Shown here: one piece after another, positions 1 through 64,000 of the stretch
How positions within the stretch are numbered: position 1 is the first letter of the stretch
Layout of the letters: each line of letters starts with the position of its first letter
Source of the DNA: Sclerodactyla briareus
Lineage: Eukaryota; Echinodermata; Holothuroidea; Dendrochirotida; Sclerodactylidae
Length of the DNA: 64,000 bases
Direction: 5' to 3'
NCBI GenBank assembly: GCA_026419785.1
Contig: JAODTK010005789.1
Coordinates: 496,001-560,000 of the forward strand
Program-made: the position numbers and the translations under genes
The notes under the pieces: generated by a model
The model's input: the letters and a program-made list of their open reading frames with translations, nothing else
Database searches by the model: none
What the model was told of the DNA's origin: nothing

Positions 1-480
1 TAAGGTTGGATTATCATCAAACTCAGTCAGTTATCATGGACTGGTGCTACTTATGGGGTGGTCAGGGATTCAAGGTCGGGGGTTATCAAAGAGGCATACT
101 GAGCTATTATTTTAAAACTTGCAAAAAATGTAAAATGCTTCTTTTCTACAAACTAGATTGGATTACCATCACACTCGCGCCGAATTATCATTGACTCGTG
201 TTAACCTACCAGGCGTTCGAGGATTTAAAGTCAAATGTCATTGAAGGGGCATAATTTAGAACTCTCATGAGAAAACTGCAAAATGCTTCTCCTCCTACAG
301 TTTAGGTTGAATGACCATCATACTTGTCAGTGTTATTGTGAACTTGTGTTCAGGGATTTTAGTCCAAAAATCACCCCAGGGGCGCATGGAGCTGTTTTGT
401 AGAAACAAAACAAAAATCTGCGGAATGCCTTTACCCACAGATTAGGTTGGATTGCTTATACTTGGTCAGTGTCAATGCGG
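1..480. repeat. Diverged ~145-bp tandem repeat
   Basis: Four decayed units start near 1, 154, 302 and 442. Each opens with a TTAGGTTGGATTACCATCA-like stretch followed by CTTGGTCAGTGT-like sequence and a later block with AAATGCTTCTCC. The left edge is cut by the window. No coding potential is visible. Confidence 0.55.
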
Positions 481-884
481 AATGCGTCCCCTTCAATGAA
501 GAACATTACTTACTCTCCTTTTTTAACATTTTTACAAATCATGGAGTAAAGGGTGGCCAATGCGTAACTTTAGCACAGGTCAGCGTTCATCTTGAGGTAT
601 TGGGTCAGCAGTCCTCTAGGGGATAGTTTTACCCAGGCGGTATTTGGGGATTGAACATGCTCTTCCTGCAGATTGACTTCGATGATCACAAATGCCGTGA
701 TTATCATCAGTGACCAAAAGTTCTTCATGAGAAGGTGGATGTTCAAGAATTTGAAGTCGTTAATCATCTAGGTGTCATTTTGAGTCACAAAAGGTCATTT
801 TATCCGCAATAACTAGCTCAAACCGCACAAATGGACGAATGCACAATTATCTGTTAAATGACTTTGGGGAGTTGAAATGGGGGA
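481..884. other. Unassigned sequence
   Basis: No gene, RNA or clear repeat is visible. Only short chance ORFs occur. Confidence 0.4.
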
Positions 885-1565
885 GAGTTAATCGTGTTAA
901 CGAACTAAATTTTGCCAAATTAACAATTTTTCACAATTTCCCAATTGTTTTTTTCCAAATCTGATCCCCGATTTACACCAAAAACAGTAGATTTCCTGTA
1001 CTCCCCACAAGAAAGCAGCATACCCAATTTTAACCTGATTGGACCAGGCATTCTGGACTTATCGTGTTAACAAGATTTCCAGACTTTGACCTCTCCTGAC
1101 CTCAGTGACCTTAACCTGACCCCAAAACAATAGGGATCTGTACTCATTATGGGGAACCCATATACGGATCCATCCAAGTTGGGTCGAGTTATCGTGTTAA
1201 CGAACTAAATTTTGCCAAAATATCATTTTTTCACAATATTCCCATTTTTCCCCAAATCTGACCTCCTGTCCGCACTAAAAACAATACGGTTCCTGTACAT
1301 AAGGAAGCTGCATACCGAATTTCAACCTGACTTCCACCTGACTTATCGTGTTAACAAGATTTTCATACTTTGACCTCTCATGAGCTCAGATGACCTTTGA
1401 CCTAATCCCACAACAATAGAGATCATATACTCGTTATGGGAAACCCATTACCATAGGAACTTGATCCATCAGTTTTGGTTGAATTTTGGGTTAACAAGGC
1501 TAGGCGTCACACACACACACACACTGTCATGACTGCATAGATTCCCCTGACGTGAAGGAATCAAA
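885..1565 (+). repeat. R1 repeat family, two ~300-bp units plus (CA)n end
   Basis: Two tandem units (about 885-1192 and 1193-1500) share the order: TATCGTGTTAACGAACTAAA, a CCAAAATAT..TTTTTCACAA block, CCTGTACTCCCC, GGACTTATCGTGTTAACAAG, TTTGACCTCTC, TGACCTCAGATGACC, CCAAAACAATAGGG and GGGGAACCCATA. The array ends with (CA)n and TGTCATGACTGCATAGATTCC. The same unit order recurs at 7480, 10600, 27650, 35280, 39590 and 44100. No intact ORF is present. Confidence 0.75.
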
Positions 1566-2894
1566 AAGGGTATTACCGAAATCCTGTAGACTTCCTGTGG
1601 AACAGTTTACAAGAGTCTGTATATCACACGTGACGTCACATACAGTTCATTCCCTCCAAAAAAAACATTTCCATCACAGAAACTGGGAATTCCACGTTCA
1701 TCAGGAATTCGCACCTATGGCAATAAGAACCATTCCAATGTTTTTCTAATGTTTTGAAATCGTGCCGCGAAACGAGTACGAGCCCAAAGTAGCGATCGAA
1801 AACATCCCCGATGTAGAATAAATCTCAGACGGACGAAATAAGCCCATCGGCGCGAAACTAACGAGCAAATGCAAAATGAGAAGAAACAGTAAAATATGAA
1901 GAAAATAAGAGCAGCCCAACACTTGAATCATTGGTCACAATTCAATGCAGGGAACCCATACTGATCTCGCTGGGACCACGTACACACTATAGCAGTATCA
2001 CCTTCGCTAGCCTTCGACCATATACTGCCCCAGGTAGGTCCGGGTCATCTACGATACCTCCTCTCAACAAGGCGATCGCCCCCAGTGTCTCGCCTGGTTG
2101 CGCGATCAGTGTTTTTTTTTTTTTTTTTCTATTAGTCACCACGCAAATCATTACAAGGCATTCCATGTGTTGCTTTAAGGATTTGGTATTAGCTTTTAAC
2201 AGAGACAACCTTCTAATCAGTAACCAATTTCAAATTCGTAAGACTATGATCACTGACCATGTCTACTAAACGAGTTTTGTGGAAATGTGACTAGAATGTT
2301 AATGAATTATGCAAATTATACCACAATATTCAACTTCCATTGCCCCATTTTCTCACTTTAATATCTCAGACCAATAGTGGACCACACCTAATACATACAC
2401 CAACATTTGGCTTTAATTTTCAACTCCCATATCATCCATGTTCGTGGCTTTCCTGTCATTTTTCCACAGCGTCTCGATTCGGAAAAAAAAACATGCCAGC
2501 GTGAAGACTATCTGCAGAAGGCCACCTCTTAGCACCCCTTGCGCTCCATAGTTAAGTTCGAAATGTGTACTGTGTAGTATAGCCATAGTCAACGTGAGGC
2601 AACAGGCAAGTCGCGGCAAGACTGAAAACTCGGCTACATGGAGTTGCTTGTCACAATTCTATCAGCTATCCACCAGCTATTCTTATTACTATATGCTTCT
2701 CTGCTATCGTTGCCTCAAACCAAATTTGAGATGTTCTCCGGCCTCCCATGTTTAGCAAAGAGTGGATCAAACTCTGCGAGGCATATTTCCCCCGGGAAAC
2801 CGCAAATCACTATCTGGCTATCGAGAACGATTCATCCTATAACGAGTCGATTCAATTTGTTGAAGCAGTAAAGTACAGTACTATTCTCGCGGCT
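1566..2894. other. Unassigned sequence
   Basis: Mixed sequence with a T tract at about 2112-2128. Opposed ORFs of 112 aa (1931-2269, plus) and 73 aa (1987-2208, minus) overlap each other. Neither resembles a family I recognise, and both run through the T tract. I looked here for the missing aquaporin NPA2 exon and did not find it. Confidence 0.4.
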
Positions 2895-3040
2895 CGTTTA
2901 GTTCGTTAGACCGTTCGTCCGTTCGTCCGAATCTGTTCGTCACATTCACTCATAACTTCTAAACCGTGCATGCGATCAAATTGGTGGGTGGATGAAGCAT
3001 GCCACTGGCAGTCTGGTTACTTGTTACATTTTCGATTGCA
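2895..3040 (+). repeat. CGTTCGTC short tandem repeat and AAACCGTGCATG block
   Basis: A degenerate (CGTTCGTC)n run at about 2898-2942 is followed by CTTCTAAACCGTGCATGCGA. That second block resembles the start of the tandem units at 3547-3870, so the two may be parts of one repeat array. Confidence 0.45.
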
Positions 3041-3311
3041 TAGTGAGATTAGATTCTGAATGAATCCAATTAATCACCGCAATTAGTCTCCCCTCACAAC
3101 CATCCCCATTGAGCTCTTTGTGAGAGAGGTTCTCTCACATTACTCCCTTTCTTTGCAGGGCAGGCATCAGGTAGCAGGGGGGGAATGTTTATCTTATCTG
3201 TCAACAGAACGAGATAAGCTACCTACAGTGAGCTTATAGCATAGCCTCCAGTAAGGTCACCAGAGGTCAAGTCAAAATTTGTGAGCGAGTAGAGTCCAGT
3301 ATTATCAGGAC

Positions 3312-3477
3312 ACAGTCAGTGCTCAGTGCAGCGAGGCTGATCGTGTCACAGAATGTTAGACACACTTATCAATAAGATTCAGGAAAACAGAGTTGGTGTA
3401 ACACTCTCGGGAGTCATATTAGATTGGTGTGTCTAACATTCGTGACACGATCAGCCACCCTGCACTGAGTGAACTGT
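3312..3477. mobile_element. Inverted-repeat (MITE-like) element with ~55-bp arms
   Basis: Arm 3312-3367 and arm 3426-3477 are near-perfect reverse complements, sharing CTGATCGTGTCAC and GAATGTTAGACACAC. They flank a ~58-bp loop. The loop and inner arm match 48632-48720 in the opposite orientation, so this is a dispersed element rather than a chance hairpin. No clear target-site duplication was seen. Confidence 0.65.
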
Positions 3478-3546
3478 CTGAGTGTTTCCACATTATCACA
3501 AATTTGTACTAGACTTAGCTGGAATTGCTCAAAGGTTTATATTATT

Positions 3547-3870
3547 CAACCGTAGATGCTATGAGGTTGAAAGTGGGGGATATGGAGCCAATATCTATTG
3601 GCAAGATTGTCATGGTCGTTGGGCAGTCATTCAAGGTTATTTGAGGTCAACTGGCTGGAATGTTCATATCATTCCAACCGTAGATGCTGGATATGTGGTC
3701 AACATTTCAGCGGGAAATTGTCGAGGTCATTCAGATGTCACCCGAGGTCATGTGAGGTAAAATGACCTGAGTGTTCATATATATTAAACCGTACATGCCA
3801 TGAGATTGAAAGTTGAGATATTCGGTCAACATCTACCGAAGATCATTTGGAGGTCATTCGAAGGTAAATT
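3547..3870 (+). repeat. Three diverged ~112-127-bp tandem units
   Basis: Units start at 3547, 3674 and 3786 with AACCGTAGATGC-like sequence. Each continues through GATATGxxGTCAACATCT and GAGGTCATTCxAGGTCA-like sequence to GGAATGTTCATAT. A 92-aa ORF (3482-3760) is a by-product of the repeat. Confidence 0.6.
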
Positions 3871-5184
3871 TTCCCGCAGCTACCGAGACGCTTCCGATCG
3901 CGCTTTTCGACGTGTAATATTCGGTATGATGATTCAGGTCAAGATTCAGAACAATAAATAACAATACCAGTCGTTAATTCGCAAGAGCGACTCGGGTGTC
4001 ACTTCGCTCTACTCGGTTCTAATGACCAACACGTATTTGCTGTTGGGTAAGATGTCATGTTCGTCATCCAACAGTCCGCGACCATCGAACCGCGTTAACC
4101 GTAACAATATGCATAACTTGTGAGATTACAAAAGCAAGACCCACGAAATTCCACTTACACGTGAAGCGCTCTGATTCATCGCTCGTGAAGGGAACATGGA
4201 TTACCACAAAGGGGCATAGCAGGCACCTATGAATAGTCAAGAAGGGGGTAGACATACACGACCTTGAACGAAAGATATACTGTATACCAACATATGCCAT
4301 GGGTAATTAGTTGTACTTGTTAATATTGGAACCGATCTTTCCAAATGGAATTCACTTCTCCATAGATCAAGAGCATTTCTTATAAGCCGCACAGGGCCTC
4401 CGTGTAGGCTGCAGGTTGATCACCACTGGATTAGTGCAAACAATACCCATTATATGGTACCGTATAGGCTACAAGATATTAAACATCTATACCACTGTCA
4501 CAGGAAAAGGTTAGTGTATTCATCCGCAGAACTTAATAAGCATTCGCCTACCCGTGTTAGAGTTTTTTTATTGTACGAGAAGATCCACTTTACTGACACA
4601 TTGTGTTCCACTCTTCAAATCACCATTCACAAAGCAGACAGTCCCAGTCATCCAACCAGCATACTTCTGGTATCATAAAAGTCATGACTGTTGCCGTGGC
4701 GTGCGCCAGAATTTCCAGACAGGGACCAAGTCCCGATGTAGGACCAGAATAGCTTCATGCCCCGACGTCAACTCACTCTAAACACAACACCAAAAACTAA
4801 CAGTATATTATAACTAATTCCCCTTCGTTCATTTTCCCCCCCCCCCCCCCTTCCTGTTTTATTACGTACCGTCAGTGTGTCTATATTTTGACAGAGTTTC
4901 CCTCGCCAGCAGGATAGAGCCTGATTAGACCCACCTTAACTGAGAAATCAAACCGAGTTTACACCTTAAGGCAATTTATTGGCAGTACGCGATCCATTTG
5001 ACGTTCTTATAGCCTGACATGATAACCGTCGACCGTTTATTTACTTGCCAACCAGTAATCGCTCGCACTCCGTTTCGAATTAGCTTGCTAAGGGCGATTT
5101 TCACTAGCTGCACGTGCGATTGCCATTTTTCTCGTTAGCTTATAAGTGGTTTCTGATCCAACCAAACATTCAATATACCCCGCC

Positions 5185-5304
5185 ATGCCTACAACTGTCA
5201 GTAGCTTCCCGGAAGGCAACTGGCGTTGGCAGGGAACTGATCCTGGTGGACTTCAAGGTCTAGTCCATATCTCTCAAATCATCCTAGAACCAATGCACGT
5301 TTAA
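5185..5304 (+). CDS. Candidate 39-codon ORF with good start context
   Basis: The ATG at 5185 sits in CGCCATGCC context and opens a 39-codon frame (MPTTVSSFPEGNWRWQG at the start) ending at TAA 5302-5304. I do not recognise the peptide. Composition looks protein-like but it is short. It could be a first exon, a small protein or chance. There is no TATA box or splice donor I would rely on; CAAG/GTCTAG at about 5256 is a weak donor candidate. Confidence 0.15.
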   Translation: MPTTVSSFPEGNWRWQGTDPGGLQGLVHISQIILEPMHV

Positions 5305-5674
5305 TATGACAGCGTTGTCAACGGTTGGCAGGAAATATAGCGCTTCCTTAATTCAATCATTCTGGCAAGGGGAAAAAATATGAAGTCACTTCCGGGTATG
5401 TAAAGTGTGATGCGGTGAAACATCTTGAACCGCCAAAATCCTTCAGACGTACTGGAATTTGGGAACAGACGTCCAAATGATCACATCGTTTTGCGTGTGA
5501 GAGAGCCAAACTAACGTAGGAGGGGGTGACATCACTTTTGTTTGTACGTGTGGTGCCAGGAACAATTATACTATAGGCCTACAGTTTTTCTGTTTTTGAA
5601 TGTCACCTACCCTACCACTTCATTGTCAGTTCATGTTCAATATAAACTTGAAATTATACCATTACTGCACATGG

Positions 5675-6073
5675 TCATTTTTTTTGTACTGGACTTGATA
5701 TTCGGCGCTTCCTATTTATAGGCCTAACTAAATCACCAGACGGATGTTCAGCTAATTCGATGCGCAAAGAAGGTACATCGGCTATGCGAATCCCCCTTAT
5801 GACGACATGGAGATACCAGGTGATACAAACTCGTCCATTTTCGTAAAACGTGTACTTTCGAAGACCTTTCAACAAGCGAATTATAGATGGGATCTGGAAT
5901 TGAAACTGATCAAATTGTTCACGAAATGATAGGAGTAAAAGTACATCATTTCCAGTGATATTACAATACTGTCCCAGACATTCTGTAATTAAGGGCTCAA
6001 TATTCCAGCACTTTATTGTGTAAAGTAAATAGAAACCTTTGCATCGTTCCCCGGTGATGTCATTTTTCTTCAA
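5675..6073 (-). CDS. Hypothetical ORF, 132 aa, unknown
   Basis: This is the longest open frame in the left part that does not run through a simple repeat. It starts MKKNDITGERCKGFYLL and ends RKRRISSPVQKK. Composition is plausible for a soluble protein, with cysteines in the N-terminal third, a basic C-terminus and no obvious transmembrane helix or signal peptide. I do not recognise a domain. It could be one exon or a decayed transposon gene, or chance. No acceptor or donor clearly defines its ends. Confidence 0.2.
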   Translation of the reverse strand: MKKNDITGERCKGFYLLYTIKCWNIEPLITECLGQYCNITGNDVLLLLSFREQFDQFQFQIPSIIRLLKGLRKYTFYENGRVCITWYLHVVIRGIRIADVPSLRIELAEHPSGDLVRPINRKRRISSPVQKK

Positions 6074-7479
6074 CTACATCAAAAGTAATTTTTATGGACT
6101 TCAAAAAGGCATCTGCTAGAACTCCAAAAAGTGTTCAAGGGGGTGATTTTCGATCCGGCCTTTCTTTACCTGCGGTTATATTTGTAGAAATGTTGTAACA
6201 GAACCATTGGACTTTCGAAGAAATGTTTTACTGTAATCAGTGAACTTAAGGCGTGGTAAAGTTAGTGACAAGTTGAACGCCGTGAGTCATCCCGTGTAAT
6301 AATTCAACAACAACAAAAGCGAAAATTTTCTTCTAGGCCCACCCGTAACATAAACTAGCAACTGCCCGTTGCACTGCCCAGATAATAATTAAGGATGTTG
6401 ACATTAGCTCATGTTTCCAGAAATTCATGACACCGTTATATGCAAGTCGCCTAAGGTAATTCGCCAGCGGTCAGCCACGCGTGTTGTTCAGCCAGGCAGT
6501 GGGCCGCTGAGCGGCCTTCGAAACAAAATGTAGTTTTTATTGGATAATGCCTACCCTAATCTCTGATTTCTCCCCGACCGAGAAACACAGTGGCTTCTAT
6601 ACAATAGGTGGAGGTGCGCCAATTACTAGGGCAACAATTGTGACAGAATCCAGCATTCGACTACGTGGGTTGTCAGCTTAGTCACCTGTTATTGAGCGGT
6701 TAGAACGGAACATTTCCACAGCTGTTAAGAACTGATGATACTTTTCCTCTAATATCATATTTCGAGTTGTATTTTCCTAAACTTTGAACTGACCCCCCCC
6801 CCCCTCAACTATAACCTTAACAGAAGCATCACTATAACCCTAACGGACGCATCTGGTGCAAACTCAATATCTGCCTTCATTTTCCATTGCTCTTAACCTG
6901 ACTTCCTGCCTGATATCTTTTCTGAACACCAGCCCCTTTCTGGAATTTTCTAAACTCCCTAAATACTCTCGTTTGAAAGGAACGACAAAACCGTAAAACA
7001 TATACTGTCAACGCGCCTGTCATTTTAGAGGAGCACAACACAAACGTTACCCTATTTGACTTCATCGTGGGTTGCCGAAGAACGTAAAACGCCTGTTGTT
7101 TTCATATCAAAAGAGACGAGAGATCCGTTACCTTGGGACAACTCTGACACGCATTAGGTAAAAGGTGAATCATGAAAACGTGCCAAGAACGCTGAGAAAG
7201 GCTACCTAAACTATACAAACTGACGGCGCGAGATAACAGTCGTTGATGGGTCTATTTGGGTCGGACTAAACAATCTAAACTGATCGAATCCAGCGGCGAA
7301 CATTCAGAGGATTCTGACGATAAACGAGTCAAGGGTTAGCAGATCTATAACATTCACTAGTGTGACACATTCAACCAGGAGCTAAAATGTAACTTATTTA
7401 TGGGTAATTAATATGTGGTAACCCAGTTAGGGTTTCATCCATGCGAGTGGGGTCCTGTTATTCAGCCAAAATATCAATC

Positions 7480-7700
7480 TCTGGTGACCTCAGATGACCT
7501 TTGATCTGACCTAAACGATAAGGTTGATGTTTCCAGTTTGCGAATCCATACCAAGTAAGAGCTTGATCCATCCAGATGGGTTGAGTTATCGTGTTCACTA
7601 GCCAGGCGTCAACATCACGCGCACACACATACACGCACACGCACACCGCGCACATTGTCCATGACTGCATAGATCCCTCCGAATCAAAGAGGCGTGCTAC
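7480..7700 (+). repeat. R1 repeat, terminal fragment
   Basis: Matches the end of the R1 unit: TGACCTCAGATGACCTTTGA, an AATAAGGTTGATG-like block, CCAGATGGGTTGAGTTATCG, GGCGTCA, an imperfect (CA)n at 7618-7650, then CATGACTGCATAGATCCCTC and a truncated hairpin. Confidence 0.65.
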
Positions 7701-8207
7701 TTCGAATGCACACAGAATGTTGAGTCTCTTGTGTGGTGCTAATCTGTCTGAAATGAACTTACGGGTTAGTCTGGCTTGAATTGTTATCTTTATAGAGAAA
7801 CAGACATAGGCCTATCTCAATATCTATTCCTTATATTAATTCTGATTTTACTCTAATTTAGAATAAAAAAATCAAGTTGGTAATTTTGTATCAGAGAGAC
7901 AGTGTCGAATGTCACAACAGTGGACCCATGTGTGTTGGCTGATTTAAACATATATAAATAATAATGTGATTGGAGACATTAAGTGCAATATACTCAGTTC
8001 TTTTGTACCTATATTTTTCACCTAAATGGAATGACCTTGCAAACTTCTGATTGAATGAACAAAACTGCGAATTAATCTGCACGTTGCACTTCGAAGCTAT
8101 GCTGAATGTGACTCTATCAACATTTCCTAATGGTTTCTTACAGGCTTAGGATTGGAACGTTGCTGAAACTATCTCTGCGAGGACATCGACATGTACTTAG
8201 TTGACAC

Positions 8208-8918
8208 CAGTGGTGGCGCCAGGATTTCCCCGACGGGGGGTCCGAGTTCCCCGACGGGGGGGCCAAGTTCCCCGACGAGCTCACCCTACCCCCTCAGTCA
8301 AAACCTGCATTTTTGATGTTTTCATTTTTTGAACATTTTTCTTGAAGAAAAAACAACGAAAAACTGAAATACAAATTGTGGAGAGCACTGTTCACTTTCA
8401 ATAGCTTCCCACTCAAATCAGACGCCCTTATTAGTAGAATAGAGTCAGGTATTCCCAATAACTGCACAGGAAATACCTGGGCACTGCGTCGTGAAAGCAC
8501 ACCACTCTACACAGAGGCAACACGTGATTAGACATTAGAAGGAGCATCCTCCCCCAACGAATTGTAACCTTAATCTCTTGCAGGACATTTCGAAGATATT
8601 CATGAGCTTGGGGACCCTATCTATATGGGCTTGCCACTACGTGGTGTATATGGGGTCTTTTTGGGCGTGTGACGGGACGGTTGAGATTACGCTGACGAGG
8701 GTTAGAACGCGAGCGAGGAACTTTGGCATAATATGGAATTTTTCACTATCAAGAGTTTGGAAATATATACTGTCGGGGCAAAAAGCCCTCGTCGGGGTGC
8801 GTACATATTAGCGTACCAACTCGGCTCCCCGACGAGATGGAAAAAATTCCCCTACGGGGGGGCATGGCCCCCCCTGCCCCCCCCCCCCCCCCCTCCCCCG
8901 CCACTGGCGCCACCCCTG
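8208..8918 (+). mobile_element. Non-autonomous hAT-like element with 8-bp TSD
   Basis: Flanked by the exact 8-bp duplication GTTGACAC (8200-8207 and 8919-8926). The left terminus is CAGTGGTGGCGCCAGG; the right terminus reads CAGGGGTGGCGCCAGTGG on the other strand. CAG-starting TIRs and 8-bp TSDs are hallmarks of the hAT superfamily. The ends are packed with CCCCGACGGGG motifs and a long C tract (about 8876-8894). Short internal ORFs (up to 90 aa, with poly-Pro from the C tract) do not look like transposase. Relatives lie at 53475-53679 (minus) and 55006-55313 (plus). Confidence 0.88.
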
Positions 8919-9177
8919 GTTGACACCACTTTCAAGCGCGAGTTGAATAGTGTAGTACAATTAATGAGTGCGAGAGTGTTCGGACGAATCTATTCACAAG
9001 GATAACAAATTATACACAATAACCGTGTAAGAAATTACATGATCATTTGTGTTAATCTGCACAATTTGTGTAATGTGTCACTCAACATTTACCTAATGTT
9101 GTGGATTTTTTTTTACACAACACCGGGATAGGTGTTATAGTTACACAGTGTTTTGTGAATTCTGGACATCATGTCTA

Positions 9178-9613
9178 AAGGGCCGGTCACACTATAACGA
9201 TTTTTCTATCGTTCTGCTACACGATTCTTTTGTAGATTGCGGCTGATGCATGAAACCATGAAGGAGAGGGTCTGTGTGGTAACAATTGTCATGAATACTA
9301 GTACATTATCACAATACTTCTCAAGCCGGAAGTGTTCGGGCAAAAACCTGTAATTCCCCAAATGACGTCATATGGAAAATGGTAAGAGTCGTACGATAAA
9401 TCGTGAGCTCAACGATAAATAGGAAATATATGATTATCAAGACGCCGGGAAGGGCTGTTCCACATGGGAAATGGGTTTGGCAAATAGCGAATCAAGTCCT
9501 CCATCCATGTGGCAGGGTGCTCCAGCCGTCATATTAATAGGCCCGTATTAATCGGCCTGAACCAATAAATCGGATCGTTGCACGACACGATATCGTATAG
9601 TGTGACGGCCCTT
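9178..9613. mobile_element. MITE with TA target duplication
   Basis: Terminal inverted repeats AAGGGCCGGTCACACTATA (left) and AAGGGCCGTCACACTATAC (right, reverse complement) bound 436 bp, directly flanked by TA on both sides. The TA duplication suggests a Tc1/mariner-type mobiliser; TTAA-type (piggyBac) is a less likely reading (TAAA left, TTAA right). Sub-terminal ACGAT/ATCGT inversions are also present. No ORF. Confidence 0.8.
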
Positions 9614-10394
9614 TAAGAGTGAACTACCCAATGAGATTAAATTAGGTGCTATAGAAACACTACAATCAGCATCCCCCCTCCCCACTCCCTCCCACGATCA
9701 GGTTATATGACCGTGCACTTTTAGCATTTTCTTCAAAGTTGTTCACCGGATGGCGAATATTATACACTAAGGCAATACGAGTTGGCCACACCCCCACGGG
9801 ATCTCCAGTATTGGAAACAACGCGAACATCACGATGTCGTATGCGATCGATTTCAAGTTATTTGTGAAAAATATAATGAATTACCCGCTAGTGCAAAGAG
9901 AAGGATTCTAGTTTTGGGAATTCGAATTTCTCTCTCAGCGATGAGGGTCTCGAGTTCCCAGGGGTTGCCGCGCCGGTGCATGCGCCATTGGTTAAAGGTA
10001 AATTACATGCTATATTTTCCGGCCATAATGCTAGATGATTTTAGTTTCCGAGAATTTATAGGGGAATCTTGGGATATTATCTCCTATGAACATCGTATTA
10101 AAGTTGGTTATCAAGTCTGCTCGAATCGCTGATACAATGCCCAGACGCTATATGCCTAGTTTCCTACCTCACGACGGAGTTTACAACCAGGCATTAGTAA
10201 CTGAGTAAGTAATTTTCATGGATTCTGAAACCAGCCGAAAAGAGCATTGGGAACTTTTCGCAGTTAAATATACAGGAAACCGATACTTTAACTCTAAAAC
10301 AGCCCTGTTATCTAAACTCTTTCCCGGGACCGTATATCATATATCATGGCATTAATTTAGCTTCGTAGCCTAGTCAGTAGTGATAACCTGCATA
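9614..10394. other. Unassigned sequence with a 116-codon open frame
   Basis: One plus-strand frame from 9782 to 10132 is open but begins at TTG and matches nothing I recognise. C tracts at 9675-9690. No RNA gene or repeat seen. Confidence 0.3.
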
Positions 10395-11603
10395 CAGGCG
10401 CGTACCGAGAGATTTGTCTGGGGGGGGGGGGGGGTTGAGGTCGGAACCCAAGGGAAATGCCGCCCTCCTAATGGCCTCACCCCCCTAATTACAATAAGTA
10501 GCAATTTTATGGGGCCATAGACACATGCTGATGCAATATTTGCTAAACACTGCTGCTACAGACCTCTACTCTACCCTGCAAATCATGAAAGCCAACAGCT
10601 TAGTGAATTCCTTGACTCTTTCTGACAACCTATAGCCAGACACAGAACAAATGGGAGATTTTACCAGCTCATTATGGGAAACATATCGTCTGACAAATTT
10701 CACATTTTTCCCAACCAACCAATCGGGTTTCTATACTCTTGATAAGAAAGATACACAAGGAATATCAGATTTTTCAGACTTGGACCTATGGTGACTCAGA
10801 TTAACCTCTGACCTGACCCAAAACAATAGGGTTCATGTAATAATTGTGGGGGAACACACATACTAAGTATGGGCTACACACCAATTTCAAGGATTCTGAC
10901 TTGGCCTCTGGTGACCTCAAAACAATAGGGTCATGTACTCATTTTGACCTCTGACCTGACCCAAAACAATAGGGTTCATGTAATAATTGTGGGGGAACAC
11001 ACATACCAAGTATGAGCTTCATTCAGGTGGGGTCGGGTAATCGTGTTTTTTTCAAGCCAGACTGGCCAAAATATTGACTTTTCACAAATTTTCTCTATTT
11101 TTGACCAAAATTCACCCGACCTATACCAGACACAAGGACAAATGGGAGATTGTACCAGCTCATTATGGGCAAGATAACGTCTGACAAAATTCCCAGTTTT
11201 CCCACCAACCAATAGGGTTCCTGTATTCCCCATAAGAAAGCTACACCAAAATTTGAACCGATCAGACCAACCATTCTGGACTTATCGTGTTCACAATGTT
11301 TTCGACTTTGACCTCTAGTGACCTAAGATGACCTCTGACCTGACCCAAAACAATAGGGTTCATGTAATAATTGTGGGGGAACACACATACCAAGTATAGC
11401 TTCATCCTCCAGGTGGGGTTGAGTTTATCGTGTTTACACGCCAGTTACTACACACATACTAATACACACACTGTCATGACTGCGAAGATTCCTCTGACTT
11501 CGTCGAGGAATCGAAAATCAGTTTTTGTGCTATCAATTTATTGATCACTTGGGTCATGGGGGGTTCTGACCCCCCCCCTCCCCTTCCGTGGGGTACGCCC
11601 CTG
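10395..11603. mobile_element. hAT-like element carrying an R1 array
   Basis: The left end CAGGCGCGTACC and the right end GGGGTACGCCCCTG are inverted and bound 1209 bp. The flanking octamers are CCTGCATA (10387-10394) and CCTTCATA (11604-11611), 7 of 8 identical, as expected for an hAT target duplication. A G tract follows the left end and a C tract precedes the right end. The interior is mostly R1 repeat (10600-11520). The sub-terminal block GAGGTCGGAACC..GGCCxCACC also occurs at 39905-39960 beside another R1 array, which links R1 to this element. No transposase ORF. Confidence 0.7.
10600..11520 (+). repeat. R1 array with intact terminal hairpin
   Basis: About three partial R1 units, with TGACCTCTGACCTGACCC, CCAAAACAATAGGGTTCATG and GGGGGAACACACATACCAAG each repeated. 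It ends with CTGTCATGACTGC and a hairpin of GATTCCTC (11487-11494) against GAGGAATC (11505-11512), perfect 8-bp arms and a 10-nt loop. Confidence 0.7.
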
Positions 11604-11652
11604 CCTTCATATATAGAAGGTTGTAATAGCGGGGGTTACACTTCATACTTAC

Positions 11653-11949
11653 CGCAGTCAGATGACCGAGGAACACAGAAAGACCGATAGCTAGAGGACC
11701 CGAACCACCAGGGCTGGGACGCTTGGAGTCGACGGTCGAGAGATAGTCAGAACAAGCTGGAATGTGATCACGGTTTCGACGATCAGGCCCTGGAAGGTAC
11801 TGATGTTAGAGCTCACGACTGTGGGGCCGAGCGCTCCGTTGAATTCCAGCGGGGTCACCGCTCTTACCAAGGCCGTTCCCAGGGTCGCGTCCCAGCCAAC
11901 TGCGCCGCCACGTACAAGATGAACCGCAGGAAGGTAATCCTGTGCATAA
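11653..11949 (-). CDS. Aquaporin, middle exon (helices 3 to 5)
   Basis: Second recognisable aquaporin exon. On the minus strand it follows a TTTTTTTCATTCGCAG-type acceptor (AG at 11951-11950) and ends at a GTAAGT donor (11652-11647), phase 0 after GHLTA. Its first two bases complete the codon left open by the 40872 exon (G+TT). Peptide landmarks in order are FLRFILYVAAQLAG (helix 3), a loop with GPTVVSSN, VETVITFQLVL (helix 4) and DSKRPSPGGSGPLAIGLSV followed by FLGHLTA (loop D and helix 5). This is the normal order in the family. Two frame changes are needed: at the GGG run 11891-11893, where one G appears missing, and near 11740-11750. The next exon should carry the second NPA box (NPARS); I searched 1-11650 by eye and did not find it, so it may lie outside the window. 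An hAT-like element ends only about 50 bp inside the downstream intron. Confidence 0.88.
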
Positions 11950-11953
11950 CTGC

Positions 11954-14903
11954 GAATGAAAAAAAGGTGGAACAGGTTTTTCAGCGCACATCAGGTTCTT
12001 CAGTGTGTTCGCCGCGTCTCATAACAGAGCGGAGACCACATACGCCCCCTCCATCCGAGGGGAAATGATGGTCTACTTCAGTTCACTCTTCAACCTCTCA
12101 TACTTACAAAATGCCTCCCTCTATTTAGCCTATTAGTCCATCCTGCTAATCGACCTCTCCCAATCTGGTCATCCATCGTCCTCATCTATCGCTAAACCAT
12201 TAGTGCTTCACAGTTGCATCTTGCCAAGTTATAAATATTTGAACGATTTTGACACTAAGAAGTGTCCTACCGACTGATGTCATGGCAGTTGTAGATAATT
12301 GTGCCCCTGGACCCCCCCCCCCCCCCCCACCTACCGCGGGACAGGTCATGAAAAGAAAGACGATATCCATATCTATTATGGAATAACATGGACAATTTCG
12401 CAGTGAACTTGTATAGTAGTAGTAGTAGTAGGTGAGTACTCGTCTATTCGACTTGCTCAGTGATCAATTTCCGCCACGTATCACGATCGATCTTGCGCAA
12501 GGTTTATTGCTTCCTCGAAACTGTTATTGTTGATGTCCCTTAATTGCGATTTGATTTTTTCCGAGCAAAGTTGTCACAGGTTCTCCCAACTGGCTTAGTA
12601 GTAATGTTTCAATGCTTCTCTCAGAGCGATCTTCGCTGGAGCTTCATCTAGGAGTCTCGCGACGTGACTAGTACATCAAACTAGTCACGTCTAGTCACGT
12701 AACTTGTATCAAAGGTTATATTGATAACGAGTCAAAGGACGCACTACTGAGGAGCGCTATCATTGGTTACACACCCTCAGCTCAAGTGCGTTCTTCTGTT
12801 GCGTCCGTTAAATACAACTGATGAGTGAAGGCCGATAGTTGGCCAGTTGGGAGGTTTTCTTTTTCTTACAGTTCTAGTCAGGAATATCGCTCGAGGCATA
12901 TAGTGTGCTGTACAAGTAAGTATCCTCCATTGTGAATTCCCATGCCAATAAGCCTCTTCGTGGTAACAAATAATGAGATTATAATTCTATTGTGTTAAAG
13001 ATCAAAGGGCACACTGGCAGTTCGACACTGGACGAACAGTGTGCAAAACAATCACTCGAAACTCCCCTGATGGAAACTACAGAGCCGAAACTTCACAGAT
13101 TCACCCCATATACTCATCACCAGAAACATCCGGACATATGAAGTGAATCTCGTCTGTACCCCCGAGCTGCTTAGTGGTGAGCATGGCGCACTTACAACCT
13201 TGGAAAAAGTCATTAGTTAGAGGGGATCTCACTGGTTGTGTAATTCACTATGAGTTGTTTGTAACTTTGCAATGCTCATCTGGTGATACTCTCCACAAGT
13301 CACCGAGCTCAAAGGTAGCTTGGGTAGTTTGGTACACGAATCCAACACTATACTGTGGATGGACAAGGCGATGTCTTCTAGTGTGTCTCACGATATACTC
13401 GATATAACACTGACCTATAATAATAATAATCTTAACTAATTTGTTGAAAGACGATCACCCCCCCCATGAACCGCAGGTCAATAGTGAAACTGACCACATA
13501 CCTTGAAAACCCAATCCCAACAGTGGGAGAGAATACGTCTAGACTGATTAATCTCAAAATTGATGTCATCTCCATATTCATACTGGCAAACATTTACCCT
13601 TGTCAAAATTGATAAATGAGTAAAGAAATATGTGACCACCCAAATGACGACTGGAAGATTCTACGTCATAAAACTGAATGAGTGATGGGCGTTGACAGCA
13701 TGAATGTAGAGATTGCATTGCATATAAGCAAATTTCACTTTACTTTCATCAATGATTCATGCAAAGAGAATATTTTTACATTTTTCATATTTACCTACTC
13801 TTTTCATGCTCGCCGTATTTCAGGAGAGTGCTTTGTGACAATTCATTCACAAATATGAGTCTAACTGATCATTGCAAACACCTAACTGTCAGACTGTTGT
13901 CGACATAGGTCGATTATTGTAAGTAATAATAGATTCCACTTCGACCGTGTTTGCTATCGACGGTTCCTATTCCGGTTGTTTATTACTTGACTTGTTTCCT
14001 ATCCGAGAGAGATAATACTGAATACGAAGCTGTCTTTGCCCAGAGGTATAGCCGGCTTCTGGCAGTGGCATTGATACTTATATGTAGACAGGGTGAGTAG
14101 TAAAATCGATCTCTCATCGACCACCTATTTGATTTCACAAATCAGCTGGCTGCTAATAACGTCGGAGACCGTGTTAATTAACGGGCGCAAACCGTGAAAA
14201 ACACACTTCTGACAGCCTGACACAACCGATCCGGGAAACACATTTCGTTTCATCAAGGAATCAATGTATGTACGTATGTGTTTGTACGTATGCGTGTGCG
14301 TTAAACTGGAAACATGAAACAACGAAGAACAAGAACCAAAACATTCGCATCAGTTTGATCCATTCCATCATCGCTCGTCAGCAGTTAGCCATACGTATTA
14401 TTTACATGTATCATTGTGCTGACAATAACAGGATCAGCCCACTGGGATCAGTGGTACTTGGAACAAGAACAGGGTACACTCGGAGAACGTAACATATGTC
14501 GACTCCCCCTATTGTGCCATATAGTCCTTATATCACGTTAAATGTTCTAAGTAACGTAGTAACGATTGAATAACGTCCATATGTGTCTATCGTTACTGGT
14601 AGCAACGTTTCCGACGTTGCTACAAGTTTTTTTTACCCTATTTTTTCACGCCTCTTTTTCGGAGTCCACATTTCACATTCTCTGAACTCGATATGGGCGA
14701 AACGTTTTCGCAACGTCATTTGCCGAGCAGTCCAGCTCTGGTGCTCCGCTTCGAAGATATTTCCTGATCAGCTAGTGGTATTGTATTGTATGGTATGATC
14801 ATATTCTTAGTTAGGGTTGAGGAATAGACCCAATGGATAAAGTTAGTGTAAGGCAACAACAAAATTCTTCTTTTGAGGTCAGTGCGCAGGATTGTCTGTA
14901 ACA
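11954..14903. other. Unassigned intronic sequence
   Basis: No exon recognised. Contains a C tract at 12310-12328, a TAG triplet run at 12416-12432 and the palindrome listed at 12662-12700. ORFs are short and unconvincing. Confidence 0.4.
12662..12700. repeat. Small palindrome plus direct copy
   Basis: ACGTGACTAGT (12662-12672) and ACTAGTCACGT (12680-12690) form an 11-bp stem with a 7-nt loop. A further CTAGTCACGT copy follows at 12691-12700. Confidence 0.6.
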
Positions 14904-16210
14904 ATTGAACGTGAATCCATACCCTAGCCTACATCTCTAATAATGAATACAAACAACCAATCAGGACAGACGTAAATCTACTCATACTGAACGTGAATCC
15001 ATGCCCTAACCTTTATCTCTAATAATGAGTACAAACAACCAATCAGGACAGACGTAAATCTACTCATATTGAACGTGAATCCATACCCTAGCCTATATCT
15101 CTGATAACGGACGTGAAATCTACTCATAGTGAACGTGATTCCATGCACTAGCCTTTATCTCTTATAAGGAGTACAAACAGCCAATCAGGACAGACGTAAA
15201 TCTACTCATACTGAACGTGAATCCATACCCTAGCCTACATCTCTGATAACGGACGTGAAATCTACTCATACTGAACGTGAATCCATACCCTAGCCTATAT
15301 CTCTAATAATGAGTACAAACAACCAATCAGGACGGACGTAAATCTACTCATATTGAACGTGAATCCATGCCCTAACCTTTATCTCTAATAATGAGTACAA
15401 ACAACCATTCAGGACGGACGTAAATCTACTCATATTGAACGTGAATTCATACCCTAGCCTGTATCTCTAATAATGAGTACAAACAACCAATCAGGTCAGA
15501 CGTGAAATCTACTCATATTGAACGTGAATCCATACCCTAGCCTATATCTCTAATAACGGACGTGGAATCTACTCATACTGAACGTGAATCCATACCCTAG
15601 CCTATATCTCTAATAATGAGTACAAACAACCAATCAGGACGGACGTGAAATCTACTCATACTGAACGTGAATCCATACCCTAGCCTACATCTCTAATAAT
15701 GAGTACAAACAACCATCAGGTCGACGTGAAATCTACTCATACTGAACGTGAATCCATACCCTAGCCTATATCTCTAATAACGGACGTGGAATCTACTCAT
15801 ACTGAACGTGAATCCATACACTAGCCTTTATCTCTTATAAGGAGTACAAACAACCAATCAGACGGACGTAAATCTACTCATACTGAACGTGAATCCATAC
15901 CCTAGCCTATATCTCTAATAATGAATACAAACAACCAATCAGGACGGACGTAAATCTACTCATATTGAACGTGAATCCATACCCTAGCCTATATCTCTAA
16001 TAATGAGTACAAACAACCAATCAGGACGGACGTGAAATCTACTCATATTGAACGTGAATCCATACCCTAGCCTATATCTCTAATAATGAGTACAAACAAC
16101 CAATCAGGTCAGACGTGAAATCTACTCATATTGAACGTGAATCCATACCCTAGCCTACATCTCTAATAATGAGAACAAACAACCAATCGGGACGGACGTG
16201 AAATCTACTC
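14904..16210 (+). repeat. Satellite array, 17 units of 83 or 60 bp
   Basis: Seventeen tandem units each begin CTGAACGTGAATCCAT and continue CCCTAGCCTATATCTC. Long units (~83 bp) then carry TAATGAGTACAAACAACCAA before GGACGTGAAATCTACTCAT. Short units (~60 bp, near 15068, 15210, 15519 and 15741) lack a 23-bp block and read TAACGGACGTG. Two short units (15068, 15741) are each followed by a unit with the variant CTTATAAGGAGTAC, suggesting a higher-order duplication of about 670 bp. No ORF. Confidence 0.93.
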
Positions 16211-17299
16211 GTGAGTCGGTGTTTCCTTCGGGTACTTTGGTTGTCTGTCTGTTCGTACGCGTAGAAGATTGTAGGCTCATGAGGAAGAATTTAATCAAGT
16301 GTTATGCGAAGATGAGCATGTCGGGTAATTTGGTTAGGCTCCATTGTCATTGATTGACGACATACACTACGGCCTTGCGTTTAACCACGGTAACCTAGTA
16401 ACGAAATTACGTCTCAACAGTTGTCTCATGCTATATAGTCAGTCCCCTGACAACCCAATAGCGGACTTTCACGCAGCAGATTTCGGATTTGCCACCACTG
16501 CAACCCTGTTGGATGTGTAGAACATATTATGGCATTTTGACACGCCGACATGCTTTTCGTCAGCCCTTACTATAATGGCTATAGCGCTAGTCGGGAAAGA
16601 TCGCAAATGAGAGCCGCGGAAAGTCACTCAAATTGCCTCAGAGTTTGACTGCCATGCGGTAAAAAGCTAGCCTACAAGAAAGAGTGATTCTCGCTGGGTT
16701 AAGATACAACACATGCGCAAAATTAGTTCCGCTTTCAAGCTGGCTTTTTGCGTTAATGATGTACCGACACAGGCCCGTCCATCGACAGTCCCAAGTGAAC
16801 ATAAATTCATTTTATATTACTTTGCTGGTGGCGTCAGCGAAAACAAAAAGAGCGGGCGATCGACGAGGGAACTATCCCCCAGCCTCGGATCCAGTGCAAT
16901 GCAGGTCGCAAATCCTTCATACAAGATTTTATTCCCTCAATTGATGAGAAAATGGACTGACGTTCTCAAAATAGAGCGACGGAGAAACTGCGTGACACTT
17001 CACTCTATCAAATCAAGTTTTACCATGAACAAAATCAATCAGCGGTGCAAGTAGACCTAGTCACCTGGTAGAAGTGTCCTGCCTGCCCTCGAGCAGTAGC
17101 GCTGCTGTTTATCCGATTAGTGATGCCGGGAACTTCTTCCGTTAATCACTAGGATGGCTGTCTCGTTTGTCATCCTATTCATGGGGCATCTCAGAATCTG
17201 TGAGACCCTGGGATATTCAGGAAGAATACCTGAGGAAAGGCATCTATCAACATCTATCTAAGGCAGTGCCTGGGTACTGGAAGGGCAGATCCATGGACA
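16211..17299. other. Unassigned sequence
   Basis: Two overlapping open frames (16684-16944 and 16713-17054) exist but neither is recognisable. No RNA gene or clear repeat seen. Confidence 0.35.
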
Positions 17300-17640
17300 T
17301 GGTAGTACATTTGCAAAGATATGTTCCGCCCTGCCGGTACTAGAGGGAGGCCGTCTCATTTCGCTACTACCTATGGAGATGTCTCAAGTACAGAGTGTAT
17401 TCCATGTGGCGCCTTTTACTACATAGGTGGGTTCAAGTCAACACTGACTGCCTATCAACTCCGATGTGACATGCTGTCTTCTCGCATTGAAGATTCGAGC
17501 GCAGCAACTCTGCCTACTCATGCCGTTCATGTTTATCCAAAGTGGTAAAACTACCCAATATGTTCGTCCGATGTGTTTATCCAAGGTGGTAAAACTGCCC
17601 AATATGTTCGTGTTGTTTCCTCTTTGAACATCGTTACCTC
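17300..17640 (+). pseudogene. Possible decayed GCC2/GCC3-like cysteine-rich repeat
   Basis: The frame at 17321-17548 reads PAGTRGRPSHFATTYGDVSS, then TECIPCGAFYYIGG, and later RCDM and SSAAT. This spacing recalls ephrin-receptor-like GCC2/GCC3 repeats (CPAGT..C.PC.AGYYC..G), with several cysteines replaced or shifted out of frame. Downstream, a ~43-bp segment (FIQSGKTTQYV then FIQGGKTAQYV) is tandemly duplicated at 17531-17615. It lies on the strand opposite the aquaporin. It could be a degraded exon, a captured fragment or coincidence; no splice sites were fixed. Confidence 0.25.
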
Positions 17641-17752
17641 GGATCTCCTACCATGGTGGGGATGTTCCCATGAATACTTTAATGCTCACATCACTATCAG
17701 CTCTCTCATTTCCCTCATGCCACTAATGTTATTCCTACCTCACCAACTGCAG

Positions 17753-18330
17753 AACCCTTCACTGAATCTGAAGGGTTCCTGGCATGCGCTGGATCTGCGT
17801 CTGACTACTCACCCTTTACCGGGAGCCGTTAGCTTTAAAAAACCTCTTGCGTTTTCCGTGTTCTCGAAGAGGTCGTAATGGGATTCTTTGGAGTAACAAC
17901 CCTTATACTTACCGTATGAATGTGTTTACCTTCATGTTCACAGGGGGTAAGCCGAGAGTCAGGATTCCACATCTTCACCAGCGGAATTGTTCAGGTTCCG
18001 CGAGGGAGTGACTCTGAGTAAGACTGTTTGAGGATGCTGGGAATCGTCAAAGTTCGACGTATCAACTGCTGCTTTCCCGGTTTCCACATTATGACCTACA
18101 GCGCGTGCCAAGGTCGGGCCCTTGTTGAACTAACCGAGGAAATGTGCCCAGTGGCAAAGCCCTCTCCACGTTCGAATTCACACGGGTACGTGATTATCGT
18201 GATATTGGAAAATATAGTTACGATTTGAGCCTTCGGTATGAACCGACGTTAGGTGAAGGGTTCCTGACATGCGCCTGGCTACTCACCCTTTACCGGGCGC
18301 CGTTAACTTTAACCTCTTGCGTCATTCTAT
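17753..18330 (+). repeat. Local duplication and partial copy of the 3.2-kb block
   Basis: TGAAGGGTTCCTGGCATGCG with CTACTCACCCTTTACCGGG occurs at about 17768-17850 and again at 18255-18325. Between them, 17880-18240 matches 21085-21430 of duplication copy A (CTTACCGTATGAATGTGTT, GACAGCGCGTGCCAAGGTCG). Confidence 0.65.
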
Positions 18331-18349
18331 TATTCGGATGTTGATAGTT

Positions 18350-18937
18350 AATGATTTGTAAAATCGCCACTCGCTGGTATAACGAGGTGCATGTTAGAAA
18401 TTACTTTTTTTTCCCCATCTACCGGGGGATTTCTCCTTCATCCTGGTCATTAAGTAGCCTTTTAAATTATTCATTAGGCCCATATGCAATACATTTTTCA
18501 TTCTTTTATTTTCCGGTGATGTAAGGGAACCGATAAACCGCGTGGCATAATTGAGACATCCGTAACAGAAAAGTTGGCCCCAAACAGCCATGTTTGCTGG
18601 ACAAAAATAATTCCAGTAAATAAACTATTAACTACCTCAATACCAAGTGTTACTGCGTTTCAATTGATTACGTCACGGGTTGGGAAAGGCCGCCCGTAGA
18701 CTGTTCACAGTAAATGCTGCAATTATGAAGACGGAGCGTGGTGGTATTCACAACGATGATTCTCCGCTAAACAGTTAAACCTTTATCATTTATTTGTTGC
18801 AAGGTTTCGAAGCTCGGTTCGAGGTTCGGCATTGACTTTGTATTAGAATAGTTCCCGTGGTTCCGTATTTTGCGTTTGTAAATTGTACCGTGATAATTGC
18901 ACACTCGTATCGACTGGAATTTGATTCCTTTCAAATA
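18350..18937. other. Unassigned sequence
   Basis: Nothing recognisable; AT-rich, short ORFs only. Confidence 0.4.
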
Positions 18938-21900
18938 AAAATTGGTAGTAACAAAAGTCAAATAGACTCATGACATGACTATTGGATTTTAAATGTGTGT
19001 CTTTTAAGCAGACGCGCAATTCCCTTTGCATAAGGAGTTGGGAGCAGTCCACTTACGCGGGGCCTCTTTATGTCTTTATGTGGATACGATTTCTCTCAAA
19101 GGATAGGTCAAGAGCTTCCAGCGAACGCTCGGATGGCGGGAAAGCGATATTTCGAATACCCTGTTAATTCAAATAGATTAAAACGAGCATACAGTATATA
19201 CACTGACTGTAACCGGTCACATACGGTCGATGACCCCCTTGTGTTTAATCGTGAGGCAGTAATAATATTAAAAACACAAAACTAGCTCGTATGTCCAAGC
19301 CTACATAGCGATGTGGCGAGCTTGTTTTTTACTCACCCGGCGTTCATTATGTATTCAATGTCATTAGCGGCGAGTGTATCTGCGACAGGGTATACTGAAC
19401 ATTTGAGGCAGCTTTGGACGAGGGGACTGCGGGAATAGATCTGAGCAGGGAAATAGAGTAGCATTTCGCTGATTTGGGTGAAAAGTTATTAGACATAAAC
19501 ACTTAACACGCGATGTCTATATTCACATTTTCCTTCCGCGTGGTCGTCTCTCATATTATATAGGCTGAGGTGGTACCCGTTAAATGTTGTCATGAGTCAA
19601 CAATTGGAGGCGCCGTCCTAGTATCGGGTTTTTATCGTGTTTGCTTGGGTTAAGATCTGTTTTAGAGAACATATTGGCAGACGGGTGTGTGTTTATCGTA
19701 GAATATAAATGTATCTATTTTTGTACACAGGAGATCGCCAATAAGCACGTCTGACACGTCTTCAGCGTTTGAAAAACACATTACGTATAAAACCAAAATC
19801 CAGCGTAAAATGAAAGTAAAATTACAGTTCGGTAGGCGTTAATTAGTTGTTGATTTTCCGTCATTTAGGCAAAGAGGAAGAGGTTTATTGAGCAGTAACG
19901 TTGATTTTCTCAATCTACACAGGTTGACTATACTGCGATGGAGTGTAGGAGTGGAGAGCCTCTAACGGGAGTCCACAAAGTTCCACGTTAATCGGTGGTG
20001 GAGCTTGTTGCTTGTTTCAATGAACTTTACTTCAGAGCCAAAGGATGACTGGGTGTTATGAACGTTCCATTTTACCGTCGAGGTTCTCGTTTCGTAGAGT
20101 ATACAAAAGTCTAATTGCTAACCCACAATGAAAATTCTTAGCTCTCTGCAACCCGACCATTGTTTATAATGTGTTTTTCTCCACATTCGTATCCCAATTC
20201 AAAGCACAGCTATTACTCGGCCAGATTAATATGTTGGGTTCGCATCAGAGAGAATCGTAAATTGCTGGAGCTAATCCCGAGGCTTTCCGTGTTATTGTAA
20301 GTCGATCCCATCCGTAGAACCCCGTGGCCCAATTTGCATGTTATCTTTATAACCTAATTGGAAATATGTCAATGTTTACTGGTGAATGAACTGGCAAAAT
20401 GAACCGGATATATCTATCGTGTTTCAGCTTTGACATATGCATAAACTGAATTCCGCAACATTTTATTACCTAAACACGCCTCTGAGGCTAATAAGAATAC
20501 ATTTCATGTCACGATTCCATACATTCCGATTCGGTATCAGCTGGGTGCGATGCCGTTCAATTCAATCCAGTTATCAAAACGCAAATGGATCTCCGATGTG
20601 TATACTGGCATTCTCAAGAGAATACCACGCGCGTCGATTGACAACAGTCGAATACAAGGCATAGTAGCGCCTTAGGGGAATTCGCTACATATCGTTCAGC
20701 CTTGATGAGGATCTTCTTTCAGCCCCTCGAGTTGATGGTAACCAGCTAAGAACTTATGAACAGGGATGCTATTCTACCCAAGCAAGATCCCCGCTCAGAA
20801 CCCGCTTTTATTATGCACTAGTCTCTACTCCCTCGGGCCTCCTGGAAACCTATGCAGGGAAAGATTGCCACGGCTCCGCTGACGACTGTTTTTCCTCCGA
20901 TGCGATCGGATTTACTGAGTGTGTTGAGAAGAAGCTTATAAAATCGTTCGAGGCGTGATGCGTAGAGTGGAGGCTCTCAGCCGTCTTCTCGGGTTCGGGT
21001 GACTGACTCCGGTTGATGCTGGAATCAATTAGTGTTTGTTTGTGTCCTCGAAGATGACATAGTGGGATTTTTTTGTGGAGAAACAACCCTTAAACTTACC
21101 GTATGAATGTGTTCACCGTCATGTTCACAGGGGGTAAGCAGAGAGCCCGGCATCCACCCTTCAACCAGCGAATAGTTGAGTCCGCGAGCGAGTAAAGCTG
21201 ACGATTTGAGGCTCTGGAATAGTAACAGTTTCGACTTTTTCGACCGGTTTTCGGATTACATTACATTATAGCCGACAGCGCGTGCCAAGGTCGTGCCCCT
21301 TGTTTGAACTAATCATGAATGGTGCCAAGTGGCAATGCCCTCTCCACTTCTAAATTTACATGGTTACTTGATCATCGGGATATTGGCAAATATAGTTACG
21401 ATTTGAAAGCCTTCGTTATACCGGTCTAAATCAGCACCATGATAAATGAGATCCTGATATTTCGATATGCAAATTTGTGTTTTGAGACCATGCGCAATAC
21501 AATGCGCTCAACTCAATGAATCACAGAGCAACAATTAGGAGCAGCAATGCTACATTATCCACGTATTTAATCGATCAGACGATTTCGTCAGCTTCGTTCT
21601 GGTGGCCCGTACTCCCGTTCGGTGGCTGTCGACTGGTCATCGTATCGGCAATAGGTTATGTTTCAATACCTTTGAAGATTCTCTTTAGTTCATAGTTTGG
21701 GATTTTTGTTTTCTGCTGTCCGTAACAATACAGGTCGTAGCATCACCACGGTGATTCCAGCATATCAAACCCTGCAAGATGGGTGTTGCCAACTCAACCA
21801 CAACTTGACACAAACGACCCAATCAACCTGCAATATTTACTAAACCGCAAAAGATTGCCTTGGTTATGCTTTTGACCAAGGTCAAAAAGGTATCTGCGGG

Positions 21901-22117
21901 CGAGTGAAGTAAATACTGAAATGACCTGGTAAGTAAGGTGTTTCTTGAAGAGAGAAGGTAAAGTTACGATTCATACCCAGTTAGGTCCAACGTTTTCCAT
22001 TCAGAGCTGTGTCAGTGTGGAAAGTACCAGCGAACGTAACACTGAGTCGGCAGACTGCAGGCAAGGCTAAAAGTTTTATTAAATGAGCCCACATATTTTA
22101 GAAATGTCCCTCACAGG
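18938..22117 (+). repeat. 3.2-kb tandem duplication, copy A
   Basis: Begins AAATTGGTAGTAACAAAAGT and ends near AAATGAGCCCACATATTTTA. Collinear over its full length with 22214-25545. No conserved long ORF survives in both copies, so I see no evidence that it is coding. Parts recur at 17880-18240 and, diverged and interrupted, at 31140-33485. The unit may be an unclassified mobile element or a segmental duplication. Confidence 0.85.
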
Positions 22118-22135
22118 AATATATATATATAATTA

Positions 22136-22194
<59 letters not shown>

Positions 22195-22196
22195 GA
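22118..22196. repeat. (AT)n tract with short inverted flanks
   Basis: About 75 bp of alternating AT between the two duplication copies. ACAGGAAT on the left and GATTCCTGT on the right form an inverted pair, so the tract can fold as one hairpin. Confidence 0.85.
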
Positions 22197-22213
22197 TTCC
22201 TGTCAAAAATACT

Positions 22214-25200
22214 AAATTGGTAGTAACAAAAGTTAAAATAGACTCCTGAAATGACTATTGGATTTTAAATGTGTGTCTTTTAAGCAGAACGCGCAAATTC
22301 CCTTGGCATTAAGGAGTGGGAAGCAGTCCACTTACGCGGCCTCTTTTATGTCTTTATGTGGATACGGAGTTCTCTCACGAGGATTAGGTCAAGAGCTTTC
22401 CAGCGATACAGCTCGGATGGGGGGGAGAACGGGAAGAAAGCGTATTATTTCGAGATCCTGTTAAGTTCAAATAGATTAAAACGCGGCATACAGTATAGAC
22501 ACTGGACTGTAACGGGTCTCACATACGGTCGATGACCACCCCTTGTGTTTAATCGTTGAGGCAGTAAGTAAGATAGTAATAATATTAAGAAAACACAAAA
22601 ACTCACTGCTCGTATGTCCAAGGACCTACATTAGCGAATGTGGCGATAGCTTGTTTTTTACTCACCCGGAGTCAATTTGTTTCAACTGTCATTAGACCGA
22701 CAGACGAGGTGTATCTGCGACAGGGGTCGGGATACTGAACATTTGAGGCAGCTTTGACGAGACAAGGGGAATGCGGGAATAGAATCTGAGCAGGGGAAAT
22801 AGAGTAGCCATTCGCTGATTGGGGTTTGAAGTGATAGACATAAACACTTTAACCAAGTCGATGGTCTAATCAGTTAACATTTCCTTTCCGCCGTGTAGGT
22901 CGTCTCTCATATTATTAGGCTGAGGTGGGTACACTTTTTAATGTTGTCATGAGTCACAATTGGGCGCCCGTGTCTAGTATCCAGCGGTTTTGTTTGTGCG
23001 TGGGGAGATATGTTAGAGACATATTGCAGACGGGTGTTGTGTTATCGGTGAGATTAATAATGGTATATTTTTGTACGACAGAGATCGACAGTAAGCAAGT
23101 TGACAACCGTCTTAGCGTTTTAAAGACACATTCCGCTATAAACAAAAATCCAGAGTAAAATGAAAAGTAAAATTACAGTTCGGTAGGCGTTAATTAGTTG
23201 TTGATTTTCCGTCATTTAGGCAAAGAGGAGAGGGTGATTGAGCAAAGTAGTAACGTTTGGGATTTTTCAAATCTACACAGGTTTTGACTATCTGCGATGT
23301 AGTGTAGGAAGTGGAGAGGCCTCTAACGGGGAGCAACAAAAAAGTTACGTTATCGGTGGTGGAGCCTGTTTGCTTGTTCAATGAACTTTACTTCAGAGCC
23401 AAAGGATGACTGGGGTTACCTGAAAGTTCCCATTTACAGTTCGAGGGTCCGTGTCGTAGAGTATACAGTCTAATTGCTAACCCACAATGAAATTCATGAG
23501 CTCTCTGCAGACCCGACCATTGAATTTTATTATGTGTTTTTCTCCACTATTCGTAGCCCATTCAAAAAGAACAGCTATTACTCGGCCAGATTATATATGT
23601 TGGGTCGACCTCAGAGAGAATCGTAAATGATGGAGCTAATCCCGAGGCTTTCCGTGTTTTGTTTATTAAGTCGACCCATACGTTAGAAAGAACCCAGTGG
23701 CCCAATTCAGTATCTTTATACCTAATTTGTGAAAATGGTCAATGTTTACTGCGTGAATGAATGCACAATGAACAGGATGATATTCGTTTCAGCTTTTGAG
23801 CATATGCCGAAAATGAATTCCCGCAACATTTATTACTCTAAACACAGGCCCGGGAGGCTAATAAGAGACATTCTCATTTGTCGCGATTCCATAGTTCCGA
23901 TTTCGGTATCACTGGGGCGGTGCGATTGCCGTTCAATTCAATCCAGTTATCAAAACGCAAAGGATCTCCGATGTGATAATGGATTTCAAGAGATGGTCAA
24001 TACCACGCGCGTCGATTGTGGGACAACAGTCGAATACCCAGGCATGTAAGCGCCGTAGGGAAATTCGCTAACATCTAGTCGGCTTGATGAGGATCTCTTT
24101 CAGCCCCTAGAAGTTGATGGAACCAGCTAGAACTTATGACAGGGAATGCTATTCTACCCAAGCAAGAGCCCGCTCAAGAGCCCGCATTTATTATGCCACT
24201 ACTTCCCTCTGGCCTCCTGAGCAACCTATGCATGAAAAGCTGCCAACGGCTCGCCGTGACGACATGTTTCCGAGGGCGGATCGGGAGTACTGATGGGTTT
24301 GAGAAGAAGCTTTAGCTTATAAAATCGTTCGAGGCTGATGACGTTAAGAGTGGGAGGCTCTCAGCTGCGTTCGTCTTCTCGCGGGGATGGCGGGGACTGA
24401 CTCACGGTTGATGCTGGAATCTAATTAGTTGTTGTGTCCTCGAAGATGACATAGTGGGAATTTTTGGAGAAACAACCCTTAAACTTACCGTATGAATGTG
24501 TCAACCGTCATGTCACAGGGGGTAAAGCAGAGAGACAGAATTCCACCTCTTCCACAGCGAAATAGCATTGAAGGTCCGCGATAGGGGGAGTAAATCTGAT
24601 CTGTTTGAGGACGCTGTGGAATAGTTAAAAAGTTCGACGTTCGTTTCGACCGGTGTTTCGGATTACATACCATTATAGCCGACAGCCGCGCGTGCCAAAG
24701 GTCGGCCCTTGTTGAACTAATCAAGGAAATGTGCCAAGTGGCAGGCCTATCCACGTCTAAATTACAATGGTCACATGATCATCGTGATTGATATTGGCCA
24801 AATATAGTTACGAATTGAAGCCTTCGGTATGACCGGTAATAAATCAGCACCTGATAAAGACCGATACCGAGAATTCGATAGGCAAATTGGTTGTTTGAGA
24901 CAAGGCCCGCCACAAGACCAATAGCTTCAACCAATGGAATCACAGAGCAACAATTAGGAGAGCAATGCTACATTATCCACGTATTTAAGCGATCAGACGA
25001 TGTCGTCAGCTTCGTTTCTGTGGCCGTACGCCCGTTCGTGGCTTGTCGATCTGTTGTCAGCGTTGTCGGCATAGGTTTAGTTCAAGGGGGGGGGACCTTG
25101 AAGATTCTATTAGGATACATAAGTTTGGGATGTTGTTTCTGCTTGTCCGTCACAATAACAGGGGTGTAGCATCACCACGGTGATTTCAGCGATATGCAAA

Positions 25201-25545
25201 ACCTGACAAGAAGTGTGTTGCCACTCAAAAACCAAAAAGAATTGATCACAAAACGACCAATCACTGCACTATTACTAACCGCAAGAGATGCCTTGTTGCT
25301 TTGACAAAGGTCGAAAAAAGTTCTCTGAGGGCAATTGAAGTAAAATACTGAAAAGTGAAACCTGGGTAGTAAAGTGTATCTTGATAGAGAGAAGGGCTAA
25401 AGTTACGATTCAAACCAGTGAGGTCCAACGTTTCCATTCAGTGTGGGAAGACTAGCGACCGTACCACGGAGTACGGCAGACTGCAGGCAAGGCTAAAATT
25501 TATTAAATGAGCCCAATTAATTAGAAATGTCTCAACATGGGATAT
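22214..25545 (+). repeat. 3.2-kb tandem duplication, copy B
   Basis: Collinear with copy A from AAATTGGTAGTAACAAAAGT to the terminal AAATGAGCCCAATT. Differences are mostly 1-4 nt insertions and deletions scattered along the length, with fewer clean substitutions. This is the pattern of uncorrected long-read error or a misassembled second haplotype as much as true divergence. Confidence 0.85.
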
Positions 25546-25663
25546 ATATATATATATATAATATAGCTATATATAATATATGTATATATATATATTATAT
25601 ATATATAATATAATATATATAACCCATGTGAGACATTTCTAAATTATGTGGGCTCATTGATTG
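25508..25663. repeat. AT-cored palindrome at the end of copy B
   Basis: Left arm TGAGCCCAATTAATTAGAAA with TGTCTCAACATGGG and right arm CCCATGTGAGACATTTCTAA with TTATGTGGGCTCA are reverse complements of about 40 bp. They enclose ~75 bp of AT repeat. The right arm is an inverted copy of the end of the 3.2-kb unit. Confidence 0.85.
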
Positions 25664-26689
25664 TTGATCCAGTAAGACTTCTGCCAATTGTGTGAAATGT
25701 GATTATCACCACTTTTCCCAAATGGCACACATGTGACTGTCGAAAACGCCAGATAGATAGGCACTGGGGGAAGAAGAGAGATATTTTATAGACTCAAATC
25801 CCTAACCGTTTCTGCCTGGGGTAGGTACAGAGGTAATGCCAGCACTTTTGCTCATAAGCGAAAAAGCCACAAATGTTTGGCCCCCTTCCCCACTTTAAGA
25901 AGCTTCCTTGACCCTGCTTCTTCCTCCCAACTCACTCCACTCTCACGGCCTCTACCACACCACAGTTAATCCCGCCCTCGTTAGGGCTTGTCTGTGAATA
26001 GGTAATAAACAGTGATTATTACCAATGTCAGTCCGCGCCTGTCAAGTTAATTTACATCCTGAAGGGTGCACTTAGAGAGAAAGGATAAAACTTAAACAAT
26101 CAGATAATCAGGTAGGCGGGTGCACACAGAGAATTAATTGGATGAACCCCAACACTCCTCAGTACTCTGGAATGCAAGTGCCAGGTACCCAGTTGCACAC
26201 TGAATGTGACAGGCAAGCAAAAGTTATTGGGTGTTTACGGCTGACACAGTCACACCCCCACACAACTTAAGAGATTAAATCCTCTTGGGGATTGGGCCGG
26301 ACAATGTGGACCAAGCCAAACTAAGGGCCTTGTTATAGTATTACACACACAATGCAGGGCAGTGGTTTGAAGAGGATTTGTGGGCCCAGCCATAGGTGTC
26401 TAATTGAAATCAGGGAATTTCCTGGTGTTGCATTATGCTTGTAATAACCAGTCAAATGGGGAAATTTGAAGATCATAACACCGTTTTCAATAATGTCTAG
26501 CAACAAATTGGCATTCCCCCCTCGAGTAAATGATATTATAGGCCTATGGAAAAAGTGCCAGTTGTCAACCCCCCCCCCCCTCGCATTCTTCCGTTGATAC
26601 AGGTTACTAATGCCCCCCAATTTTGTACCTTCATATCTTGGAGGAAATGCCACTGGGATTTAAATATCGTAAAATATACACTAAAGAGA
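25664..26689. other. Unassigned sequence
   Basis: No gene recognised. A C run at about 26569-26581. A 106-aa minus-strand frame (26333-26653) runs through that tract and is not convincing. Confidence 0.35.
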
Positions 26690-27610
26690 TGAAGAGGAAG
26701 AAAGAATACGCAAGAAGAGTGGTTTCTGCCTACTTTTGTTTTGCCAATTAGGAATTTGTCAATAAAGCAGTGATGCAGGCTTCAATAGGGCTGACATTTT
26801 GTAATTTCATAAGCTGCCTCTGAAACCTGCAGGGGGGGAAGGGGGGGTGCATGCAAGACCAAAAATTCCCACCCACACCCGTAGGCACACCACTTCTGTC
26901 AGGGCGTACATATAGGCTGGTCACTGGTGCTAGTCCAATATTTTGTTTCACACATATCAGGACATGATAATGAAATGACAATTCCAAGAATTTTGGATGT
27001 CTACATGGGAAATATTGGTATTGGGGAGGGGGGAGGGGGAGTGGAACAAGGAACCCAGATTTCATGCTATGGGGGCCAACACAACACTTCGGTGTCATGA
27101 GTATAAAGAAACACTAAATGAGAGGAACTATACGCAAAAAGAAGCGCTTCTGCCTTGGCCAAATTAGGAATTTGGCATAAATGCAGTGATGCAGGCTTCA
27201 ACTAAGGGCTACATTTTCAATTTCATAAGATGCCTATGAAACCTGGGGAGGGGGGAGGGTGCGTGGAAGACCAAAATTGCCAACCCTACCAGGAGAAATC
27301 ACCACTACTGATCAGGAGCGTACATATAGGCTTGGTCACTTGGTGCGTCAATACTCAAACATATCAGGAATAATGATAAAAGAAAATTAAGAATTGTACT
27401 GTCTCACTGGGGGAGATATTTGGTGCTAGTTCCAATACTCAAACATATCGGATAAACAATAAATGGACAATTCAGAATTTGTACTGTTTTCCCTGGGGGA
27501 AGGAAATATTGGGCTGCTAGTACATACTCAAACATATCAGGAATACAATGAGATGACAATTGAAGAATTGTACTGTCTTCACTAGGGGTGAAATATTTGG
27601 TTGGTTGGGC
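26690..27610 (+). repeat. ~420-bp tandem duplication with an internal ~85-bp triplication
   Basis: Two units (about 26690-27110 and 27115-27610) share AAATGCAGTGATGCAGGCTT, TAAGATGCCTATGAAACCTG and GCGTACATATAGGCTTGGTC. In the second unit the segment with ACTCAAACATATCAGGAA, GAATTGTACTGT and AAATATT is present three times (27345-27605). Confidence 0.7.
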
Positions 27611-27649
27611 ATATGCTTGTTCTCACTATGTACAAGAATCGTGCAGAAT

Positions 27650-28470
27650 ATAAGGATTGTCTAATGGTGGACCTGGAAGACCTTGACCTGATCCAAAAAC
27701 AATAGGGTTAATCTTCTCATGTGTACAATCCACACACTTAATTGAATTAATAGATATTTGCATTCATTAGGATATCATGCTGACGAGCAGATGTCAAATG
27801 CAAATTTATCCACATTTCAGTGTTTTAGCTTGTCTTGACCTTCCACCTCATTGAGATTGAGTGTGAGATGGGTATGTAGTATGGTAGTGCCATTGACTTT
27901 TTTGTTTGTATTCAACAAGACGCATCTGCCCAACACAAAAAAGCATTGCAAAATCCACTAGGTCAACGGTCAAATGAGGTCAAAGGTCAAAAGGTCAAAT
28001 GAAGTCAAAGTCGGTCCACCAGAAGTATTTCACCCAGACGAAACCGAAAACTTCCAATTACGACAGTCCTCCAAAATGTTTCGATTGGCGAGTTATATGA
28101 CGATTTCCTGTGGTGACCCCGAATGACCTTGCACCTGACAACAAAACAATAGGGTTCACTCCCCATACAGCTACCCTACATACCCAATTTGAACAGATAG
28201 ATACTCACGTACGTCAGAATCGTGCGGACAAACTTTTCGAACTTTGCCCTCTCGTGACCTTGAGATGAAATTGAAGGGCATCCAAAAAAAGGGTCATCCT
28301 CCCCATATGGGCAACCTGCATACCTATTTTACTTTTGATACCAGTTTGCGAGCGTTAGATATCGTGCTGACAAGGGTTGTCACACACACATCACACACAC
28401 ACACACACACAGCACACACACATACGCAATGTGCATGACGTATAGCTCCTGTTGCCTCCGGCAAGGATCA
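27650..28470 (+). repeat. R1 repeat array with AGGTCA cluster
   Basis: R1 blocks (CCAAAACAATAGGGTT, TGACCTTG, CTCCCCATACAGCTACCCTA) occur with a dense AGGTCA cluster at 27960-28010. The array ends with imperfect (CA)n at 28380-28432 and GCATGACGTATAGCTCCTGT, a diverged form of the R1 terminal hairpin region. Confidence 0.65.
27977..27989 (+). promoter_or_regulatory. Perfect DR1 nuclear-receptor-type site
   Basis: AGGTCAAAGGTCA, two AGGTCA half-sites spaced by 1 nt, with a third AGGTCA 2 nt downstream (27992-27997). DR1 is the known consensus for HNF4 and RXR-type dimers. It lies inside repeat R1, so function is unproven. Confidence 0.4.
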
Positions 28471-28639
28471 AAAAGAAGAGCGCGAAAAATCACGGGGAAT
28501 GCCTATATCGCCTTTCTAGTTGCAACGATAATCTTTCCTGTGGAAAATGATGATGAAGTACACTAGATTTTTATCAACATTCTTCTTACGACGAGCTTTC
28601 AAAGGGCTTATAGTACAGTATTGATTGCCATTCTACTCC

Positions 28640-30785
28640 TATAACCAGTGTCTGAATCACAGCAAGAAATGCGAGGGAAAATCACTGCCGTTAAAATAAA
28701 GAAGGAATATGTTTAGCCATCAAAAAGACGGTATGGAGGTCAGCTTGCATTGATTTGCACCTTGGCATTTAGCTGTGGTTGTGTTATGATCTGACTGGAA
28801 TTTAGGTTTATTCATTAAAACTTGTATATTCGCGATCTATCAGGATCTCTATCGAATTTTGATGCACAAGAGGCGATATATGTAACCAAGCAGCCACTAC
28901 ATGTTACCGGGGGCGTCGCTAGAGGGGTTAGGGGAGGGGTTGTTGTGGGGGTGTAGGGGTGTGACCCCCCCCCCCATTCACAGGGGAAGTCTGCAAAATG
29001 AAGGAAAATGCAAGTTAAAAAGAGGTTATTAGCAAACGAGAGACAGCTTTAGGAAGGAAAAGCGAACCCTTTTATAGTTAACCCTTACCATGTTCCATAT
29101 ATTTCTGGCTCAAAATGGACTGGGAGCCATCTCCAGCAATCTATTGTAGTATAGAACCAAACTTGTGTGCCTAGTCGGGGCAATATGAAGAACAAATGTA
29201 AGTAGAAAGAAAGGAAAACGAACTTTGCGCCCCCAGTCGGCAAATGGAGAAACAAATGAAAAGAGGGATAGTGTGACCCCGGAGGCGGTAAAGATGTTGA
29301 AGGAGAGGGATGGTTGTGAAAGAAGAGCAAAACGTAAGCTTGTACATTCAACCCTTACGAAGTCCGGCTGGCAATAGTGGGTTTAGAAAACTACAAGTTC
29401 TCCTAGTCTGGCAAATTGAAACGCAATAGGCTAAGGAGAACAAGACGGGTTTCGAAACAGTGAAAGTGAAAACTTAACATTCAACTCTCAGAATACCTGG
29501 GTGAAAATGGTCTGGGAGGCCATGTCCGGCAATCTGTGGCAGTATCAGTAAGTATATATAGGACGCGAATTTTGTGCCCACGTCGGCAAATGGAGAAACT
29601 CTCTTGAAATGATGGCAAATGAAATATACCAATTAGAATGGGGAATTTCAGTTGAGGCAGGACACCTGTGAGGAAAGATCAGTCAATTGAGGCAAAACAT
29701 CCAGTCACTGTGTAATCTCAGCAGTGGAAAATCATCTGAAGTCTGGTTCCGTCTAGTCTAAGAGTATTCTACACTGAGTTGGTCTAAGCCGACTGATATA
29801 AAATGCTGGGACTGAAAAAAGTCAGTGTTACCATTTGGAAGAGTGAAAATTGGGAGGGCACGGTAGGTAAGAGAGGTTAAAATGGTTGGCAATCTATGGG
29901 GCATAGAAATTTCACAGTGCCATGCCAGCTTAATAAAACACTTGGGAAGGGGCCGTTCCTTGCATCGGGGGGCTTACGAAACCAAAATTTTCTGGGGACG
30001 CTTCCGACCCAACCAAAGGTGGCGCCCGCTGGGATAGTACCACTCCCATTCAGACTCAACTGATATGCCACCCATCTAGTGACAAGAAGAAGAAGAGACG
30101 ACTACTTTAGATGGCAGCTGTGAGCTAACGTACGTACAAGCTAGGTAGATCTAAGGGTACCTTGATCAAAACTTCTTAGCTCTGCCTCTGCGCCATCAGC
30201 CGTGTGGCACGGCCTCATGATCAACAACCAGACTACTACTGTGGTTACAGACACTGTTGGGAAAAAACCAATTTGTGACGCTTTCCCTCTATATATGAAC
30301 GCGGGGTTAGTCGGCAAACTCAGCTGGTAGTCGGCACCCAAAAACTCAGGCATGGAGTCGCAAAAATAGGAGGGGTCACCCCCCAAAAGGATGGTCTGGC
30401 GACGACCGCATTTACATCAAACTTATCCATATATTAGAAGGGCGGACCCTATTCTATGGCCTCCTTGATTATCTTTGTCCAGAGGCGATTCATCATCTGT
30501 AGTTTCGTCTTCCTATTTTCGTGGGGGCGTTCTTTGCGAGGGTTTATGATAATACCTGATTTTATCGCAAGAATGTCCTCAGACGAAGGTCATCGGCCCT
30601 GAAGACATGCATATTTATTGGCAGTTAATGCAAGAGTCTCAACTTCAATAATTAAGAAGATGTTAGGTGCTTAAGACGGTCGAGAGGGTCGTTGAACTGG
30701 GGATGTTATTTCTGCCTGATGCAATCGGTTTTATTCATTCTAGCATAAGTCAACTTCCGCGTAACTCTGTATGTTATACTGGGAC
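28640..30785 (+). repeat. Paralogous segment D1, split by a transposon
   Basis: 28640-28907 and 30416-30785 match 33525-33785 and 33786-34155 in the same order and orientation. Shared landmarks are TAACCA..CTACATGTTAC, ATATTAGAAGGGCGGA, CTTTGCGAGGGTT and CATGCATATTTATTGGCAGTT. The middle part is the inserted element at 28908-30408. Confidence 0.8.
28908..30408. mobile_element. 1.5-kb hAT-like insertion with preserved empty site
   Basis: The left end CGGGGGCGTCGCTAGAGG and the right end, CGGTCGTCGCCAGACC on the other strand, form imperfect TIRs. Flanks are CATGTTAC (28900-28907) and CATTTAC (30409-30415), a one-base-deleted copy. The paralogous site near 33775-33782 holds a single CATGTTAC followed by the same right flank, so the boundaries are fixed by comparison. 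The interior has a ~400-bp diverged direct repeat (29088 and 29488) and no recognisable transposase. Confidence 0.82.
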
Positions 30786-31139
30786 ATTACATATATTTGG
30801 GCTATCGGGCTTGCATGTAGAAGGTACCGCCCCAAAGAGGCATTGCCATAATCAGGTTGTAACTATATGCAGTGTGGGGATTGTACTCGGTGGCCGGCCC
30901 AATTCTATGGTTGGTGCCGGGAAGGAAAAAGATGGGCTATAATGAAGCCCAACGCGAAAAAAAGAGAGTACAGAAAATGGTGACTGAAGAGGCTGTGGAA
31001 ATTGGAGCCCACCCCTTCGGGAGCCATAGCACTGAAGGAGGAATTGATGAATAGAGTCTACTGAGCACTCCAATCAAAAAGGGGAATGCCTCGGGCCCAG
31101 TAAGGGTGGGACACTGAAAGTATCTAATCAACATTAGTT
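30786..31139. other. Unassigned sequence
   Basis: Several overlapping ORFs of 60-91 codons on both strands, none recognised. Confidence 0.35.
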
Positions 31140-33485
31140 AATTTATGGGGTAGCTATAGTGCAATGTATAGGAAATGTAGAGTCTCTCACGGAAGTAACA
31201 TGAAGTTCATGTTATCAAGTAGGGGAGCCTATTTGCTTATTTAAATACTCGATCCACGACAGCGAACACAACGACCGAACACGCGTTGTTCATGACAGGG
31301 GAAAATCTACTGCATTTCTGGATCCAACACATGTCATGCAGCTGGTTGGTTGAAAATCTACTATTTTGGTGATATGACAGTTCGGCTGAATTTTTTTTAC
31401 CCCAGGGATCTATAACGACATGTTGCTTTCGGGAAGACCAAATGTTATCTTCGTCTACCTAGTTGGTAAAGACTCTGGCGAACTCAAAAAAAATCATAAC
31501 TTAACCCCGGTGACCAAAATAGACTCCATCCTTTCGTACCAGACGCCATCTGATTTATCAAATTAATGGAATTCGTCGAAAATAGAGAAATCGTCTTAGC
31601 ACAGTCGCTCGTTTCAGGGAACCTCCACCATTAACTTATAGGGACCAAACGTGAAGTCAAGCTCCACCAAGTTATCGTTAACACCATACGAAACTGAGGC
31701 ATCGCACCATTCATGCAAGCTCAATCTCTGACAACCTTGGTGATTAAATGTGGTCCTCTCTCCACCAAGTCGTTAAATACGATAAACTTTTAAAACCGCT
31801 GAAAGATTCACTAACAGTTTATAGGTGCTTAATTTATGCACGAGGAATTGCCCACCATGCCTACGTATACAATCACTCACAAATGGACAAAAGATATGGA
31901 AAAGTTGTGGTATGGTCCGTACATCAATGGAACTAAACCTATCTATACATCTGAGCCAGTACGGTCGCATGGTCGGTTACCGTTTAAATCGCTCACAGCA
32001 ACATACTCGCGCGGCTCGCACAATTATACACCCATACACCGCAAGCACGCACTACGGGCAAGAACGTCCTGGACAAACTACGGTTGCTTACGTGTGTTCA
32101 ATGAGTTACATGGGGATAACTATTAGTCCGAATCTGTTCCAATGGACTTCAGAGCCAGAGGATGCCTGAGTGTTACGAACGTTCCATTGCACCGCCGAGG
32201 TTAATGAACCTGTCTTGAAGGAAAATCCGAAGAGGAGGTTCGTATCGTAGGGTATGCAGTCTTATTGCTAACCGCATGCTGAAATTTATCAGCTCCCTGC
32301 AGACCCAATTAATAATTTTAAAGTGTTTTCTTCTTCACTGTTGAATCCCAATTCAAAGAACAGCTATTAATTCGGCCGGATACGGATTATATATGTCGAG
32401 TTTTACCACCGCGCTCAGATATTATGTGCTAGGGTCGCAATTAGAGGGAGTCGTGAATTGCTGGAGCTAATCCTGAGGCTTTTCGTATCATTGTAAGTCG
32501 ATCCCATCTGTGGCACTCCGTCGCCCATCTGCATGTTATCTGTATGACTAAATAATTCTGTCATAGTTTATACTTATATAAATATGTCATGGTTTATGGG
32601 GATGACTACAAGAAAAACCGGAAGATATCCGTTGCAGCTTGCCACATCAAGCGTAAGAGGAGAACAATTCCTCAAACATATACTAAACGCCTCGGAGGCT
32701 AGCGTAAGAGATGTCACGATTCATATTCAGATTACGATCAGCTGTGTGCGTGCCGTTCAATCAAATCCGTGTAACAAAACGCAAATGGATATCTGAGGTG
32801 TTCTGGCATTCTCAAGGGAATATCACGCAAGACGATGGGAAAACAACACCAGGGGCAACATGAGCGCCTTGGGGAAAATTCGCTCTAACAGACTTGATAG
32901 GCATGATGAGGATCTCCTTCAGCCTTTCGCCCTGAGTTGATGGTAAACAACGAAGAACTTATGACACACAGGAAAATTCTCTCCTACCCAAGCAAGAGCC
33001 CCGCTCAAGAGCCCGTATTTATTATTATGATGCACTACTTCCCCCGCTGAAACACCTATGCGTGAAGAAATTGCCACAAGTTCTCGCCGACGACGTGTTT
33101 TCCAGGGTGATCAGAGTTACTGATCAGTGTGTGGAGAAGACGCTGAATAAATAGTTTTGAGGCGTGATGCGTAGAGGTGGGGGCTTTCAGCTCGTATTCG
33201 GTATTCGGGGTTACTGGTGACTCACCGTTGATGTTGGAATCTACTTAGTTGTTTGTGTCCTCGAAGAGGAATCCAGGGGATTATTTGAGGAGAAACAACC
33301 GTATACCTACGTATGGAATGTGTTTACATTTGCTCTTCACAGGAGTAGGCCGAGAGCCAGGATTCCACGGTTACACGGTAGGATGATCATGGATACTGGC
33401 AAATAATTAACGATTTGAAGCCTCGGTCTGGAACCGAAGTGAGGGTCTATCAGGACCCTGATAAATGAGGTGGTACTGATATATG
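31140..33485 (+). repeat. Diverged copy C of the 3.2-kb block, with ~0.9-kb insert
   Basis: 31140-31242 and 32135-33485 follow the same order as copy A from about 19940 to 21450 (ACTTCAGAGCC, GTTACGAACGTTCC, AGCAAGAGCCCCGCTCA, AAACAACC). The ~0.9-kb segment 31243-32134 has no counterpart in A or B. It carries ORFs of 96 and 114 codons (31836-32126 and 31825-32169) that I do not recognise, and its ends show no clear TSD. Confidence 0.65.
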
Positions 33486-33524
33486 TCGACAAGTCCATAT
33501 TATACTACAGTTCCATTCCAGTCC

Positions 33525-34155
33525 TAAACAGTGACTGAATTTTCAAGAAGGAGAAAAATAACTGCCAGATGAAATAGGATAAGGGAAATATGTTTAGTCT
33601 ATCGAATTGCGGTATACGGGCTTCCCATGGTTTCTCCTTGGCCAGTTGGATAGAGTTGTTTGCTGCGATTATGAGTTGGCTGTAATTCACGGTTTATTTC
33701 AGGTTGGACTTCGTATACCGCGATCTTTTCAAATTTGATTCACTGAGAGGCGCTAGGTAACCACATCAACTACATGTTACATGATCCTATCCAAATATTA
33801 GAAGGGCGGAACCATTCTATGGCATCCTTGATTATCTTTGTCCTGAGGCAATTTATCCTCTGACGTTATATTTTTCTTCGTCCTACATTTCGTGGGGCGA
33901 CTTCTTTGCGAGGGTTCAAGTTGATAAAATCCTTAAATCATCGCATGAATGTCCTCGGAGGAGGTCATTGGCACTGAGGCCATGCATATTCATTGGCAGT
34001 TCATGCGAAACGAAAGTTCTCAACTTCATAATTGAGCAGATGTTAGGGGCATACAGCGGTTGGGAGGGGCAGTTGACACTAGGGAGGTCATTTCTGCTTG
34101 AGAATGGTATTCATTTCTAGCATAAGTCAGCTTTGGTTCTGTCTGTATACTTTGA
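33525..34155 (+). repeat. Paralogous segment D2 (empty-site copy)
   Basis: Collinear with D1 but lacking the 28908-30408 insertion: CTACATGTTAC runs directly into ATGATCCTATCCAAATATTA. It directly follows copy C of the 3.2-kb block. Confidence 0.8.
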
Positions 34156-34284
34156 ACTGTACCCCAGATTGTGTGGGTGTGATGTATGTGTGTGGGTTTG
34201 CGCCATTGTGTGTGTGTGCGTGTGTGTGTGCGTGGTGGTACAGGCCACTACGTCGAGAAGCAACACCATGAAGGACTGTAATAA

Positions 34285-34560
34285 TAACCGAACGGGTTGG
34301 CACATTTGGTGAGCGTCAGCCTTCCACCCAGGAAACTGGGTTCGAAAACTCTGGTCGGAAGTCATTCAAAGAAGTCAAAAAGTGGATTAACCCTATACCT
34401 GTTCCTTATCGCTGGGCGATCAGCACGAGGGATTGGAGCAGGACAAAAAGAGGAGCTATATGCAATTTGCAGTGACGTCTGCCACCACCACCATTAAAGT
34501 ACCGCCGAAGAAACAAATAGTGTAGCATCCAGGTCTGCGCCCTTGTCGAGCCTTGGGCAC
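34285..34560 (+). mobile_element. tRNA-headed SINE
   Basis: The head resembles a tRNA: GGCACATTTGGTGAGCGTCA (A-box region) and ACTGGGTTCGAAAAC (B-box region) at near-tRNA spacing, as an RNA polymerase III promoter would need. The body contains GCGATCAGCACGAGGGATTG, TTAAAGTACCGCC and CATCCAGGTCTGC. The same head-body order recurs on the minus strand at 63170-63455, and the body again at 63810-64000. A (GT)n tract (34195-34235) precedes it. Confidence 0.72.
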
Positions 34561-35279
34561 CTCCTCTGCTCGGCAAGTATATCATTTAACGAAAAAATAT
34601 TAAACATGGTATTTATGTAATGAGGAGAATGATCGATCTAATGGGAGGCGGTTTAGTCGCTATTGCACCAGTGCGGCAGAGTAGTTAGTAGTCGTTGATA
34701 GCTAGAATTGAGACGTACATGACGGGAGGAGGCGGAAAATGATAATCATTGGAAGATTCCTCCTATCTAGCGCAAAAAGTGGAAGGACCTGTACCATATT
34801 AAGGTATAGTTAGTGACTTTTTTTGGGGGCGAGGAGGGGGGGGGGGGAAGCAAGATGGAGTTTTGTTGTTGATGGTTATCTAACCTACCATAAAACATGC
34901 GTTAGTTCATGTTAATGATTCCTAAACTTTTAGAAATGAAGTGTGACTACTACTTAATATATAAACAATCATCGATTTAGATAAAAAAAATCGCCTTCTG
35001 CCTTTTCCATTATGCGCAGTCAATGTGTAATTAACATAGTATATATGAAGGGGATACTAATGAAAATACTACTGAAAATACTACTGGGAAATACTTTCGA
35101 GTATACATTTCCTCGTTATATTTATTTACTGGGAACTAGACACATACAGCCATGAGGTGGGTACCTTCTTATCGCACAGCAACCCAGTTAACTTGAATCG
35201 CACAAAGTGTTTTTTTTTTATATTTCCCATTTTCCTAGAATTAATCTGATCTCTCAAAACGAAACAACTGCAGTTTTTT
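34561..35279. other. Unassigned AT-rich sequence
   Basis: A T8-G5 / G10 mixed tract at 34818-34850; no ORF of note. Confidence 0.4.
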
Positions 35280-36975
35280 CAATTAGAAAACTCTTCAACA
35301 AATGCCAATCTGGTCAGACTTGATCGGGTTCAGAACGTTCCTTGACTCATTTCTTTCAACCTATGTTCAGAGCCAAGGACTAATGGCAACTATACATGTC
35401 GACAATTGCCCATTTTTCACAGATCGAGCAAAGGGTCCTTTCAACTTAATCAGATCAAGCATTCCGAACTTCAAATTGTTACAAGTATTTTCCAACCTCG
35501 ACCTCTTTACCTCCTCTCACTCTCACCTGACCCCAACAAAATAATGGCGCTCATTAGTAATCATAGTAAACACACCACTTCACATCCGTCTAGGTGGGGG
35601 GTCAAGTTATTATGTTTACAAGCTGAAATTTGCCAAATACTACTCTCATCACAACTGGACAACAAAATACACGGACACCTCTTTGCTCTTTTAAGCAAGT
35701 CCACACCTCAAATCCCAACTGGATCAGAACCAAGCGGATTCTCGTTTCAAGTTCACAAGGGTTTTTTGTCTTGGCCTGCAGTGACCTCAGGTGGCCTCGA
35801 CCTGACCCCAAACCAATAGGTTTCGTGTGCTCATCATGGTGGGAGCACACGAAATCTGAGCTTCAGCCATCTAGATGGGGTCCTGTTCACAAGTTGAATT
35901 TTTGCCACATATTGCTTTTCCCCATTCTCTATTCCGACCAAAAAAAGACCCTGATCTGCTTGAAAAAACAAACAATCGGGTTCTTGTACGAAGTACACAC
36001 TAAATTTCACTTGAATCGTCATTTGTCCTCATCATGGGGAACATACATACCACGTATGAGCTCCATTCATTGATAGGGGTTCAGTTATCATGTTTACGAG
36101 CCCAATTTAGGCAAAAAAAATATTTTTCACAAAATTGACATTTTTGTCAAAAAATGTCCCGATCTACACCAAACACAATAGGTGAAAAACAGTACCTGTA
36201 CTCTCCATAGGTAACTATACACAAAAAACGTGATCGGACCAACCATTCTGGACTTAACGTACGTGTTTACAATGTTGTCAGACATTGACCTCTGGTGACC
36301 TCAGATGACTCTGCCTGACGAGACAATGGGTTTAATGTTTACTCATCATGCGGATCCACACATACAATATGGTTGATCTTCCAGGTGGAGGTCTAGTTAT
36401 CGTGTTTACCAGCTGGGCGTCACACACCTACATTCACGCACAAACGCGCACACACACTGTCATGACTGCACAGGGATCGAAATAAGGGATCAGCGCCAGG
36501 AGTTACTTTTTTAACAAAAGATCCCCTGGTTTCATGGAATTGCTGGCATGGGAACCAGGAGTTAGTTTTGTAGGACCAGGGGCTCTGCTCACTTTCTCGA
36601 CCTCTCTTGAGGCTGACCAGGGATTCAAATGAGAAATCAACCACAGAGGCTATACACCTAGCTCACAGCACCGTGCGTACTAAGCATACACTGAAGTTTC
36701 AGTCTGCCAAACAAAACATTAAAATAATGCTTGCTGCAGCTATCAGTTAGTCCTACCCAAATGTGACGCAATGGAGCCCTCAGGGGCTATGTAGGGGGCG
36801 GCATAACCCCATGGGCTATTCGCCCCCCTAAAATAGCCCCGGTTCATACAATTTCATTGGGACCTGGGTTATTTATGAAATTTAGAGGGGGCTAATAGCC
36901 CCGGGCCCCTGGTTATCATGAGCCCTGTGACTGCATAGATTCCTCTGACTTGGTCAGAGAATATAAAAAAGATAA
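35280..36975 (+). repeat. R1 array interrupted by an hAT MITE
   Basis: R1 units (CCAACAAAATAATGG, TCTAGGTGGGGGTCAAGTTA, GGGGAACATACATACCACGT) run to the (CA)n end at about 36452. The terminal motif TGTCATGACTGCATAGATTC is split by the element at 36471-36927 and resumes at 36928. The 80-147-codon frames here are repeat-derived. Confidence 0.7.
36471..36927. mobile_element. 457-bp hAT-like MITE nested in R1
   Basis: An exact 8-bp target duplication, TGACTGCA (36463-36470 and 36928-36935), interrupts the R1 terminal motif. Removing one copy and the element restores the motif seen at other R1 loci, which fixes the boundaries independently. The ends are CAGGGATC and, inverted, CAGGGCTC. The interior has inverted GGGGCTAT/ATAGCCCC blocks at 36782-36905 and no transposase. 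Confidence 0.88.
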
Positions 36976-37929
36976 TCCACATGCACTCATCTGGAGAACT
37001 CTCATGCCAGGAAATGACTGATATTCATCGGTTCTCTTGTTAACAAGCAGGCGTCACATGCGGTACAGACCCACATACTCTGACATGACTACAAAGATTC
37101 CGTCGAAGACATCGTATCACGACCCAGACATGTGCTGGCGTTGATCTTGTCATATACTTACCTATCAAAACTATATACTGAGCCATACATTACGTGCTGC
37201 GTGAGTAGACCTGAACAAGATCGCATTGGCCTGGTTAGAGTATCGTATACGCCATCTGCCTGGCTTTTTCTATCTCGTCTGTTTATAAAAACAATTCCTA
37301 TTTTTCATACGTCGTTAAAGGGTGAATTGTAGTGAAACAACCAGAACCACAAAACCGAATATGTTCGAGGTGATTACAATTCTGATAATCGAGGAGCCCG
37401 GGACTCGTAATCGTTGATAAATGAGAAGCCTGGACTCGCAATCGTTTGATAAATGAGATAGACGTGGTCCTGCTGACTTCCTAACTAGTCATTCAAACTG
37501 TTTGCACGTCCATAGTCCCCGATTTATTATAGGTGCGTTCACCTTATATTTCTCTTACTCGGCAGTCGACCGTAGTCCATACCTACCCGAGTGGTTGCGC
37601 AGTCCCGAAATGCGCAATAAACCAGGGACACAAACGCCCGGTGAATAGGAAGGTCTCCTGGTGTTACAAAGCCCAAAAAACCCACCACAGCTTATGTGCC
37701 GAGGCCCCGGGCATGGACCCGAGCGAGGATTTTTGCAAAATATATCCGAAATCCTTCCCAATTTTGGCTTTTGGCGTTATTGATTTCCTTGCCGAAGCAA
37801 AAGACAATCTATGTGTTGCGTAATGTGTGTGTGAAGTGTGTGTAAGTGTGTGTGTGGTGTGGCACCATTTGTCAACCGGTTTTCTAACGAACGCAAAACA
37901 GTTTAAAAAGTTCAATTAGGGTATGTGGA
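36976..37929. other. Mostly unassigned; R1 end fragment and short repeats
   Basis: 37040-37115 resembles the end of R1 (CAGGCGTCACA, TGACATGACTACAAAGATTC). A ~33-bp unit with GACTCGTAATCGTTGATAAA is duplicated at 37390-37462. A (GT)n-like run at 37825-37860. A 96-codon frame (37533-37823) is unrecognised. Confidence 0.4.
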
Positions 37930-38660
37930 CTGCTCATGTAGAGAGGAAGAACCGTTTTTTTGTGCCAGTTCAAGGTCATCCAGAGTCACGACAGGGGCAG
38001 AGTTCAAAAACCTTGTCACGATATCCAATGAAGGCAAGTATCTATGTGAGTATTCATATTAGGTATGTGGGCTTGCACATATGATGATTACCCTATTGTT
38101 TTTGTGTCAGGTCAAGTTCATCGAAAGTCACCATAGGACAATCCCTCTATATCTTGGCAACGAACATTTCAGACGTGGGTGTAATAGAAAGTGTTTCGTC
38201 AGAGGTGAACATACATCTTGCGACCTTGTGACGACCATACTCCTCTGTTGCAACAAACAATGAGTCAATTGCATTGACGTACTAAAACACTGCTACCACA
38301 CGCGATCTCCCTATGTCCTCCTTAAAAGGGTAAAACAGCAGCCGCTCTACAACACAGATAAATTGCAAATCTTTAATTCATCTTGGCAACAAAATATTTT
38401 AGGGTGTGGCGAGATATTGTTCGTCTGTGCAAACTTCGTCTGGCGGCCTAACTTTGACTTCTTTGCCTTTTCGACCTCATTTGACCTTGTGACCTTGGTG
38501 ACTTTCGATCGTCGGTGTTGCAACAAACCATAAGTCAACACTGACACTGACGTCTAAAACACTCTAGCATAAGCTACTCCTTTTTTATGTGTCCTCTGTA
38601 AGGGTGAAACAGCTTCAAACACTGATAAATGTTCATGTTCGACATTGAACTTTTTTTCGC
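37930..38660 (+). repeat. ~270-bp tandem repeat, TGACCTTG-rich
   Basis: Units near 38130 and 38385, with a partial third, share TTGGCAACxAA, TTCGTC, GACCTTGTGAC, GTTGCAACAAAC, CTAAAACACT and AAGGGTxAAACAGC. Related in style to the R2 array at 57.6-61.2 kb. Confidence 0.55.
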
Positions 38661-39589
38661 ACTGGACCATCTCAGAGGAATAGCGCAGGGAAGTCCTTTT
38701 CGTCTGTGTGGCTAGCAATGGACCCCCAACTTTTCACGTACCCACTCCATATATTGTTGGTATTGGATTGACATCATTAACTTTGTTCACTTTGTTTTAA
38801 CCTGGGTGAAATCAAGCTTTTTGAATAGCAACATATAATATCCAACGGTGTATTGTAATTGCGATCCACACAAACCCATATAACCAGCAAATGAAACCAC
38901 CCCTACCGTTCGGGAAAGTTGGATTATAACGCACAGGTATTCTTTGCATGTTTCAAGACCGAGAGAAGACGTGTCACTTCAAACTCAACTTGACAGCACA
39001 ATCTGAACGTGTCGGTGTTTGGGTAGTTAATTATTTATGCTACTTGCCTGCTTAGGATAAATATTCAGATTTCAGGTGATCTTGAAGTTTCTTTTTGTTA
39101 CATAATATTTGGCAAGAAAACACTAAACATAGTTGCTCTTGTCAGTTTCGTGGCGAGATAGCATTACTATCACGTGTTTGAATAATACATCTGCTGATCT
39201 TGTTTGACAAATTGCTGAATCAGGATAGGGAAACGCGAATCTCTTGGCGAACAGAAAACAGTTGAGTTATTCCCTTATAAGCACAGATGACCTTTGACTT
39301 CGAATAACTGAATGATCGCAGCAAATTTATCGGGTTTTTTTTTCCTCAGCACTATGGAAGTCAAGCTACTGACGTAACTGTCAATTTCCACCATTTTCTT
39401 CTCTACTTGAAAAATTAGTTGTTTTGCTCCTTTTACGGGAGCAACACACCAAATTCACCAAGCAATCTGTACTTGCGTGTTTTTGTGCCCATAAGGGTTT
39501 TAAATGTTAGCATCGGACAGTGAAAACAAAGTTGGTATGTTCATGAACAACACACATTAGCATGGTTTTCTCATTTCAGGCCTGGGCGA
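38661..39589. other. Unassigned AT-rich sequence
   Basis: No gene, repeat or RNA gene identified. Confidence 0.4.
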
Positions 39590-40660
39590 GGTATACTGTT
39601 TAAAAGCTCAAATTTTCCTCTTCTGTTTTGTTAGGTTTCCTGTACTCCCCATAATATAACTACACACGAAATTTCAACCGGCTTGGACCGAGCATCCTTG
39701 ATACAAATTTACATTTACAAGGTATCCTTACTGTTTACCACTCCTTAAATCTTAATCTCCGATGAACTTCCCCTGAACATCAAGAATACGATCCATGCAA
39801 TATTTTGGGATATGCATTATCAGGTATGGGCTTAGACCATTACAGGCCTGATCGCGGTAGAGCAAGCAGAGATTCTCATGGCGGTGGGGGGGGGGGGGGA
39901 CGGGTTGGGGGGAGGTCGGAACCAAGGAAAGTGCGCCCCATAAATGGCCCCACCTCCCTATTGGCAACAAGGTATTAACAAGTAGAGTTATTGATGAGTG
40001 GTGCGGCCTTCCTGAAGATGTGTTCTTTACTAAGAGTGGGATGGCATTCAAGAACAGCTGGTCATTTTCCAAGAATGTGGCGAATTTTTTGGCATCTGGG
40101 TTGTTCTTCTATTGTGGGATGTGTGCTCGGGGTTTATTATGAGGATTTCGTCCTTCCTGCCCTTTTCTCAACCTAAAAAAACCATTTTGACTCACATACA
40201 CCTACAACAAACGAGGTACGATTCGACTTGTTCAAGGTATAACCAGAAAGCCAAAAGTTCAGTGATTTTTACTCATTCTGATTTTCGAAAAAAAACTGAC
40301 AACATCTTGACAAAAACCATAGAGTTCAGTGTTCTTGATAGGAAGCTACACACTGAAATTACAACTCGAAACAGATGAAGCATCCTATACTACACATCCA
40401 CATAACACCTGACTCTCCATAGGAAAACTACACACAAAAGTTAACTTGTTCTGACATAGCACTCTGAAACCTATCATGTTACGAGATTTCAAACGTTTAC
40501 AATGACGTCAGATGACCACGACCTGACTAAATAAAAATAGGGTTTAGGTACTCATTATGGCGAATGCACATACCAAGGATGGTATGATCACATATTCGTG
40601 TTTACAAGACCGGCGGCACACACACACAAACACACACACACACATACAATACGGTACACT
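39590..40660 (+). repeat. R1 array with hAT-like flank
   Basis: R1 blocks surround a G tract and the GAGGTCGGAACC block (39885-39960) shared with the 10395-11603 element. It ends in imperfect (CA)n at 40618-40644. No terminal hairpin follows. Confidence 0.6.
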
Positions 40661-40871
40661 ACAGGCTGTGGAGCATCATCTGACTGATTTCTATGCAAGT
40701 ATTCGATCCAATAACGGTCAGCATAAGCTCTCTCAGTTTCGATTTATTGTAACTTAAGCAGGTGGAAAGGAAGGTTTGAAAGGGTAAACAATATTTTATA
40801 ATATGGATATCTTGAGTCCCCCTCCCCTGGTTCTGTTCTTTTCCCAATGAAATTATACGGGTTGGACTTAC

Positions 40872-41146
40872 CGAAAAGGGCCAAGAGACCCACCGCCGGA
40901 GGATTCAGCTGGCCTCCGCTCACATGAGCACAAGTGAACGAAGGTTGCTATGGCGATGCCGAACGCTAATGCAATTCGTTAATCATCCGTTGCATGCAAT
41001 CATCGGAAAAGCAGTGGTTGGGCCAAGACCCATGAACAAGAACAGGGTCATCCCAACGAACTCAGCTAGCACGGCCCTCCAGAATAAGAGTGATTGGAAG
41101 TCTCCTTCATCTGCTGCATTTAGGACGCCATTCTCAAAATGGTGCT
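40872..41146 (-). CDS. Aquaporin, exon with N-terminal helices and first NPA box
   Basis: Internal coding exon of an aquaporin (MIP family), a membrane channel for water and sometimes small solutes. Read on the minus strand it opens after a polypyrimidine/AG acceptor (AG at 41148-41147) and closes at a GTAAGT donor (40871-40866). The peptide contains the family signature FWRAVLAEFVG, the rest of helix 1 (MTLFLFMGLG), a helix-2 stretch RIALAFGIAIATFV, then HVSGGQLNPPAV, the first half-helix loop with the NPA box. Here the box reads NPPAV rather than NPAV, and the T-L-G that normally follows is shortened. Two single-base frame changes are needed, near 40979-40990 and near 40930-40938. Given indel noise elsewhere these are probably sequence errors, but a decayed copy cannot be excluded. 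The exon ends in phase 1, matching the exon at 11949-11653. The start codon must lie in an upstream exon (above 41146) that I could not find. Subfamily is not resolved; it resembles classical water channels more than aquaglyceroporins. Confidence 0.88.
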
Positions 41147-41148
41147 CT

Positions 41149-44099
41149 ATGGAATAAAAAAAACAGTGTGTGAAACTACTCATTGTCTGCCAGGTCGTAC
41201 ACCGTGTATATCACTTCAGTAGACGCTTCGTCGTGTGACTTTATTACTGAGGTACGCCGATAGAGCGGCTGACGGTGGTACCCGAACAGATTATCCTTTA
41301 ATCGATAAAGAGCGGCATTAGCGGCAGATAAGTGTAAAGTTACCTTACAAACGCGTTAACTAATTCGTGGGGTTATCAGTTATCCCCACTGATACACTCG
41401 AGGCACCCAATATAAAGTACACCACGTGGTCGAAGCAGTCCTCAAACATCTGACCATGACTGTCTGGGTGTTGTTATTCACATGCATTGTACCATAGAAA
41501 TAAAACTTGTTTGGCTGCCTCTCAAGCTTCTGAGAAGTGGAAGAGAGTGCTTACAATGGTGTGGATCGAACTGGCGACTGTTCGATACCACTCAAGTAAG
41601 ACAGTCGAGAATCTTTCGCAACTGAATTATGCATGTGAGAATGGTGATTCAGGTGAATACCGCATTGTGATGAGGAATTTCGACCGAATTCACAAATTGA
41701 GGTATTGCAATCATAATACGCAAGGGCGCAACCATCTACCCAACTAGTGGAGCGCTTCCCAACTATGGCCGCTAATGGGCCCGCCTGTCTGAAATGTGGT
41801 GTCCAATAACGCAGTTCACTAGTTGGAACTAGAATAGTAAGGAATACAGGAATGGAAGAAAAAGAATGATACTTAGACGTAGGGAAGTTTTGTGCTGGTT
41901 AAGTCTCGTGCTGGTTGTGTTAAATTTGTCGGAAGCGTTGCCGAAAAATACGTAATAAGTCAGCACGTGCGCCGTCAAACTGTCGATGTGCCCCTATAAC
42001 CTTGACCAAACATCAGTATCATATCATGTTCTGTTAACTGTGGCTATTACTGTAAATGCATTTTTAAACCGCACAAGCAATGATCCTGCTGTGAGGAAAG
42101 GATCAGACATTTAGTTTTGTGTTTTAGAATGGATTATTCGAGTGTTTCTATAGGTTTTTTTTATAGTCACAGAAAGATATGATTATCTCTGTAGACGTAT
42201 CCACCACGCAGTGCTGGATAATTTACACAAGTGTGCTTGTGAGTATCTTTTCCGACCCATGTCCGTTTGCCAAAACGCGGGCTGTTCACACGTAACGTTT
42301 TTCTAGTGCTATACACGGGGGAGGGGGGGGGGTGAAGGGGGGTGGGGAAGGGGGGGATTGGATCCTGGTGTTGCAAATATCATAAATACTTCTCAGTCAT
42401 GGATGCATCATTTAGCACAACGATAAATAGGAGTACGGTTATTAAAACATTAAAAAAACACGCATCCAAAGGTTTGGTGAATGAAGAATACATCTTTATC
42501 ATGGTGGCAGGGTTGGTTAGCAAATATATTTTTGTGATTCTTCTAATTCTTTGAATTGTGTAATTGTATACTATATTCTATTGTGAAGCCTTCGGTCGAC
42601 GGGGGAAGGGTGATATAAATGAGCGAAATAACATTGCTAATTAAAGAACCTCGTCTTGTCGACAATCGACATACACCGAGAAGAAATCGGAGATAGCACG
42701 ACACGAGAATCGTAGTAGTGTGGAACGTCTGTTACACTACAGACCAATTAGTTCATATTTTTCGATTCCAGCAGAAAACATACTGTAGTGCGTGTGTTAT
42801 GAAGATGGTGACGTGGCGGGCCATAGAGCAGGTGAAACCTTCCCCTGAAGAATCGAGGGGATGAACAAAGAAAGGAGGAAAAAGAACACGGGAGGAAGGC
42901 AGCGGATGCAAGTAAGAGAGGAATGAAAGAAAAGAAGAGAATAGCAAGAAGGTATCCGAAAAAGGACTCCCCAAAGAAACTGGTGAGGCAGGGAGGGGAG
43001 GGCAGTGAACAGAAACAGCAATTGCCACAATAACACCACCGACCTGTCTCGTGTATTTACTAGGGGGTCAGGCCGCTCCTCCCGGATGCCGGTGCTGGGC
43101 ATTCCCTGAAAACGCCGAAATTATGAGCTTTAACAAATCCGGAATGTCTGCAAGCCCCCCCCCCCCCTCCCCACTCCCGAGTGGAGAGCTACTACATGCC
43201 TGCATGCATGATATTGTATACCACATTATTCAATCCCACCTCCAAACCAAAGGGGCCTAAAGTGGGTCTCGGTATAAGAAAAAAAAGTATCGGGCGAGAA
43301 TCAGACTATTCGATGAATGGAGCTATCGAGTGTGTTCAATTCAATAACTTGTTAGGATTACGGGAGGCCTTGGTTAGTTTGGTCCTACGGGCGGCTTAGA
43401 GAACATGGTACTCAATATCTCGCCTCCGCTGAGCCGGTGGTGGTCTCCTACACACATTACAGTTCCACATAATGTACACAATGGAAGGACCGATGTCACA
43501 AGCGAACGTGTACAAAACACACACCTCTCGTTCTACCTTGCTAAAAGGCTGGGATTCCCATAGATGCGTATGCTATGTAAAAATCTCAATTATACGTGAA
43601 CTGAGCGGGAGCTAGTTTTTGAATATGTTCAGTTTAGTTTACAAGATAGATTTGGTCCCCACCCGAAAGACAAAAATCATAATGGAGGCAACCCAAAACG
43701 CTGGAATAGCGAAAAAGGCACACGTACCAACGCGTAATGCGGATGCGTATCACAGCGAATGAATTCATTAAAATCTTCTTAAAAAGCCAAGCAACGACAA
43801 TATGTGTCCATGGGCTGCTGTCTTTTTAATGGTCTTTTCGTACACACTTGTAGTGTTTCTCTCTGAAAATAAACGTCCTGTTTTCATAAATATGTGATTC
43901 TGGACATCCCGCCCTGATAACGCATACCGCAGCTATGGAATCCGGCCTAAGGGAGATAGCGGTTACGCGCTATTTTGAGTAGGGTTTTCCTTTCTCGTAG
44001 GCAGTACAATAATCTACACAAGTCTCTCTTTCTCCTATCTCGTAGAACGAAACAGTATTCAGATACCAGCTCGTATACCTGGTTATGTGATGACGAGGC
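41149..44099. other. Unassigned sequence upstream of the aquaporin exon
   Basis: No upstream aquaporin exon found. Contains a G-rich stretch (42318-42358), a purine-rich stretch (42850-42990), a C tract (about 43156-43168) and an unrecognised 86-codon frame (41487-41747). A start exon could be too short to see. Confidence 0.35.
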
Positions 44100-45780
44100 G
44101 ACTTAACAGAAAGCCACAAGGCTTTAGTGCTTCCTTGACTCTTTCTGACAGACCTATAAGCCAGACCGAGGACAACTGTGGAGAATGTACCAGCTCATTA
44201 TGGGCAGATAACTTCTGACAATTTCCCATTTTTTTTCAACCCACCAATAGGGTTCTGTAGCTCTTGATAAGAATGCCACACATTGAAAGTTCAAGGTTCT
44301 CAGACTCTGACCTCTGGTGACCTCAGATGTCCTGACCTGACCCCAAAACAATAGAGTTCATGTAATATCTCATCATGGGGACACACATACCAAGTTATGA
44401 GCTCATCCATCCAGTTGGAGTCTAGTTATTATGTTTCACGGTTCCTGTACACCCATAGGAGCTCACATCAATTTCAACCTGATCAGACCAATCAGTCTGA
44501 ATCAAGTTTTCAAACGTTTCAGACTTGGACCTCTGGTGACTCCAGGTGTTCACAGGTTTTCAGACTTTGACCCTCTGGTGACCTCATATGACCTCCTACC
44601 TTACCCCAAAAAAATTTCCTCTGACCAAATTCAACCCGACCTAAACCAAAAAACAATAAGGTTCTGTACTCCCCCCAGTAAGGCTATGGTCCAAATTTCA
44701 CCTTGATCCAGACCGACCGTTCTGGACCTATAGTGTTTACAAGGTGTTCACACTTTTGACCTCTAGTGACTCAGATGACCTCTGACCCCACCCCAAAACA
44801 ATAGGGGTCAATGTACTCATCATGGGGAACACACATAACGAGTATGAGGCTCATCGTCGAGATAGGGTCGAAGTTACCGGTTTACAGCCAAAACTAGCCC
44901 AAATCGACTTTTTCACGATTTTATATTTACCAAAATTTACCCCGACCTTAAACCCAAAACAGACATGTTCCTGGACCCCCCCCCCCCATAGAAAGCTACA
45001 CACCAGACTTCAACCTGTCATACCAACCATTCTTGACTTATCGTGTTTTACAAGGTTTCCAGACTTTGACCTCTGGGGGTGACCTCAGATGACCCTCTGA
45101 CTGGACCCCAGAACTGGGTTCATGTACTCATCATGGGGGAACATCACAGACTAAGTATGAGCATCATCCAGCCAGTGGGGTCCGAATTACGTGTTTATGT
45201 CCAAAATTGGCCCAAATCTTGATTGTTCACAAAATTTATATTTTGACCAAAATTACCCCGACCTGAGCTAGAAACCACTAGAGTTCCTGTACTTCCAATA
45301 AGAAAGCTTACACAGAATGTTAACTTGATCGGACCAACCGCTCCAGGACTTATCGTGTTCACAGTTTTGTCAGACTTGGCCTCTGTGACCTCTGACCTGA
45401 CCCCAAACAATAGGGGTTCATTTACTCATCAAAGGCAACCCCATACAAGTAGCACTTCTTCATCCAGGTGTGGGTCGATTATCGGTTTACAAGCCAAAAT
45501 TGGCCAAGAATATCGATTTTTCACATTGTTATATTTTTGACTAAATTCACCCGACTTAACCTAAAATCAATAGTCCGGTTCCTGTACTCTTCATAGAAGC
45601 TATACAAAAATGTTCAACTTGATCTTTAGGTTTCAAGGTTTTTCAACTTACCATTGTTGATCCCAGATGACCGCTGACCTGACCTCAAAACAATAGTTTT
45701 CATTTACTCATCATGGGGAACCACAGCAAGTTATGACCTATCTACTCGACCTGTATCAATTTCGTGTTTACAATCTAGGC
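44100..45780 (+). repeat. R1 array, about five units
   Basis: The longest R1 array. Repeated in order are CCAATAGGGTTCTGTA-like, GACTTATCGTGTTTACAAGG-like, GACTTTGACCTCTGG, TGACCTCAGATGACCTC, CCAAAACAATAGG, CATGTACTCATCATGGGG and AACACACATACxAAGTATGA. Units are ~300 bp and 10-20% diverged by eye. It ends GGCGTCACCCACCAAGGAAT, with the (CA)n nearly absent. Confidence 0.75.
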
Positions 45781-45809
45781 GTCACCCACCAAGGAATCAA
45801 TGAGCTTCA

Positions 45810-46130
45810 TTCAGCCAAGGGTGGCGATCATGGGGGACGGGGGGACTCCCCCCCCCCCCACTATTTTGGTTGGGGGGACCAATGCATCCCCCCCCCTCCC
45901 AATATTTTGGCTATTTCGCTGACAACTGTATCCTATCCACATGAACCGTGTTCAACAAAATGCATCTACCTAAATGAGCAGTTGAGTGAATTCCCCTGCT
46001 CCATTTTCGACGATATGTGGCATACATATGATGTTCCTTGCCACAAGATGCCTGAAATTTGCTCTGGTTTGTTCTTAATTATCAATGAAGAACGGTAGGG
46101 GGGGAGGGAAGGGGGGGGGCGTTTCTTCTT
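45810..46130. mobile_element. Probable one-ended TE remnant with G/C tracts
   Basis: Starts CAAGGGTGGCGATC with G and C runs, as in the hAT-like ends in this window, and finishes in a G-rich run. No matching right TIR or target duplication was found, so the call is weak. A 121-codon frame (45733-46098) crosses it. Confidence 0.3.
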
Positions 46131-46274
46131 CAAACCCTATCTTTGCGTAAACTGGCCTTTACCATGCTTTCGGAGTGTTGCTCCTTCATTGGACGTTGTG
46201 GTTCCTGCTAGGGACCAAGTTAAATAAACAAACTACATACAAATCCATTTTTCAGGTGAAAGTGTGTGATGCTA

Positions 46275-46850
46275 CAGGAGTAGGTCTACCAGCTGGCGGG
46301 CTCTCTGATTTTTTTTAATTTAGGGGTGCGACCACGGTTGTGGCGCGGTTCACATACTATCACTATATGAGGCACCCGGTGCGGCATCGGAAATGGGCCA
46401 GGAACGCCAAAATTTTGGTTCAAAGAATGATTCAAATTCAATTGAGAAAAGGTCACGGACCAAATCTCGCCTGAATGTTCCATAGAATGCTCAAAAGTGT
46501 CAACTTTTTGGTCCCTTTAATGGAAGGAGGTTGAGGCGCCGTGGGTAAGTCTACCATCTGGCGGGACTTGTGAATTTGTTGGCATATATGGTCCAGTTGC
46601 AATTTAAATTAGAGTATTCAGGGCCAGCATTTATGGTGCGACCACTTGTTGAAAGTTGGGTGCCGATGCACGGTGCACATACTAGTAACAGGCCCACGGT
46701 AGCCGGTGGGAAACCCTAAAATAGCCGTCGAACATTCGGCCAGGGAACCTCCACAAATTCGGGCAAAGACTTGTTCAAAATTCAGTGAGATAGTTTATAT
46801 CCAATATTGCCTGACTTTTCAATGTCCAAAGCGCAAATTTTCGCCGCGCT
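46275..46850 (+). repeat. Diverged ~270-bp direct duplication
   Basis: GTAGGTCTACCAGCTGGCGG at 46280 and GTAAGTCTACCATCTGGCGG at 46545 start two units. Both continue through GGTGCGACCAC, GGTGCxxATGCACGG-like, CATACTA and a GGCCAGGxAAC..AAATT block. Confidence 0.6.
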
Positions 46851-48631
46851 TCGGAGCAGTCGGTCTTTACGTCTGTTTATATTCGCACCGGTCTATCCCA
46901 ACTTGAGATGTCCCTCGCATTCTCCTGTGTCCACAAGACTTAAAATGGGGGCCGTAATCTTAAGTAAAAACCAGGCCTACTGAGTCGGGGTCAATTGATC
47001 TGCAAGATCTCCTGCTTCGCCGCGAAACGTAGGTCTGGTAGTGGTGTTCACTTGCCATTTCCATTCTCCTTTCATGCCCGTACCTCCCTTGCCATCGTAT
47101 TTTAGAATGGCACAGCACCACACCAAGACCTTGAACTTGATCCCTAACGCGATAAGTTTTTGGGGAACCTTTTCCCTAAAATAAAAATGTGTGATCACTT
47201 TTACGAAGCTGCTTACGGTCTCCAGAAAGGCACGGAAGTGCCGGTTTCCTTCCTGCAATCTAGGGGGTGTGTCAAACGAAAAATTTTCCTGTACGCTACG
47301 CGCCGCCTGTAGTGGTCGGCCGCTTGTATTATTTAAATTCTTCCCTCCCCCCGCCCGAACCCAATCGCCAACACAAATCGCCGCCCTTGCATTCAGCCTT
47401 CAAAATATGTCGAGAAAATGGGCATCACGATATTGAACATGAATGCCATCTTTCGATAATAACCTCATCTACAAGAAGAACTCTAAATGGCGCCAAAGAC
47501 TTGCTTATTTGGAGGAAGAATGGGGAATCAGAGATCCGCGAAGTCCTAAAAACGCCCGGCGCGTCCAAATAGACTCTTTCGCCACAGTACTGTATTCACG
47601 AAATTACGGATTTTGACCAATAGTTTTTACTATGTTTCTCCGATTTTTTTTCGCAAGTGGATTTTCATACAGCAATACAAGAGATTACAACAGTTGGTAG
47701 CTTCGTGCTGAAAGAGGACATGAATAAGGCTGAATGAACTTAATAAGACTTCATCGATTGAGTCACCTGGCAACAGGAAGACAGGAACGACCTCCCCGTA
47801 ATGTAAGCATACCCAGAATCATGTGTGTTATACACCCAATTTTGCCTTTTTTTCCAGCTTGTGGCATTGAGAATGATATGAATAGAATATCATAGCCGAT
47901 TATTTATATATTATGAGTGCCCATTGAACATTTCATTAGATAGAATCGAGGTGGTGTAGTGGTTGTGGTTGTCACGTGTAACTGTGTGAAACTCTTTGTC
48001 CTTGATGCCTCTCGATTCCTAAATATTACGACTATGCCTCGCGTCCTCATGCTTAGAGGCAGTTATTTGCAAACCAAAAGGTTAGAAGTTTATAAAGGCT
48101 TTTCCTGCCCAGGTTTAAATTATGGCCTAAACCATTCATTTGAAACTACAAATTGTGATCATCAATCACATCAAATCACTATGTTGCTGATCTCAGATCG
48201 TGTAATGGTCGTAGGGGCTCGTCTGTGTATATAATTGTCTGCTTTTGGCGGAGATGGGAGAAATGTCTGATATCACAGTAATATACCACCACCACACACC
48301 ATAGACTTATATTCTCTCTATTCCACTTTTTATTTTGTAAAGCAACCCAAACCAACGGCTACCCCGTTCGCATTATATCGACCACAAATATGTATATCCA
48401 AATATAAGATGGTCGCCATGAAAAACACAGTGAAGCACTTATGTTGGGTTGTCACTCCTGTTAAATGTTCACCAAAATAGGTGACCGGCTACTGTTTTCC
48501 AGGATGCTCTATTGCGATGCAACGTGGCGACCATGGGCGGATAACACCCGAGCCCTCCGATTTTATACATAAAACGTCAACATTTAGTCCAATCACTCCC
48601 TCTAACCTATGAGCTTGACGATGGCACAGCA
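46851..48631. other. Unassigned sequence
   Basis: No recognised gene. The 91-101-codon frames at 46977, 47267 and 47959 are unrecognised. The 47290 region has a GTACGCTACGCGCCGCC stretch that may be TE-derived. Confidence 0.35.
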
Positions 48632-48720
48632 GTTTAGCACACTATCAATAGGACTCCTGCGAGTGTTTACCCTAACTCTTTCCTGAATCTCCATTAATTA
48701 GTGTGCCTAACATTCTGGGC
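48632..48720 (-). mobile_element. Second copy of the 3312-3477 inverted-repeat element
   Basis: Matches the reverse complement of about 3345-3440: GACTCC..GAGTGTT, AACTCT, TTCCTGAATC and GTGTGCCTAACATTC. Its own ends GTTTAGCACAC (48632-48642) and GTGTGCCTAAC (48700-48710) are inverted. Confidence 0.6.
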
Positions 48721-49079
48721 CAGAGCCGTAGTGTGCACCCTGAACACACAAACACATCGTGTTAGTCCGAACTTGTCAAGCCATTTGCCGGTTAGAATAT
48801 ATTCAATGCTTTGTGACAAACAACACACAATTAGTTGAACTCACAACGGCAACCTCCAACAGTTCTTCAAGGAAAAGGTCAGGAAAACCGAAGTCAGCAC
48901 CCCACGAGGTCCAATGAGATTAAAACTGGCGGGATCAATATCTGCACGAAATGGTGTATCCTGGTTTTCAATCACTTTCTGCCGTAAGTTGTTATTTAGT
49001 AGTGTCGGCTTTCCTTGTGCACTGGTGACCAACTATTTCCACTCTGGCCCAAATTCCACATGGATTATTTCTTAGAGTG

Positions 49080-49515
49080 ATCTTTGATAGTGGAACGAGA
49101 TCGCTATCAGGTTTTCTTATAATTGCTCTAAAACTGTAGGCCCCTAACCAACTCGATAAAAATACCAAAGCTTAATTTTTCAACAATGAGAGCTGACCTG
49201 CGCAAATTAAGCAGCGCTTCCCAGTCTTGAGCACCATCAAGCAGGAAGAGATTTATTTTATGGTTTTTAATTTACTTGAGCACTGTGGATAGGAATATTC
49301 CAACATGGCCCTGAATTTGCTGTATTATTTTGATGATGATCTACTAAGACTGGGAAAGGATTCCTAAAGTTTTCTCATAGTTTTGGGTTTTTTTTTAAAA
49401 TCTTCAGGGCACCTAACACTCGTGAAATACCGAAAGTTGAATTTCTCGAGAATAGTGAGCTGAACTGCACAGAATTATCAGCACAGCTGCGGCTTGAGTA
49501 ACCCCAAGCACTACC
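49080..49515. repeat. Diverged ~270-bp duplication
   Basis: 49115-49260 and 49375-49510 share TTTTCTxATAxTT, CxCCTAACxxACTCG, AAATACC and GAGCTGAxCTGC in order. Divergence is high. Confidence 0.45.
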
Positions 49516-52500
49516 TTCCGAAAAATCGAGTTCCTAAAATTGGAAATATTTAGATAAAGGTACAAGAATGATTTCAATTTAGTTACTATTTGGCTCGTAA
49601 TCACTATTATCTTTAGAACTATCATTAAAATGATTCCTTGTAGGCGTGAGGAGTGGCCTTAATTCTAGCAAAAAAGAAGTGTTCGATTGCGCACGAACGG
49701 GGGGGGGGTGATTCAGCAACGTTCTATTTGACAAGAACTCATAACCTTCTGTATTTCAAGTAACAATAGCATTTCAGTGTAGTGGCTAGTGAATCCCCTA
49801 TATACTCGGACACTCTGCTTACGTGGTCACGTAGAGTTCACGTTATTCGGGAATCTGCTTTACTTAAGATATTGCTCCATGACAACCTTCAAAGGTCACC
49901 AAAAAAATCACAACAATGGCTGCACTCCCGACCTTGTCCGCCTTTCATTCTCAAGATTGGAACCAGCGTGGACTATTTTCACCCATGAGTGGGCCTTTGA
50001 CGACCTTGAATAACATGAGGTTGTGTTTCTCAAATGCCTCCTTCTGACGAATCCTCGAAGTCCTGCCTTACGAGTTATAGACGTTTCCCCAAGGATAATC
50101 GCGAATCAACTAGTTCCTTTCTCCCAGCCTTCTTCCTTCCTGGATTAGATCCCAGCCACCATGACGATTGTTTAACTTTCCCAAGTTTAAGAAAAAACTC
50201 TTAATTCACGATCTGACAGAATCACTCATTCACAACTCTCCCTTGTTTGGATCATCCGTTTCTAGATTGAAGAAGAGAGGTTTCGGTGCTGTACTTGACT
50301 TCACTATGGGCTGGGGTTGGTGTTTTTGGTCTCGCTTCATGCTCCACTGTAATGCCTTGTACTTGACCTTCGGGAGTTCATAAGGGTTTGTATTAGGGTA
50401 TTTTCAAGAAGTCCCGTCGGGCTGGGCCACGAGCAGTCATGTTTAACCTTTCGCCTCTTCCGGTTCCGAGAAAGTGGGTCGGAGACTGGAGTTACTGGAG
50501 CGTTTGTTTGTTTTTTAGGGCACGTATAAATGGTGTTCCCGGGTCAGTTGGGAATGATTGGCACCCCTGCCTCGATATCATCTGAGCCTATCTGAAAGGA
50601 GCGAGTTACCGCTGAGCTCATCCTACATCCATACGGGCCCGTTATAGGGTTCCTTGATGATCGTTCCTTGGCTCGCTTAAATTGCCCAAACTTATGCCCC
50701 TTTTTCATATCGTGTAGTCCCATGGAAGTCCAGAAAGTTTTGGTTTTTTTGTTTTTTTCCCACTCCCATAATTAGGTAATCGTGCTGAGGAGAATCTTCG
50801 ATATCGTAATTTCCAAGAATCTGATGAATTATTTAAGAAGTATATTACTATGTCATCGATTGACGTCTTTTGCGTGGTCGTCTGCCGCTTTGGGTCGCAT
50901 AGCACGACCGTATGCTGGAAGAATTGAGAGAGCGCTGGGAAGTATGCTTGCGCCCCGTTGACAATTCAAAGCCCTATTCCAGAACACGCCAATCGTGACG
51001 GGCTCGTATACGAGTGTATTCTATTCATAGAAATATTTCGTTTATTCCTGTTTTCTTGTCATATTAGTCATCAGAATGAAAAGTATTGAAACCTATGATA
51101 CAAAAGCATCGGGGGCGTGCCAATCAGTTCTGGTGTACTGTACACCGAACAATAGACAAATTGGCATCATCCTCACATGAAATGGAATGTCTGACGTGAG
51201 TCACTATTTCCCATCTCCGCAACTCATGTGTTAGCAGAGTCACTGTGGTATGTTGTGCAATCGCTGATAAATGAAAAACCTTTGACAACATAGGGATATC
51301 GCTAATGAAAGATTGTTCTTTAACAATGATACTTGCATGGCATAAACGTTGAGAGAGTAGTTAATTCTGCCATTTGGTGCCCTTTGAAGAAAAAAAACCT
51401 TGTCATCCAGGTTTACCTCAAATTGGTAATTGCTTTCTCTAGTTGGAAAACCCCCCCCCCCCTCCCCTGAAGCTCTGATTATGTGGGAAACCACGACTGT
51501 AGTACGTTCTACCATGTTCATTACTGCAGCCGAATCTCCAGACTGAATTTCAGCCGATTCCGAGCGTGCCGATACGGGCAAAATCCGCTATTGCAAAATT
51601 TTACCATCACGAGGGGAACCTCAAGATCCCCCATACCCCGATTTTTAACCCCCATTGCCCTTTCCAATTGCCGTGAATCTGGAATGCCCTTCATTGATAC
51701 AACTCCCTGAATATCCGATCACTTAATTGAAATTAATTCGATACCTGGGTATATGCGAAGGACCATGTGGAGAAGTGAGCCACCTGCGCACTCGGTTCTA
51801 CAGACCTATGAACCTAGTCCTCTCCGTCATCTTGTCATAACCTCGACCGACTCCCAACCGTACGGCCCCCTAGAGCGGCTAAGTCTCCCGGTTCATTAAA
51901 CTCACCAGGAGGCTTTTAATCGCCTTCGAGATATCCAACTTTCACTACCCTGGGAAGGCCAAAGTTACAGGTCTACATGGAATGAATCACGACATGGAAG
52001 AGACCGATCCAGGGTGGGACACCCTCCCGCCCTCACCCGTGACCTCACTCACACCCCACCCCATAGTTAACACCCTCCTATTGACTTTGACATTTACTCA
52101 ATGAACTACTTTCGAACTTTCGGGGCGGATCGTTGCGCCAGGTCGTCGCTCATACCCAAAAGCTGTGGCCCGTGTCGATCCGATATAATTGTGAATACTT
52201 GCTCCCACTCACTGAAGTCATAGGCTTACCTCTCCATACGTAGGAATTTCACAGGAAATGAAAACAACGTACCAATGTCTGTATACGACTCTCATCACTG
52301 CACTGTGTGGCACGGTACCTCTGTATCGATTAATATGGCCCAATAGATTTTATGAAGGTTGACACAAGACTTGGGCAGTCCTCAAGTGCCGAAGCTCACA
52401 GATGATGAGTCGAGTCCTTCGATGTATTCACATACATACAGTTTACCACAAGTGATGTTTTTTTTAATAGCCGAATCGGTTTTCCCCCGCCTCCCCGCTC

Positions 52501-53423
52501 CAAGGGCAATATATTACAGACAGCATAGGTTATACGAAATCCGCTATATTCACACCCGGCTATATTTGTACACCAAGTTTCGTGTTTGAAGACATCCTGG
52601 GGCTATCCACAGATGAATCTTAAGTATTTGTGCGCAACGGAAGCGACCCCCCCCCCCTTTACTGCAAATAGTCGGGAAAATCCAACTATTCGGGTGGAAA
52701 GTAAGGGTGAATTCTGTCCGTGAAAGGAAATTACAAGATGGAGTAGTATCTAGTATTCCCACCTTCCCCCTTTTCGAGGTCAGTAAACCCCTTTTTCCCT
52801 TCCGCCAAAACAAAACATTCGGCTCGTCCATTCACGCAATAATGGATGGGTGTATTCATGTGTCCTTAACGATAAATATATCACCAAATTGCATTCAGGG
52901 CACCTGAAATGCGGGACACCACTCCCCGCTTAGACCCATACATAAGACCGTGTGAAAATGATTATGTGTGCTATACTCGCACATATGCAATTGCTCAAAG
53001 GTCTTCACCTGTATATACAGAATAAAATCCTAAGACTAGTTGAGAATGCTGAAGTATTTTCAAAAGGGATTGGGGTTTGGGTGTTCTATATTTCCCCGGA
53101 GTGCATTAAACCGTCTAATCGGAATGCCAAAAATAACTCATAAAACCAGGTAAGATATACCAGAGTGGTATTGCAGTTCTATAAGACGGCACCAAATTGC
53201 CCTCTGATGCCACCTGAAAATTTCCATAATTGCCAAGGAAATATCTTAGAAAACTCTCACCCGCAAATCACCCTATCTAGGGATTTCTAATTCTGCCATA
53301 CCCCCCCCCCCAATTACTTTCGGGGCACACTACCGGAACCGACCCGACCGCCAAGGTAAGCGAATCGGAATGTGTCACTTTATTTCATAATGTGTGTTCA
53401 GCGAATGCACATGCCTACTTTCT

Positions 53424-53426
<3 letters not shown>
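49516..53426. other. Unassigned sequence
   Basis: No gene named. C tracts near 51450-51463, 52648-52658 and 53301-53310. Apart from the 51240-51581 frame listed separately, ORFs are short. Confidence 0.35.
51240..51581 (-). CDS. Hypothetical ORF, 113 aa, unknown
   Basis: The frame starts MPVSARSESAEIQSG and includes VVVSHIIRASGE, a Gly run made by a C tract (51450-51463), then YQFEVNLDDKVFFLQ. Composition is protein-like, but the frame depends on the length of a 14-base homopolymer, which is unreliable. No family recognised. Confidence 0.15.
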   Translation of the reverse strand: MPVSARSESAEIQSGDSAAVMNMVERTTVVVSHIIRASGEGGGGFPTRESNYQFEVNLDDKVFFLQRAPNGRINYSLNVYAMQVSLLKNNLSLAISLCCQRFFIYQRLHNIPQ

Positions 53427-53461
<35 letters not shown>

Positions 53462-53474
53462 GGGGGGGGGGGGG
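53427..53474. repeat. Long T tract joined to a G tract
   Basis: About 34 T followed by about 14 G. On the minus strand this is poly-C then poly-A. It borders the reversed hAT-like fragment at 53475-53679 and may be its degenerate inner or outer end. Confidence 0.8.
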
Positions 53475-53679
53475 TTGTGGCCGTGTTTTTGTATGGTTTG
53501 CTTGTAGGAAGAAAAACTGAGGAGAATGAAACTTAAAAATGGTTTTGTGTGTAGCGTAGGGTGAGGTGCACTATGGCGAACGATACTGCTGAACTTTCCT
53601 CGGGTCAAATTGGAACCCCCCCCCCCCCCGTCGTGGAACTTTGGCCCCCTCGTCGTGGAAATCCTGGCGCCGCCCCTGT
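53475..53679 (-). mobile_element. Reversed fragment of the 8.2-kb hAT-like family
   Basis: The reverse complement starts CAGGGGCGGCGCCAGGATTT, followed by CACGACGAGGGGGCC and AAAGTTCAGCAGT. This is collinear with 55006-55130 and with the left end of 8208-8918. The opposite end is missing or lost in the T/G tract, so no target duplication can be shown. Confidence 0.7.
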
Positions 53680-55005
53680 AGATTGGGCGCCGGGGTTAAT
53701 AACCAACCCCGGATTTTTTTTCTCGGACAGTGTGCGTCGTCCTTATATGTTTACTGACTCAGTCTAACATAACATAACGATGAGAGAAAGCTACCATCTA
53801 TTATGCAATTAGTTACATCGACATGATTGTATATGAACTAAGGCATATCTTGACAATGGAAGTGGAAATGATGTATTCCATACTTTGGGTACCAATCGGC
53901 ATTGCTGATGCACGGTGCCATTATAATACAGTCTTCTCATTTTCTCATCTTATATGTTTTTCCTTTTTATGTTACGATACCGGTCAATCGCCAAAACGCA
54001 CGTTGTGTAATGTTCGTAAATGCACGATTATTACGATTTTTTTGCTCTTGAAAGTTTCCATTTTCTTTTCTAAATTCATCTTTTTGTGGATTATAATGAA
54101 TCAGTTTCTTGAGATATGCTATGAATAGTATAGCAATTTAACACCAAATTTACCGTTACTTTTTTCTATGGGAAATCTCACAGTTAGGGCCTAGAGCCTT
54201 AACCAAATACTGGTCCCCGTGTAAATTTTTACCGTCCCATCTTTAACACAGAGACATCTGTTCACACCATATACCTGGCATATTTCTTTACCCAATGACT
54301 GGATCATACTCGGCCGCCATACATTTTTGTGCAGCTTGTGCCGAATTTGATACATCACAGAGTTTGAAGGAGGAGTTTCAGACCAAAATTGAAACGATTA
54401 TTTTCTCTCCAATTTTAGAAACCATTTCCATGTCCCCCTGTCAATTTACTTTGTGAAACTGTTTCACATTAAAAACATGCACCCTGGACTGATTTCATTG
54501 CCATTGTACCCATCTACCCGCGGAAACCTATAATTTTACTCATAATTCATTCCACCTTTTTAAGAGAGTCTTAAAATTTGTGAAATTAAATGTGGGGAAA
54601 AATGTGATTTATGCCAACTTATTCGTGTCCTCCACCCAGGCACCATTCATTTTAATGGGATGTGACATTTGGAGGTTGGGCATTCAGAATCTATAAAATG
54701 CTCCCCCAGGACCACTAGTATATTTATAGAAAGAAAACTGAGAAATTTTATATTCCCTCCACATGAGTTGGTCCCAGAAATTTTTATATGAACACCCACA
54801 ACCGAATCCTCCATGTCTGGTTCAGATCATTTTAAGGTCAGGATACTGTGCCTTGCCCACGTCAATTCGGCGAATATTGCCACCGTATACACGATAGTTT
54901 TTATCCTAACTGGTTGATTTTGGTTACTGTTTTCATAGTATAGACCATAACTGTGCAGAACATAGTTGTTATACCGATGGACACTTGTCGGTCCATACTA
55001 TCTAG
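53680..55005. other. Unassigned AT-rich sequence
   Basis: A 101-codon frame (53823-54128) is AT-rich and hydrophobic and not recognisable. No RNA gene or clear repeat seen. Confidence 0.35.
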
Positions 55006-55313
55006 CAGGATGGCACCATGATTTCGCTGACGAGGGGCCCAGGTTCCCCGACGGGTGTTTCGATTTCCCGGTGAAAGTTCAGCAGTAACGTTCTACCATA
55101 GTTGCACCTCACACTACCCTGTACACCAAAACCTTCATTTTTGATGTTTTTTTTTTTTTTTCTCTTCTTTTTTCTCTTTCCTCTCTCTTATTTTTCGCTT
55201 CGCACGATTTTTCTCCTCCTCCCCCGCACCCTCTCGATTTTCCCCGACGGGGGGGCGGGACACTGCTCCCCGACGGGAGATGGCCCCTTCTCCCCCGCTG
55301 GCCTTCCCCTTCG
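55006..55313 (+). mobile_element. Deleted member of the 8.2-kb hAT-like family
   Basis: Left end CAGGATGGCACCATGATTTC with TTCCCCGACGGG. The right part has CCCCGACGGGGG and ends CCCCCGCTGGCCTTCCCC, resembling CCGCCACTGGCGCCACCCCTG at 8899-8918. Flanking octamers CTATCTAG (54998-55005) and CTCTATAG (55314-55321) match at 6 of 8, a weak target duplication. An internal T tract at 55147-55160. Confidence 0.6.
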
Positions 55314-56570
55314 CTCTATAGGAGTATGCCACCCTCAGGACTTGTTAGAAACATAAATTACATCATCCGGTATATCCCCATAGCATACCCCCATCCCTCC
55401 TCCACAGACACAAAAAAAAATACTTTGACAGTGAAGTACTGAGGTACTTCAGTGGCATTCGGGATCGTCCTGGATCGGGGCATTTCCCAGAACAGAGAAG
55501 TCAAGTTACAGACAAATAGAGTCTGAACAAAGTGCAGAACTATGAACGAACTGCAGTAACGACAAGGGATGACCGGTAATTGTTCGTTCATACCTCAATG
55601 AAGAGGTTTTTTTCGTAATTTCCATGCATTCACGTGTAGTGAACCTGAATTGTAATTGCAAATTGAAGTGTATTGTTGACCCATAGTCGTTGCGATCTGG
55701 AGGATGACCATTAAAGTCGAAACTATATTTGCCAAGTGCCCCTGCAGTTCCAATTCTACAGACCGTAATCCGACTAAATAATGGGGAAATAAATAAAATG
55801 GCAGAAAAATGGCCTTCAATAAGACATTATTCTGCGCCGAATAACCAGGACGAATTTTCACAAGCATACCTGCCCGAATACCCACATCGGCAGCTTCATT
55901 AACCGGCCTTGTCAAATATCTTTCTGATACTGTAAGAGTATACTCCCTTCCAAACGGTAGGCCCCCAGGTCATTGATGTCCTGTTCAACCTAGAACCACT
56001 TGTCCTCATAATTACCTTGGTGAGTGGTATTTAGGCAGATAATGTTAGCCACTACATACCTAATAGCATAGATAACCCTCTGACGTTTATCTTCCACCAT
56101 GCTTCCAATCCGATATAAAGAACGTCGTCAACGCCTCTCACAGGGCGTACGAGCTGGTGGGTGTGGGGGGGGTGTCCACACCCCCCCCCCCCCCCCCAAT
56201 AAGTCGTGCCGTGGCATGTTTCGGTCTGTCGGAGAAAAAGGAAAAGAAGTAAAGAAAGAAGAGAGATAGAGAGGCGAACAGAGGGAGATACTGAAAATAA
56301 GAAATATGGTAATGGAAAGAAAAAAAGAAATTAAGGGAGTGGATGGTCTCAGGGATGGAAAAGGTAATAGAGAGAAAAAGAACACCAAGTTTGTTGTAGT
56401 GGTTCCTTCCCTTTCCATATAACGATTATCAAACTTTTTTAACGAGCTTGTCCTTGAACAGCCTGTGCAGAATTTAACAGTGGGCCAATTAATGTCCCTG
56501 TTAGGGTTATAAAATGTAATGTTGGGTGCCTGACTATACATGTGACTGGCCGCCATCGTTTATATACATG
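55314..56570. other. Unassigned; one unknown ORF and a G/C palindrome
   Basis: A minus-strand frame of 106 codons at 55595-55915 (starting MTRPVNEAADVG) is unrecognised. At 56160-56200 a G8-TGTCCACA-C17 palindrome follows CAGGGCGTACGAGC, which resembles an hAT left end without a partner. 56225-56400 is strongly purine-rich. Confidence 0.35.
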
Positions 56571-56947
56571 ATCTTAAACCGCGTTTCCATGCCGCGGCCG
56601 GGCGGGCACGCGAACAACGAGAGTGACCCGTTTCCCTTGCACGCAGCGGCGGGCGGCGTTTTCCCTCGAATCCGCACCTAGTTTGTAATGCCTATATACT
56701 AATCGTGTAGCCTACTATTATTTCCTGTCAGTTATTGTTAGTATCATTTTATATCATTATTATAGTATCATTATTATTATTTTATTATTATTTATCAAAC
56801 CCCGGACGCATAGGCCCCTAAGTGTTTAACCTAACACCCGTGTTTGTTTCTTAAAACATTTTGTCTAAATTCAACGAGTGCTGCTTTACGCGCTTTTTGT
56901 CCGGTGCCCGCCCGCCCGCCCCTGCGTGCATGGGTTCAACGCGTCTT
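56571..56947. mobile_element. 377-bp element with GC-rich inverted ends
   Basis: The left end reads CGCGTTTCCATGCCGCGG and GGGCGGGCAC. The right end, reversed, reads ACGCGTTGAACCCATGCACG with GGGCGGGCGGGCAC. Both are flanked by ACATG (56566-56570 and 56948-56952). The interior is AT-rich with an ATT triplet run (about 56752-56800). Superfamily not assigned. Confidence 0.5.
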
Positions 56948-56952
56948 ACATG

Positions 56953-57600
56953 GGGCTCCATTGAAAGGCAAGAGCTAATAAACAATGAACTTTTTGTATA
57001 AATTTCAAGATTTGCTCCAAATAAAGGATGGCCTAGTGACAGCATAACATACATTGCTTTACAAAACGCCTAAAACATGAAAAGGGATATACATTTCCTC
57101 CCTAATACATCTGCCTAGGCTGCGTTGAAGAATGACTGTCACCTGTGTGATGTTTCCCAGCCTGCACATGAACCTTTCTCCGATAAAGTTGCAATTTGTG
57201 AAGATGCCAATCTGCAGTAATGATCTGATTTCATTTTTATGCCTCCACGCGAGAGTTAGCAGATAATGCAAGGGGGAACAGATCCGAGAGTATGGCATCA
57301 CATGGAAGACCTGGGTGGATATTACATTACTCCAGACGAAGAAATCATGTGGAAACATTAACAATCAGGCAGGCCTAGCCCTCAGGCCTAACGACTCCGG
57401 CCGAGCCGCACCTACATGAAAATTTGCTATTTTTGAGTTAACAATCCATATCAGTCTAGAGGTCTACGCTAGGCCTATGCTAGGCCTATACCTGAGTACA
57501 ATCCACACCTATGCCTATGCCTACTGCCTAGGCTATCACAATTCAATTTGTATCTGATGAGTTGTATATATTCACCCAAGTCCAATGAGTTTTTGGTCAA
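56953..57600. other. Unassigned; CCTATG hexamer-like run
   Basis: 57462-57535 contains repeated GCCTATGC/GCTAGGCCTA units. The 101-codon minus frame at 57059-57364 is unrecognised. Confidence 0.4.
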
Positions 57601-59845
57601 TCCTGTGGCTGTCTCATCCCTGTCTTAAAATGCCACAAGGTCACTGCAAGTGAGGTCAAAGGACACACAAATGAGTATCATACACTATCTCAATAACAAT
57701 GTCATAGTCCTCCTCCCACTCCTTACTGTCAATTAACCGGCGCCATGAATGCGAATACAAGTGTAGTGGGGTGGAGGGTTCTGATTGGGACTGGGAGTTT
57801 TAGCCTGACCTGTTTTGCTCCCCTTTCTCTTGGGTGCTCACTACCACTACAGGGTTCACACTCTCTCACACAGTGTCACACAACCCCATATTTACCTCAT
57901 TTGGACATTGTGAGATCCTCAATTACATGAACAGTAAATGTTGTTTTTATATTGTGGCCGTTTGTGCCTATGCCCAATTTGCAAGTGCCCCCAGAAGGTT
58001 AACTGGGACTGTCTGGACCTGTTCAGGTAGTACGATTATTAGCCACTTATTCAATTTTGGACATAGTGTTTCATCTACCACTTGGGAGATGAACCCGCGT
58101 GGTTTTTTGGTTTGAATTTCCCCCCCCCCAAAAAAAACAAAAAAAAATTACACCCTGTCTGCCTATGCGCTATGCCGGGAGGGGGGCTTGGCCTCTCCAC
58201 TTCCAGGAAAATGTTGATACCTTGGTGTTTGGGACAAACATGTTTTGGGTCAGTCATTGGATGGGAATTTGAGTGAAATGGATTCTGGCACCACACATCT
58301 GCGCACCTACTGCCTTGCACCACCACGCCACTGAGTATAATCCTTACTGCTTACCACAGGCATTTACCTCTCCTCATGTAACTTACACAGAACGACACAT
58401 CCTGTCAGACCTGTGACGAGGGACACTGTGGCAGTGATCCAACAAAATGTCACCATGAGGACCCCATACCTTTGTGATTCAAAATGGAAAAAAGAATGCA
58501 ACAAAATAGACTTTGCCTTAAACTAAGGTAATGACCCCTCATTGGACCATTACTGTACCTTGCATCACATATGTTTTTTGGAAAATGACCCCTACCTCAT
58601 TCACAGGACCCAAAATATCAAACATATCATGTTGTATCCTGCCATTTCGCAGTAATCAATTCAGTTTTCGTCACTACTGTCAACTGCCTGTTATAACCAC
58701 AATACAACGAGCTGTGTCCCAAATACATGGCCTGTGAGGCTGCAGCTACACACCCAAACCAGAATATCCCCGGACACTTCCAGTGTCACGGGGATATAAC
58801 TTAGATATAATTAAAGAAAACTTCAAGAGTCTTCTCTGCAATACTATACGATCAATCATCGATTATTCATGACTTTTAGGGTCATATTTTAATATCTCCC
58901 TTCGTTGCTCACTACACTAAAAATTACAACTTACGCAACAGCCTACTGAAAATAGGGCTACCAAATTTCTGCGAATTTGCTCCATGACAGCCTTTAAATA
59001 CAATGTAAAAGACATGGACGTCCCAAATGGCCCAAATAGACAAACAAGGGAGACATAGCTATACCCAGCCAACCTGAACCTGGGCACTGGGAGGTCACTG
59101 TCTATATATACCTTCAGCCCACAGTGCAGGGCCTTATTCTTCGAGTTAAATTGTGGCTATTTATGGATTACCATGGTACGCCAGGTCAGTTGGCCAAATG
59201 CTACTTACATCAGACAGCTGTCAGACCGTGATAACTCTATTTGTATCAGACTGGCTGGCCAATCTGTACAAGAAGCCAGCTGTTATCAAATTTAAATGCA
59301 GGGGAACACTACATTACTGTGGAAAGAGCAGAGGTAAATCCCAAATAAACATGCTTAACCAACGCATTACGCAGTATAAGGCAATAATTATCCTTGTTGT
59401 GACCGAAAATCCCTTATGACGTACATACTGGTCCTGAAATTTCATCAACAATGCCAAGCAATGGACACGGAAGTTGTTCCAAAAAACATTAGTTTTTTGT
59501 CCATTAGTGACTTTGAATGACCGGTGATGCATAAACAGTTTTTATGAAATATGTTTACTCGATAAGGCACGCGGCCTACAAGCTTGTTTATCCCAAAGTA
59601 TAACTGCAATGCAATTGTCAAAAAGGTATCATAACCACCTTTGATCCCTTGTAACTTGAGATCCAAGTGCCCGATTGAAACGTGAGTTTGTTTTGTGTAT
59701 TCAGCAGGCAGAGCCTGTCAAATATCGTTGCACACAAAGGTCACATTAGGTCAATTTATGCCAATTTCGATCGGAAGGTACCATTGAGATCCGAAAAATG
59801 GCCACAAAAATTTGATTCGTCGCCAAACAGGTAAATGGTCCAATG

Positions 59846-59858
59846 AGGTCAAAGGTCA
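59846..59858 (+). promoter_or_regulatory. Perfect DR1 site in R2
   Basis: AGGTCAAAGGTCA in the first R2 composite unit. Sequence match only; function unproven. Confidence 0.35.
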
Positions 59859-60829
59859 CACAGATTGAGTCAATGATGTATCACTTTGGCACACCTCCCC
59901 AGCCCCCCCACCCCCCACCCCACCTCGACAGCCATATGGTTCCTTGTTATGGCCCAAAAAAATAGTTTTCGACCTCTAATTGATTGACCTTAATGACCTT
60001 GGATGACATGACGCTTGTTATAAAATGTAACCCTAGATGGGATACAGCCTGTCCTGAAATTTCAGGAAAGGTCACTGGAATTTGTTTGGCAGGAAACATA
60101 CTATTTGGCGTTTATGCCCATACGTACCTTGAATGACCTTTTGATAACATGATGGTTTTTTATGAAATGTTCTCCGCCAGGATGTACACCCTGGCCTGAA
60201 ACGTCAACATTGGCCAAGCAATGTCACTGTAATGTTTCCAAAAAAATATTCGTTTTTGTCCCCTAAGTGACCTCAAATGAAAAAAAAAAAAACCCCCCCC
60301 CCCTTTTGATGACATGACAACTTTTTTTATGAAAAAGTTACTGTCGATAGATGCACGCTTTCGCCAAGCATTAATATCCGAACGTTCTGCCGATGCTATT
60401 CCAAAAAGGATCAAAACCACCTTTGCCCTTTTAACTTGAGAACCGGGGCCCGTTGAAGCGGAGTTATTTCGTCCCATTCAGCCCACACCGAGCTCTTTCA
60501 CCTGTCCAAAAACAGATCCAAAAATTGACAGTTTTAATTTTCTCGCCCCGTAAAGTATAAAAAATAGGCACATCGATCCGAGATTTTGACCTTTGCCTTT
60601 TGACCTCATCACAGAGGTAGTGTGACCCACTGTTCTAAAAAACACATGACAAATCACTCTGACATCCTAACTGCACTAAATTTCACATGAAAAACTTTGA
60701 CCTCTGATATCTCGCACACAAAGTTTCCACATGGTCAAGTTATGGTCCATTCCGACTCGAAGGTACCTTTGAGAGCCGCAAATGGCCACGAAAAGTTGGA
60801 TTCGGCCCAAACAGGTCAAAAGGTCAATT

Positions 60830-60842
60830 AGGTCAAAGGTCA
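60830..60842 (+). promoter_or_regulatory. Perfect DR1 site with adjacent DR2 in R2
   Basis: AGGTCAAAGGTCA at the equivalent place in the second R2 composite unit. Two more AGGTCA half-sites spaced by 2 nt lie just upstream (60813-60826). Confidence 0.35.
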
Positions 60843-61211
60843 ATGGATAGGGGTCAACGAGTGTATCACAATGCTCACCTTCCACCTCGCAGATTCTTTT
60901 TCCCATGTTATGGCCAAAACTAGTTTTTTAAAAACCCCCTAATTGCCTTTGTAATGACCTTGGAGGCCATTCCGTATGGTTGAAATATATCCTTCTCATC
61001 AATCGCAACTAGTCCCCAAATGTCAGCGATGTGGGACCTTGCTGATAGAGTTATTGCCCTTTCTGATATTTCAGATTTTTGGCCTCTCCTTACCTTTGGT
61101 GACCTTGACGGCAACAGAAGAAATAGGATCAACTACACCACTGAACGAACCCACAGGCCGAGATGAACTTGATACCCAGTTTGCTTTCTCCAGTATACGT
61201 CGGACAAAGTG

Positions 61212-61212
61212 T

Positions 61213-61253
<41 letters not shown>

Positions 61254-61268
61254 ACACACACACACACG
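61212..61268. repeat. (AC)n microsatellite
   Basis: About 55 bp of AC repeat with a CC interruption, followed by a short R1-like terminal motif (GTGACCGCATATCTTCC, AAGGAATCAAA). The 176-codon frame crossing it (60976-61506) is an artefact of the repeat. Confidence 0.95.
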
Positions 61269-61849
61269 GACACACACCATACTTCGTGACCGCATATCTT
61301 CCTTTTCGTTGGCAAGGAATCAAACGGAGCCAGACTTTATTATCGGCTATTTCGACTTTTGGGCTCTTCATCTAGTCGACAAGAGAATGCCACCGGCAAA
61401 CGCTATCGTGACGGCCGTCGCCGTCGGTGTAACGCCTGTAACGCCTGTCGGCAATTCGCAAAGGGGGAATAAGTGCGTTAGCGTTTTGAACATTTTATTT
61501 CCATGAGACTGACGGTTCTTTGAAAGTTTGTTTGTTTCTGTCCTATATTTCCAGAGATACATTAAAAATTCAAGCCATTTTTGCTGTAAACAATTAAGAA
61601 GAATTTTTCCCAGATGAAACAATGAAACAGTCTGTTTTAAGCGGGGAATCATGCTAGCTGGCCGAGCTGGAGTACACTGGCGAGAGATAAAGCACCCCCC
61701 TTTCTTAAATAAAAAATTCAGGCAGGAAACACCCAACTTTGGGCACAGATAAGTTAAAATCTGTTAGAAGATATCCTATAGTGCATTCGTGAAAGAAGAA
61801 GTACTAAACTAATGGCCGAACTTGCCGATCATTGCACCTTGAATTCAAA

Positions 61850-62191
61850 TTTTTTGCGCGCGCTTCGCGCGCAGGATGGTTATTGTGGTCTCCTTCATAT
61901 ACTCACGAGCTTGCGTAAATTTTGTCAGTGTTGGGAATCGGTCCAAAATTTTCGACAAACTTCCAAATTGGAGGGTGCCGCGTACGTGTTTGGCGGGGCG
62001 GTGTTACTGACGCCCCATTTTTACTGAAATTTTCACCAAGTGCATCTGAGGAACGTTTCATATTCAAATTTCCAAAGGGGGAGGGGGACCACCCCCTCCC
62101 CTTAGACCCCATCCCCCATATCAGTCACCCTTTCCAGATCCGTCGGCAAACATAATCTCTACACCCCCCAATCATCAACGCCTTGCTACGC
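61850..62191. mobile_element. TE remnant with hAT-like right end
   Basis: The palindrome GCGCGCGCTTCGCGCGC (61856-61872) and G/C blocks (62078-62102) lead to CCTTGCTACGCCCCTCTG (end 62191). Inverted, this is CAGAGGGGCGTAGCAAGG, a typical hAT terminus. The left terminus and target duplication were not found. Confidence 0.45.
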
Positions 62192-62899
62192 CCCTCTGCT
62201 TAACCTTGACGATACAATGGAATAGAGACTTGCCCCCAAACAGACGAATTGATATTAGTGACTACCACTAACACCCACAATTTAATTCGTGATTCCACTT
62301 AAATACATTTCCCCCACAATCTTCTCTGACTACACAACCGTGACACTTCATTAGTACCGGTACATAGATTCTGACAAAGGAGCTTTTTTTTTGTTCTTTT
62401 TTCTTTCTTTTTCTTTTTACCCTAACCTGAAGTCCTCGTTTTCGAAGAGCTAATACATTTATCTCCTACCCATACACTCTGTTACCTCACCGTCCGGGTT
62501 GATGGTGGGTTCCTTTGCGTTAACATATGACTAAAAATTCAAAGGGGAATTGTCTCTGGGAACAACTCGCGAAAGAGAACGGCGACGTCGCATGACGGCG
62601 ATGCCTTTCGATATCGAACGGAAATCGACATAAATGTATTTTCCGTGTGAAAGTAGTCTAAAATAACCGCGAGCGATTTGTTGTGACTTCATGTAGTGAA
62701 GGACCTCTCTATTCATCGCCGCGGTGTTTTGAGAGACGACGGTGCCCTCTTTCAAACATTAATCCTCTCATCGATGACGATTTGTCTATTCATCTCATTG
62801 CCTTTCGCAACCTTCCATCATAAAAAAAAACAAAAAAATCATTGACTAGTAGTATTTCTACCCGTATGCGGCTAGGTTGTGACGGAGATGCAACACCCT
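62192..62899. other. Unassigned sequence
   Basis: A T/C-rich tract at 62383-62420. ORFs on the minus strand at 62531 and 62790 are unrecognised. Confidence 0.35.
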
Positions 62900-63755
62900 T
62901 TTCGATTTTGCTCGCTCCCCTGCTTCTAAGTTGACGCTCTGTACGGACTGCGAAGCGCCCTGTTCGCTGCAAAGAATCCTTCTTCACTGCGTTGACGCTC
63001 GCACCACTGCAGTATCCGGTTTCGACTGCAGTGACGCTCTCTTTCTACTGGCAAGTGTGCCCTATTTCGACGCATTAAGCCTTGCTTCCATTCGACAATT
63101 AAAGTAATTTTTTTCATAGTCTACTCCGCCGAACACAGAGATCGACCCATTTTTTTTCAAGACCCCATCACAGGATGCAGACCTGGATAATGCCCCTATT
63201 GCCAGCTGCGAATCTTCCACCAGTCCGTAATAAGCAATGGCCTCCTTTGGCGGTACCTTAACTAATGTGGGGGAGGGTGTTCTCACACGCAGGCGCGACC
63301 TTCAAATTGCCCGGCCCCTCGTTCGTCCCGCTCAATCCCTTGTGCTGAGCGACCACTAGTACCATTTTGAAGTCTTTGGTATAACCCGAACCGGAATTCG
63401 AACCCCGTCAAACCGGGTGGAATAAACCTACGCTCTACCAATTGTCTGTCTACTGCAGGGATGCGCTTCTTCAACTGCAGTGACGTTCTGCTTCTATTGC
63501 AGTGACGCCCTGCTTCGACTACAGAGTTTCTGCTTCTACGGCATTTATACCCCTGCTTCCCCACTACAGTGAAGCCCGATTCTACCTGATTGATGTCCTT
63601 CTTCACTGCAGTGACGTTCTGTGCTCCCTACGTATCCTGTTTCGTTTTGCATTTCGCCCTGATTCTACTGTAGTGACGCCCTGCTTCTACTGATGTAATC
63701 TTGCTTCGACTGCAGTGATATCCTGCTTTACTGCAGTTTTGCCCTGCTTCTACTG
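62900..63755 (+). repeat. ~20-bp minisatellite interrupted by a SINE
   Basis: A degenerate unit near CTGCTTCTACTGCAGTGACG is repeated at 62915-63060 and 63455-63755. The unit contains CTGCAG. The two blocks are separated by the SINE-like sequence at 63170-63455. Confidence 0.75.
63170..63455 (-). mobile_element. tRNA-headed SINE inside the minisatellite
   Basis: On the minus strand the head reads CAATTGGTAGAGCG (A-box like), then GACGGGGTTCGAATTCC (B-box). The body follows: GGTCGCTCAGCACAAGGGAT, AAGGTACCGCC and ATCCAGGTCTGCATCC. It matches the SINE at 34285-34560 in head and body order. Confidence 0.72.
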
Positions 63756-63809
63756 ATATTCCTATGTAACTTTGCCAAGCATAGAATTAAAACCGAGTTT
63801 GAGCACAGC

Positions 63810-64000
63810 AAGGGTGCAAGACCTGGATAGTGCACCTTATTGACAGTCGATTACTTCCCGTGTTACACGGAATAAGGCACTGCCTGTTTGGCGGTACCTT
63901 CATGTGGGGGTGTTCTCCAACGCAAACGGCAACCTTCAAATTGCCCGACCCCTCGTTCGTACCGCTCCCATTCCTTGTGCTGAGCGACCAGCGAACATGT
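63810..64000 (-). mobile_element. Second SINE body copy, cut by the window edge
   Basis: AAGACCTGGATAGTGCACCT, TTTGGCGGTACCTTCATG, AAATTGCCCGACCCCTCGTT and GTGCTGAGCGACCA repeat the body of the 63170-63455 copy. The tRNA-like head would lie beyond 64000. Confidence 0.7.

Follow-up and report, generated by a model that had tools for sequence, protein, structure and literature searches.

Repeat-driven growth of long introns is general in animals and plants. Classical animal aquaporins of the AQP1/AQP4 type (Pfam PF00230) and the gene described here have in common a second NPA box reading NPAR, a GHL motif ahead of the exon that carries this box (exon C below), and at least four coding exons. 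In the available portion of one source, aqp0, -1, -2, -5 and -6 are given four exons and aqp4 five, and zebrafish aquaporin introns are mostly shorter than 5 kb, the longest named there being 9.7 kb (PMC2829555). The present gene differs from the zebrafish genes so described in having introns of up to 29 kb. Average introns are put at 1.2 to 2.1 kb across three de novo gene sets of a sea star (available text of PMC10625585) and at 1.3 kb in a sea cucumber (available text of PMC5638244). A few actin introns in the genome studied here measure ~1-4 kb. Against this background, our 29-kb intron is long, yet of a known kind.

We analysed a 64-kb stretch of DNA (the window; contig C3032:496001-560000), free of N, from an assembly of 319 Mb in 3171 contigs. 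Searching this assembly for COX1 yielded no match. An earlier note on this DNA had described two successive aquaporin exons on the minus strand, and we found both where it had placed them (exons A and B, Table 1). The splice signals that it described can be read in the sequence: GTAAGT donors follow positions 40872 and 11653, at exons A and B respectively, and an acceptor CAG precedes position 11949. The junction is phase 1 on either side, again as described, with a single G closing exon A and TT ATG CAC opening exon B, and the interval reported as ~29 kb has a length of 28,922 bp. Intron A-B thus has the features of a spliceosomal intron, namely matching 1/1 phases, gtaagt to cag boundaries and a position common to a paralogue, in which the start of exon B was placed by eye. 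Plain splicing is the most likely reason why A and B lie so far apart. The intron falls just after the first NPA region, a position that we take to be earlier than that of the first intron in vertebrate AQP1.

Table 1. Features of the aquaporin locus. Positions refer to the window unless contig C3032 is named.
Feature	Position	Strand	Description
Exon A	40872..41146	-	First aquaporin part, through the first NPA region; two frame changes; single genomic place
Exon B	11653..11949	-	Middle aquaporin part, with GHLTA at its end; acceptor in phase 1 and GTAAGT donor in phase 0; frame changed twice; single genomic place
Exon C	contig C3032 481242-481322	-	81 bp, INYTGASMNPARTFGSAVIGGVWDDQW; NPAR box; clean frame
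Exon D	contig C3032 476275-476472	-	Last exon, to a stop; two frame changes
Intron A-B	11950..40871	-	28,922 bp; repeated share of 46% in the self-comparison of the window; 12 six-frame stretches free of Pfam domains at E 0.01
Intron B-C (part)	1..11652	-	26,330 bp as a whole; extends beyond the window as far as exon C
Satellite array	14906..16210		~1.3 kb; periods of ~60, 82, 142 and 224 bp
Duplication copy 1	18923..22218	+	3.3-kb unit; terminates in an (AT)n tract
Duplication copy 2	22195..25645	+	Gap openings relative to copy 1, 300; mismatches, 190
Partial third copy	32146..33368	+	Middle of the unit; diverged, ~69% identical
Dispersed 340-bp repeat	21732..22071	+	Inside the duplication unit; second copy at 25163-25497; no Pfam match

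No exon for the second NPA box was found inside the 64-kb window; it is located outside, as exon C. Exons C and D sit to the left of the window, beyond exon B on the minus strand, and A-B-C-D are collinear on one contig and one strand. The junction phases are 1/1 at A|B and 0/0 at both B|C and C|D. The last intron is the shortest of the three, at 4,769 bp, and the span from A to D is 60,872 bp. We looked for a 5' exon upstream of exon A and did not find one. Exon C contains the second NPA box followed by R (GASMNPARTFG) and is matched by AQP1 residues 182-211 at 1.0e-5. The stretch containing it scores 36 bits against the Pfam MIP profile, a match of which part is intron. An overlapping second copy at 481239-481451, suggested by a profile match reaching back to position 137, was considered and rejected; we read this stretch as exon C after intron-like sequence.

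The identity of the interrupted exons rests on sequence and profile matches to PF00230. When open pieces of the exons were compared with the MIP profile, exon A gave 9.1e-4 (19.5 bits) and exon B 1.8e-4 (21.8 bits), each of them, scored alone, under the family cut-off of 25 bits. A further piece of exon B gave 0.25, and two of the five exon A and B peptides submitted had no match. The A+B peptide obtained by reading through the frame changes matches AQP1 residues 26-207 at 5.4e-32 with small gaps only, which bears out the claim that A and B encode successive parts of an aquaporin. Among 37 matches of this read-through peptide to solved structures, the best 26 are AQP1, 5, 4, 2 or 0, and an aquaglyceroporin ranks last at 7.5e-5. 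Its closest relatives therefore belong to the water-selective AQP1/4 group rather than to the aquaglyceroporins, as judged by comparison with solved structures. The first NPA box, in exon A, is in the right place and is disturbed, reading HVSGGQLNPPAVGLLALFG (NPP-AV) within a stretch that changes frame. We predict that the product is a putative AQP1/AQP4-type water channel and that it would transport water.

Searching the genome with the read-through peptide returned six matches. Four are exons A and B themselves, in two pieces each, and the other two (38% and 31% identical) lie on another contig, C2276. A search of the genome with the MIP profile at E 0.001 listed exon C and two stretches of C2276, and left exons A and B unlisted, showing that broken exons can escape that search. 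The gene on C2276 (L009) is a paralogue with the same exon order, intron positions and phases. At all three junctions its splice sites correspond to those of the gene in the window, with exon B taken to start at a point estimated by eye; its exon A terminates in phase 1, and its exon C opens with VNYTG and closes at W before the donor. It also shares the frame breaks, which affect three of its four exons (A, B and C), and its exon C measures 82 bp as against 81. Unlike the gene in the window, it is compact, spanning ~6 kb with introns of ~0.6, 3.8 and 0.8 kb, and it is 38% identical to the read-through peptide over exon B. A weak exon-A-like match (L037, C2276:126346-126561, E 0.007) lies ~22 kb from it, and perhaps marks a local aquaporin cluster.

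We consider it very probable that A-B-C-D form one ordinary AQP1/AQP4-type gene with long, repeat-filled introns and with frame breaks that are errors of the assembly. It would be a single minus-strand gene of at least four coding exons over 61 kb. Splicing of its transcript in the order A-B-C-D would remove introns of 28.9, 26.3 and 4.8 kb and leave the message for a water channel. Its first intron would have been enlarged relative to that of the paralogue, with part of the added length coming from a satellite array, from short dispersed repeats and from duplication in tandem at the locus, and its exon frame breaks would reflect assembly indel errors rather than decay of the gene. The earlier note had offered, as one of its explanations, a single gene whose intron grew by repeats, and three observations agree with this: exons C and D follow in order, the paralogue has short introns at matching positions, and repeats are denser inside the intron than beside it. 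The other proposal, two partial copies brought together, is unlikely because exons A and B each occupy a single genomic place; they are also complementary and do not overlap. We give almost no credence to the idea that distinct aquaporin genes, or fragments of them, simply follow one another here. Aquaporins may cluster locally, as the exon-A-like match near the paralogue hints, but each of the four exons encodes a different part of the protein with no overlap, and a second copy of A or B was seen neither in the 104 kb of contig examined nor in the genome search.

If one ordinary gene is the correct reading, the apparent oddity of this locus becomes an ordinary long intron, and the two aquaporins a routine case of unequal intron growth between paralogues. 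More specifically, we propose, with confidence that stops a little short of even, that the gene is functional, that its two longest introns add up to more than 55 kb within a span ~10 times that of the paralogue, and that the first intron grew through tandem duplication and satellite sequence more than through coding transposons. The description of this intron as packed with repeats holds up: in a comparison of the window with itself, 46% of intron A-B is repeated, compared with 16% and 18% of its flanks. About half of this repeated share is due to the tandem duplication by itself, and the satellite that had been reported is present as an array (Table 1). Like other long introns grown by repeats, intron A-B is therefore richer in repeats than the DNA beside it; unlike them, it contains no coding transposon that we could find, its repeats being either tandem or devoid of a Pfam match. 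The several transposons claimed for the interval are thus unsupported at the protein level. No coding transposon or nested gene was detected among 12 six-frame intron stretches searched against Pfam, a search run without a positive control and one that frame-broken domains could escape; up to E 0.1, the sole listing in those stretches is DUF4903, at 0.093.

Additional repeats occur both in and out of the gene. One family, at 871-1498, 10587-11476, 36019-36428 and 44109-45790, is at once tandem and dispersed and has recurring TGACCTCAG and TGACC words. A genome search with the duplication unit, with scoring limited to 40 of its 642 first-look candidates, matched only its 340-bp part outside the locus, 37 times; this dispersed repeat is possibly a SINE or MITE. 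At 25520-25650, an (AT)n tract lies between inverted arms (AGAAATGTCTC...GAGACATTTCT), forming a foldback-like element whose long right arm is missing at the end of copy 1 (22119-22194). Across the whole window, no structured RNA reached its gathering score and ARAGORN found no tRNA.

The duplication, which had been reported as 3.2 kb, is a tandem duplication of 3.3 kb and is the doubtful part of the intron. Between its two copies the ratio of gap openings to mismatches is 1.58 (300:190), although this ratio varies with scoring (301:187 and 340:142 under other settings, 252:266 with BLAST). Under equal scoring, 12 of 14 other repeat pairs fall at 0.28-0.91; the two exceptions are a pair of 108 columns, at 1.33, and a pair that is itself part of the duplication, at 1.20. 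The 340-bp repeat offers a second comparison, using the highest-scoring seven of its 37 matches on other contigs. Gap openings number 3 to 7 in pairs among L025, L026, L028 and L030 and 17 to 21 when L027 is one of the pair, and against the seven members the first copy in the window has 13 to 20 and the second 20 to 33. The level of indel noise is thus uneven across the assembly, with our locus one of the noisier sites among those compared.

These features bear on whether the assembly itself created the long intron by joining exons A and B, from different places or alleles, within a repeat-rich interval. The indel-rich divergence of the duplication (300:190, or 252:266 with BLAST), the meeting of its copies in an (AT)n tract, and the excess of gap openings in both 340-bp copies over those among the cleaner members would all fit such a join. 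The exons themselves argue otherwise, being complementary, ordered and on the same strand from A to D, with A and B each in a single genomic place; a chance join would hardly produce this arrangement, and we regard it as very unlikely. There may be a misassembly inside intron A-B, where the duplication looks suspicious. We considered whether the duplication is one sequence read twice and rejected this, as the 340-bp copies differ by 25 mismatches over 313 aligned bases, within the range of 19-28 that separates them from the seven other members. That count leaves room for either a true duplication or two haplotypes, and we read the 3.3-kb repeat as a true tandem duplication, or as two haplotypes placed end to end, blurred by noise in the sequence. 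It may be partly an artefact and, given its low base quality, intron A-B may truly be ~3.3 kb shorter.

The earlier note does not mention that exons A, B and D change frame. Each does so twice, which gives six frame changes in 851 bp of coding sequence, those of exon D being deduced by comparison with AQP1. Because of them, neither exon A nor exon B is open as it stands. The assembled exons likewise lack an open reading frame throughout, as do the actin genes described below, so that a working aquaporin gene is something we infer rather than demonstrate. An unprocessed pseudogene would account for several features at once: a gene copied with its introns, then decaying by frameshifts while repeats filled those introns, should leave dense breaks, a disturbed first NPA box and long, repeat-rich introns, all of which we see. 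We nevertheless consider it improbable, since all three actin genes fetched and the other aquaporin are broken in like manner, the splice sites are undamaged, exon C has a clean frame, and between breaks the peptide is still well conserved.

The actin genes served as a control for the quality of the assembly. Three intron-bearing genes were fetched, covering 12 of the 16 actin matches (the other four are C2792:288580 and three on C2088), and all three change frame, with at least four breaks in L019, one in L020 and at least three in L021. In alignments to human actin, identity is 83.7% or higher for 13 of 17 actin pieces; the four with lower values (50-80%) include some that extend over a splice site or frame change. 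Speaking against assembly error, 14 of the 16 actin matches are stop-free within the match itself, L020 breaks a single time, and L021 could be a real pseudogene. The unexamined or unassembled sequence may also contain an actin gene that is intact. A search for Cpn60/TCP1 gave a weak control, with four weak matches of which three hold stops and one lies above the family cut-off. With breaks in every actin gene fetched, assembly error is the simpler reading, and the frame breaks in exons A, B and D are probably indel errors of the assembly. The locus then appears to be a routine aquaporin gene within an error-rich assembly. Pseudogene calls made from this assembly look unsafe, and claims of gene loss or decay need accurate reads first. 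Actin, aquaporin and weak Cpn60/TCP1 matches with frame changes or stops are spread over contigs C1260, C2792 and C2276 and, more weakly, C2009, C219 and C304.
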